64,000 bases of DNA from Ectocarpus siliculosus (taxonomy: Eukaryota; Sar; Phaeophyceae; Ectocarpales; Ectocarpaceae): assembly GCA_000310025.1 (NCBI GenBank), contig FN648443.1, forward strand, positions 1 through 64,000, written 5' to 3'. The translations under genes and the position numbers were made by a program. The notes under the pieces were generated by a model. It saw nothing but the letters and a program-made list of their open reading frames with translations, searched no databases and was not told where the DNA came from. Each line of letters starts with the position of its first letter. Position 1 is the first letter of the stretch. Positions 1 through 64,000 of the stretch are shown one piece after another.

Positions 1-799
1 CTATGTTCCAATCCACCGCTACACCACGATCACCACTTCTTCCTCTTCTCCCGCGCGGAATCCTTTCCGTGCTCATTCTTCCCTGAACACTCCACCCAGA
101 TATTGTTGGTCTGTGCCTCACTCGTGAGGTGGCTGCCGAACGTCGAGCCGAATGACGCGTTTCCGGCAACACCCATTCAGATGCCCGGTACACTGCTTCC
201 AGGCTCTTCCGTTCCAGTGCAGTTAAAAACGCGTATCTACAAAATTTATTACAGGTTGTCGCCTCTCTAGCTTCAGGTCTCCCAGCAGGAAGGCAGGGAG
301 AGGCCCAAACAGCTCAAACCATCGAATTCCTCTTTGCTAGCCCCGCTCATGTGGGAGCGTTGTTTCAGTTTCGATTCTCTATAATTATCCGGGCGGCAAT
401 ATAGGAAGTCCGGAGAAAACTGGCCACAAAGTCGACCATCCAATTCCCTGGCATGCGTATACTACCTACACGTTGGAGAACACTCACTCCCAGCCCTTGC
501 CGGATCACGTTTAACGACGATATTTTATATTTTCAATGGGTGCTAATCCTGCCGCACGCCTCAGCGGGGGGGTCATGGTCTCTCGATGGACTGCACAATC
601 ACATCCAACGCCCTGCGTCACCCAGCTCAGTAATCTTCGGCTCAAATTGTACTTCGCGTATGAGAATAATCGGTACAAAAGGGAGGGGGAAAGTGTGAAC
701 TCGTTAACCCTTATCCGAACACCTTAAACGCAAGGAACCCAGCCCCAGGCCTGCATATCGACACTGCTACCTATGTGTGTGTCCTCATATCGAAACCAA

Positions 800-3700
800 C
801 TACTGTCCCTCCTGTGGGGGTGGGGAGCCCATCATGGCCTTCATATTCTCTCTTTTCACCCTCACGTTCTTGAAGCGGTCCGTGTTGAGGAAGCGGAGGA
901 CCAGGTTGGCTTCCAGCATATTCTTAACGTCCCGATACGCTCGCGAAAATATCATCCTGAAAGTCGTGATTGAGTTTCGAGGTGTACACGTTGTGGTTTG
1001 GCGGGGGCGGCAGGAGGTGGGGAGTGTTCATATGTCTATCGGCTAGCTTGGCCATGGCCGCTACACCTAGCCCTGTCAGACGAGCACACGGATCTATATG
1101 AATCCTGGGCTTCGGGGTTGGGCGCCGCCTTCACATCCAATAGAACCTCCTTCACACGCATTGTCCCGATGCTACAGTAGTGGGTCACACCGCCGAAGAA
1201 CAAGACATATTCCTACATGAAGGGGGTTTCGTGCGCTGCAATGTGCTCTCGAAATTTACGTGAAAGTGAAATACACCGCCAATGAAGGCAACAATCATGA
1301 AATATCTCTAGCGGGTATATACTCGCACAAACGTCGGCACGAGCACTCGTGTGTTGAACACGTTTTTTTTCCCGCCGCATCTCTCCACGTTCACCTTCTC
1401 TCCTCCACGTTGACATCATCGAATAATTCTTCGCCGTTGTTGTACAGATCGAGTATCAGTCTCATCCCCGTTTCGCTTAAATATGAGAGAACAACGAAAC
1501 GAGCATGTAACGCAAAAAAACGGCCCTAGGTCACATCACAACGAACGGCAGGCCGCAGCCAATCAGCCAGCAGCAGGCAGTCGGTACAGCCACAGGCAAA
1601 CAACCTGAATCCCGGAACCTTGATCTTGTCGAGAGAAAATTATGGCGTTTTTCGCGCAGCCTGATAGAAACTGTGTCCACCTCAGACTGGTGTGAGGCTT
1701 GTAGCCTGCAGTTTTGAAACTCCACGTACGTGCTCGTACAAAATCGAACAAGACATTCATACATACTGAGACATAACAATGAGCGCCAAGTACATCCAGA
1801 CGCATCGCATGAAGCGCTGGATCAATCTGCACCCAGCCTTCCCTCGACCCTCGACACCGCCCCTCGAGAACGCCGTGTCCAACATAGCTTGAGTTCAACC
1901 ACCGCTTCCACTCCAGCATCACACTTGACCAGATAAGGGATTGAACCCTTACAGATATCTAACATGGAACGCTGTGTTTTGAGTCGTGCTCGTCAGTCTC
2001 TGCTACACCTCACCTTATGTTTACTTCCTCAGATGAGCCGGCCTTGATGAAGGTATCCGTGATATAGCAGAACGAACCAAACTGAATTCTCGGAGATGAA
2101 GCGGAAGATGCTCTTGTCGGCATGGGGTAGTTATTGTTCTGGTACCTGACGCGGGAAAGAGACAAAACAAGGTCATGGGCGGCGATTTTGCGACAAAAGA
2201 GTTTATAAGTTGGGGCGGACCTCAACTTTGGCGTTTCTGCAGTATACCTTACCCGATACGGTATGAGTACTTGTTCCAAATATCGAGCACGGACAACCAA
2301 CCATATACAGCCGCGGTGACAATACTCCACAGACGATATGAAAGTTTTAGGGGCTCTCGGATTTCGTTTCGCAGAGTTGTATGCAACAAAGAAACGTCCC
2401 CACAATGCTTGCAACGCACGAGCCTCTTTACAGGCCCAGGCGATACGTTCGGTCGCACATTGTGAATCGCATGCACATCTCCCCGCTACACAGAGAACGC
2501 GACAGGGCGCGCGGAAATGCGGCCGTGTACAAACACGTGCCTTAGCGCGCAGACCGTTGTTACGTCGGCGAGAAGGGCGTTGGTATTTCACGACAAAGAA
2601 GGCTTTGCTCTTCACATGCTTGAAAATCTCTCTGATCTCAGGGGCAGGAACGTGATGCCAGCAACAACCTTATAGCGGAACCGAGTGCAGTTCGCAGCCT
2701 CCTACACAGGAAACCCTAGTGGCAAAGCTGGAACGGCCAACTCATTGTTTCCACATCAACTCTACTCTTGCGACGGCGGTTTCAAGCAACCGCTCCTCGC
2801 CTCGAGATGGGAAGGGACAAGACTATGGCCTCGTAACTGTTTGGGGGCATCAACCGTTAACGGTGGAAGAGCACTCCTCACCGACTCAAAATGGTTGGAG
2901 GAACTCCCGCTAACATCATCCAAATCCACGACTACAGAGACCGCAGGGAACGATCGAAGACACCGTACGCCTTCGACAGTCGGAAGACAGGGGTATCACA
3001 CGGAAGGGCGCAGAAACCCTTCGTTCACTGGCTGCGGTGTACGAAGGTATCCAATCCACAACAAATGTATCGGAAACCACGGCACAAACAAGATGGCGGA
3101 ATGAGCAATATGCGCCGAACACCATGCATACCACCATATCAATCCTGATTCCTCTCATAAGCGACAGTAAATGGTCCCTGATTAGTGGCGGCATGTGCCT
3201 GCCGAAACTTCGGCACTATACCGGGCACAGGCGCTATTCAATCGACATTCCGGAGGGACCATTGCTGCAAGTATCTGCCCATCTATTTCCCTCGGTCCTT
3301 GGGCTTTACTCACGCTCAGAAAGAGCACCGACTCGTGGCAAAGCGCCCTCTTAGAATAGTCCTCGAACGCGGCGGCCAACAGGGGCGTACTCGCAATCCG
3401 CTCGAAGTCCCACACCTCCATCTCCTCTCTATCCGAACGACTTCGACTACTACAACCGCGGTCTCGGCCGCTGCCCCTCGCTCTCTGCACCCTCTGGAAA
3501 GCGCCACGCCTGCCGCGGGTGCTGTTGTCGTTGGATACGGAAGACGATCCCTCCGCAACGACGGAGGAATTGGTTGGTTCCCGCTCGTTCCACGTACAGG
3601 GGGCGACGGCACCGTCGGCGTCGGCGGTGGATGCCGTAGTCGCACCCCTGCCAATGGTGGCTGAGGTGGGGACATCGCCAGTGTCACCATCTCCTCCTGC

Positions 3701-5867
3701 TGCTGTTGTTGTGTCCTTGCCCGGGACTCCTTCACGCTCTCCTTCTTCGAGTCTGGCTTCCTCTTCGCTGTCGCCACGTGTCCGTTGCGAGCCGCCGCCT
3801 ATGACTGACGAAAACCCTAATTCTCGTCTCACCGAGCTATTGCGGAATTCGTGAGGGGGGAAGGGGGAACGGGGGGTTGCGCTCATGCGCTATTTATCAT
3901 TGACGGTTTTGGTAACGTTCACGCATTGCTACAAGGCGGAGAACTGCTCCTACTCATAGTCTACGACAGAGAAACGTCGATAACTCCGGAAATGGCCCGA
4001 CCCCTTCAGTGTCCGTCAGATGATCGCAGCTTCCGTCCATCTCCCTAGGATGGCTTGGACGTCACGCCTCTTACGGTCACTTCCACGATCCCTTACGAGA
4101 CACCCTGTCTCCTCCTAGACTTCCCGTAGTCGATCAAGGATTCAACTCTCCCCTGCCTTGAAAAAGGCATTCATCTGCGCGCCTTTCTCTGTTCTGCGCA
4201 CGTATTGGCACTGGGGGAGAGGGAATCTCAAATCCTCAGATGTGAGTACCCTAGACCCAGGGAAGGTGGTTTGGCTAAAACGTCAACGGCAAACCTACGA
4301 TGCCCATGCACGAGGACTCGAACAACACAATATCTGAACCAGAGCAAACATCTAGCGATTGTAACCAGAGCGGTACGTAGCCTTTACATGCACGCTTACG
4401 ACGCCACCGGGCACGCAAGAGAGGACGTGCGTCGGTGTCTGTTTCTCCTCTGGTTTTTATTCTCCCACAGTTTGTGCTTCGCTCACTTGTGGGGTTCCGT
4501 GCGGCTGAGGAGAATGCGATTGGCGTGGTTGTGCTGGGTTGCCGCCAAAGGGTCGAACGCTAGGCGTCGCAGCGGGTCCACAATACTGCGCAAAGGTTGG
4601 TTGAGGACACCGCATGGAAACTATCTTCGTAAACGGTACGTGCCGTCAACGAGGTTAGTGACCCAAGCGTCGAAGAGCAAGAAATCACGACGAAACGGCG
4701 TTCAAGTCAGCACGTGTCGAGCAGTCACGCTCGCCCTTCGGCTACTGCTTGGAGAATTTGACATCAGTCCTTACTGATTCTCGCCCGCTCAATCTTTTCA
4801 TTTTTCAAGATAACTAATGAGGGTGTGGACGGATCATTTGTTTTTTATAAACCACAAACTCTAGTCCAAACGTCGACACACAGGCCCTGTCGGCGAAGCG
4901 AAATTCTGTGCAGAGGATCAACTATGCAGACAAACGCACTTGTCTGATCGACCCAAGACAATTTTTCTCCCTCAGACGGACGGCGAGCAGACACACACCT
5001 GACGCCGAAGAGCACCGCCACAAACAAGATGGACACGCTTTTATCAATCCATCTCCGCTCGTAGACCCCTCCCAACTTGTCGACGACGTTCTGCTCAACT
5101 GTTGCGGTTAGTATCGAGGGTGCAGACGAGGGAAGGAGAGAACTACGGTGGTGAGGGGAAAAACGCAAAAGCGCCGGCACAACCTCGGCAGTTGCGAAAT
5201 CGGGCAAAACAGCAAGCGGTTCTCCGCCGTCCAGGGATGAGATGCATGCGATGAGAGTAGCTGCGGACTCCAAATACTATCCCCGTGTGAGCATTGCTCA
5301 CGTTGGATCATTTAGAACGGCCTCTCTGACAGCTGCAGGCTGTTTAGGTCTCGAAAAGAAGGTTTTCGACACACGCACCCGAAAAAAAATGTAATATACA
5401 AACCAATCGTGCACACCTGCGTTTAGGTGCACCAGAAACAATGAGCTACACGTCGGATGTACGTTTGGGCATGCAAGCGTACTGCAGGGATTGTAGGTGT
5501 GCCTCTTCGGGCTTGCGTACCCTTTTCATGCTAAGTGTGCGTGTTCCATTGGTCTTCTGGTGGCTCTGTCATTTTTGTGACGACGGACCGAGTCTTTGCT
5601 AGATTTGGGGTTAGCAACTGACATACGAGTTGAATGTGAAGACAACAAAACGACAGCAACACGACGGATACTGGACGAGGCTGTCCACACCGGCTTTCGT
5701 GGGCCTCACTTGCGAGGATCACGACGGCCGCGGTGACGATGATGAGCTCCTTGCTGATGCTGAAAAGATCGTCAACGTTCCTGATGAGAGGGAAAATGCA
5801 AGCCAGCACCACCGCGACCGCGCTTAAGTGCGTCGTCCGGATAGTAGCCTGCATCGGAACGGCCTCC
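800..5867 (-). pseudogene. 7TM-RGS gene A1, 5'-truncated and frameshifted
   Basis: Regulator of G-protein signalling gene, copy A1. Recognisable exons on the minus strand, using the exon numbers of intact paralog B2: E5 5710-5867 (TM5-TM6), E6 4999-5098 (TM7), E7 4487-4585, E8 3314-3836 (linker and RGS start), E9 2014-2145, E10 1395-1475, E11 800-956 (RGS end and stop). All junctions are GT-AG. E8 is 523 nt where A2 and A3 have 534: an 11-base deletion removes the last codons (EVSR in A2/A3) yet leaves a GTGAGT donor at the new edge, so joining to E9 shifts frame inside the RGS fold. Exons 1-4 are absent: a deletion at about 8812 removed TM2-TM4, and a LINE lies where intron 4 should be. E5-E7 and E9-E11 are open. 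Probably a non-functional relic. The exon model is inferred by comparison and has no transcript support. Confidence 0.8.
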
Positions 5868-6022
5868 CTGGGTGGGCACAGGAACGGGGGGGACGCGCCG
5901 AGAAAGACCAACGGCAAATGCCAATCGTCAAGACACGAACGATGACGGTCTACGCCGTTCACACCGTCATACGCGAATGTCCAAAGAGCGGAGGGTACAA
6001 GGCTACAGCGCCACGATTGGAG

Positions 6023-8620
6023 GTTTGTTGTTGTTGTTGTTGTTGTTGTTGTCTTCACATTAAAAACCGTTCCGGTCTTTCTCTACCCAGTACCTTCGTA
6101 TGTCCGTACTGATCCAACACTCGACGCGGTCGATTCCCGTGGTCACAGGTTAACTTTCCCTGAAAAGGTACACTCAAATAAACTGGCCCCGAGGGGTCCG
6201 CAAGTCAATAGAAATCAACGACAGATATTCTGGAATCCTCCACTCCCTCTTCGCGCTATGCGAGGTATCAACTGAGGCTAGCAGTCACTATCTATCATGG
6301 GCCGGAGAGAAAGAGGTACACCTCCTTGGTTCAATCTTGGTACTTCACAACGCGAGCAGAGACAAGGCCATCTGGCACAGAAAAAGCGAGAAAAAAAGAG
6401 AGAAAAAAGAGAGAAAAAAGAGAAAAAATAAAAATGGAAACCGTAAGGAGAAGAGAAAATAAATGAAAATAAAATGAAAAAGGGCGAGGACAAAGAGGGA
6501 CCAGGCCGAAAATAACAAGAAGTATGAGGCAGAACAAGGCACATGGTGGAGAGACCACTAACGAACAAGCAAACACGCAAACATGGCAACCAACCAGCCA
6601 TACACTGTAATGGTACGAAATCACTACTGAGGGGTTGGTGCAATGGTGCAGCGTTGGAGGGGGGGGAATTGGCTAAAAGAAATTCAATCCGGCACGTGTC
6701 GTGCCACTCGGTCCGCCTCTTCTCGTTTGCTTTCTTCCCTCGCCGTCTCGTCCGTCTCCTGCCCCCCTCCCGCCCCATTGGTTGTTGGCTTGTGGTTTCG
6801 TTCGAGCGCTCGTTGTCGGCTGGCCTCTTCTTCCTTCTCGTGCCAGGAGGTCATGAACCTCTCATCTCCCTGCAGCACCGCCGCATGCCAGGGTACTCCC
6901 CCCTCCACCTTCGCGGCTTCCGTCCACTTTAACTTCGGTGACGTGTCTTTCGGTACGGGAATTCCGAGACAACATGGGTCGGTTTTCGTAGATCCGTGGT
7001 CGGCCCCGAATGCCTTCAGGTCGTCGAGCACACACTTCGGCCAGTTCTGTTCCTGTCCCCCCTTACGTGGCTTCTCCCCCCCCGCCAGCTCGCCGAGCAT
7101 CAGTCGTTTCGGGAGTCGCCCGTCCGGCTGCCTTGCCAGTGCTCCCGCGGACAGTAGGCGTCGTTGTCGGATCGTGGCTTCAACGCTCTGGCATTCGACC
7201 CTCTTCAGCGTCTGGGCGTACGAGAGCTGCTGGTAGGTGTCTTTCTTGCGCTTGTACCCGATAACTCGAAGGAGCAGTCGGTGGTGTGTCGACCGCAGCG
7301 TCTGATAGTGGCCGCTGAGTGGTGACCATGTCATGCAGCCGTACAGCAGTGCCTCCATCGCCTCCGCCTGGAGGAGGCAGATCTTGAGTCGGAATGGCGC
7401 TTTCGGTCTGTCGAAGAGCTCCTGGCCATATCGCCTGAGGCACGCCCACGCTCCTCTGCTCCTGTAGCTGATCTCCCGGGTGAGGTCGCCATGTTCGTTG
7501 ACGAGGCCACCGAGGTACCGGAACTCGGTCGTCTGGGCGTATTTCTGTCCCGCGGCTTCGATGGTCAGTGGTGGAGGAGGCGGGGGGGGCTGTGATGCTG
7601 TAGTCGGCTTGTCCTTCGCGCGCATCAGGAGCGTCTCCGTCTTCTTCTCCTACACCGTTAGCCCGAACTCTCCGAACACCTCAACGATGATGGTCATCAT
7701 TCTCGCCAGTCCTTCTGCAGACCTCGATACGACGCCGGCATCATCGGCATACGGCATCCCCCATAGTGCTCTCCGTACTCGGTCAAGGGGTGTCTCCTCC
7801 CCCCCCCCCGCTTCCGTCTTCCCCTTCTCCAAGCACACCAGATTCCGCGGAACAACATCATCCTCGGTGAATCGGATAACGACGACCTCGAGGACCTCGG
7901 CGAAGAAGATGCTGAACAGCAGTGGGGATACCACACATCCTTGTCGCACGCCCTGTGTGACGAAGAACCAGTCCGATAGTTCTCCGTCGTCTATGCGCAC
8001 CCGGGCCCGCATTCCATCGTGGAATTGGCGAATGACTTTGATTAGCTTCGCGGGAATCCCGGCCCTGGCCAGCACCTTCCATAGCATCTCTCGGTCCACC
8101 GAGTCATACGCCTTCTTCAAGTGGACGAAGCACATGTAGAGCGGTGTTTTCTTTATCCGCCCCAGCTCCTGGAGGCGGCGCACGACCAACAGCATGTCGA
8201 CGGTGGATCGCCCGGGTCGAAATCCGCACTGTTCCTCCGGGAGGATGTTGTCGGCTTCGCAGAAGGCGCTTAGACGGTTGGTGATGATCTTGATGGGGGC
8301 CTTGCCTACGTGAGATAGTAGCGAAATCCCCCTGTAGTTGTTACAGTTGGACCGGCCACCTTTCTTGTACAGCACCTTGATGGTTGCGTCCTTCCACTCG
8401 TGGGGGATATCTCCTCCGTTCCACACCTTGACGAGGATGGTATGGAGGTGTCTCAGGACAACGGGTTCGTCGTCATCGATCTTGAGCAACTCGGCAGGGA
8501 GGGAGTCATGGCCGGGTGCCTTCCAGTTCTTAAGGCCTTTCGCTGCCCGTGCCACCTCCTCGAGGTCTGGCACCTCTCCCAACCGTTGAGTGTCACGTGT
8601 CGCTGGCCGCTGCGTCAGAG
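6023..8620 (-). mobile_element. 5'-truncated non-LTR retrotransposon (LINE)
   Basis: A LINE inserted in gene A, in antisense to the window and in the same orientation as the gene. R3 has the empty site (gene sequence runs from GATTGGAG straight into CTTTACGCA near 51900). The 3' end is a (CAA)n tail, seen as TTG repeats at 6024-6053. About 630 bp of untranslated 3' region follows the coding part, and the 5' end is cut off inside the reverse transcriptase. A short GAG is shared by both flanks and may be the target duplication, but it is too short to be sure. The element is also present, further truncated, in R2. Confidence 0.85.
6684..8620 (-). pseudogene. LINE reverse transcriptase ORF2 remnant, inactive
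   Basis: Reverse transcriptase plus C-terminal region of a non-LTR element. RT landmarks in order: KNWKAPGHDSLPAELLK near the start, NNYRGISLLS, GFRPGRST, the motif-A segment LKKAYDSVDRE, GVRQGCVVSPLLF, and the catalytic YADD at about 7740. After YADD the same frame continues to 6684 with the thumb and C-terminal part (RYLGGLVNE, WSPLSGHY). Two lesions are visible. The motif-A aspartate codon is CAC (His) at 8121-8123 where the R2 copy has GAC (Asp), and an in-frame TAG at 7650-7652 separates RT from the C-terminal 314 residues. The apparent start ATG at 8630 lies in flanking DNA, so the true N-terminus is missing. No endonuclease domain remains. Confidence 0.88.
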
Positions 8621-8827
8621 GTTTACGCATTGCCCATTGAGAACACGACGACGAAACTCGTCGTCACATCAATGAACTTCTGGAGCGGCTTGCGGTATGG
8701 ATTAATTTCCAACTCTTGGGTGTGGAACATCACCTGCAACGGTATGACCGGGGTTGTTTTCTCGTTCGTAACGCGTTCTACATCTCACTGTGTCTCCAAG
8801 GTGTACTCGTGATAACCGCGGAGCACA

Positions 8828-8839
8828 TTTCGCGCGAAA
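8828..8839. promoter_or_regulatory. Palindromic E2F-like site TTTCGCGCGAAA
   Basis: Twelve-base perfect palindrome, retained at 29587-29598 and 53732-53743. It reads as two overlapping copies of TTTCGCGC, which fits the known E2F/DP consensus TTTSSCGC. Binding is untested, and the R1/R2 deletion junction sits only ~15 bp away. Confidence 0.35.
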
Positions 8840-9071
8840 CCCAATACCCTGACTCTCTCTGTTTCCACAGAACACTCGAAAAAACTCTCAATCAAGCGTG
8901 TGCCTCACGGGGGGTTGGCGCGATTGAATTGGGTAGCCGCGAAGCAGTTCAAATCCTGATTATTTCTTCAAATTCTCTAGAAAACACGGTGTGTACTACG
9001 TATTATCTTCTCTACCCTACAGCCGTCACTTACTCGCCGTCACGGTTAAATATTTCCCGTATGTGTTGGTG

Positions 9072-9089
9072 TATACTTCCGGAAGTATA
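9072..9089. promoter_or_regulatory. 18-bp perfect palindrome TATACTTCCGGAAGTATA
   Basis: Conserved unchanged in all three copies (also 29831-29848 and 53981-53998) in the divergent A/B intergenic region. It could be a dimeric transcription-factor site. No matching factor is claimed. Confidence 0.4.
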
Positions 9090-9495
9090 TATGCATACAG
9101 TACACGGGCCCGCAGAGAGATAAGAAACAAACGTCCAAATCGGGCCGAGGCTCAGTAACTCATTTCATCGGCATTCATTGTCGAGCACAGTTTATCTAGT
9201 ACGAAGTATTGGTAGAGTTTAGTGTAGGATAAATCCTCCGCGAGCTGTGTAGCTATTACGTCTTCTTCGACCTATTTTGTTCACTTTGTTCGTGAAAGTT
9301 TAGCCTCTCTGTTTCTCCACGAAATATTCCTAACTGCCGGGCAGAACGCTACAGAATATATGTATCTGTTGTTGTTTCACAATTTATCCAGCATCCGAAC
9401 CCGGTGTGTCGATAGACTTTTCAGCGGAAATACTCGAAGTCATAACGAAATAACAACCAGGCTGCCGGGATATCATATTTATTTACTATTTGGTG

Positions 9496-9513
9496 TTTAC
9501 CGCGCGCGGTAAA
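9496..9513. promoter_or_regulatory. 18-bp perfect palindrome TTTACCGCGCGCGGTAAA
   Basis: Conserved unchanged in all three copies (also 30255-30272 and 54423-54440), about 1.3-1.9 kb upstream of the B start codon. The GC core with AT arms looks like a dimer-binding site. Function is not known. Confidence 0.4.
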
Positions 9514-12500
9514 ACGACAACCTATACTCCTCCTGCAGTCGGGAGCCGAGGGGCTGCAACAGGTGAACATGAGTGGTAAGACTCAAGTTGTGTTGGTTTG
9601 GGGTGACAGGATTGATTGATGATGTGCTGTACATACCTACATACCACTATTTGATGCATGCATTCACGTGGCTTGCTTATTGTGGCACACCTTCGACATT
9701 GCGAAATTGCATACCGTACGCAGTGATATGCATAGCGTCTCAGTGACTCTACCTCGTACACGACCTCTGGTATAGAAGCAGACGCACGTATACAACAAGC
9801 AGTCTCTGTGGGTCTATTGTAGTCTACTTCTTCACATGCGGAGTCGGGTGGGAAGGCACGCGAGAGTCTTTCGGAATTCAGGCCAAGCTTTGCCACGTTG
9901 CCACGTTGTCAAGGTACCACGGTGCCCCGTTGCCACGTTGCAAAGGATGATCACGTTTCCAAGAGTGCCCATCCACATGGATTGGTCACAGAACGAAAAA
10001 AATGAGGTTGTTACGGGTCTTCCCCGTGCCATTTCACCACTCACTCAAGACTCACTCTACATTTATTTTGTGTTATTCCGGCAGGGTGTTCGTGCAAGGC
10101 GATGGGAGAATATAACCAAGGAAATAACAAAGGAAAGCAGCAGCAACAACCGCTACATCTGTGGTCGGGGCCAATTTTCACACAGCTTCGAGGTGATTTT
10201 TTGTATGTAGTGAAAAGAGTTGCATCACATTGTACGGGTTGATGTTTTGCCAGGATACCGTTGGGTTGCGTAAGATGCCACATGCATGCCCTGGACATAT
10301 TGTCAAACCTCGATTACTCTGCAGTAAACAAAAGTCGGTGCCGAAAACTGCTGCGTTAGAACGTTGGAACTGCTGTCTCGTCGAGGATTTCCGAAACCAT
10401 GTCTAACGAATGCGGCATCCGTCATCTACGGGACCAGAAAATGTGTACAGGTGCATTTATAGGTTGTACAGCAAAATAACGGTGACACAAGTTCTACGGT
10501 TCGTTTTTGTTTTGCTTAGATATGTGCTAGATAGATTGGTACTGGCGTGGGTAGGTGCGTGGAGTAGCCCAAAATCGCCGTTCGGTGGTGAAGCGGTCTC
10601 CGTGCACATTTTGTGGATCGGCGGGACTGTCCACGACGCACGAATCGGCGGAATTGGGTGCATGCGTTTTGTTTTTTATTGTGCGTCATGCCTGTGGTCA
10701 GCAGCTGGTTACTTGCTACTGTTCGCCCGCACTTGTGGACAGCTACTGCTGCAGGTCGGATCGCAGCTTGCTCAGACCTGAGGCGAACAAGGCAGAGGCA
10801 GATGCAAGAGAAGGCATATCACACCAACCTTCGCTGGTGACCCACCCTCTTCGATTGACATGGAGAGGTCTAGCAGAAGTTCTGCGGGTAGTTCCTTTGA
10901 TGGTACGGGTGGTCCTGGAACGTCAACTTCTTGGGAGCAACATTATGGTGATGGGGATATCGATCTCGATCTGTCAAGCTTGGCCCCGAGCTACACACGC
11001 ACGGACAAGGGTGAGTCAGAGAGAGGGCACAGGGAGGGGGATACACAATGGGGCCATTGTCTTGTGTCCTCAGCGGTGATATCGTAAAGCACTTGATACA
11101 CGGGTAATTGCGTTGTTTTTTTTGCTTCGTTTATGTCCGCTGCTGCTGTGTCCTATACTTAGAGACTGAGAGTCCAGTTTCAAAAACACGGTTGTGGCAG
11201 GGGTAATCCGCAGAAATCCGTTTGGTATACATACACAGCAAGCAACCGCGATTGACTATTTTCCCCGAGGATGCCCAGACCTCAACGCCCCTTGCCCATG
11301 TCGCTCCTCTGTCCTGGCTTCCGACTTCAATCCCTCTCGAGAGTCTTTGCCTTCAGGCTCTAGACATGCTTGTCGCAGCGTTGCAGCAACCCTTGTGCAT
11401 ACAATCCTTGAAGTTTAGGGAGAAAAAAACGGATTTATATTCCGACGTCAACTCCGAGTGACCAAGAGTTTACTTTCTAAGAAAGAGACGGAGAGACGGA
11501 CAGAGCGGTAGAGAGCAGTAGAGACCATCAAGAGAGTGATACACACACGTGCTTCAACAAATTGTCGGCCACGTTTGTTTCTATCGGTCACCACACACGC
11601 GTTGTAACCAACGCTGCTGTCTCATCACGAGTTGCGTCTCGCTGCCTCTTTCGTACCGACACTATACAGGGGCTGATACACAGCAGTTAAGTAGTCTAGG
11701 AACAACCCTCTGAAAAACATGAGCGAGAAAAGGAGATGGTCATGCATATCAATGACTATGGATACCAAGATGACAAATAACTTTCTTCTGGACAAACCCA
11801 TGAGAATAAAATGCGCCAGAATTTTCACGCCCGTTCATCCTTGCAGCCTTGGCGCTCTTCAGACTGGGAGTCGGGTGCTGCTTCATCGTGCTCGGAACCT
11901 GCGCATTAGCTCGCTTCTACCGGTCGAAGCGGATATTGGACATTCGCACGAGGTATGTAGGCCTGGCCTGTGTCGGAATAGGCGCCCCTAACCCGGACGG
12001 CTCTGTAGTCTCACTTCTTGAGAGTCGCTACCCTTTTAGAGTTTTCGTGCATCGAACAAAAAAGGAGCAGGGTCATGCATGCGAGAGACACACTTCTCCA
12101 TATAGATACAAGGTGTCCCTCCGGAGTGGGGAAAAAAGAGCACCGCGGCAAGGGGTGATGCAAGTACATGCAAATTTGTAAACGCTACCAGCAGAGAAAC
12201 GACAGCAGTAAATACGTACGTATACATGCCCCGACTTGCCGTGTAGAGTACCATCACCGGGCGTTGCGCTCCTTCTACCGCCGTAAGGCACTGCTTCGAC
12301 GATAGCAAGCGGAGTGCATTGTACTCTCTCGTTGAGAGCATAGCAGCTCTTGCCCAAACCAACTTGTTGCCCCCCTGTCGGGGCCAGAAACTGGAATGGA
12401 ATTAAATGTGATTTGAATGTAGACTGGTCAAAATTATTAAATTATTGTCCTACTTTGGACAGGATCACAGGTACCACAAAATGTATGTGACCTAAAATAT

Positions 12501-15500
12501 GAATGGTTCCCGACTGGACACACAGCGTGGGGGGTCTTGGTTAATATAGAGAAGCCGTTCCCTGCTTGGCGAAATCTCGGGTCCTGTAATGGGATAGCAA
12601 TAGCTCGTGGTGTTGCTGCACCCCTCCGTACAATATAGTCTAGCGGTTACAGGACCGCAATATATCCTGCCCCCAAATAAGGCGGTTGTTACAGCTGTTT
12701 TCGGCGAGCAATACGGGTCATCGGTTCAAAGGTTACGGAGACTCCGCTCGTGCTTATGGGCACGCCGGGTATGTGCAAAGCTCTTGTGCATCTTTCAGTA
12801 CTTCTAGAACAGAAGTTTGTGTTTGATATTCATTTTAGTGCGGTGCTTTTTTTTTGGATCTTTGCCCCGTTTCAGGGACCTTGATTTGACTCGCTCGCAC
12901 TGACGTATTTTCCTTGATCAGAGCCGGCTAGCGCGGTCGACTATGTGACTACAGGCCCTATTCAGTTCTGTTTTCATTTTCGTTTTCAGTTCCGATAACT
13001 TTCACCGCCGAAAGATCGCCGGGGTGCCTCGCCACAATAACACACGTATCTAGAGACCAGCAGAGAGACAAAAAAAGGCAGCCCACCCCAAAGCGTAATA
13101 GCAACGTGGCACACGCATATACCTGTCTTTTCTCTCTGACGTGGTGCAGATGCCCGTTCGAGAACCAATGAAATCCCTATTGGACTACGCTGTAGGATCC
13201 AAACGGAAAGTACCACGGTGGGCACATGAGCACCCTTCAAACATGTGATCAATCCGGTCCCGCGTGCGCGAGAGAGAGCAGAGACAAGCAGGCCAGAGCC
13301 GATGGGAGCAAGCGATATTACTGCCTGGGTGCTTGCTGGTGTTGTGAAAAGAGAGCCAAATCAACCCAGTCATGTAGAGGGTTTATCTAAGCTATGTCAC
13401 ACAAACGCACAGCGAAAGGCTGCAAATGAGACAATGCGCGTGGCCCTACCAAGATGAGCCTTTCAAGGCTGCTCTTGTTTGGCACCCTCGACGCTTTTTC
13501 GGGGACACCGACTGCTAGAGAGACTCCCGAGATATTTAGGGTTTTAGGACCTCCGAGGGACTTCAGCGGAATTGCGCGGAACCTCCAAAACGCGGGATCC
13601 CCCACTGCATCGCATACGTACCACAAAATAGGTCTGCGTATCTGGTCATGGTCGGGGGCGTGGCCGGTATCCTGACGATGCTCGTCACCGTGAACGATGC
13701 CACCACCGTCATCTGGGACACCGGGTTCGACTGGTTCTGGACATCTCTGTTGCTCTTCTTCATCTCGCCCGCGCTGTTCGGGAGCTACATCTGCCGCGCG
13801 CTCCGCCTGGCCGTGGTTTTTCACCCAAGGGTGAAGCGTGCCCTGCCGTGGCTCATCCCGGTACGAACGAGTCTTCCAAGTCGTTTGTGGTTTCTTTGTG
13901 CGGTGGCTTTTTGAGTCTTTTTGTGTGTTTGTTGTACGAGAACGTGTTGCGTGTTCTTCAAGAGCGTGTTTTTGGCATCTCATCTCTATTGCTTCCCTTC
14001 CAATGAGAAAACTGATACTCTGTGCAAGATAGTCTGCATTCGTCAGGGTCTATTCACTCGGTTAGCGTCGATAACAGATGCCCTCAACCGTGATATTACT
14101 CTCTCTCTGTCTCACGACGTCCTGAGATCAGCACATGATTCGTACGCTTCGCTACACACTACCCCCCGTGTTGGCTCTTTTGGTATGGAGCTGTGAAATT
14201 GCATTTTAGGGGGCATGGGGGTTGTTCATGCGGTGTATCCTGTGAGCGTGTGGGCTTCGATCCTACCGTAGTCCATACCGTATAGGATGTCCGCTGAACA
14301 CTGTATTGTTGGAATGCCCTAAACAATGCAATTCCATTGTTTCTGAACTACTCCATCTGGTACTTTTCCACCTGGGGTATGTAAGAAGACTGTACTCCAA
14401 GTGTGCCACACACGGATCGACCGACGTGTTCGCTGTGCGTGGCGCGCCTGCGTTGTACGAGAGCGCAAGATCAAAGTCTCTAGCGGTACTTGAAGTATGG
14501 CTGTGCCTGCCGAACGTCAAACGGTTGGTTAGCTGGGAATCCCCATCGACCCATGGCATGTCTAGCTTGGTACAGCAATCGCAAGGATCGTGACCAGCTT
14601 CTGGTTCATCTTGTAAAACGTAGCCTGGGCCGGCGAGAACCCGGCATTTCGCTCCGTCCCGGTATTTTAGGGGTGCGAGGTCAGTGGTGTAACGACTACG
14701 ACATGCCTTTACATGAGTCCCTCCCCCCCCGCCCGATATTTCTGCTGTGGTCTATCCATGTACTCGCCGACGACAGGAGCGCAACTACATGGTGGTGCTG
14801 CTGGTCTCCAGCGTGGGAATGTTGGCAATCCCCATCTATCACGAGCACACCTTGGGGGTTTGGTGAGACGGAGCACAATACGAAACGAGAAAACAACCCC
14901 GGCCATGCTGCTGCACATGACGTTGCACACGTAGAGAGTGAGAACTCACTCCATGTTCGTACGCGGCTCCAGAGGTTCCTTGATGTGACGACGACGGCCT
15001 TCGTCGCTTGGTTTCTAGATGGGAACCACGAATCTCCTCTACAATGATGGATGCAGTACGCCTACTCTCTGCCCATTGTGCCTTAGTGGGTGTTTCGGTA
15101 CATGAGGTGTTGCCCATCGCTCGTGCCTTGAATGGTTGTTGCCGGTTGTCTTCCCCACCGCGTTTGCCCCCGTTCCTTGCCCAGGGACGCAATTTCGAAG
15201 CAGACCACTATCCTGAAGATTGAGGCCCGTGTGCTGGCGGTGGCGCTGGCTTGCATTTACCCGTTCATCAGGAACGTTGACGATCTCTTCAGCATCAGCA
15301 CGGAGCTCATCATTGTCACTGCGACCATTGGGCTCATCACAAGTGAGGCCCACGGAAGCCGATGTGGACAGCCTCGTCCATACAGTAGCACCCCCCGTGT
15401 ATTTTTGCTATTCCTAACCCGAAGTGCAAGTGTGGTTCGTTAATAGCACCAGTTCCGTCTCCTTGTCATCCTTGTCGTCGAGACCTAGCCTTACAGTACG

Positions 15501-15514
15501 GCGTGATTCTCAGA

Positions 15515-16759
15515 TATTATATAAAATTAGACCATCTGACCAGTCAACGTTGACTGGTCACATGGTCTAATTTTATCTAATAAAAGATATGCTCAGAGCT
15601 CGTTAGCACCCGGCTGGGACACATGGGGTTGGTGAGTGAGTAGAAATCTCCGGGGCTGGACCCCTCGCCAGACGCTGATCGGTACATAAATGGTGATTAT
15701 TTTTGTAAGTGGACCTCTGGGATTCGAAACCCGTGCGTGTAACCTTCTGTGAGAACGCTTTGACCATTCGTGAATTTTTGTAATGGACCACTGGGATTCG
15801 AAACNNNNNNNNNNNNNNNNNNNNNNNNNNNNNNNNNNNNNNNNNNNNNNNNNNNNNNNNNNNNNNNNNNNNNNNNNNNNNNNNNNNNNNNNNNNNNNNN
15901 NNNNNNNNNNNNNNNNNNNNNNNNNNNNNNNNNNNNNNNNNNNNNNNNNNNNNNNNNNNNNNNNNNNNNNNNNNNNNNNNNNNNNNNNNNNNNNNNNNNN
16001 NNNNNNNNNNNNNNNNNNNNNNNNNNNNNNNNNNNNNNNNNNNNNNNNNNNNNNNNNNNNNNNNNNNNNNNNNNNNNNNNNNNNNNNNNNNNNNNNNNNN
16101 NNNNNNNNNNNNNNNNNNNNNNNNNNNNNNNNNNNNNNNNNNNNNNNNNNNNNNNNNNNNNNNNNNNNNNNNNNNNNNNNNNNNNNNNNNNNNNNNNNNN
16201 NNNNNNNNNNNNNNNNNNNNNNNNNNNNNNNNNNNNNNNNNNNNNNNNNNNNNNNNNNNNNNNNNNNNNNNNNNNNNNNNNNNNNNNNNNNNNNNNNNNN
16301 NNNNNNNNNNNNNNNNNNNNNNNNNNNNNNNNNNNNNNNNNNNNNNNNNNNNNNNNNNNNNNNNNNNNNNNNNNNNNNNNNNNNNNNNNNNNNNNNNNNN
16401 NNNNNNNCCAGTGGTCCATTACAAAAATTCACGAATGGTCAAAGCGTTCTCACAGAAGGTAACACGCACGGGTTTCGAATCCCAGTTGGTCCACTTACAA
16501 CAAGAATCACCATTTGTTTACCAAACAGTAACGTGTGGCGAGGGGTCCGGCCCCGGAGATCTCTACTCACAATCCCAGTGATCAAACCGAAAGGCCATTT
16601 GTCCCGGCCGGGTGCTCACGAGCTCTGAGCATATATTTTATAAGATAAAATTAGACCATCGGACCAGTTGACTGGTCAGATGTTGACTGGTCAGATGGAC
16701 CATCGGACCAGTTGACTGTTCAGATGTTGACTGGTCAGATGGTCTAATTTTCTCTAATA
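15515..16759. mobile_element. Foldback (palindromic) element with tRNA-like heads
   Basis: Large inverted repeat in intron 5 of B1. The ends read TATTATATAAAATTAGACC on the left and the complement of a close variant on the right, flanked by the 5-bp direct repeat TCAGA (15510-15514 and 16760-16764). Arms of ~290 bp face each other. Their inner parts carry a tRNA-like block with a GGTTTCGAATCCC box-B-like motif. Small palindromes built on GACCAGTC/GACTGGTC lie next to both termini. The centre is an assembly gap. R2 has the same insertion at the same site. Confidence 0.8.
15805..16407. other. Assembly gap (603 N)
   Basis: Undetermined bases at the centre of the foldback element. The bases on the two sides of the gap are reverse complements of each other, so the gap probably reflects a hairpin the assembly could not cross. 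Confidence 0.97.
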
Positions 16760-19349
16760 TCAGAGGTCGGTCGAAATGCTCCGACGCGCGCGATGAAGAT
16801 ACGTCGACCCTTGATGGCGCGGCACCCTACGCTCGCTTTTTGTCCGGTTTCGCAACTGCCGAGATTGTGGCGATGCGTTTATGCTTTTCCCTCATCATCG
16901 TCACCCTCTCCCCTCAATTGTGACCACACCAGTCGTGCAGGAGATCGACGGCCTGTGGGGGGGGTGCTACGAGCGGAGATGGTTGGCAAACAACCTTTCG
17001 GTCTTGTTCATGATTGTTCTCTTCGGCGTCAGGTGTGCGATTTTTGTGTATCTGCTCGTTGTGCGTGTGCGTATGGGGGGGGGTTGTCTTCAGTCGATCA
17101 GATATATGACGTAGTTGAGCGTCTGGACGGAGGATTCGGTAGGCTTACTGCGGCCGTTTGTCGGAGTTGGTTTAGATATTGGGATGTGGTCGCTTGATTC
17201 GTCCAAACCTTGGGTTCTCTTCTTGGATAGTAATGAACGGGCTTCGGATAGGAAACATGTATTGAGGACATTATTTTGCGACCGCTAGCGAACGGGCGAG
17301 CGTGACTGCTCGGCACGCGCTAACGCGAAAGTCGTGGTATCGTGACCTCTTGCTCTTGGACGTCTGAGTGTCCGTACGGCGTATGTATAGTGCACGGCAA
17401 ATTATGCAAACACGTACCGACAGTGACTTCATCACGCGTTGTCCCCAACTTCCAAAATGCGCAGCATCGTTGCCCCGCTGCGACGCCTAGCGTCGGATCC
17501 TTTCGCAGCAACCAGGCGCAACTACGCCAATCGGGTACTGCCTGACCACACGGAACCCCACAGGTAAGCGACCGCGCAAGAAGGGCAGGAGGTTACAATA
17601 GTGATGGCAAGAGAGCAGGCAGGCACGGACGCACAGCACCCTGCGCCACTGAGGTTTTGCGGCGGCGTTTTAGTCGTGGGTCTAAAGGCGCTACGTAGGT
17701 CTGTGGGTACAGCCGGCCGGCGCTTATTGGTGGTTCTCCGTTGTGGCTGTTGAGTTCTGGTGTTTTGGGATATCACAGATTTGCTGTTCTCGTTCTGGCG
17801 TGTAATCCCCTTCATCGTTCGCGGCTTTTGGACAATACTCATAGCTCAAGGTTTGATAACCGCCCACCCGCGTACCAGTATGTAGGTAGGTTACAGTTGT
17901 TGCGTTTTGTCAAGGCAAGGGAGAGTCGAACCCTAGATCGAGGAGGGTTATTCTACGAGGACACGTGGGGTCTACATTCGGAATTGGTGGTAGGGGAGGT
18001 AGAGGGGTGACGTGGTAGGCTGTCCACGCCGTCGTTGGGGGACAGACAGATGGAGGCTGCGATCGTCTGATGGATACGCAAGAGGTCGGGTCATCATCAA
18101 TGTTCTTCGGCAGCACAAGCTTGTAGCGCGTTTCCGAAGGTATCTGCGCCTCTCGGTCGTTTGAGTAGGTGCAGTTGCAGTTTTCCGCCTCCAAAGAAAA
18201 GCGTGGACATTACCAAACCATTCACAGACACTAAATCGTATGAGCACATCCCCTTCCCCCTTCATGAATTCGCTAGCAGCACGGCGAGAAGAGCGTCGGG
18301 GTGTTCGTCAGGATTGGACTGCGACTCGTCAATGATGTGTAGCGAAAGCGAAGATGAAACCACGCTCGAGGAAGGGAAGCTTGGAGAGGCCCCAGCCAAG
18401 GGCATAACAACAACAGAACGGCGAGGCGGTAGCGCTGGCTATGTCGCCGCCTCGGCCGCCATCGGCAGGGGTGTGATAACCACATCCAGCGCCGACGCCA
18501 ACGGTGCTGTTGCTCCCCGCACGTGGACCGACCGGGAACCAACAAATTCCTCCGTCGTGACGACTGCAACATGGTTCGTATCCAACGACAACAGCATCGG
18601 AGGTAACAGACTTGATGCTGTCCGGACGGGGCAAACGGAGAGAGGCGACGACCGCGGCCGCGATGGCGGCCGTCGAAGTCGCTCGCATAAGCAGGACATA
18701 GACTTGTGGGACTTCGAGCGGATTGTGAGGACACCCCTGCTGGCCGTCGCGTTCGAGGACTATTCCAAGAGGGCGCTTTGCCACGAGTCATTTCCTCTTT
18801 CTGAGCGAGGTTTCTCGGTGAGTAAAGTCGGGGGGGCGGGGGGCGGGGGGGGAGAGATGGACATAGAAATACAGACAATAAGGATGGTGTGGTGGGAGTT
18901 ATAGTGTTCTGATGCCGTGCGCATGTTGGTTCCCTCATCTTGTTTGTAGCCTTGCTTTCCGACACTATCGTGTGCATTGGACGTCTTGGTACGCTGCGGC
19001 CAGCGAACGATATCACCAGTCCTGCTGTGTGATACGAAAGTTTTCCGGGCACCCCGCGGACCCTTGCGTTTCGAAGGCGTTTCGGTGTCTTCTTCGAGTG
19101 TTCCCAGCGGTCTGCGCGGTCGTGAATGCCTACGTAATCGGCTTGAGTCACTATATGAAACCCGTTTGGGTCGCTGCGGAGTTCTCTTCCACGCCTAACG
19201 CTTCATGCCCAGGAATGTTGTCCCTGCATGCCGAGAAGATGTGGATGAACATTCTCTTGAAACCGCGGTCGCGAGAGTAGAGTTTATTCGGGGGAAGATT
19301 GGAGCGGCCGTTCCGACTATGCTACTGGGGTGTGGTCCTATTCAGCGGG

Positions 19350-19405
19350 CTGCGTACTGTACTGAGCTCTGCGTACTGTATTCAGCTCCGCGTACTCAGC
19401 TCTGT
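19350..19405. repeat. Short tandem repeat, ~19-bp unit
   Basis: Three imperfect units of about 19 bp built on CTGCGTACTGTACTGAGCT, the third shortened, in intron 8 of B1. The same array is at about 40768-40823 in B2. No function is suggested. Confidence 0.6.
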
Positions 19406-21699
19406 ATCAGGGTGGTTGCCTGCATCACCTTCCGGCCGCCGAGATCAGAACGGGCTGTTTGAAGGCGTGTGAAGGGGCAAAACGTATTTCGTCGTGATGA
19501 AATGGAGAAGCCCTCCTCACCGGCAGAAGGCCCGTCTCACCGGCATGCGGCCCGGCTGCGCGCTTAGGGACACTTCTTTGTAGCCGCCTTGCCATCGCTC
19601 CCCCGTCACGCTATTTACCTCGTGTGGACAGACGCATGCTAAGCGCGACGCGGGATCGAGCGCATGTCCTGGTTCTGTATGGAGGCTTGTGCTTTTCAAG
19701 CATCAGGCTCATGGAACACCTGCTTTGTCGATATTTTGCTTGTTGCGTACAACTCCGCAAGAAGGTTCTCCGAAAAATCTCCTTTCGCCTGCTGATATAT
19801 TGTCATCTTTGTCAGCGTTGTTGGTAGTTTTCCATATTGGAGCCAACGAAAACACGGCATCGAGCTATTTCTATAACCAAGTCTACTTTGAGGGAAAATT
19901 CGACCCCGACGTACAATCTACTCTCGGTCAATCGATGCCCGAAACCCTGTTTCTCTCGCGTCAGGTATCAGAACGGCGACTATGCCACGACGACAAGAGC
20001 ATCTTCGGGGTCATCATTTCCGACTCAGTTCGGCACGTTCTGCTACATCACGGACACCTTCATCAAGGCCGGCTCACCCGAGGAAGTAAACATTAGGTGA
20101 GCTGCAACAGGGAAGACGAGCACGACTCAAAACACGTTGACGTGGATGTTTGTACTCGTGTTTGCGAACGCCACCAAACCTTCATCTGGTCGGACGTGAT
20201 GCTATTGTCGCGGCGGCGATTGCATTCAAGCCAGTTCGGAAACGGCGTCTATTTCAGGGGGTTATAGGCTGGGTGCGAATTGGTCCAGCACACCATGCGG
20301 TGTAGTGCTCTGTTATGAGCTAGGTACAATAATTTGATCTTCCGCGTTAACCAACATGAACGTGAAGCGAAGGTCCACGCCAGCTCAAGATCCGGCCACA
20401 AACCTCATATTAGTTCGACATGGGCACAACGTTTTTTTTCCAGGCTGTCTTTGAGACGCCATCATTTCCTAAATATCTACCCGAACGATGTTCCGGGTGG
20501 TTCATATCTTTGGAGCTCCTTTACCGAATTCCCCCTGCTGGCTGTTCTGCTGCCTGACTTCGTGACAGAGGCCCCCGTTCGGTGCTTCCATGCTTTCCCC
20601 GTTGTTTTCTCGTACTTCAGCGACAAGGAAAGAAAGCTTATCCTCGCGTTGTACCACAAGGGCGAAGAGCTCTTCGAGGACGTCAACGACGAGGAGAGAA
20701 GGTAAACGGGAAAGAGACATGACAGGAGAAAGCGCGTGTTGACACAGGTTTTATCGTTTCCGACGCTCGTACGCACTCGCGTGCTTTTCCTTGGTCGTGA
20801 AAGAAAATTGGTATGTCATTATCGATCTCATTAGCGCTATCTCACTTTCCCGGACATTTCGAGTTAAAGAGAGTGTTTTTCGAGCATCAAACCACGTTCA
20901 TGTTTTCCGGCAAAAATTTCTTGTTCTCCAGCACTGGGACCCACTCGCAAGCACTTGGATGGTGCGTGTGAAGGAGATTCTGTTGGATATGGTGGCGCCG
21001 CCGATCCCCTCCACCCAGGGTTAACGTAGGTCCGTGTGCTCGTTTTGACAGGGGTGGGTTTAACGACCATGTCCAGGCAAGGCGGCAGAGCTGAAACACC
21101 CCACCTCCCCCGTTAACCACAGCCTAAACCCCCCAAAATGACGGCTTTTCAGGATGATTTTCAGACGAGCGTATCTGGCGGTGAAGCGTATGCTGGAAGC
21201 CAATCTCCTCCTCCGCTTTCTGAACACGGACCGCTTCAAGAGCGTGGAGATGCAGAAGGAGAACACCCAGGTTATGGTGGACTCCCTGTCCCTGCAGGCG
21301 GGAGTAGCAGTTTCTTAGATTTATATCTAGACAAGCTCAATGATTACGCGGGCTGGATTCCTTTGCGGGTTGGGATGGCACGGTAGGTTTGTCGGAGTAC
21401 GGTTACTTTTTGCAGATGTGGGGACAAATTCAAGCGGAACGCACTTCGAGCGGACCAGTATCACCGCCGAAAATATTTTCGTGGAGCGTGAAAAGGCAGG
21501 GGGTGGCGAGTGGGTTTTCCAGCTTGCGGGTAGATTGATGCGAGGGGATTGAATAGTTGATGTTGACGCCAACCTCCCAGGCCTTCCTTCAGACGCCCGG
21601 GTCAACGCCAATCGACAGTGCAATGAACCACTCACATTGGCGGGTGTGTGTGCTGAGGACTTGGTTGTTTTTAAGAGAGGCCGCGCGAGAGAGAGGGGG

Positions 21700-21703
<4 letters not shown>

Positions 21704-21746
<43 letters not shown>

Positions 21747-21748
21747 GG
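21704..21748. repeat. (GA)n microsatellite followed by poly-G
   Basis: GA dinucleotide run ending in a G run. In R2 the equivalent GA tract is longer and carries an inserted inverted-repeat element (43179-43370). Confidence 0.9.
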
Positions 21749-22084
21749 AGAACACCTAGCGACGCTCCTTGAAGCTGGACTGAAGGGCCAGCAGGACTTT
21801 GTTGTACTCCAACTTGGACGCGTGTTGTTCGGGTGGAGGTAATTGGTTCGACGTCCTCCGCAGTTCGTGATGCATGTGTGGCGGAGCTGCTTCAGGCTGG
21901 GCGGATTTCCAGAAACTCGTAACGTTCCAAGTGGTACCAGCGAGGGCGGGAGAGCTTCGTTGGTTGTACTATTCTAGCCAAAGCAGGACATTCGTTTTCA
22001 TGCAGGTGGGAACACAGGGAGGGGTTATTTGCAGGGGCACTCAGATGTAGCGCGGCTGTTCGGTTTTTCTCACGCTACCACGAC

Positions 22085-22255
22085 CGTGCGGTGCGTGTTT
22101 GGATTCGGTTGAAGTGCGGTGCGTTTTTGCGAGAGGGTGCGTTGCGGTGTGGTGCTGTGCGGTTGTTTTCATGTTACAGCGCGGTGTGGCGAAGCGCGGA
22201 GTGGCACGAGTTTTTCACCTCGGAAAGTGACGGTGCGGTGCCTTTCGGTCCAAGC
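22085..22255. repeat. GTGCGGTGCG-rich low-complexity tract
   Basis: Many imperfect copies of GTGCGGT/GTGCGTT words in one strand, repeated in R2 at about 43700-43870 with an extra unit. It could be a degenerate minisatellite. Confidence 0.5.
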
Positions 22256-25028
22256 ATCACCGCACTGCCCAAGAACACGACACCGAGATTGTTGCTGTTT
22301 TTTTGGCACTGGCTAGGTAGTCTGCGGAGCGGGAGCAGCGGGCCGACAACTGTAGACTTGGAGTGAAACGCGAGGTGGCGGTAGGGAGTTCGCTGAATCG
22401 CGTGTGTGAACGTAAGTGCGCTGGGGGGGGAGACGGGTTCAAAATGTGTTTGGGTTGGACGACTACGAACATTTTATTTAGAGGTGGACTTGCGGGGAAT
22501 TGGCCACGACAAGGCCGAGAGTTTGACAACCAGCAAGTAGGCTATTCACCTCGCCGCTACAAGCTCATGGTGAGCCAAAACGTTTATCGATAGAGACAGG
22601 GCATGTATTTTCATGAAGATGGACAAATTCAGGAGGTTGTGTCCGGCAGGGTCGGCATTGGGTATTGTGCGGGGCGGAAGCAGCAGGCCTTCTGCGGTAG
22701 ACCTGGAGTGAAAGCGTCACGCGACAAAAGAGGATGTCGACTTCAAACACACTGAGCACCGGCTTCTAATTGACAACATATCATTGCGGACCTACGTTTG
22801 GGTTGAACGGTTGCGAAAATGGAAACAATGGTTGGAGGTGGAGCTGCGGGGTCGACCATAACAAGGCAGCATGTCACACAAGCAGGCATATAGTAGCCCT
22901 TCCGCGACAAGCGCATCTCTTCTGTTGTCACCTCGTTTTTGGTGGAGGAATTTCCGAGATCTTACCTGGGGCTGGCTGGCGACGAGAAACTCGACCAACC
23001 CAGATATTTTTGTTGATCGCTGTGTCTGTCCCTCAGTGGTAACCGTTTGACATGCCGGAGTGAGAGGTAAAGACAGTCGGATACGGGGGGAAGAAAACAC
23101 GGATGATGCGGATGATGGGAGCGGAAGATGAACATGAGGTCGCGCCGCCTGGTCGCGTCTGTCGCCTGGTCGCATCAACAGGCATTGCTTGCTGTTCGTC
23201 ATTACCAATGGTAGATGGTAAACGAGTGCTCGGCTGGGGAATGAATTCACGGGTGCAGCCTGTGTATGTATGTTTTCAGCAGCTGCTTCACGGTAGCTTT
23301 GGACACGGTTTCGCTGCTGCTGCCGCATGTTCGCAAATCGCCATTCGAATACGGGCAAGAAGGGCGAGTTGTGTATATTCCGTGTTCTTGTGATGTTCTA
23401 TTTTCATATGCACAGCATCCAACACTTCGTTCGCTTCATTTCTTGCATTGTAGTTCACTTGTTTGGGTGTTTTGATGCATTTTGCTAGTGTCGTATTTTT
23501 GTTTGCCACATCCGCGTCGCCTGAATGCGGTTCGAAGTATGTGGTTTTAGCCCTCAATATCCTGACGCTAGTGTTGTAAATCCCGGCGTAAGCGAGTTTT
23601 CTTGCAAAGTGAGTTTTTCTCTCGCTCCGCTCCTGGTCTAGTGGATAGCGCTAGTTCGTGTGTACACAGAGGGAAGAGAGTGCTGACCTCTTCTCACATT
23701 AAAAATCGAAGGCAACGTACCGCAGGAGGGGAGGGTAGAGAGGGGCTCTTCTCTTCTGTGTGACCACGGGTTGGAGTAAACGGCACTAGTGCTGTGAGCG
23801 CTGATTTGAAGTGAAGACAAAAAAAAGAAAAAACAATGTTGCAAATCGGTGGCCAGTGTATCGCCCCTGAAAAATATCAGTCGTAGAATACGCTAAATAA
23901 GGTTGTCTCTGCTTCGGGGGTTGTTACCTACCTTGACGGCCTCGGCGGGTTTAGAAGTGGTGTGCTTTGCCTCCCACATTTAAAACGTACAGTAGAACTT
24001 CAAGGTCTCATAAAAGCCTTTGCTGCCCAGTCACTCTCACGTGACCACTTGTCTCACCGACCACGACCAAACGCGGTTTGTATGCACGATGAACCACTTC
24101 CCTCAGACACCACGACAAGACCCGGGGCTCTGGGCGCCTTGTCCGCCGCCTACTGTGTTTCATTTCACGGGTAGGCGGCGAGTATGGCTGTGACTTCGAG
24201 AGAACGCGAGCAGCGGCCAGCCTGTAGGCTAGCTATGTTCCAATCCACCGCTACACCACGATCACCACTTCTTCCTCTTCTCGCGCGCGGAATCCTTTCC
24301 GTGCTCATTCTTCCCTGAACACTCCACCCAGATATTGTTGGTCTGTGCCTCACTCGTGATGTGGCTGCCGAACGTCGAGCCGAATGACTCGTTTCCGGCA
24401 ACACCCATTCAGATGCCCGGTACACTGCTTCCAGGCTCTTCCGTTCCAGTGCAGTTAAAACGCGTATCTACAAAATTTATTACAGGTTGTCGCCTCTCTA
24501 GCTTCAGGTCTCCCAGCAGGAAGGCAGGGAGAGGCCCAAACAGCTCAAACCATCGAATTCCTCTTTGCTAGCCCCGCTCATGTGGGAGCGTTGTTTCAGT
24601 TTCGATTCTCTATATAATTATCCGGGCGGCAATAGGAAGTCCGGAGAAAACTGGCCACAAAGTCGACCATCCAATTCCCTGGCATGCGTATACTACCTAC
24701 ACGTTGGAGAACTCACTCCCAGCCCTTGCCGGATCACGTTTAACGACGATATTTTATATTTTCAATGGGTGCTAATCCTGCCGCACGCCTCAGCGGGGGG
24801 GTCATGGTCTCTCGATGGATAGCACAATCACATCCAACGCCCTGCGTCACCCAGCTCAGTAATCTTCGGCTCAAATTGTACTTCGCGTATGAGAATAATC
24901 GGTACAAAAGGGAGGGGGGAAGTGTGAACTCGTTAACCCTTATCCGAACACCTTAAACGCAAGGAACCCAGCCCCAGGCCTGCATATCGACACTGCTACC
25001 TATGTGTGTGTCCTCATATCGAAACCAA

Positions 25029-28000
25029 CTACTGTCCCTCCTGTGGGGGTGGGGAGCCCATCATGGCCTTCATATTCTCTCTTTGCACCCTCACGTTCTT
25101 GAAGCGGTCCGTGTTGAGGAAGCGGAGGACCAGGTTGGCTTCCAGCATATTCTTAACGTCCCGATGCGCTCGCGAAAATATCATCCTGAAAGTCGTGATT
25201 GAGTTTCGAGGTGTCCACGTTGTGGTTTGGCGGGGGCGGCAGGAGGTGGGGAGTGTTCATATGTCTATCGGCTAGCTTGGCCATGGCCGCTACACCTAGC
25301 CCTGTCAGACGAGCACACGGATCTATATGAATCCTGGGCTTAGGGGTTGGGCGCCGCCTTCACATCCAATAGAACCTCCTTCACACGCATTGTCCCGATG
25401 CTACAGTGGTGGGTCACACCGCCGAAGAACAAGACATATTCCTACATGAAGTGGGTTTCGTGCGCTGCAATGTGCTCTCGAAATTTACGTGAAAGTGAAA
25501 TACACCGCCAATGAAGGCAACAATCATGAAATATCTCTAGCGGGTATATACTCGCACAAACGTCGGCACGAGCACTCGTGTGTTGAACGCGTTTTTTTTC
25601 CCGCCGCATCTCTCCACGTTCACCTTCTCTCCTCCACGTTGACATCATCGAATAATTCTTCGCCGTTGTTGTACAGATCGAGTATCAGTCTCTTCCCCGT
25701 TTCGCTTAAATACGAGAGAACAACGAAACGAGCATGTAACGCAAAAAAACGGCCCTAGGTCACGTCACAAAGAACGGCAGGCAGCAGCCAATCAGCCAGC
25801 AGCAGGCAGTCGGTACAGCCACAGGCAAACAACCTGAATCCCGGAACCTTGATCTTGTCGAGAGAAAATTATGGCGTTTTTCGCGCAGCCTGATAGAAAC
25901 TGTGTCCACCTCAGACTGGTGTGAGGCTTGTAGCCTGCAGTTTTGAAACTCCACGTGCGTGCTCGTACAAAATCGAACAAGACATTCATACATACTGTGA
26001 CATAACAAGGAGCGCCAAGTACATCCAGACGCATCGCATGAAGCGCTGGATCAATCTGCACCCAGCCTTCCCTCGACCCTCGACACCGCCCCTCGAGAAC
26101 GCCGTGTCCAACATAGCTTGAGTTCAACCACCGCTTCCACTCCAGCATCACACTTGACCAGACAAGGGATTGAACCCTTACAGATATCTAACATGGAACG
26201 CTGTGTTTTGAGTCGTGCTCGTCAGTCTCTGCTACACCTCACCTTATGTTTACTTCCTCAGGTGAGCCGGCCTTGATGAAGGTATCCGTGATATAGCAGA
26301 ACGAACCAAACTGAATTCTCGGAGATGAAGCGGAAGATGCTCTTGTCGGCATGGGGTAGTTATTGTTCTGGTACCTGACGCGGGAAAGAGACAAAACAAG
26401 GTCATGGGCGGCGATTTTGCGACAATAGAGTTTATAAGATGGGGCGAACCTCAACTTTGGCGTTTCTGCAGTATACCTTACCCGATACGGTATGAGTACT
26501 TGTTCCAAATATCGAGCACGGACAACCAACCATATGCAGCCGCGGTGACAATACTCCACAGACGATATGAAAGTTTTAGGGGCTCTCGGATTTCGTTTCG
26601 CAGAGTTGTATGCAACGAAGAAACGTCCCCACAATGCTTGCAACGCACGAGCCTCTTTACAGGCCCAGGCGATACGTTCGGTCGCACATTGTGAATCGCA
26701 TGCACATCTCCCCGCTACACAGAGAACGCGACAGGGCGCGCGGAAATGCGGCCGTGTACAAACACGTGCCTTCGCGCGCAGACCGTTGTTACATCGGCGA
26801 GAAGGGCGTTGGTATTTCACGACAAAGAAGGCTTTGCTCTTCACATGCTTGAAAATCTCTCTGATTCCAGGGGCAGGAACGTGATGCCAGCAACAACCTT
26901 ATAGCGGAGCCGAGTGCAGTTCGCAGCCTCCTACAGAGGAAACCCTAGTGGCAAAGCTGGAACGGCCAACTCATTGTTTCCACATCAACTCTACTCTTGC
27001 GACGGCGGTTTCAAGCAACCGCTCCTCGCCTCGAGATGGGAAGGGACAAGACTATGGCCTCGTAACCGTTTGGGGGCATCAACCGTTAACGGTGGAAGAG
27101 CACTCCTCACCGACTCGAAATGGTTGGAGGAACTCCACGCTAACATCATCCAAATCCACGACTACAGAGACCGCAGGGAACGATCGAAGACACCGTACGC
27201 CTTCGATAGTCGGAAGACAGGGGTATCACGCGGAAGGGCGCAGAAACCCTTCGTTCACTGGCTGCGGTGTACGAAGGTATCCAATCCACAACAAATGTAT
27301 CGGAAAACACGGCACAAACAAGATGGCGGAATGAGCAATAGTCTATGCGCCGAACACCATGCATACCACCACATCAATCCTGATTCCTCTCATAAGCCAC
27401 AGTAAATGGTCCCTGATTAGTGGCGGCATGTGCCTGCCGAAACTTCGGCACTATACCGGGCAGGCGCTATTCAATCGACATTCCGGAGGGACCATTGCTG
27501 GAAGTATCTGCCCATCTATTTCCCTCGATCCTTGGGCTTTACTCACCGAGAAACCTCGCTCAGAAAGAGCACCGACTCGTGGCAAAGCGCCCTCTTAGAA
27601 TAGTCCTCGAACGCGGCGGCCAACAGGGGCGTACTCGCAATCCGCTCGAAGTCCCACACCTCCATCTCCTCTCTATCCGAACGACTTCGACTACTGCAAC
27701 CGCGGTCTCGGCCGCTGCCCCTCGCTCTCTGCACCCTCTGGAAAGCGCCACGCCTGCCGCGGGTGCTGTTGTCGTTGGATACGGAAGACGATCCCTCCGC
27801 AACGACGGAGGAATTGGTTGGTTCCCGCTCGTTCCACGTACAGGGGGCGACGGCACCGTCGGCGTCGGCGGTGGATGCCGTAGTCGCACCCCTGCCAATG
27901 GCGGCCGAGGTGGGGACATCGCCAGTGTCACCATCTCCTCCTGCTACTGCTGTTGTACCCTTGCCCGGGACTCCTTCACGCTGTCCTTCTTCGAGTCTGG

Positions 28001-28080
28001 CTTCCTCTTCGCTGTCGCCACGTGTCCGTTGCGAGCCGCCGCCTATGACTGACGAAAACCCTAATTCTCGTCTCACCGAC
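25029..28080 (-). pseudogene. 7TM-RGS gene A2 remnant: linker and RGS exons only
   Basis: Minus-strand exons E8 27547-28080 (534 nt), E9 26243-26374, E10 25624-25704 and E11 25029-25185 are all open, and their lengths and phases match A3 and B2. E8 ends in the intact FLSEVSR followed by a GTGAGT donor. Joined, they would give a complete RGS domain with a Ser/Arg-rich linker. Everything 5' of E8 is gone: a ~3.5-kb deletion with filler DNA (28433-28469) removed E5-E7 and fused the gene to the middle of a LINE, and E3-E4 were lost earlier together with those of A1. There is no known start codon or promoter. A short cytosolic RGS-only protein is conceivable if transcription starts in the linker, but nothing in the sequence shows it. 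Confidence 0.78.
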
Positions 28081-28432
28081 CTGTTGCGGATTTTGTGAGG
28101 GGGGAAGGGGGAACGGGGGGTTGCGCTCATGCGCTATTTATCATTGACGGTTTTGGTAACGTCCACGCATTGCTACAAGGCGGAGAACTGCTCCTACTCA
28201 TAGTCTACGACAGAGAAACGTCGATAGCTCCGGAAATGGCCCGACCCCTTCAGTGTCCGTCAGATGATCGCAGCCTCCGTCCATCTCCCTAGGATGGCTT
28301 GGACGTCACGCCTCTTACGGTCACTTCCACGATCCCTTACGGGACACCCTGTCTCCTCCTAGATTTTCCATAGTTGATCAAGGACTCAACTCCCCTGCCT
28401 TGAAAAAGGCATTCATCTGCGCGCCTTTCTCT

Positions 28433-28469
28433 TATGAATACTATTATCATCTTATGAATACTATCCCCA
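28433..28469. other. Deletion junction with filler DNA
   Basis: About 37 bases absent from R1 and R3, placed where R2 lacks the equivalent of R1 4191-7711. The filler contains the word TTATGAATACTAT twice, a pattern typical of error-prone end joining with templated synthesis. Confidence 0.7.
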
Positions 28470-29379
28470 CTTCTGCAGACCTCGATACGACGCCGGCATC
28501 ATCGGCATACAGCATCCCCCATAGTGCTCTCCGTACTCGGTCAAGGGGTGTCTCCTCCCCCCCCCCCGCTTCCGTCTTCCCCTTCTCCAAGCACACCAGA
28601 TTCCGCGGAACAACATCATCCTCGGTGAATCGGATAACGACGACCTCGAGGACCTCGGCGAAGAAGATGTTGAACAGCAGTGGGGATACCACACATCCTT
28701 GTCGCACGCCCTGTGTGACGAAGAGCCAGTCCGATAGTTCTCCGTCGTCTATGCGCACCCGGGCCCGCATTCCATCGTGGAATTGGCGAATGACTTTGAT
28801 TAGCTTCGCGGGAATCCCGGCCCTGGCCAGCACCTTCCATAGCATCTCTCGGTCCACCGAGTCATACGCCTTCTTCAAGTCGACGGAGCACATGTAGAGC
28901 GGTGTTTTCTTTATCCGCCCCAGCTCCTGGAGGCGGCGCACGACCAACAGCATGTCGACGGTGGATCGCCCGGGTCGAAATCCGCACTGTTCCTCCGGGA
29001 GGATGTTGTTGGCTTCGCAGAAGGCGCTTAGACCGGTTGGTGATGATCTTGATGGGGGCCTTGCCTACGTGAGATAGTAGCGAAATCCCCCTGTAGTTGT
29101 TACAGTTGGACCGACCACCTTTCTTGTACAGCACCTTGATGGTTGCGTCCTTCCACTCGTGGGGGATATCTCCTCCGTTCCACACCTTGACGAGGATGGT
29201 ATGGAGGTGTCTCAGGACAACGGGTTCGTCGTCATCGATCTTGAGCAACTCGGCAGGGAGGGAGTCATGGCCGGGTGCCTTCCAGTTCTTAAGGCCTTTC
29301 GCTGCCCGTGCCACCTCCTCGAGGTCTGGCACCTCTCCCAACCGTTGAGTGTCACGTGTCGCTGGCCGCTGCGTCAGAG
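28470..29379 (-). pseudogene. LINE reverse transcriptase fragment (R2 copy)
   Basis: Remainder of the LINE seen in R1, here cut at both ends. RT motifs GFRPGRST, VDLKKAYDSVDRE, GVRQGCVVSPLLF and YADD are present, and the motif-A aspartate is intact, unlike in R1. One extra C at about 29034 (AGACCGG for AGACGG in R1) shifts the frame between the N-terminal block and the GFRPGRST block. The C-terminal third and the CAA tail are missing because of the deletion at 28433. Confidence 0.87.
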
Positions 29380-30398
29380 GTTTACGCATTGCCCATTGAG
29401 AACACGACGACGAAACTCGTCGTCACATCAATGAACTTCTGGAGCGGCTTGCGGTATGGATTAATTTCCAACTCTTGGGTGTGGAACATCACCTGCAACG
29501 GTATGACCGGGGTTGTTTTCTCGTTCGTAACGCGTTCTACATCTCACTGTGTCTCCAAGGTGTACTCGTGATAACCGCGGAGCACATTTCGCGCGAAACC
29601 CAATACCCTGACTCTCTCTGTTTCCACAGAACACTCGAAAAAACTCTCAATCAAGCGTGTGCCTCACGGGGGGTTGGCGCGATTGAATTGGGTAGCCGCG
29701 AAGCAGTTCAAATCCTGACTATTTCTTCAAATTCTCTAGAAAACACGGTGTGTACTACGTATTATCTTCTCTACCCTACAGCCGTCACTTACTCGCCGTC
29801 ACGGTTAAATATTTCCCGTATGTGTTGGTGTATACTTCCGGAAGTATATATGCATACAGTACACGGGCCCGCAGAGAGATAAGAAACAAACGTCCAAATC
29901 GGGCCGAGGCTCAGTAACTCATTTCATCGGCATTCATTGTCGAGCACAGTTTATCTAGTACGAAGTATTGGTAGAGTTTGGTGTAGGATAAATCCTCCGC
30001 GAGCTGTGTAGCTATTACGTCTTCTTCGACCTATTTTGTTCACTTTCTTCGTGAAAGTTGAGCCTCTCTGTTTCTCCACGAAATATTCCTAACTGCCGGG
30101 CAGAACGCTACAGAATATATGTATCTGTTGTTGTTTCACAATTTATCCAGCATCCGAACCCGGTGTGTCGATAGACTTTTCAGCGGAAATACTCGAAGTC
30201 ATAACGAAATAACAACCAGGCTGCCGGGATATCATATTTATTTACTATTTGGTGTTTACCGCGCGCGGTAAAACGACAACCTATACTCCTCCTGCAGTCG
30301 GGAGCCGAGGGGCTGCAACAGGTGAGCATGAGTGGTAAGACTCAAGTTGTGTTGGTTTGGGGTGACAGGATTGATTGATGATGTGCTGTACATACCTA

Positions 30399-30741
30399 TG
30401 CGAAGGTGTACCGATTCTGGTAAAAGTCAATCGACGGATACCCTGCGAATCGGGTCCTCCTTAACACTCTCCACCCACAGAAATTACCCTCAACTGGGAA
30501 CCTCTTGTGGCCAGGACGGGTAATTCGATGGAAGTGTCACAAGGTTCTTTATAGGATCGATTCCAAGAGGTGTTCTCAGGACTGACACACATTGTGTCCA
30601 TGGGAAAATGTCCAAGTCAGGAGAAAAAACGTGCACACAAGGAGATTCGAACCAGTATCCAGCTGACGCCATATGCGAAGGTGTACCGATTCTGGTAAAA
30701 GTCAATCGACGGATACCCTGCGAATCGGGTCCTCCTCAACA
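30399..30741 (-). mobile_element. TRIM-like retroelement, 343 bp, private to R2
   Basis: Direct terminal repeats of 68 bp at 30399-30466 and 30674-30741 differ at one base. On the minus strand they begin TG and end CA. CCTA is duplicated on both sides (30395-30398 and 30742-30745), and R1 and R3 have the empty site. On the minus strand the 5' repeat is followed after two bases by TGGCGTCAGCTGG, in the position of a primer-binding site, and a purine-rich tract (GGGTGGAGAG) directly precedes the 3' repeat. These are the hallmarks of a terminal-repeat retrotransposon in miniature. There is no coding capacity, so it would need proteins from another element. Confidence 0.85.
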
Positions 30742-31409
30742 CCTACATACCACTATTTGATGCATGCATTCACGTGGCTTGCTTATTGTGGCACACCTTC
30801 GACATTGCGAAATTGCATACCGTACGCAGTGATATGCATAGCGTCTCAGTGACTCTACCTCGTACACGACCTCTGGTATAGAAGCAGACGCACGTATACA
30901 ACAAGCAGTCTCTGTGGGTCTATTGTAGTCTACTTCTTCACATGCGGAGTCGGGTGGGAAGGCACGCGAGAGTCTTTCGGAATTCAGGCCAAGCTTTGCC
31001 ACGTTGCCACGTTGTCAAGGTACCACGGTGCCCCGTTGCCACGTTGCAAAGGATGATCACGTTTCCAAGAGTGCCCATCCACATGGATTGGTCACAGAAC
31101 GAAAAAAATGAGGTTGTTACGGGTCTTCCCCGTGCCATTTCACCACTCACTCACTCAAGACTCACTCTACATTTATTTTGTGTTATTCCGGCAGGGTGTT
31201 CGTGCAAGGCGATGGGAGAATATAACCAAGGAAATAGCAAAGGAAAGCAGCAGCAACAACCGCTACATCTGTGGTCGGGGCCAATTTTCACACAGCTTCG
31301 AGGTGATTTTTTGTATGTAGTGAAAAGAGTTGCATCACATTGTACGGGTTGATGTTTTGCCAGGATACCGTTGGGTTGCGTAAGATGCCACATGCATGCC
31401 CTGGACATA

Positions 31410-31626
31410 CCGTATATGACACAAGATAACACACCCCCTTGACCGATTTTCAAAGCTCTATTTCTCAACAGCAGGAAGACTCACAGCGCCGAAAACGGCG
31501 GCGTTGGAACCGCCTCGTTGAGAGCTTTTTGAAAATGTATCATTTCGTTTATGTATCCTCTTCGTCACCGAGTAATCGAGCTTTGAAAATCGGGCCAGGG
31601 GGTGTGTTATCTTGTGTCATATACGG
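31410..31626. mobile_element. MITE with TA target duplication, private to R2
   Basis: A 217-bp insertion absent from R1 and R3, whose empty site reads GACATATTGTC. Terminal inverted repeats begin CCGTATATGACACAAGATAA and extend imperfectly for about 50 bp. TA flanks both ends (31408-31409 and 31627-31628), as in Tc1/mariner-type elements. There is no ORF of transposase size. Confidence 0.88.
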
Positions 31627-32186
31627 TATTGTCAAACCTCGATTACTCTGCAGTAAACAAAAGTCGGTGCCGAAAACTGCTGCGTTAGAACGTTGGAACT
31701 GCTGTCTCGTCGAGGATTTCCGAAACCATGTCTAACGAATGCGGCATCCGTCATCTACGGGACCAGAAAATGTGTACAGGTGCATTTATAGGTTCTACAG
31801 CAAAATAACGGTGACATAAGTTCTACGGTTCGTTTTTGTTTTGCTTAGATATGTGCTAGATAGATTGGTACTGGCGTGGGTAGGTGCTTGGAGTAGCCCA
31901 AAATCGCCGTCGGTGGTGAAGCGGTCTCCGTGCACATTTTGTGGATCGGCGGGACTGTCCACGACGCACGAATCGGCGGGATTGGGTGCATGCGTTTTGT
32001 TTTTTTATTGTGCGTCGTGCGTGGTCAGCAGCTGGTTACTTGCTACTGTTCGCCCGCACTTGTGGACAGCTACTGCTGCAGGTCGGATCGCAGCTTGCTC
32101 AGACCTGAGGCGAACAAGGCAGAGGCAGATGCAAGAGAAGGCATATCACACCAACCTTCGCTGGTGACCCACCGTCTTCGATTGAC

Positions 32187-35100
32187 ATGGAGAGGTCTAG
32201 CAGAAGTGCTGCGGGTAGTTCCTTTGATGGTACGGGTGGTCCTGGAACGTCAACTTCTTGGGAGCAACATTATGGTGATGGGGATATCGATCTCGATCTG
32301 TCAAGCTTGGTCCCGAGCTACACGCGCACGGATAAGGGTGAGTCAGAGAGAGGGCACAGGGAGGGGGATACACAATGGCGCCATTGTCTTGTGTCCTCAG
32401 CGGTGATATCGCAAAGCACTTGATACACGGGTAATTGCGTTGTTTTTTTTGCTTCGTTTATGTCCGCTGCTGCTGTGTCCTATACTGAGAGACTGAGAGT
32501 CCAGTTTCAACAACACGGTTGTGGCAGGGGTAATCCGCAGAAATCCGTTTGGTATACATACACAGCAAGCAAGCGCGATTGACTATTTTCCCCGAGGATG
32601 CCCAGACCTCAACGCCCCTTGCCCATGTCACTCCTCTGTCCTGGCTTCCGACTTCAATCCCTCTCGAGAGTCTTTGCCTTCAGGCTCTAGACATGCTTTG
32701 TCGCAGCGTTGCAGCAACCCTTGTGCATACAATCCTTGAAGTTTAGGGAGAAAAAAACGGATTTATATTCCGACGTCAACTCCGAGTGACCAAGAGTTTA
32801 CTTTCTAAGAAAGAGACGGAGAGACGGACAGAGCGGTAGAGAGCAGTAGAGACCATCAAGAGAGTGATACACACACGTGCTTCAACAACTTGTCGGCCAC
32901 GTTTGTTTCTATCGGTCACCACACACGCGTTGTAACCAACGCTGCTGTCTCATCACGAGTTGCGTCTCGCTGCCTCTTTCGTACCGACACTATACAGGGG
33001 CTGATCAATAGTCTAGGAACAACCCTCTGAAAAACATGAGTGAGAAAAGAAGATGGGTATGCATATGAATGACTATGGATACCAAGATGACAAATAACTT
33101 TCTTCTGGACAAACCCATGAGAATAAAATGCGCCAGAATTTTCACGCCCGTTCATCCTTGCAGCCTTGGCGCTCTTCAGACTGGGAGTCGGGTGCTGCTT
33201 CATCGTGCTCGGAACCTGCGCATTAGCTCGCTTCTACCGGTTGAAGCAGATATTGGATATTCGCACGAGGTATGTAGGCTTGGCCTGTGTCGGAATAGGC
33301 GCCCCTAACCCGGACGGCTCTGTAGTCTCACTTCTTGAGAGTCACTACCCTTGTAGTGTTTTCGTGCATCGAACAAAAAAGGAGCAGGGTCATGCATGCG
33401 AGAGACACACTTCTCCATATACATACAAGGCGTCCCTCCGGAGTGGGGAAAAAAGAGCACCGCGGCAAGGGGTGATGCAAGTACATGCAAATTTGTAAAC
33501 GCTACCAGCAGAGAAACGACAGCAGTAAATACGTACGTATGCATGCATAGATAGCTTCGTATCAAAGGATTCGCGGCAGGTCGGCGCGAGCTCATAACAT
33601 TTTCAACTTTTGGACGTTTTTCTGGATTTAGTTTGTTTGAAAGCCCGCAGCCGCGCGGATGGATGTGTATATGTGCATGCCGACCTCCCGACCTCTGGCT
33701 CGGCAGTCTGCACGGAGATGTGTGCACCGCTCTGCATCTCTGCTGACACCGCCACGAGTTTTTTCATCGATACTCTAGTATACATGCCCCGACTTGCCGT
33801 GTAGAGTACCATCACCGGGCGTTGCGCTCCTTCTACCGCCGTAAGGCACTGCTTCGACGATAGCAAGCGGAGTGCATTGTACTCTCTCGTTGAGAGCACA
33901 GCAGCTCTTGCCCAAACCAACTTGTTGCCCCCCTGTCGGGGCCAGAAACTGGAATGGAATTAAATACGATTTGAATGTAGACTGGTCAAAATTATTAAAT
34001 TATTGTCCTACTTGGACAGGATCACAGGTACCACAAAATGTATGTGACCTAAAATATGAATGGTTCCCGACTGGACACACAGCGTGGGGGGTCTTGGTTA
34101 ATATAGAGAAGCCGTTCCCTGCTTGGCGAAATCTCGGGTCCTGTAATGGGATAGCAATAGCTCGTGGTGTTGCTGCACCCCTCCGTACAATATAGTCTAG
34201 CGGTTACAGGACCGCAATATATCCTGCCCCCAAATAAGGCGGTTGTTACAGCTGTTTTCGGCGAGCAATACGGGTCATCGGTTCAAAGGTTACGGAGACT
34301 CCGCTCGTGCTTATGGGCACGCCGGGTATGTGCAAAGCTCTTGTGCATCTTTCAGAGAGGACTTCTAGAACAGAAGGTTGTGTTTGATATTCTTTTTAGT
34401 GCGGTGCTTTTTTTTTGGATCTTTGCCCCGTTTCAGGGACCTTGATTTGACTCGCTCGCACTGACGTATTTTCCTTGATCAGAGCCGGCTAGCGCGGTCG
34501 ACTATGTGACTACAGGCCCGATTCAGTTCTGTTTTCATTTTCGTTTTCAGTTCCGATAACTTTCACCGCCGAAAGATCGCCGGGGTGCCTCGCCACAATA
34601 ACACACGTATCTAGAGACCAGCAGAGAGACAAAAAAAGGCAGCCCACCCCAAAGCGTAATAGCAACGTGGCACACGCATATACCTGTCTTTTCTCTCTGA
34701 CGTGGTGCAGATGCCCGTTCGAGAACCAATGAAATCCCTATTGGACTACGCTGTAGGATCCAAACGGAAAGTACCACGGTGGGCACATGAGCACCCTTCA
34801 AACATGTGATCAATCCGGTCCCGCGTGCGCGAGAGAGAGCAGAGACAAGCAGGCCAGAGCCGATGGGAGCAAGCGATATTACTGCCTGGGTGCTTGCTGG
34901 TGTTGTGAAAAGAGAGCCAAATCAACCCAGTCATGTAGAGGGTTTATCTAAGCTATGTCACACAAACGCACAGCGAAAGGCTGCAAATGAGACAATGCGC
35001 GTGGCCCTACCAAGATGAGCCTTTCAAGGCTGCTCTTGTTTGGCACCCTCGACGCTTTTTCGGGGACACCGACTGCTAGAGAGACTCCCGAGATATTTAG

Positions 35101-38100
35101 GGTTTTAGGACCTCCGAGGGACTTCAGCGGAATTGCGCGGAACCTCCAAAACGCGGGATCCCCCACTGCATCGCATACGTACCACAAAATAGGTCTGCGT
35201 ATCTGGTCATGGTCGGGGGCGTGGCCGGTATCCTGACGATGCTCGTCACCGTGAACGATGCCACCACCGTCATCTGGGACACCGGGTTCGACTGGTTCTG
35301 GACATCTCTGTTCCTCTTCTTCATCTCGCCCGCGCTGTTCGGGAGGTACATCTGCCGCGCGCTCCGCCTGGCCGTGGTTTTTCACCCGAGGGTGAAGCGT
35401 GCCCTGCCGTGGCTCATCCCGGTACGAACGAGTCTTCCAAGTCGTTTGTGGTTTCTTTGTGCGGTGGCTTTTTGAGTCTTTTTGTGTGTTTGTTGTACGA
35501 GAACGTGTTGCGTGTTCTTCAAGAGCGTGTTTTTGGCATCTCATCTCTATTGCTTCCCTTCCAATGAGAAAACTGATACTCTGTGCAAGATAGTCTGCAT
35601 TCGTCAGGGTCTATTCACTCGGTTAGCGTCGATAACAGATGCCCTCAACCGTGATATTACTCTCTCTCTGTCTCACGACGTCCTGAGATCAGCACATGAT
35701 TCGTACGCTTCGCTACACACTACCCCCCGTGTTGGCTCTTTTGGTATGGAGCTGTGAAATTGCATTTTATGGGGCATGGGGGTTGCTCATGCGGTGTATC
35801 CTGTGAGCGTGTGGGCTTCGATCCTACCGTAGTCCATACCGTATAGGATGTCCGCTGAACACTGTGTTGTTGGAATACCCCAAGCAATGCAATTCCATTG
35901 TTTCTGAACTACTCCATCTGGTACTTTTCCACCTGGGGTATATAAGAAGACTGTACTCCAAGTGTGCCACACACGGATCGACCGACGTGTTCGCTATGCG
36001 TGGCGCGCCTGCGTTGTACGAGAGCGCAAGATCAAAGTCTCCGATAGCGGTACTTGAAGTATGGCTGTGCCTGCCGAATGCCAAACGGTTGGTTAGCCGG
36101 GAATCCCCATCGACCCATGGCATGTCTGGCTTGGTACAGCAAACGCAAGGATCGTGACCAGCTTCTGGTTCATCGTGGTAAAACGTAGCCTGGGCCGACG
36201 AGAACCCAGCATTTCGCTCCGTCCCGGCATTTTAGGGGTGCGAGGTCAGTGGTGTAACGACTACGACATGCCTTTACATGAGTCCCTCCCCCCCGGCCCG
36301 ATATTTCTGCTGTGGTTCATCCATGTACTCGCCGACGACAGGAGCGCAACTACATGGTGGTGCTGCTGGTCGCCAGCGTGGGAATGTTGGCAATCCCCAT
36401 CTATCACGAGCACACCTTGGGGGTTTGGTGAGATGGAGCACAATACGAAACGAGAAAACACCCCCGGCCATGCTGCTGCACATGACGTTGCACACGTAGA
36501 GAGTGAGAACTCACTCTATGTTCGTACGCGGCTCCAGAGGTTCCTTGATATGACGACGATGGCCTTCGTCGCTTGGTTTCTAGATGGGCACCACGAATCT
36601 CCTCTACAATGATGGTGCTGCAGTACGCCTACTCTCTGCTCATTGTGCCTTAGTGGGTGTTTCGGTACATGAGATATCGCCCATCGCTCGTGCCTTGAGT
36701 GGTTGTTGTCGTTCGTATTCCCCGCCGCGTTTGCGCGCGTTCCTTGCCCAGGGACGCAATTTCGAAGCAGACCACTATCCTGAAGATTGAGGCCCGTGTG
36801 CTGGCGGTGGCGCTGGCTTGCATTTACCCGTTCATCAGGAACGTTGACGATCTCTTCAGCATCAGCACGGAGCTCATCATTGTCACTGCGACCATCGGGC
36901 TCATCACAAGTGAGGCCCACGGAAGCCGATGTGGACAGCCTCGTCCACACAGTAGCACCCCCCGTGTATTTTTGCTATTCCTAACCCGAAGTGTAAGTGT
37001 GGTTCGTTAATAGCACCAGTTCCGTCTCCTTGTCATCCTTGTCGTCGAGACCTAGCCTTATAGCACGGCGCGATTCTCAGATAATAGATAAAATTAGACC
37101 ATCTGACTGGGTTGACTGGTCAGATGGTCTAATTTTATCTAATAAAAGATATACTCAGAGCTCGTTAGCACCCGGCTGGGACACATCGAGTTAGTGAGTG
37201 AGTAGAGATCTCCGGGGCTGGACCCCTCGCCACACGCTGATCGGTACATAAACGGTGCTTTTTTTTGTAAGTGGACCGCTGGGATTCGAACCCGTGCGTG
37301 GAACTTTGTGTAAGAACACTTTGTCCTGACCATTAGACCACTATTATAAGTGCTCAGTGGTCTAATGGTCAAAGCTTTTACACAAAGTTAGTGGTCTAAT
37401 GGTCAAAGCGTTCTTGCAGTTGGTCATGCGCACGGTTTCGGATCCCGGTGGTCCACCTACAGAGAGAATCACCATTTGTTTACGAAACAGCAACGAGTGG
37501 CGGAGTCCGGCCCCGGAGACCTCTACTCACAATCCCAGTGATTGAGCCGGAAGGCCATTTGTCCCAGCCGGGTGCTCACAAGCTCTGAGCATATATTATA
37601 TTAGATTAAATTAGACCATCGGACCAGTGCTCAGATGTTGACTGGTGAGACCCATGTTGATGGTTTCCAAATCTTTATCTTCCTTTCTTTGGACAAATGC
37701 TGACTTTTTCGACCTTTTGGGCAGTCTGCCTCCCGAACGCATGCGAATCAGCTGTTCGACCTTTGAGAATAGTCACAGCTTTGCCTGAGATGTATACAGG
37801 CCGCCTATTTGTTTCGCCAGGGTCCACGTTTGATTTTTTTCCAGCAGAGCAAAATGTGCAAGATTCGGCCGAAAGACAACCTCGGAGCAAATCTTGGGCC
37901 AAGATCTGTCCAAAAGCTGGTGTTGGAAAAATCTTGCGTGAAAATTGCGCATGTTGCAAAAATCAAACGTGGGCCCTGGCGAAACATATAGGCGGCCTGT
38001 ATACATCTCAGGCAAAGCTGTGACTATTCTCAGAGGTCGAATAGCTGATTCGCATTCGTGGAGGCAGACTGCCCAAAAGGTCAAAAAAGTCAACATTCGT

Positions 38101-41100
38101 CCAAAGAAAGGAAGATAAAGATTTGAAAATCATAAACATGGGCCTTAGATGGTCAAATATTATCTAGTATCAGAGGTCGGTCGAAATGCCTCGACGCGCG
38201 CATTGCTCTCTTCATCGCAGGTACGTTGACCCTTGATGGCGCGGCACCCTACGCTCGCTTTTTGTCCGGTTTCGCAACTGCCGAGATTGTGGCGATGCGT
38301 TTATGCTTTTCCCTCATCATCGTCACCCTCTCCCCTCAATTGTGACCACACCAGTCGTGCAGGAGATCGACGGCCTGTGGGGGGGGTGCTACGAGCGGAG
38401 ATGGTTGGCAAACAACCTTTCGGTCTTGTTCATGATTGTTCTCTTCGGCGTCAGGTGTGCGATATTTGTGTATCTGCTCGTTGTGCGTGTGTGTATGGGG
38501 AGGGGTTTGTCTTCAGTCGATCAGATATATGACGTAGTTGAGCGTCTGGACGGAGGATTCGGTAGGCTTACTGCGGCCGTTTGTCGGAGTTGGTTTGAAT
38601 ATTGGGATGTGGTCGCTTGATTCGTCCAAAACTTGGGTTCTCTTCTTGGATAGTAATGAACGGGCTTCGGATAGGAAACATGTATTGAGGACATTATTTT
38701 GCGACCGCTAGCGAACGGGCGAGCGTGACTGCTCGGCACGCGCTAACGCGAAAGTCGTGGTATCGTGACCTCTTGCTCTTGGACGTCTGAGTGTCCGTAC
38801 GGCGTATGTATAGTGCACGGCAAGTTATGCAAACACGTACCAACAGTGACTTCATCACGCGTTGTCCCCAACTTCCAAAATGCGCAGCATCGTTGCCCCG
38901 CTGCGACGCCTAGCGTCGGATCCTTTCGCAGCAACCAGGCGCAACTACGCCAATCGGGTACTGCCTGACCACACGGAACCCCACAGGTAAGCGACCGCGC
39001 AAGAAGGGCAGGAGGTTACAATAGTGATGGCAAGAGAGCAGGCAGGCACGGACGCACAGCACCCTGCGCCACTGAGGTTTTGCGGCGGCGTTTTAGTCGT
39101 GGGTCTAAAGGCGCTACGTAGGTCTGTGGGTACAGCCGGCCGGCGCTTTGTCGGTGGTTCTCCGTTGTGGCTGTTGAGTTCTGGTGCTTTGGGATATCAC
39201 AGATTTGCTGTTCTCGTTCTGGCGTGTAATCCCCTTCATCGTTCGCCGCTTTTGTACAATACTCATATTAATATCTCAAGGTTTGAGAACCCCCCACCCG
39301 CGTACCAGTACGTAGGTAGGTTACAGTTGTTGCGTCTTGTAAAGGCAAGGGAGAGTCGAACCCTAGGTCGAGAAGGGTTATTCTACGAGGACACGTGGGG
39401 TCTACATTCGGAATTGGTGGTAGGGGAGGTAGAGGGGTGACGTGGTAGGCTGTCCACGCCGTCGTTGGGGGACAGACAGATGGAGGCTGCGATCGTCTGA
39501 TGGATACGCAAGAGGTCGGGTCATCATCAATGTTCTTCTTCGGCAGCACAAGCTTGTAGCGCGTTGCCGAAGGTATCTGCGCCTCTCGGTCGTTTGAGTA
39601 GGTGCAGTTGCAGTTTTCCGCCTCCATAGAAATGCGTGGACATTACCAAACCATTCACAGACACTAAATCGTATGAGCGCATCCCCTTCCCCCTTCATGA
39701 ATTCGCTAGCAGCACGGCGAGAAGAGCGTCGGGGGTTTCGTCAGGATTGGACTGCGACTCGTCAATGATGTGTAGCGAAAGCGAAGATGAAACCACGCTC
39801 GAGGAAGGGAAGCTTGGAGAGGCCCCAGCCAAGGGCATAACAACAACAGAACGGCGAGGCGGTAGCGCTGGCTATGCCGCCGCCTCGGCCGCCATCGGCA
39901 GGGGTGTGATAACCACATCCAGCGCCGACGCCAACGGTGCTGTTGCTCCCCGCACGTGGACCGACCGGGAACCAACAAATTCCTCCGTCGTGACGACTGC
40001 AACATGGTTCGTATCCAACGACAACAGCATCGGAGGCAACAGACTTGATGCTGTCCGGAGGGGGCAATCGGAGAGAGGCGACGACCGCGGCCGCGATGGC
40101 GGCCGTCGAAGTCGCTCGCATAAGCAGGACATAGACTTGTGGGACTTCGAGCGGATTGTGAGGACACCCCTGCTGGCCGTCGCGTTCGAGGACTATTCCA
40201 AGAGGGCGCTTTGCCACGAGTCATTCCTCTTTCTGAGCGAGGTTTCTCGGTGAGTAAAGTCGGGGGGTCGGGGGGCGGGGGGGGGGAGATGGACATAGAA
40301 ATACAGACAATAAGGATGGTGTGGTGGGAGCTATCGTGTTCTGATGCCGTGCGCATCTTGTTTGTAGCCTTGCTTTCCGACACTATCGTGTGCATTGGAC
40401 ATCTTGGTACGCTGCGGCCAGCGAACGATATCACCAGTCCTGCTGTGTGATACGAAAGTTTTCCGGGCACCCCGCGGACCCTTGCGTTTCGAAGGCGTTT
40501 CGGTGTCTTCTTCGAGTGTTCCCAGCGGTCTGCGCGGTCGTGAATGCCTACGTAATCGGCTTGAGTCACTATATGAAACCCGTTTGGGTCGCTGCGGAGT
40601 TCTCTTCCGCGCCTAACGCTTCATGCCCAGGAATGTTGTCCCTGCATGCCGAGAAGATGTGGATGAGCATTCTCTTGAAACCGCGGTCGCGAGAGTAGAG
40701 TTTATTCGGGGGAAGATTGGAGCGGCCGTTCCGACTATGCTACTGGGGTGTGGTCCTGTTCAGCGGGCTGCGTACTGTACTGAGCTCTGCGTACTGTATT
40801 CAGCTCTGCGTACTCAGCTCTGTATCAGGGTGGTTGCGTGCATCACCTTCCTGCCGCTGAGATCAGAACGGGCTGCTTGAAAGCGTGTGAAGGGGCAAAA
40901 CGTATTTCGTCGTGATGAAACGGCGAAGCCCTCCTCACCGGCAGAAGGCCCGTCTCACCCGCATGCGGCCCGGCTGCGCGCTTAGGGACGCTTCTTTGTA
41001 GCCGCCTTGGCCATCGCTTCCCCGTCACGCTATGTACCTCGTGTGGACAGACGCATGCTAAGCGCGACGCGGGATCGAGCGCGTGTCCTGGTTCTGTATA

Positions 41101-42724
41101 GAGGCTTGTGCTTTTCAAGCATCAGGCTCATGGAACACCTGCTTTGTCGATATTTTTCTTGTTGCGTACAACTCCGCAAAAGGTTTCTCCGAAAAGTCTC
41201 CTTGTGTCTGCCGATATATTGTCATCGTTGTTTCCCTGTGCGTTGTTGGTAGTTTTCCATATTGGAGCCAACGACAACACGGCATCGAGCTATTTCTACA
41301 ACCAAGTCTACTCTGAGGGAAAAGTCGACCCCGACGTACAATCTACTCTCGGTCAATCGATGCCCGAAACCCTGTTTCTCTCTTTTCTCGCGTCAGGTAT
41401 CAGAACGGCGACTATGCCACAACGATTAGAGCATCTTCGGGGTCATCATTTCCGACTCAGTTCGGTACGTTCTGCTACATCACGGACACCTTCATCAAGG
41501 CCGGCTCACCCGAGGAAGTAAACATTAGGTGAGCTGCAACAGGGAAGACGAGCACGACTCAAAACACGTTGACGTGGATGTTTGTACTCGTGTTTGCGAA
41601 CGCCACCAAACCTTCATCTGGTCGGACGTGATGCTATTATCGCGGCGGCGATTGCATTCAAGCCAGTTCGGAAACGGCTTCTATTTCAGGGGGTTATAGG
41701 CTGGGTGCGAATTGGTCCAGCACACCATGCGGTGTAGTGCTCTGTTATGAGCAAGGTACAATAATTTGATCTTCGGCGTTAACCAACATGAACGTGAAGC
41801 GAAGGGCCACGCCAGCTCAGGATAGGGCAACAAACCTCATATTAGGTCGACATGGGTACCACGTTTTTTTTCCAGGCTGTCTTTGAGACCCCACCAGTTC
41901 CTATCTACCCGAACGATGTTCCGGGTGGTTCATATCTTTGGAGATCCTTTACCGAAGTCCCCCCTGCTGGCTGTTCTGCTGCCTGACTTCGTGACAGAGG
42001 CCCCCGTTCGGTGCTTCCATGCTTTCCCCGTTGTTTTCTCGTACTTCAGCGACAAGGAAAGAAAGCTTATCCTCGCGTTGTACCACAAGGGCGAAGAGCT
42101 CTTCGAGGACGTCAACGACGCGGAGAGAAGGTAAACGGGAAAGAGGCATGACAGGAGAGAGCGCGTGTTGACACAGTTTTTATCGTTTCCGACGCTTGTA
42201 CATACTCGCGTGCTTTTCCTTGGTCGTGGAAGATAATTGGTATGTCATTATCGATCTCATTAGCGTTATCTCACTTTCCCGGACATTTCGAGTTAAGAGA
42301 GTGTTTTTCAGGCATCAAACCACGTTCATGTTTTCCGGCAAAAGTTTCTTGTTCTCCAAGCACCTGGATGGTGCGTGTGAAGGAGATTCTGTTGGACATG
42401 GTGGCGCCGCCGATCCCCTCCACCCAGGGTTAACGTAGATCCGTGTGCTCGTTTTGACAGGGGTGGGTTTAACGGCCATGTCCAGGCAAGGCGGCAGAGC
42501 TGAAACACCCCACCTCCCCCGTTAACCACAGCCTAAACCCCTCAAAATGACGGCTTTTCAGGATGATTTTCAGACGAGCGTATCTGGCGGTGAAGCGTAT
42601 GCTGGAAGCCAATCTCCTCCTCCGCTTTCTGAACACGGACCGCTTCAAGAGCTTGGAGATGCAGAAGGAGAACACCCAGGTTATGGTGGACTCCCCGCCC
42701 CAGGCGCGAGTAGTAGTTTCTTAG
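32187..42724 (+). CDS. Seven-transmembrane RGS protein (B2), intact
   Basis: Predicted plasma-membrane GTPase-activating protein for a G-alpha subunit. Eleven exons: 32187-32337, 33137-33269, 35193-35421, 36342-36427, 36752-36909, 38355-38454, 38888-38986, 39713-40249, 41397-41528, 42050-42130, 42562-42724. They total 1869 nt, 622 residues plus TAG, all GT-AG, with intron phases 1,2,0,2,1,2,2,2,2,2. Residues 1-50 are Ser/Gly/Asp-rich. TM1 is at ~56-80, TM2-TM3 ~97-147, TM4 ~176-191, TM5-TM6 ~213-252, TM7 ~272-286. A Ser/Thr linker with an Arg/Asp-rich stretch spans ~319-458. The RGS domain is ~460-605: it opens LWDFERIVRTPL, has CHESFLFLSEV at the core, FIKAGSPEEVNIS at the G-alpha-facing loop, and ends LLLRFLNTDRFK. 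AtRGS1 has the same order (7TM then RGS). Introns average 867 bp, and intron 5 holds two transposons. Exon borders come from comparison with A and B copies; alternative splicing and expression are unknown. Confidence 0.85.
33541..33781. mobile_element. ~241-bp insertion private to R2, type unclear
   Basis: Sequence present in R2 but absent from R1, in intron 2 of gene B; R3 is truncated before this point. GTAT flanks both ends (33537-33540 and about 33778-33781), so a 4-bp target duplication is possible. The ends are not clear inverted repeats and there is no ORF of note. It could instead be ancestral sequence lost from R1. Confidence 0.45.
37271..37341 (-). other. tRNA-like block (SINE head) in foldback left arm
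   Basis: On the minus strand it starts GTGGTCTAATGGTCAGGAC, similar to the 5' part of tRNA-Glu genes, and carries GGGTTCGAATCCC, a canonical box B with T loop, before ending GGTCCAC. The first and last seven bases pair almost fully. The middle does not fold into a good anticodon arm, so it is a tRNA-derived repeat and not a tRNA gene. Confidence 0.6.
37391..37456 (+). other. tRNA-like block (SINE head) in foldback right arm
   Basis: Starts GTGGTCTAATGGTCAAAGCG and includes GGTTTCGGATCCC before GGTCCAC. It mirrors the left-arm block in inverted orientation. A partial extra copy lies at about 37355-37389. Decayed relative to the left block. Confidence 0.55.
37651..38142. mobile_element. Nested foldback element, ~190-bp arms
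   Basis: Inverted arms at about 37651-37840 and 37957-38142 with a ~115-bp spacer. The arms are so alike that the two strands give nearly the same peptide (PLRIVTALPEMYTGRL on both). It is absent from the equivalent site in R1. It is likely a separate insertion into the right end of the tRNA-headed foldback; no target duplication was identified. Confidence 0.75.
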
Positions 42725-43109
42725 GCGTGATCTTTATATCTAGACAAGCTCAATGATAACGCGGGCTGGATTCCTTTGCGGGTTGGGATGGCACGGTAGG
42801 TTTGTCGGAGTACGGTTACTTTTTGCAGATGTGGGGACAAATTCAAGCGGAACGCACTTCGAGCGGACCTGTATCACCACCGACAATTTTTCGTGGAGCG
42901 TGAAAAGGCAGGGGGCGGCGAGTGGGTTTTCCAGCTTGCGTGTAGATTGATGCGAGGGGATTGAATAGTTGATCTTGACGCCATCCTCCCAGGCCTTCCT
43001 TCAGACGCCCGGGTCAATGCCAATCGACAGTGCAATGGACCACTCGCATTGGCGGGTGTGTGTGCTGAGGAGTTGGTTGTTTTCAAGAGAAGCCGCGCGA
43101 GAGAGAGGG

Positions 43110-43121
43110 GGGTAAGAGAGA

Positions 43122-43178
<57 letters not shown>
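43110..43178. repeat. (GA)n microsatellite
   Basis: Nearly pure GA run of about 69 bp, longer than in R1, and the target of the neighbouring inverted-repeat insertion. Confidence 0.92.
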
Positions 43179-43183
<5 letters not shown>

Positions 43184-43370
43184 GATAAAATTACACCATT
43201 TGATCAGTCCGACGCTCACTAACCTGCATGGCCCCCTTCTAACNNNNNNNNNNNNNNNNNNNNNNNNNNNNNNNNNNNNNNNNNNNNNNNNNNNNNNNNN
43301 NNNNNNNNNNNNNNNNNNNNNNNNNNNNNNNNNNNNNNNNNNNGATCAGATGGTCTAATTTTATCTAATA
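43179..43370. mobile_element. Inverted-repeat element of the TATTAGATAAAATTA family, with gap
   Basis: Left end TATTAGATAAAATTACACC, right end the complement of TATTAGATAAAATTAGACC, matching the outer ends of the two foldback elements. It is inserted in the GA tract; GAGAG on each side agrees with the 5-bp duplication of that family but cannot be distinguished from the microsatellite. The interior is 100 N (43244-43343). Confidence 0.75.
43244..43343. other. Assembly gap (100 N)
   Basis: Fixed-size run of N inside an inverted-repeat element; the real length is unknown. Confidence 0.97.
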
Positions 43371-46300
43371 GAGAGAACATTTAGCGACGCTCCTTGGAGC
43401 TGGACTGAAGGGCCAGCAGGACTTTGTTGTACTCCAACTTGGACGCGTGTTGTTCGGGTAGAGATAATTGGTTCGACGTCCTCCGCAGTTCGTGATGCGT
43501 GTGTGGCGAAGCTGCTTGAGGCTGGGTGAATATCCAGAAACTCGTAACTTGGTACCAGCGAGGGCGGGAGAGCTTCGTTGGTTGTACTATTCTAGCCAAA
43601 GCAGGACATTCGTTTTCATGCAGGTGGGAACACAGGGAGGCGTTATTTGCAGGGGCACTCAGATGTAGCGGGGCTGTTCGGTTTTTCTCACGCTACCACG
43701 ACCGTGCGGTGCGTGTTTGGATTCGGTTGAAGTGCGGTGCGTTTTTGCGAGAGGGTGCGTTGCGGTGTGGTGCTGTGCGGTTGTTTTCATGTTACAGCAG
43801 TGCGGTGTGGCGAAGCGCGGAGTGGCACGAGTTTTTCACCTCGGAAAGTGACGGTGCGGTGCCTTACGGTCCAAACATCACCGCACTGCCCAAGAACACG
43901 ACACCGAGATTGTTGCTGTTTTTTCGCCACTGGCTAGGTATTCTGCGGAGTGGGAGCACCGGGCCGACAACTGTAGACTTGGAGTGAAACGCGAGGTGGC
44001 GGTAGGGAGTTCGCTGAATCGCGTGTGTGAACGTAAGTGCGCTGGGGGGGCAGACGGGTTCAAAATGTGTTTGGGGTTGGACGACTACGAACATTTTATT
44101 TAGAGGTGGACTTGCGGGGGATTGGCCACGACAAGGCCGAGAGTTTGACAACCAGCAATAGGCTATTCACCTCGCCGATACAAGCTCATGGTGAGCCAAC
44201 ACGTTTATCGATAGAGACAGGGCATGTATTTTCATGAAGATGGACAAATTCAGGAGGTTGTGTCCGGCAGGGTCGGCATTGGGTATTGTGCGGGGCGGAA
44301 GCAGCAGGCCTTCTGCGGTAGACCTGGAGTGAAAGCGTCACGCGACAAAAGAGGATCTCGACTCGAAACACACTGAGCACCGGCTTCTAATTGGCAACAT
44401 ATCACTGCGGACTTACGTTTGGGTTGAACGGTTGCGAAAATGGAAACAATGGTTGGAGGTGGAGCTGCGGGGTCGACCATAACAAGGCAGCATGCCACAC
44501 AAGCAGGCATATAGTAGCCCTTCCGCGACAAGCGCATCTCTTCTGTTGTCACCTCGTTTTTGGTGGAGGAATTTCCGAGATCTTTCCTGGGGCTGGCTTG
44601 CGACGAGAGACTCGACCAACCCAGATATTTTTGTTGATCGCTGTGTCTGTCCCTCAGTGGTAACCGTTTGACATGCCGGAGTGAGAGGTAAAGACAGTCG
44701 GATACGGGGGGAAGAAAACGCGGATGATGGGAGCGGAAGATGAACATGAGGTCGCGCCGCCTGGTCGCGTCTGTCGCCTGGTCGCATCAACAGGCATTGC
44801 TTGCTGTTCGTCATTACTCATGGTAGATGGTAAACGAGTGCTCGGCTGGGGAATGAATTCGCGGGTGCAGCCTGTGCATGTTTTCAGCAGCTCCTTCACG
44901 GTAGCTTGGGACACGGTTTCGCTGCTGCTGCCGCATGTTCGCAAATCGCCATTCGAATACGGGCGAGAAGGGCGAGGTATGTATATTCCGTGTTCTTGTG
45001 ATGTTCTATTTTCATATGCGCAGCATACAACACTTGGTTCGGTTCATTTCTTGCACTGTAGTTCACTTGTTTGGGTGTTTTGATGCACTTCCTAGTGTGT
45101 ATCGTATTTTTGTTTGCCACATCCGCGTCGCCTGAATGCGGTTCAAAGTATGTGGTTTTAGCCCTCAAAATCCTGACGCTAATGTTGTAAATCCCGGTGT
45201 AAGCGAGCTTTTCTTGCAAAGTGAGTTTTTCTCTCGCTCCGCTCCTGGTCTAGTGGATAGCGCTAGTTCGTGTGTACACAGAGGGAAGAGAGTGCTGAAC
45301 TCTTCTCACATTAAAAATCGAAGGCAACGTACCGCAGGAGGGGAGGGTAGAGAGGGACTCTTCTCTTCTGTGTGACCACGGGTTGGAGTAAACGGCACTA
45401 GTGCTGTGAGAGCTGATTTGAAGTGAAGACAGAAAAAAAAAAATGTTGTACATCGCTGGCCGCTGACGGAAGGTGAAATACTGGTGTTTGTTTGTGCTGT
45501 CCTTCGCAGTTGGCGATCTATACAAGAGTACAGTGTATCGCCCCTGAAAAATATCGGTCGTAGAATACGCTAAATAGGGTTGTCTCTGCTTCGGGGGTTG
45601 TTACCTACCTTGACGGCCTCGGCGGGTTTAAAAGTGGGTGCTTTGCCTCCCACTTTTAAAACGTACAGTAGAACTTCAAGGTCTCATAAAAGCCTTTGCT
45701 GCCCAGTCACTCTCACGTGACCACTTGTCTCACCGACCACGACCAAACGCGGTTTGTATGCACGATGAACCACTCCCTCAGACACCACGACAAGACCCGG
45801 GGCTCTGGGCGCCTTGTCCGCCGCCTACTGTGTTTCATTTCACGGGTAGGCGGCGAGTATGGCTGTGACTTCGGGAGAATGCGAGCAGCGGCCAGTCTGT
45901 AGGCTAGCTATGTTCCAATCCACCGCTACACCACGATCACCACTTCTTCCTCTTCTCCCGCGCGGAATCCTTTCCGTGCTCATTCTTCCCTGAACACTCC
46001 ACCCAGATATTGTTGGTCTGTGCCTCACTCGTGATGTGGCTGCCGAACGTCGAGCCGAATGACTCGTTTCCGGCAACACCCATTCAGATGCCCGGTACAC
46101 TGCTTCCAGGCTCTTCCGTTCCAGTGCAGTTAAAACGCGTATCTACAAAATTTATTACAGGTTGTCGCCTCTCTAGCTTCAGGTCTCCCAGCAGGAAGGC
46201 AGGGAGAGGCCCAAACAGCTCAAACCATCGAATTCCTCTTTGCTAGCCCCGCTCATGTGGGAGCGTTGTTTCAGTTTCGATTCTCTATATAATAATCCGG

Positions 46301-46705
46301 GCGGCAATAGGAAGTCCGGAGAAAACTGGCCACAAAGTCGACCATCCAATTCCCTGGCATGCGTATACTACCTACACGTTGGAGAACACTCACTCCCAGC
46401 CCTTGCCGGATCACGTTTAACGACGATATTTTATATTTTCAATGGGTGCTAATCCTGCCGCACGCCTCAGCGGGGGGGTCATGGTCTCTCGATGGACTGC
46501 ACAATCACATCCAACGCCCTGCGTCACCCAGCTCAGTAATCTTCGGCTCAAATTGTACTTCGCGTATGAGAATAATCGGTACAAAAGGGAGGGGGAAAGT
46601 GTGAACTCGTTAACCCTTATCCGAACACCTTAAACGCAAGGAACCCAGCCCCAGGCCTGCATATCGACACTGCTACCTATGTGTGTGTCCTCATATCGAA
46701 ACCAA

Positions 46706-49700
46706 CTACTGTCCCTCCTGTGGGGGTGGGGAGCCCATCATGGCCTTCATATTCTCTCTTTGCACCCTCACGTTCTTGAAGCGGTCCGTGTTGAGGAAGC
46801 GGAGGACCAGGTTGGCTTCCAGCATATTCTTAACGTCCCGATACGCTCGCGAAAATATCATCCTGAAAGTCGTGATTGAGTTTCGAGGTGTACACGTTGT
46901 GGTTTGGCGGGGGCGGCAGGAGGTGGGGAGTGTTCATATGTCTATCGGCTAGCTTGGCCATGGCCGCTACACCTAGCCCTGTCAGACGAGCACACGGATC
47001 TATATGAATCCTGGGCTTCGGGGTTGGGCGCCGCCTTCACATCCAATAGAACCTCCTTCACACGCATTGTCCCGATGCTACAGTAGTGGGTCACACCGCC
47101 GAAGAACAAGACATATTCCTACATGAAGTGGGTTTCGTGCGCTGCAATGTGCTCTCGAAATTTACGTGAAAGTGAGATACACCGCCAATGAAGGCAACAA
47201 TCATGAAATATCTCTAGCGGGTATATACTCGCACAAACGTCGGCACGAGCACTCGTGTGTTGAACACGTTTTTTTTCCCGCCGCATCTCTCCACGTTCAC
47301 CTTCTCTCCTCCTCGTTGACATCATCGAATAATTCTTCGCCGTTGTTGTACAGATCGAGTATCAGTCTCATCCCCGTTTCGCTTAAATACGAGAGAACAA
47401 CGAAACGAGCATGTAACGCAAAAAAACGGCCCTAGGTCACGTCACAACGAACGGCAGGCCGCAGCCAATCAGCCAGCAGCAGGCAGTCGGTACAGCCACA
47501 GGCAAACAACCTGAATCCCGGAACCTTGATCTTGTCGAGAGAAAATTATGGCGTTTTTCGCGCAGCCTGATAGAAACTGTGTCCACCTCAGACTGGTGTG
47601 AGGCTTGTAGCCTGCAGTTTTGAAACTCCACGTACGTGCTCGTACAAAATCGAACAAGACATTCATACATACTGAGACATAACAAGGAGCGCCAAGTACA
47701 TCCAGACGCATCGCATGAAGCGCTGGATCAATCTGCACCCAGCCTTCCCTCGACCCTCGACACCGCCCCTCGAGAACGCCGTGTCCAACATAGCTTGAGT
47801 TCAACCACCGCTTCCACTCCAGCATCACACTTGATCAGATAAGGGATTGAACCTTTACAGATATCTAACATGGAACGCTGTGTTTTGAGTCGTGCTCGTC
47901 AGTCTCTGCTACACCTCACCTTATGTTTACTTCCTCAGATGAGCCGGCCTTGATGAAGGTATCCGTGATATAGCAGAACGAACCAAACTGAATTCTCGGA
48001 GATGAAGCGGAAGATGCTCTTGTCGGCATGGGGTAGTTATTGTTCTGGTACCTGACGCGGGAAAGAGACAAAACAAGGTCATGGGCGGCGATTTTGCGAC
48101 AATAGAGTTTATAAGTTCGGGCGGACCTCAACTTTGGCGTTTCTGCAGTATACCTTACCCGATACGGTATGAGTACTTGTTCCAAACATCGAGCACGGAC
48201 AACCAACCATATGCAGCCGCGGTGACAATACTCCACAGACGATATGAAAGTTTTAGGGGCTCTCGGATTTCGTTTCGCAGAGTTGTATGCAACAAAGAAA
48301 CGTCCCTACAATGCCTGCAACGCACGAGCCTCTTTACAGGCCCAGGCGATACGTTCGGTCGCACATTGTGAATCGCATGCACATCTCCCCGCTACACAGA
48401 GAACGCGACAGGGCGCGCGGAAATGCGGCCGTGTACAAACACGTGCCTTAGCGCGCAGACCGTTGTTACGTCGGCGAGAAGGGCGTTAGTATTTTCACAT
48501 GCTTGAAAATCTCTCTGATCTCAGGGGCAGGAACGTGATGCCAGCAACAACCTTATAGCGGAGTCGAGTGCAGTGCGCAACCTCCTACACAGGAAACCCT
48601 AGTGGCAAAGCTGGAATGGCCAACTCATTGTTTCCACATCAACTCTACTCTTGCGACGGCGGTTTCAAGCAACCGCTCCTCGCCTCGAGATGGGAAGGGA
48701 CAAGACTATGGCCTCGTAACCGTTTGGGGGCATCAACCGTTAACGGTGGAAGAGCACTCCTCACCGACTCGAAATGGTTGGAGGAACTCTACGCTAACAT
48801 CATCCAAATCCACGACTACAGAGACCGCAGGGAACGATCGAAGACACCGTACGCCTTCGATAGTCGGAAGACAGGGGTATCACACGGAAGGGCGCAGAAA
48901 CCCTTCGTTCACTGGCTGCGGTGTACGAAGGTATCCAATCCACAACAAATGTATCGGAAAACACGGGCACAAACAAGATGGCGGAATGAGCAATATGCGC
49001 CGAACACCATGCATACCACCATATCAATCCTGATTCCTCTCATAAGCCACAGTAAATGGTCCCTGATTAGTGGCGGCATGTGCCTGCCGAAACTTTGGCA
49101 CTATACCGGGCACAGGCGCTATTCAATCGACATTCCGGAGGGACCATTGCTGCAAGTATCTGCCCATCTATTTCCCTCGGTCCTTGGGCTTTACTCACCG
49201 AGAAACCTCGCTCAGAAAGAGCACCGACTCGTGGCAAAGCGCCCTCTTAGAATAGTCCTCGAACGCGGCGGCCAACAGGGGCGTACTCGCAATCCGCTCG
49301 AAGTCCCACACCTCCATCTCCTCCCTATCCGAACGACTTCGACTACTACAACCGCGGTCTCGGCCGCTGCCCCTCGCTCTCTGCACCCTCTGGAAAGCGC
49401 CACGCCTGCCGCGGGTGCTGTTGTCGTTGGATACGGAAGACGATCCCTCCGCAACGACGGAGGAATTGGTTGGTTCCCGCTCGTTCCACGTACAGGGGGC
49501 GACGGCACCGTCGGCGTCGGCGGTGGGTGCCGTAGTCGCACCCCTGCCAATGGCGGCCGAGGTGGGGACATCGCCAGTGTCACCATCTCCTCCTGCTGCT
49601 GTTGTTGTGTCCTTGCCCGGGACTCCTTCACGCTGTCCTTCTTCGAGTCTGGCTTCCTCTTCGCTGTCGCCACGTGTCCGTTGCGAGCCGCCGCCTATGA

Positions 49701-52700
49701 CTGACGAAAACCCTAATTCTCGTCTCACCGAGCTATTGCGGAATTCGTGAGGGGGGAAGGGGGAACGGGGGGTTGCGCTCATGCGCTATTTATCATTGAC
49801 GGTTTTGGTAACGTTCACGCATTGCTACAAGGCGGAGAACTGCTCCTACTCATAGTCTACGACAGAGAAACGTCGATAACTCCGGAAATGGCCCGACCCC
49901 TTCAGTGTCCGTCAGATGATCGCAGCCTCCGTCCATCTCCCTAGGATGGCTTGGACGTCACGCCTCTTACGGTCACTTCCACGATCCCTTACGAGACACC
50001 CTGTCTCCTCCTAGACTTCCCGTAGTCGATCAAGGATTCAACTCTCCCCTGCCTTGAAAAAGGCATTCATCTGCGCGCCTTTCTCTGTTCTGCGCACGTA
50101 TTGGCACTGGGGGAGAGGGAATCTCAAATCCTCAGATGTGAGTACGCTAGACCCAGGGAAGGTGGTTTGGCTAAAACGTCAACGGCAAACCTACGATGCC
50201 CATGCACGAGGACTCGAACAACACAATATCTGAACCAGAGCAAACATCTAGCGATTGTAACCAGAGCGCTACGTAGCCTTTACATGCACGCTTACGACGC
50301 CACCGGGCACGCAAGAGAGGACGTACGTCGGTGTCTGTTTCTCCTCTGGTTTTTATTCTCCCACAGTTTGTGCTTCGCTCACTTGTGGGGTTCCGTGCGG
50401 CTGAGGAGAATGCGATTGGCGTGGTTGTGCTGGGTTGCCGCCAAAGGGTCGAACGCTAGGCGTCGCAGCGGGTCCACAATACTGCGCAAAGGTTGGTTGA
50501 GGACACCGCATGGAAACTATCTTCGTAAACGGTACGTGCCGTCAACGAGGTTAGTGACCCAAGCGTCGAAGAGCAAGAAATCACGACGAAACGGCGTTCA
50601 AGTCAGCACGTGTCGAGCAGTCACGCTCGCCCTTCGGCTACTGCTTGGAGAATTTGACATCAGTCCTTACTGATTCTCGCCCGCTCAATCTTTTCATTTT
50701 TCAAGATAACTAATCAGGGTGTGGACGGATCATATGTTTTTTATAAACCACAAACTCTAATCCAAACGTCGACACACAGGCCCTGTCGGCGAAGCGAAAT
50801 TCCGCGCAGAGGATCAACTATGGAGACAAACGCACTTGTCTGATCGACCCAAGACAATTTTTCTCCCTCAGACGGACGGCGAGCAGACACACACCTGACG
50901 CCGAAGAGCACCGCCACAAACAAGATGGACACGCTTTTATCAATCCATCTCCGCTCGTAGACCCCTCCCCACTTGTCGACGACGTTCTGCTCAACTGTTG
51001 CGGTTAGTATCGAGGGTGCAGACGAGGAACGAGATAACGACGGTGGTAACGGGGAAAACGCAAAAGCACCGCCACAACCTCGGCAGTTGCGAAATCGGGC
51101 AAAACAGCAAGCGGTTCTCCGCCGTCCAGGGATGAGATGCATGCGATGAGAGTAGCTGCAGACTCCAAATACTATCCCCGTGTGAGCATTGCTCACGTTG
51201 GATCATTTCGAACGGCCTCTCTGACAGCTGCAGGCTGTTTAGGTCTCGAAAAGAAGGTTTTCGAAACACGCACCCGAAAAATATATAAACCAATCGTGCG
51301 CACCTGCGTTTAGGTACACCAAAAACAATGAGCTACACGTCGGATCTACGTTTGGGCATGCAAGCGTACTGCAGGGATTGTAGGTGTGCCTCTTCGGGCT
51401 TGCGTACCCTTTTCTAAGTGTGCGTGTTCTATCGATCTTCTGTTGGCTCTGGCAGTTTTGTGACGACGGACCGAGTCTTTGCAAGATTTGGGATTAGCAA
51501 GTGACATACGAGTTGAATGTGAAGACAACAAAACGACAACAACATGACGGATACTGGACGAGGCTGTCCACACCGGTTTTCGTGGGCCTCACTTGCGAGG
51601 ATCACGACGGCCGCGGTGACGATGATGATCTCCTTGCTGATGCTGAAAAGATCGTCAACGTTCCTGATGAAAGGGAAAGTGCAAGCCAGCGCCACCGCGA
51701 ACGCGCTTAAGTCGTCGTCCGGATAGTAGCCTGCATCGGAACGGCCTCCCTGGGTGGGCAGGAACGGGGGGGACGCGCCGAGAAAGACCAACGGCAAATG
51801 CCAATCGTCAAGACACGAACGATGACGGTCTACGCCGTTCACACCGTCATACGCGAATGTCCAAAGGGCGGAGGGTACAAGGCTACAGCGCCACGATTGG
51901 AGCTTTACGCAGTGCCCATTGAGAACACGACGACGCAACTCGTCGTCACATCAATGAACTTCTGGAGCGGCTTGCGGTATGGATTAATTTCCAACTCTTG
52001 GGTGTGGAACATCACCTGCAACGGTATGACCGGGGCTGTTTTCTCGTTCGTAACGCGTTCTACATCTCACTGTGTCTCCAAGGTGTACTCGTGATAGATG
52101 GGGATTGCCTACATTCCCACACTTGCTACCAGCAGCGCCGCCATGTAGTTGCGCTCCTGTCGTCCAAGAGTGGAGGAAACACGTGCATAGGGGCACAGCA
52201 GACACACAGCGAGAGAGAAATACATCGAAAGCAGAATGAAAGAGGGGCGCGGCACGCGGGCACGGAGGGGGAGCAGTTCAAGAAACGGCCAGAGACCGTG
52301 GCGAGAGAGAGGGCGCTAGCTGGGGTTGTGAGTGGCATATGTTGCCAATGTTACCTGGGATTCGACCGTGCTTGGGGCGAGGAATGGCGCGCGCAGAGTC
52401 AAACAAAGCAACAACGATGGAACTGCTGGCTGCGTCGAAAACGAAATTGAACAGGCGTGCGTAGAAAGGAAAATAGAACAGACGTGCGCAGATAAAACAT
52501 ACAACACACACGCTGACGTGGAGCACTACACGTCCTCGTACACGAAAACATGCTACCATACGCGTAGTCCCACTTGATCCAAAGCCACAAAATTCGAAGA
52601 CTTGTACCGGGATGAGCCACGGTAGGGCACGCTTCGCCCTCGGATGGAAAACCACGGCCAGGCGGAGCACGCGGCAGATATAGCTCCCCAACAGCGTGGG

Positions 52701-52836
52701 CACGACCAAGAAGAGTAGCAGAGATACCCAGAAATAGTCGAGCCCGCAGTCCCAGACGACGTTAATGGAACTGTTGAGGGTGACGAGCATCGTCAGGAGC
52801 GCGCAGACGCCTTCGACCATGACCAGATACGCAGAC
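46706..52836 (-). pseudogene. 7TM-RGS gene A3, nonsense and frameshift in TM exons
   Basis: Most complete A copy. Minus-strand exons: E3 52608-52836 (TM2-TM3), E4 52071-52156 (TM4), E5 51593-51749 (TM5-TM6), E6 50895-50994 (TM7), E7 50383-50481, E8 49199-49732 (linker, RGS start), E9 47920-48051, E10 47301-47381, E11 46706-46862. Lengths equal those of B2 except E8 and E11, which differ in frame, and E5, which is 157 nt instead of 158. Lesions: TAG at 52109-52111 in TM4 where B1/B2 have TTG (Leu), and the one-base loss near 51712 in E5 relative to A1 and B. Exons for the N-terminus and TM1 are not recognisable upstream. The RGS exons are open and end FLNTDRFKNV before the stop. The gene lacks the LINE found in A1/A2, so it shows the pre-insertion structure. 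Confidence 0.8.
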
Positions 52837-53717
52837 CTGGCCATGTGGTATGCGATGCAGTGAAGCTCCCGGTGTGATTGCGGTTTCATACTCACGTAGC
52901 GCCAGGAGATCTTTCCAACTGCTATTCATCAAGGCGTCGCCACTAAACCCTCTTTTAGCGGTTGGTTTATAGCAGTTAAACCGGGGCCTCAATACAGGTC
53001 GACAATGTCCTAATTAACCGGGACACGGCCCCAAGTTTGCGGAACAAGAGCCGCGTCGTAAAGCTCGTCTTGATATATGTCTCGTCGCAGCAGTGACGAG
53101 CTCACTTTAGGCAGAAAAAGTTTTGTCGAGGACGATTCCCAATTTCACTTTGGCGTCGCGATAAGATGTAGCCTTGCGTAATCACAGATTTTCTATTACC
53201 ACGCACAGAACATTGTGGAGAGGTGAATCGCCGCCAGCCGGTCGGGTTAAGTCAACTTAAAGAGGGGGAGATGCAGATCTCCTTCTACACAAAGCGAAAA
53301 TCTCCCAACGTCTGTCGAGGACGATTCCCTCTCTTCACATGAATGTGATACTCTCTCTTGGGGCGCACCGCCACTAGCTGCGACAGGTTCGAATGCTGAT
53401 GGACGAATCGGTACGGGGGGTTCCTGGGTTGAACAAGGAGGTATGTAGGTTTGAAGCTAGCTGTTGTGCGACTGAAAAACCGCGTGCGTTCGTGCGAACG
53501 TCTCTCTCGCATGGTCGAAAAGTGTCGTAAGACATTGGGCAGCTGAGAGTTTGGGCGCAAACGGGGGCTTTTTTCTTTCTAGTTGTCTGAGTTGGTTTTG
53601 CCATCAGTTAAAGCTATTATGAATCTGCCCACATATACTCTACTGCAGTTTTTTTCCATGGAAAAGCTGCCCTTTGTTGTCACCCAAATCGCTGCCACCG
53701 CCGTGTGGCTTCTCGTT
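52837..53717. other. R3-only stretch upstream of A3 exon 3
   Basis: Sequence deleted from R1 and R2 together with exons 3-4. The first ~65 bp resemble the intron 2 end of gene B. Beyond that I see no TM1 exon and no start codon in a convincing context. The word GTCGAGGACGATTCCC occurs near 53125 and 53315, so part of this is repeat-like. The A promoter may lie here or beyond. Confidence 0.5.
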
Positions 53718-55798
53718 AACCGCGGAGCACATTTCGCGCGAAACCCAATACCCTGACTCTCTCTGTTTCCACAGAACACTCGAAAAAACTCTCAATCAAG
53801 CGTGTGCCTCACGGGGGGTTGGCGCGATTGAATTGGGTAGCCGCGAAGCAGTTCAAATCCTGATTGTCTCTTCAAATTCTCTAGAAAACATGGTGTGTAT
53901 TCTTCTACGTATTATTTTCTCTACCCTACAGCCGTCACTTACTTGCCGTCACGGTTAAATATTTCCCGTATGTGTTGGTGTATACTTCCGGAAGTATATA
54001 TGCATACAGTACACGGGCCCGCAGAGAGATAAGAAACAAACGTCCAAATCGGGCCGAGGCTCAGTAACTTATTTCATCGGCATTCATTGTCGAGCACAGT
54101 TTATCTAGTACGAAGTATTGGAAGAGTTTAGTGTAGGATCCATCCTCCGTGAGCTGTGTATAGCTACTACGTCTTCTTCGACCTTTTTTCTTCACTTTCT
54201 TCGTGAAATTTGAGCCTCTCTGTTTCTCCACGAAATATTCCTAACTGCGGGGCAGTACGCTACAGAATATATGTATCTGTAGACTACTGCTGTATGTTGT
54301 TGTTCCACAATTTATCCAGCATCCGAACCCGGTGTGTCGATAGACTTTTCAGCGGAAATACTCGGAGTAATAACGAAATAACAACCAGGCTGCCGGGATA
54401 TCATATTTTTTACTGTTTGGTGTTTACCGCGCGCGGTAAACGACACCTACACTCCTCCTGCAGTCGGGAGCCGAGGGGCTGCAACAGGTGAACATGAGTG
54501 GTAAGACTCAAGAAGTTGTGTTGGTTTGGTGTGAGGGGTGACAGGATTGATTGATGATGTGCTGTACATACATACATACCACTATTTGATGCATGCATTC
54601 ACGTGGCTTGCTTATTGTGGCACACCTTCGACATTGCGAAATTGCCTACCGTACGCAGTGATATGCATAGCGTCTCAGCGACTCTACCTCGTGCACGACC
54701 TCTGGTACCTGATATGGTAGAAGCAGACGCACGTATACAACAAGCAGTCTCTGGGTCTATTGTAGTCTACTTCTTCACATGCCCACGGAGTCGGGTGGGA
54801 AGGCACGCGAGAGTCTTTCGGCAATTCAGGCCAAGCTTTGCCACGTTGCCACGTTGTCACGGTACGTTGCCACGTTGCAAAGGATGCCCACGTTTCCAAG
54901 AGTGCCCATCCACATGGATTGGTCACAGAACGAAAAAAATGAGGTTGTTTCGGGTCTTCCCCGTGCCATTTCACCACTCACTCAAGACTCACTCTACATT
55001 TATTTTGTGTTATTCAGGCAGGGTGTACGTGCAAGGCGATGGGAGAATATAACCAAGGAAAGAACAAAGGACAGCAGCAGCAACAACCGCTACATCTGTG
55101 GTCGGGGCCAATTTCCACACAGCTTCGAGGTGATTTATTGTATGTAGTGAAAAGAGTTGCATCACATTATACCGGTTGATGTTTTGCCAGGATACCGTTG
55201 GGTTGCGTAAGATACCACATGCATGCCCTGGACATATTGTCAAACCTCGATTACTCTGCAGTGAAACAAAAGCCGGTGCCGAAAACGACTGCGTTAGAAC
55301 GTTGGGATTGCTGTCTCGTCGAGGGGTTCCGAAACCATGTCTTTTGAATGCGGCATCCTCTCCGTCATGTACGGGACCAGAAAATGTGTACATGTGTGCA
55401 TACTAGGTTCTACAGCAAAATAACGGTGACACAAGTTCTACGGTTCGTTTTTGTATTGCTTAGATATATGCTACGTTGGTACTGGCGTGGGTAGGTGCTT
55501 GGAGTAGGCCAAGATCGCCGTTAGGTGGTGAAGCGGCCTCCGTGCACATTTTGTGGATCGGCGGGACTGTCCACGACGCACGAATCGGCGGGATTGGGTG
55601 CATCCGTTCTTTTTTTTTATTGTGCGTCATGCCTGGTCAGCAGCTGGTTACTTGCTGCTGTTCGCCCGCACTTGTGGACAGCTACTGCTGCAGGTCGGAT
55701 CGCAGCTTGCTCAGACCTGAGGCGAACAAGGCAGAGGCAGTTGCAAGAGAAGGCATATCACACCAACCTTCGCTGGTGACCCACCCTCTTCGATTGAT
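53718..55798. promoter_or_regulatory. Intergenic region upstream of B3 exon 1
   Basis: Equivalent of 8816-10859 without the R2 insertions. It keeps the palindromes at 53732-53743, 53981-53998 and 54423-54440. No gene is supported. Confidence 0.4.
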
Positions 55799-55949
55799 AT
55801 GGAGAGGTCTAGCAGAAGTGCTGCGGGTAGTTCCTTTGATGATACGGGTGGTCCTGGAACGTCAACTTCTTGGGAGCAACATTATGGTGATGGGGATATC
55901 GATCTCGACCTGTCAAGCTTGACGCCGAGCTACACACGCACGGACAAGG
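55799..55949 (+). pseudogene. 7TM-RGS gene B3, exon 1 only
   Basis: A 151-nt first exon starting ATG and ending before GTGAGT, matching exon 1 of B1 and B2 with two or three substitutions (for example D for G at residue 15). Downstream the copy is hit by an 811-bp inverted-repeat element at 56680 and then ends at 57531, before exon 2, so the rest of the gene is absent from this window. Confidence 0.78.
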
Positions 55950-56679
55950 GTGAGTCAGAGAGAGGGCACAGGGAGGGAGATGCACAATAGCGCCATTGTC
56001 TTGTGTCCTCAGCGGTGATATCGTAAAGCACTTGATACACGGGTAATCGCGTTGTTTTTTTTGCTTCGTATATGTCCGCTGTTGCTGTGTCCTACACTGA
56101 GAGACTGAGAGTCAAGTTTCAACAACACGGTTGTGGCAGGGGTAATCCGCAGAAATCCGTTTGGTATACATACACAGCAAGCAAGCGCGATAGACTATTT
56201 TCCTCGAGCATGCCCAGACCTCAACGCCCCTTGCCCATGTCACTCCTCTGTCCTGGCTTCCGACTTCAATCCCTCTCGAGAGTCTTTGCCTTCAGGCTCT
56301 AGACATGCTTGTCGCAGCGTTGCAGCAACCCTTGTGCATACAATCCCTGAAGTTTAGGGAGCAAAAAAAACGGATTTATATTCCGACGTCAACTCCGAGT
56401 GACCAAGAGTTTACTTTCTCAAAAAGAGACGGAGAGATGGACAGAGCGGTAGAGAGCAGTAGAGACCATCAAGAGAGTGATACACACACGTACTTCAACA
56501 ACTTGTCGGCCACGTTTGTTTCTATCGGTCACCGCACACACGTTGTAACCAACGCTGCTGTCTCATAACGAGTTGCGTCTCGCTGCCTCTTTCGTACCTA
56601 CACAATACAGGAGCTGATACACAGCAGTAGTCTATGAACAACCCTCTGAAAAACCTGAGTGAGAAAAGAAGATGGTCAC

Positions 56680-57490
56680 AGGGTCGTTCTTAACGAAGAA
56701 ATCAGATCTCGAAATCACATTTGGATATAAGAATAAAAGAGTCGGATCTACCCAAATCCGGACAGAAATGGCATGTGTGTCGTAACGGAAGATGTGCCAA
56801 ATGGAAACGAATCTCTGCAGTTCACCACGAACAACCCGAGAGGACCGCCGCTTGCCAACTGCCAGATTACGTTTGTGACATACTGCTATGGCGTTGCCAC
56901 ACCACATGGGGAGCTATCGCTCCCGAGAAGCACACACCAAACGCGTACATGGCCTCTGTGCGGTACTGACACGATTTCTATGGATGTGACACTTTGAATC
57001 GACCCTCGTCCGACGGAAAGCCGCCAATTCATCTGTGCATTTGAAGTTCGACAACCCACGGGAGATTGCCCCACAGACCAACACATCCCACACACGTTTT
57101 TCTTCGGGGCCAGTCACGTGCAACAACGATGCGCAGTCACCCTCCCTTTAGGTTGACTTTTTGTGCTCTTTCTTTCCTCTGTGCTGGTCGGTGGATGGGG
57201 TTCGTGTGGATGGGGGTAGGTGGGCACGCGCCGTGTATGCGAGTAGACCGTGGTCCCGCAACTATGGACGCTGTTCACCCAAATCGGGATCCGATTAAAT
57301 GATTTCACCTTTTTTCAAATCCCGATTTGGTTTTGGGTCGTCCTGTTATAAGTCCTATAGATTCGACGGGTTCCATAACATTTCAGCCAATCAACGAAAG
57401 AGTTCTGTGGATCGTCCGGTCTTATAACCAAATCTTATAACCAATCTGAATATGATTTCGAGATCTGATTTCTTCGTTAAGACCGACCCT
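56680..57490. mobile_element. Non-autonomous inverted-repeat transposon, 811 bp
   Basis: Terminal inverted repeats of about 41 bp, beginning AGGGTCGKTCTTAACGAAG (K = T left, G right), matching at all but about two positions. R1 and R2 have uninterrupted sequence here. No clear target duplication: left flank GGTCAC, right flank CGTGCATA. No transposase ORF is present. Confidence 0.82.
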
Positions 57491-57651
57491 CGTGCATATG
57501 CATGACTATGGATACCAAGATGACAAATAACAGTTATTTCATTTATCTTTTTCCTAGAATCGCAGCATTTTCTCCGGGCCGGGAAACAAACGCTCTTTCG
57601 AGCGCTCTCAGGGCACCACGCTTATTCACTTGGTTTCAGAGTGCAGTCCGG

Positions 57652-58455
57652 ACCGTTCGAGCGCTGACAGGCCAGCATTTCGCATTTTGCAGTTTTCGCA
57701 ATTTTGACGCTCGGAGCGCAGTTCCTTCGGTCCGATGTGCTCTATCGTCCTCTCCATTGCCTTTCCGTTCGTCTCTGCCTTCTTTTTTCTCTACCGGTCT
57801 CGCTGTCTCGCCGTCCGTCGAGTCGTGAGAGACGCTCTCTCTCTCTCTCTCTTCAGCGCTTTTTCTCTCTCTCCTCTTCTCTCGGAATTATAATCGGAAC
57901 CAGAGTCCGAATGAGCGGTACAACTTCATTATTATGGTCCGAACCGTTCGAGCGCTGACAGGCCAGCATTTCGCATTTTGCAGTTTTCGCAATTTTGACG
58001 CTCGGAGCGCAGTTCCTTCGGTCCGATGTGCTCTATCGTCTTCTCCATTGCCTTTCCGTTCGTCTCTGCCTTCTTTTTTCTCTACCGGTCTCGCTGTCTC
58101 GCCGTCCGTCGAGTCGTGAGAGACGCTCTCTCTCTCTCTCTCTCTTCAGCGCTTTTTCTCTCTCTCCTCTTCTCTCGGAATTATAATCGGAACCAGAGTC
58201 CGAATGGGCGGTACAACTTTATTATTATGGTCCGAACCGTTCGAGCGCTGACAGGCCAACATTGCGCATTTTGCAGTTTTCGCAATTTTGACGCTCGGAG
58301 CGCAGTTCCTTCGGTCCGATGTGCTCTATCGTCTCGCTGTCTCGCCGTCCGTCGAGTCGTGAGAGACGCTCTCTCTCTCTCTCTCTCTCTCTTCAGCGCT
58401 TTTTCTCTTTCTCCTCTTTTCTCGGAATTATAATCGGAACCAGAGTCCGAATGTG
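57652..58455. repeat. Three tandem copies of a ~291-bp unit
   Basis: Units start at 57652, 57943 and 58236 with ACCGTTCGAGCGCTGACAGG. Each runs through a pyrimidine-rich middle with a (CT)n block to GGAATTATAATCGGAACCAG. The third has an internal deletion of about 50 bp. A diverged single unit is at about 62500-62770. Confidence 0.88.
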
Positions 58456-59150
58456 CATGTTTCCAACCGGAACAACTGCTGTGCTGGGGTAGTGCCCGGC
58501 CATTGTTGATTTAGAGCGGAAGAGTTAATAATGGTTGGTGTTGTTTGGCAGGGGCGGAAACTGATTCCTGCCGCGTTGCCATGGTTGTTATTGGGTGGGA
58601 AGATTCGCCGTTTGGTACCCTATGGTTGGAGAGGAAAAGGAGTTGGGAAGATTCCTGCGGGGGAAATGATTGATGAATGGGTCTTATTTCCCGTCAGGTC
58701 AGGGTACACTTCCGAAAACAGGGTACAGTTGGTGAGAAAAGTAGACACAGCAGGGTATACCCTGCTCCTTTTCGGACGTACCGGGGTGAAATTGGGCGCT
58801 GACCAATCATATGAATGCATTTACTGCTGTTAATGACTGTGTACCCAGGTGTATCGCTTTTCGACCAGGGTATACCCTGTTGTGTCGTTTTCCCTTTATT
58901 TTTTTTCTCTCTCTGTCTGTATCATCTGTGATTCTCTCTCCGTCTCTGTGTCTGTCTGTGTGTCTTTCTCTGCCTTCTCCCTCACTCATTTGTTTCCTGT
59001 CTCTCTTTTTCTGTCTCTCTCTATCTCCCTCTGTCACACACACAATAATACCTATAATTTTTACACGTCACACATATTTTGCACGTGTGTGCGGCTGGCT
59101 CTTTTCTCATATGAATAACATACAGTATCTTTATCTTTTCTCACAAGGGC
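58456..59150. other. Pyrimidine-rich, repeat-derived stretch
   Basis: No gene seen. CAGGGTATACCCTG, a 14-bp perfect palindrome, occurs at about 58752 and 58867, and half-site relatives lie at about 58702 and 58720. From 58905 to 59040 the top strand is dense in CTGTCT/CTCTCT, ending with CACACACAATAATACCTATAA. Much of this recurs at 62810-63000. Confidence 0.6.
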
Positions 59151-59452
59151 GCACAAAAATTTTTTTATCCGACACCTAACCCTACCCCCCCCCCCCCCGG
59201 GAGGGGTGGTGTGAAAAAAGTTTTTTTTTTTTTGAATATTTTCGTACAGGCTTTCTTTTGGCTTTCATTTCCCCATTGCGTGTGCTTGCGTGTGGTGGTG
59301 TTTACGGCACGACGTGCAAGCAGGACCTTGTTACTAGGAAGGTGTAGATTGCTACTTCATGTACTGAAATAAGCTGTGATGGGCTGGGGACACTTCTTAT
59401 TTGGTTTTCAAGTCTTGAAGTACAGCAGTAGTGCTTGGGGACAACCCCTCAG

Positions 59453-60089
59453 CTACAAGTAACTTAGAACTTCTCCAAGCCTCTGCGACAAGTTCACGAC
59501 ATTTGACCTCGGTCGAATGTGGCGAAAGGACACAACCAAATGACACATACCCTTGCGTCGAAACGTCATCACTCCAAGCTTACTCAAGCCGGCAACATAC
59601 CGAAGAGGGGCTGTCGATGAGCCTACGGCGGTGGAATCACCTTCGCCACGTGCAACACCCATCCACAAATAATAGCAATTTGTCTTGGATGGTACTTATT
59701 CTTCACTGCCCGAAGCCCCTCCAGTATTGCCAAGTCAAACCCATCCTCGCTGAACCCTTCGGCACTATACTTGCCATTCACCGCCTGCTCTAACCTATGC
59801 ATGATACCACTCAGCGACAAGCCGTCTCGCCACGCGCTTGAGCCATCAACCTTCGAATGCCATCCACGTCATTGTCTGCCATGTAAATGAAGATACTCTT
59901 CGCGAGTGCAACACGACCATGCAAAGCCGCGCACTTCCTGAGTTGGTTCAAAGTGTACAGTTTCTGCGCTTCGAACTTCTTCTTCCACCGCGTCAGCCTG
60001 CCTCGTTGCTGGTGAGGAGTCAACAAATCTAGAGCAAGGTGCTTGAGTCTTCTGGCTCCAACGATGATCGTTGAACCAGATCTGCTCAA
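59453..60089 (-). CDS. Hypothetical ORFs inside the inverted-repeat block (fragmented)
   Basis: Two overlapping minus-strand frames: 59811-60089 and 59623-59820. The first contains a basic stretch LTRWKKKFEAQKLYTLNQLR and KSIFIYMADNDVDGIRRLM. The second reads LEQAVNGKYSAEGFSEDGF and ends VIPPP. Reading across them needs one frame change near 59830, so they may be two exons or one broken gene. I do not recognise the family. Composition is protein-like, with few stops over ~450 bp. Confidence 0.3.
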
Positions 60090-60212
60090 AGACGGAAGGG
60101 GTGCAGAGGGAACAATCCAAGTAAAAAAAAGTACATGTGTGGTGGAATGAGGGTACGACAGTTAAATTGTTTTGCCTTCCTAGTTGTGCCTTCCTATTTC
60201 GCGTTTTTTTCG

Positions 60213-60824
60213 CTACGTGGTCTCACCTCTGAAAACCTTACTACCCTTGATGTCAACACACGGCTCGCACGTGCCTCCTGGTTCTTCCACTGCTCCAGCA
60301 CAACCTGGGCTCGGGATGCCGCGGGAGACGGATTCCACGGCGTAAAGAGCCACGCCATTCGGGTCTATCCGAGCCTCCCACGACAGCCCCTTTTTGACGA
60401 CACCATGCAAAGCTGCTGGGTAGTGTTCGAGAAGAGGCTCCCGAACATTCGGACGCAATCCCGCGCAGTGGAGGGGGTTTTGGACGCGCACCATATCGGT
60501 CGAACCACTCTCGTGTGCAGCGTCGGAGAAAGTTCCATCCATTTCGCTGCTCGCGCCCTCACAACCCTCACGCCCGTTCACAACTCCCGTCGCAACCACC
60601 TCACCGTCGCTACCCGTGCCCGTACCGCCCTCACGCCCGCCTGCAACTCCCGTCGAGAGCACCTCAACGTCACTGCTTGCGCCCGCTCCGCCTCCACCCC
60701 CGCCTGCAACTCCCGTCGCAACCACCTCAGCGTCGCTACCCGCGCCTGCTCCGCCCTCACGCCCGCCTGCAACTCCCGTCGTAACCACCTCAACGTCACT
60801 GCTTGTGCCACCGCTGCTATCCAT
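60213..60824 (-). CDS. Hypothetical ORF with four 21-residue repeats
   Basis: Minus-strand ORF of about 203 codons starting ATG at 60824. The first ~85 residues are four copies of a 21-residue unit of the type DVEVVTTGVAGGREGGAGAG, encoded by a 63-bp minisatellite (about 60555-60806). The C-terminal part has MDGTFSDAAHESGSTDMVR, then HYPAALHGVVKKGLSWEAR and a Cys/Gly-rich end. The family is not recognised. It could be an exon of a gene that includes the neighbouring minus-strand ORFs, or coding debris of a transposon. Confidence 0.35.
   Translation of the reverse strand: MDSSGGTSSDVEVVTTGVAGGREGGAGAGSDAEVVATGVAGGGGGGAGASSDVEVLSTGVAGGREGGTGTGSDGEVVATGVVNGREGCEGASSEMDGTFSDAAHESGSTDMVRVQNPLHCAGLRPNVREPLLEHYPAALHGVVKKGLSWEARIDPNGVALYAVESVSRGIPSPGCAGAVEEPGGTCEPCVDIKGSKVFRGETT
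60555..60806. repeat. 63-bp minisatellite, four units
   Basis: Four imperfect units, each containing CGCCTGCAACTCCCGTCG or a close form on the plus strand. The 21-codon period keeps the minus-strand ORF open. Confidence 0.8.
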
Positions 60825-61193
60825 CACGTCCCTCGACCCCTTCCCGCCGCCCGTAGTGATCGTCGGTTTAAAAACCTCATCGTTGTACTCCTCTCACGCT
60901 TAGCTTCAGCACCACGCCTGCGGATGTAAATAAATATTGATTGATCCGCCGTTGAGAGGCGGAATTAATTACCTAATCGTTCTACTATTTACATGCTGTG
61001 CCAAGTTGCGTAGTAGGCGACACATTCGCACACATCGACAAAGCTGCATACACGCATTGATACTTTGCGCGACATGCGTGCGGCGAGAATAGACAAAGTA
61101 ACGGGTCTTGCGAGGTCTTGAAATGTTGGTAAGCACAAGTGAGCAGTCCAAATTACTCGAGAATGCAACTGCGGACACCGACCGCCATCGCCC

Positions 61194-61490
61194 TCACATG
61201 TGTGCGGTCGACCTCTCGTGCTGGTTCACATGAAACTGGGTCAGCCCTTCACCGGAGCCGAAATAGTGCTGGCACGTGGTGCAAACCCAGTTGCCACTGC
61301 AATTCTTCTGAGCGATTTTCGCAACAGGCGAACGCGATCTGCTCGCATGCGATGGGCGTGCGGAAGGTGACAGGCAAGGGCAGGGGACACCAATGTAAAG
61401 GCCAGTTCTTCTGCAGAGGCGCGAATATCCCCGTGGCACACAGCCTTGTGGATGGTGCCGGTCTGCATTTCGCGCATTTTTTTTTCTCAA
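61194..61490 (-). CDS. C2H2-like zinc finger ORF fragment
   Basis: Minus-strand frame ending just after a zinc-finger-like segment: CTTCQ at the start, GSGEGLTQFH in the middle and HVNQH at the end, spacing C-x2-C-x13-H-x3-H. It is preceded by a Ser/Arg/Pro-rich stretch. The ORF is short, has no convincing ATG, and a stop directly follows the finger. It lies inside the inverted-repeat block, so a transposon-derived DNA-binding module is plausible. Evidence is a single motif. Confidence 0.3.
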   Translation of the reverse strand: MRKKNARNADRHHPQGCVPRGYSRLCRRTGLYIGVPCPCLSPSARPSHASRSRSPVAKIAQKNCSGNWVCTTCQHYFGSGEGLTQFHVNQHERSTAHM

Positions 61491-61754
61491 ACGTTGTCAC
61501 AAGTTGTCATGCTGGTCAGCTACCGCTCCGGCTTCTGCCTCTGCTGTTGAGGCTCCCGCTACTGCTGCTGCTTCCAGTTACATGGGAAGCAGCACAACAC
61601 AAACGCAGCTGCCGCTGCCAGCTACACGGGCAGCAGTACAACCACGTTTGGTGGGTATAACACGACGGCAGTTGCATCGCGAGGGCTCCGCATTCGCGCA
61701 CTCTTGGTTGCGTCCAACCTTGGTGTGGGTTGTTGTGTGTGTGTGTTGTTCTTA

Positions 61755-61785
61755 CTATTGCTGCTGCTGCTGCTGCTGCTGCTGC
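61755..61785. repeat. (CTG)n microsatellite
   Basis: Nine or so CTG triplets, TGCTGCTGCTG on the plus strand, in a Ser/Ala/Leu-coding-like region with further CTG-rich clusters at 61545-61575. Confidence 0.85.
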
Positions 61786-62230
61786 GAGGCAGATTATACT
61801 ATAATGCAACCAAGGCAATCTCATAAAATGGTCCTCATTCCTCTACACTCACTATCGTGCTTGTGCGAAGCCTCATGCTGCAAGGCGGTGCCCTCGTCGA
61901 CTCCTGAACCGTCGCCGAAGTTGTGTCCGCTCCATGCCATCCGCTCGCTCTCGGCAGACGCGGTTTAGCCAAGCCGTCTTGTCGAAGGGGGTTGTTGATA
62001 GGAATCCCCTCCCCACGGAGAATGTGCTCATCGTGACCTCTCTCCCCAAGCTCTCGCTCTCCCTTGCTCCTCTGCTACGGACGGTACCGCGGCTGCGGGC
62101 TGCGGTACTCTGGAGCAGGGGCTACGTGGATTGTACTACGTACTACCCCCTTGCATGAAATGTGCCCACTTTGTATATAGGATTTACTATAGACTTGTTT
62201 ATATAGGAAATTGTGTGGCGTTTGGGGGGG

Positions 62231-62330
62231 NNNNNNNNNNNNNNNNNNNNNNNNNNNNNNNNNNNNNNNNNNNNNNNNNNNNNNNNNNNNNNNNNNNNNN
62301 NNNNNNNNNNNNNNNNNNNNNNNNNNNNNN
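62231..62330. other. Assembly gap (100 N)
   Basis: Fixed-size N run bounded by a G run on the left and a C run on the right, close to the right inverted end of the 59151-62396 block. Confidence 0.97.
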
Positions 62331-62400
62331 CCCCCCCCCCGGAGGGCCCCAAAAAAAAGTTTTGGGGGTTAGGTGTCGGAATTTTTTTTTTTGTGCTTTG

Positions 62401-63013
62401 TCCTAGAATCGCAGCATTTTCTGTGGGCCAGGGATCGTTCTCTCGAGCGCTCTCAGGCCACCACGCTTAATCACTTGCTTTCAGAGTAAAGTCCCGACCG
62501 TTCGGGCGCTCACAGGCCAGCGTTTCGCATTTTTCAGTTTTCGCAATTTTGTCGCTCGGAGGGCATTTCTTTCGGTCCGATGAGCTCTACGGTCTTCTCC
62601 AATACCATTCCATTGGTCTCTGCCTTCTTTTTTCTCTTCCGGCCTCGCTGTCTCGCCGTCCTTCCCGTCGTGAGGGACACTCTCAGTCTCTCACTCTCTC
62701 TCTCTCTCTTCGGCGCTTTTTCGCTCTCTCCTCTCTCTGAATCAGAGTCGGAAGCAGAATCGGAAGCAGAGTCGGAATGGGCGGTACAACTTTTTTCTAT
62801 TTTTTTTGCGTTTCTCTCTTTGTCTGTCTGTGTGTCTCTTTGTGTCTCTGTGTGTCTTTCCCTGCCTTCTCACTCTCTCCTTTGTTTTGTATCTCTTTTT
62901 TTTTCTGTCTCTCTCTATCTCTCTCTGTCACACCCAATAATACCTATAATACCTATTTACACGTGTGTCGCACATACACACCTATTTGCACGTGTGCGAC
63001 TGCATAATATCTT
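62401..63013. repeat. Second copy of the 57.5-59.1 kb dispersed repeat
   Basis: CCTAGAATCGCAGCATTTTC at 62401 repeats 57554. The GACCGTTCGGGCGCT unit, the (CT)n block and the CACACCCAATAATACC end follow in the same order as at 57554-59090. It is about 10 percent diverged and has a single 291-bp-type unit. Confidence 0.75.
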
Positions 63014-63049
63014 TTTTCGGAATCCATCGGGGTTCGGTCAACGAGCGGT

Positions 63050-63677
63050 GCATGAGGTTCGTTAGGTGGTGTCCGGATCTTCTTAGGGTATTCGCGCACA
63101 AAGGTAATGGCAATTTCCTAGAGTCTTTCGCCACAAACCAGTGGATCGCTCCGTACAACATTTGGCTGCTTTCCAAAACAACTGCCACATGTGTTTTGAC
63201 GTCTGTACAGCAGCGGCAGTAGTTCAATACATTTACAAATACATTAACAAGGGCGCGGACTTTATCAAGGCTAAGATCCTGTGCGACGGCGATGAAATAG
63301 AGGCCTGCCGTTCAGCGCGATACATTTCAGCTGCTGAAGCTGCGTGGCGCTTGCTGGGTAGACAGTTGCGCCAGCTATTTTTGACGCTCATTCTTGACGG
63401 AGCCCCTGCCAACCTTCTTTGGGAGCATTTCAATAAGGACTTTACATCAGATTGGCGCATGTCCATGACCGATCTGGATGCCGATAACGCCGCCCTTCGC
63501 GAAATCGATCTCGGGTTACAGCACCATGGACGAACGAACGTTATCGTTGGACTGCCTGCCGTAATCCATCGAGACACAGAATACTTGCGTTTCAAGCACA
63601 TGTTCAATCCGGAGCAAATGCGCATGTTTGTGGGAGTTTATCGTTCCTTTGGACCTAAGCGTGTCGCCTTCGCGTAA
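63050..63677 (+). pseudogene. Helitron Rep/helicase fragment
   Basis: Remnant of a Helitron-encoded protein (rolling-circle replication initiator fused to a PIF1-like helicase). Frame 1 (to 63222) reads FATNQWIAPYNIWLLSK, matching the conserved PYN.WLL segment. The next frame (from about 63170) continues CFDVCTAAAVVQYIYKYINK, GDEIEACRSARYISAAEAAW and later LREIDLGLQHHGR...VGLP, the stretch that precedes the helicase. The join needs a one-base shift near 63178, and much between the Rep end and the helicase start is missing. A stop at 63675-63677 ends the frame. Clearly degenerate; no terminal TC...CTRR Helitron ends were identified in the window. Confidence 0.75.
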
Positions 63678-64000
63678 TCGGCACCATGAACGAAGTGCAT
63701 GTGCCTGCGTGCTACCGTAGGTACACGCCTGCTGTGTGAATGACCTTTGTTGCGTCGGACGCGTGGGAGTTCGTCCCTTCCTTAGTCGTACGCGTATCAT
63801 TGGGTGCGGTCGTTGTCGCTTATTGGTGGTCGAGACTATAGGCTGCGTGTCGCCATATAGGACTGTCCTGGGTGTAGGTGTGTCGATTGCCTTTTGCGAG
63901 GCGAGTTTGTCTGCGTGCCAGAGTGTCGTCTGCGCGTGGCCATTGGATTCTGCAACAATAACAATACACTTGCACTTCACCCCTCCCTATGTTTACATGC
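63678..64000. other. No recognisable feature
   Basis: The last ~320 bp hold no ORF with a family resemblance on either strand. They may be the continuation of degenerate Helitron DNA. Confidence 0.5.

What the first reader, a model, noticed from the sequence alone, without database searches (positions are those of the whole stretch)
1..57531. Three tandem copies of a segment carrying divergent 7TM-RGS gene pairs
The same 22-24 kb unit occurs three times head to tail, each with a minus-strand A gene and a plus-strand B gene of the same exon design. A and B are themselves diverged paralogs, so an old inverted duplication was followed by recent amplification of the pair. Local expansion of a G-protein regulator family is unusual and may be ongoing.
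Basis: partly seen in the sequence, partly recalled or inferred. Interest (0 to 1): 0.75.

Follow-up and report, generated by a model that had tools for sequence, protein, structure and literature searches.

The report
Recombining 7TM-RGS gene array, half decayed
In a eukaryote (possibly a brown alga), a stretch carrying a membrane-sensor gene that should switch off G proteins has been copied head-to-tail several times, but only one of the two gene types in the repeat still has intact copies, so it looks like a gene-copying hotspot rather than a set of working gene pairs.

Summary
The repeat is real: units start at window 1, 24233 and 45908, matching blocks are 93-99% identical. B encodes a 7TM-RGS protein: 11 exons with consistent phases, seven hydrophobic segments, a Pfam RGS domain above cut-off. 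"Three A/B pairs" needs correcting. The window starts contig C68, whose first 896 bases equal at 100% the last bases before an N run in C26. Joined, the array reads B0|A1 B1|A2 B2|A3 B3|A4. B0 and B2 are open, B1 has a 1-bp frameshift, B3 lacks an exon, and 4 of 4 A copies are broken. A4 keeps exon N2 beyond a breakpoint shared by the units; no N2 was found for A1-A3; B0 alone shows the left breakpoint. So the duplicated segment was most likely a convergent B-A pair cut inside A's intron; the "divergent pair" is a product of the junction. Older full-length relatives (C, D) lie beside it; A is not shown to be B's sister. Site patterns among the B copies switch in long runs (0 of 100000 shuffles as clustered), which indicates exchange between copies. 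Known kind of gene; moderate interest.

The parts
1..24232 (.). repeat unit 1 as framed from the contig start (A1 remnant, junction, B1, downstream flank)
   Evidence: self-BLAST; first 896 bases identical to C26:4814199-4815094
24233..45907 (.). repeat unit 2 (A2 remnant, junction, B2)
45908..57531 (.). part of repeat unit 3 inside the finding (A3 remnant, junction, B3 exon N1); unit continues to about C68:83360
791..5867 (-). A1: exons b7 to b2b; 11 bp lost at the end of exon b4; no b1, only the last about 26 bp of b2a (near 8789-8814), no N1 or N2 found
6027..8617 (-). reverse-transcriptase element inserted in A1 (about 7 bp repeated at its ends by the alignment); its far part is also in A2 (28470-29376); absent from A3
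   Evidence: (break in A1/A3 homology), RVT_1 96.4 bits in ORF 7653-8663
10064..10181 (.). unit 1 novel junction: 118 bp between the end of A4-type homology (10063) and the start of B0-type 5' flank (10182)
10860..21318 (+). B1: 11 exons (N1 10860-11010, N2 11847-11952, b1 13632-13860, b2a 14777-14862, b2b 15185-15342, b3a 16933-17032, b3b 17465-17563, b4 18280-18817, b5 19965-20096, b6 20621-20701, b7 21153-21318); 1-bp insertion in b4
25020..28080 (-). A2: exons b7-b4 only
31174..31291 (.). unit 2 novel junction (118 bp; coordinates read off the alignment to unit 3)
32187..42724 (+). B2: 11-exon 7TM-RGS gene, open throughout, 613 aa
46697..52836 (-). A3: exons b7-b1; TAG in b2a, 1-bp deletion in b2b; no N1 or N2 found
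55001..55118 (.). unit 3 novel junction (118 bp)
55799..55949 (+). B3 exon N1; exons N2 to b7 at C68:72174-80313, without b3a

Best explanation
A tandem gene array produced by duplication of one segment carrying a 7TM-RGS gene (B, plus strand) and a 5'-truncated neighbour (A, minus strand). Inferred history: an older cluster of plus-strand 7TM-RGS paralogs (E, C, D, F, B) was followed by one minus-strand paralog (A), convergent with B. A segment from B's 5' flank (C26:4798237) to A's intron between exons N2 and b1 (C68:93514) was duplicated in tandem, joining truncated A to B's 5' flank with a 118-bp filler. Unequal exchange multiplied and mixed the units; the first copy keeps B0's left flank and the last keeps A4's 5' side. 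The truncated A copies then decayed through insertions, deletions and nonsense changes, while B kept an open frame in two of four copies. B's product most likely sits in a membrane by seven helices and uses its C-terminal RGS domain to speed GTP hydrolysis by G-alpha (inferred from architecture), tuned by whatever the seven-helix part senses (unknown). Shown: copies, breakpoints, gene structure, decay, recombination signal, RGS domain. Inferred: the C26-C68 join, order of events, GAP activity, sensing.
For: Three units in the window plus one B on C26 and a terminal A in C68. Edge copies carry the two breakpoints: B0 homology starts at 4798237/55119; A4 homology ends at 93514/55000, and of the four A copies A4 alone shows exon N2, beyond that point. 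Overlap of 896 bp at 100% between C26's last bases before an N run and C68's start. 11 exons with consistent phases; B0, B2, C and D open over all 11. Seven hydrophobic segments at the threshold used. RGS 26.6 and 32.4 bits against a cut-off of 23.9. Between B0, C and D, dN/dS is 0.22-0.31 in RGS, 0.38-0.45 in 7TM and 0.80-1.26 in the linker. At aligned RGS4 positions, E87, N128 and R167 are kept in 4 of 4 rows, N88 is S and D163 is N (roles of these residues are recalled). 138 two-against-two sites among B0-B3 fall in 36 runs; 0 of 100000 shuffles had 36 or fewer. G-alpha exons over cut-off at five places; in the 14 control genomes 1 rang, 0 over cut-off.
Against: The N run in C26 is 21,926 long, far too short for the 217.7 kb of C68 if it is a measured gap; N may also stand for withheld DNA. 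The contig order is therefore inferred. The 118-bp filler matched neither flank compared. RGS similarity is weak: no PDB RGS chain is found by sequence or family profile, and hhalign to RGS4 gives probability 2.3%, E 0.02 for one comparison. Two of four B copies are also broken. Whole-gene dN/dS between B copies is 0.47-1.12 on few changes, so present constraint on the young copies is not shown. No expression data. The 7TM count rests on hydropathy alone.
Confidence: 0.75

Rival explanations
1. One reading: an old inverted duplication made a divergent A/B pair, and the working pair was then amplified.
For: A and B are on opposite strands with 5' ends facing each other in the window's units; about 64-82% DNA identity in matching blocks; A+B sisterhood is not rejected (AU p=0.37).
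Against: A4 and B0 at the array edges show the facing 5' ends to be a junction product; no N2 found for A1-A3; 4 of 4 A copies broken; best tree groups A with C, weakly.
Confidence: 0.1
2. Assembly or haplotype artefact: some units are alleles or misjoined repeats, so the true copy number is smaller.
For: Window starts at a contig end; N runs in or beside units; palindrome in B2's intron where B1 has a gap; N run in C26 disagrees with C68's length.
Against: Joins 1/2 and 2/3 lie within gap-free stretches; copy-specific insertions and deletions; 1-6% divergence between B copies; the 5.3 kb tested at C68:108721-114000 has no other match longer than about 0.7 kb among 40 of 383 candidates scored; four B copies exceed two alleles.
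Confidence: 0.15
3. A copies are not dead but make shortened proteins carrying the RGS half only.
For: RGS exons of A2 and A3 hold no stop before the gene's own end; A3-B0 dN/dS in RGS is 0.26.
Against: The low ratio may reflect the time before truncation; A1 lost 11 bp at the end of exon b4 and A4 lost the RGS half. A1-A3 differ by only 0-3 silent and 3-8 replacement changes per pair, too few to judge.
Confidence: 0.1

Closest known systems
Plant 7TM-RGS (AtRGS1)
   Same: seven hydrophobic helices followed by a C-terminal RGS domain; organism also has G-alpha genes
   Different: sequence link not tested here; long, fast-evolving linker; multi-copy tandem array. AtRGS1 description from passages of PMC3718340
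Naegleria fowleri 7TM RGS proteins (28 members)
   Same: same fused design in a microbial eukaryote with a large family; GAP activity measured there for some RGS/G-alpha pairs and not others (passages of PMC9283941)
   Different: several of those have long extracellular domains; the B protein has about 50 residues before TM1; genomic arrangement there not examined
Tandem duplicate gene arrays under unequal exchange and gene conversion
   Same: edge breakpoints, mosaic copies, pseudogene decay
   Different: nothing beyond the gene content (general knowledge, recalled)
Single RGS-containing GRK of Ectocarpus (brown alga)
   Same: an RGS-type protein reported from a brown alga (passages of PMC3307776)
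   Different: kinase, not 7TM

Membership tests
RGS domain (PF00615) | profile match above curated cut-off over the whole domain | tested here: met
   26.6 (B2) and 32.4 bits (D), cut-off 23.9, profile 2-116 of 117; 2 of 2 proteins given
RGS domain (PF00615) | G-alpha contact residues E87, N88, N128, D163, R167 of RGS4 (roles recalled) | tested here: inconclusive
   three of five kept in 4 of 4 rows (B0, C, D, A3), N88 to S and D163 to N
RGS domain (PF00615) | GAP activity on G-alpha | not testable with these tools
   needs protein
7TM-RGS proteins | seven transmembrane helices N-terminal to RGS | tested here: met
   seven non-overlapping 19-residue windows of 1.0 or more (Kyte-Doolittle, four-protein mean), none after residue 282; RGS from about 454. 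Hydropathy only; no fold was predicted
7TM-RGS proteins | homology of the 7TM part to AtRGS1 or Naegleria proteins | not tested
   those sequences were not fetched; Pfam lists no 7TM family at E up to 1
7TM-RGS proteins | a G-alpha target in the same genome | tested here: met
   9 of 22 listed PF00503 matches over cut-off, on C3, C1, C19, C479 and C7; 14 control genomes: 1 rang, 0 over cut-off
Divergent (head-to-head) working gene pair | two intact genes with adjoining 5' ends | tested here: not met
   0 of 4 A copies intact; no N1/N2 found for A1-A3
Tandem segmental duplication | shared novel junction, with each ancestral flank kept at one edge copy only | tested here: met
   with the C26/C68 join inferred from an 896-bp overlap

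The most novel reading that the evidence does not exclude
The array works as a small recombination nursery for G-protein sensors: exchange between units swaps the front half (N-terminus and TM1-3) against the RGS half, making new sensor-effector combinations while truncated A copies serve only as homology for pairing. The site pattern shows different copy relations in the front and back of the B genes.
Probability: 0.08. Interest if true: 0.65.

Novelty: new member of a known kind. Interest (0 to 1): 0.38.

Why it matters
7TM-RGS proteins let a G protein that activates itself be switched by a membrane sensor; they are described in plants, Naegleria and Trichomonas (passages). In nine searches of an open-licence paper library I saw no report of them from brown algae; most papers listed were not opened, and brown alga is my guess for this organism. 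A local, recombining cluster of such genes would let one test how such a lineage tunes G proteins, and it shows how a tandem duplication can make a misleading divergent gene pair.

Tried and rejected
Rejected: divergent working pairs (A copies broken); chance repeats; RNA genes (0 Rfam matches at gathering score; 0 tRNA). PDB sequence searches gave no structural annotation (only mL53 and other unrelated proteins). The PF00615 genome search listed 3 matches of 22 candidates, over cut-off, on C15, C14 and C10; none in this cluster, because exons are scored apart.

Rows dropped before counting: for dN/dS and trees seven exon entries were left out for broken or unreliable frames (A1 b2a, A2 b2a, A4 b2a, A3 b2b, A1 b4, B1 b4, E b4), and F and Gg were left out altogether. 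The full tree has 11 rows, 4 of them over half gaps; the core tree 7; the AU test 5 (B0, B2, A3, C, D). The exon search found no b2a in A1 or A2 at 1e-4; the b2a rows listed for them are real only over their last about 26 bp. The mosaic test used five blocks that align in all four B copies, not the whole unit; blocks were chosen and 15 matches.

Full report
WHAT IS THERE. The window is G000:C68:1-64000, the start of a 217.7 kb contig of a 189.5 Mb genome searched as a eukaryote. Self-BLAST shows three head-to-tail units starting at 1, 24233 and 45908. Identity differs by part: 97.7% over A1/A3, 99.3% over parts of units 1/2, about 93% between unit 3 and the others in the 5' flank. N runs lie at 15805-16407, 43244-43343 and 62231-62330; the 1/2 and 2/3 joins are not in them.

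BEYOND THE WINDOW. Searches of the own genome found more copies on C68 and on C26. I read C26:4733001-4843000 and C68 to 114000, plus C68's last 10 kb. C26:4814199-4815094 equals window 1-896 at 100%, and from 4815095 to 4837020 C26 reads N. Two sequence ends overlapping in this way suggest that C68 continues C26. Against this, the N run is 21.9 kb, much less than C68, and N may stand for withheld DNA; the join is inferred. The 5.3 kb tested at C68:108721-114000 has, besides itself, 41 listed matches, the longest about 0.7 kb at 69% (40 of 383 candidates scored), so that part is not a second version of another assembled region. With full-length paralog D as query, 72 of 72 listed matches lie at C26:4737-4838 kb or C68:0-94 kb (72 of 113 candidates were scored). 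Queries with the RGS part (54 matches) or the 7TM part (49) at E up to 1 add weak matches elsewhere, some near each other (C13, C24), which may be distant family members.

GENE MODEL. Comparing A, B, C and D gave 11 coding exons (N1, N2, b1, b2a, b2b, b3a, b3b, b4-b7) with GT-AG borders in B and phases that add up. B0 (C26:4798919-4810681, 614 aa) and B2 (window 32187-42724, 613 aa) are open throughout, as are C (C26:4759095-4771075) and D (C26:4775699-4783328); for C and D the start codon was not fixed. B1 has one extra T in exon b4, which could also be a sequence error. B3 lacks exon b3a and is out of frame after it; its first intron is about 16 kb against 0.8 kb in B1. E holds b4-b7 beside an N run, F only b6-b7 with damage, Gg one b1 exon and, by match, an N2 exon (C26:4838491-4838631) beside the C26 N run.

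A IS BROKEN IN ALL FOUR COPIES. A1 has no b1, only about the last 26 bp of b2a, and has lost 11 bp at the end of b4; A2 has b4-b7 and the same 26 bp of b2a; A3 has b1-b7 with TAG in b2a and a 1-bp loss in b2b; A4 (C68) has N2, b1 and the start of b2a, then a 7 kb stretch bounded by 320-bp repeats at 97% (83550-83869 and 90242-90561, LTR-like) in place of the rest. N2 was found in no A copy but A4. N1 was found in none, but N1 is poorly conserved. A1 carries a reverse-transcriptase element (RVT_1, 96.4 bits) of which A2 holds part, and both lack the sequence equivalent to 52097-53711.

THE BREAKPOINTS. A4 and A3 align up to 93514/55000; beyond that A4 continues into exon N2. B0 and unit 3 align from 4798237/55119 rightward only. 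The 118 bp between are shared by units 1, 2 and 3 and matched neither edge in the stretch compared. This is the pattern of a tandem duplication whose unit is [B, truncated A]: each edge copy keeps one original flank.

RELATIONSHIPS. Between B0, C, D and A3 dS is 0.36-0.45, dN 0.18-0.22 and dN/dS 0.45-0.58; among B0-B3 dS is 0.014-0.042 and dN/dS 0.47-1.12 on few changes. The tree gives B0,(B1,(B2,B3)) and places A with C weakly (UFBoot 59 in the full set, 67 in the core set); AU p-values for A+B, A+C and A+D are 0.37, 0.72 and 0.13. So an inverted A-B duplication is neither shown nor excluded.

EXCHANGE BETWEEN COPIES. Over five blocks aligned in B0-B3 (94.2-98.7% identity), 138 sites split the copies two against two: 31 as B0B1|B2B3, 30 as B0B2|B1B3, 77 as B0B3|B1B2. 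The last class fills the front of the gene and the first class becomes common towards the back. They form 36 runs; the lowest of 100000 shuffles had 60. Recombination or gene conversion among copies is the simple reading; it does not say when it last happened.

FUNCTION. RGS passes Pfam's cut-off (26.6 and 32.4 against 23.9), weakly. Seven hydrophobic segments precede it. Between B0, C and D, dN/dS is 0.22-0.31 in RGS, 0.38-0.45 in 7TM, 0.80-1.26 in the linker, so both domains were under constraint for most of that time. Aligned to RGS4, E87, N128 and R167 are kept and N88 and D163 are changed. The genome has G-alpha exons over cut-off at five places, 9 of 22 listed matches (14 control genomes: 1 rang, 0 over cut-off). 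I infer a membrane sensor with GAP activity. The link to RGS4 by hhalign alone is insignificant (probability 2.3%), and PDB sequence searches found no RGS chain.

LITERATURE. Passages of PMC3718340 describe plant 7TM-RGS and say none is found in sequenced green algae. Passages of PMC9283941 report 28 such proteins in Naegleria fowleri, with GAP activity for some RGS/G-alpha pairs tested, and mention Trichomonas; a multi-member family is therefore not unusual. Passages of PMC3307776 describe one GRK in Ectocarpus, and of PMC3727952 a complete RGS domain in one of four diatoms. A term search in PMC3386157 found none of the six terms tried (Ectocarpus, brown alga, stramenopile, oomycete, Phytophthora, protist). 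Searches 7TM-RGS with brown alga or Ectocarpus returned 0 papers; with algae 5, two looked into by term search; brown algae with RGS domain 2, one looked into; the others listed 1, 3, 15 of 30, 4 and 2, of which I looked into PMC3307776, PMC3727952, PMC9283941 and PMC3386157. Only an open-licence library was searched.

VERDICT. A real, recombining tandem array of 7TM-RGS genes, larger than reported, with B as the gene that still has open copies and A as truncated relics. Known kind of gene and known kind of duplication; the neat edge structure and the gene content give it moderate interest.

Noticed in passing
window 56680-57490: about 810-bp element with matching ends in opposite orientation (about 42 bp), at least 30 near-full copies (89-94%) across the genome (39 of 733 candidates scored); lies in B3's long first intron
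   Followed up: partly
window 23579-23833: 255-bp repeat with at least 30 copies at 92-95% in the genome (37 of 2915 candidates scored), at the end of unit 1
   Followed up: no
window 37648-38145: 498-bp imperfect palindrome (84%) in B2's intron b2b-b3a; B1 has its N gap near this place and B3 a deletion including exon b3a starting there, while B0 lacks the stretch
   Followed up: partly
window 57646-58334: 293-bp tandem repeat, 2.4 copies at 97%, similar to 62396-62796
   Followed up: no
C68:95930-98084: satellite-like array with a period of about 157 bp beyond A4 and before a 9.7 kb N run at 99047-108720
   Followed up: no
G000 C13:24-28 kb, C24:1589-1624 kb, C155:18-20 kb, C20:1177-1189 kb: weak RGS exon matches, on C13 and C24 with a weak 7TM match nearby (E 0.002-0.4): possible distant 7TM-RGS genes
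   Followed up: no
G000 C3, C1, C19, C479, C7: five places with G-alpha exons over Pfam's cut-off
   Followed up: no
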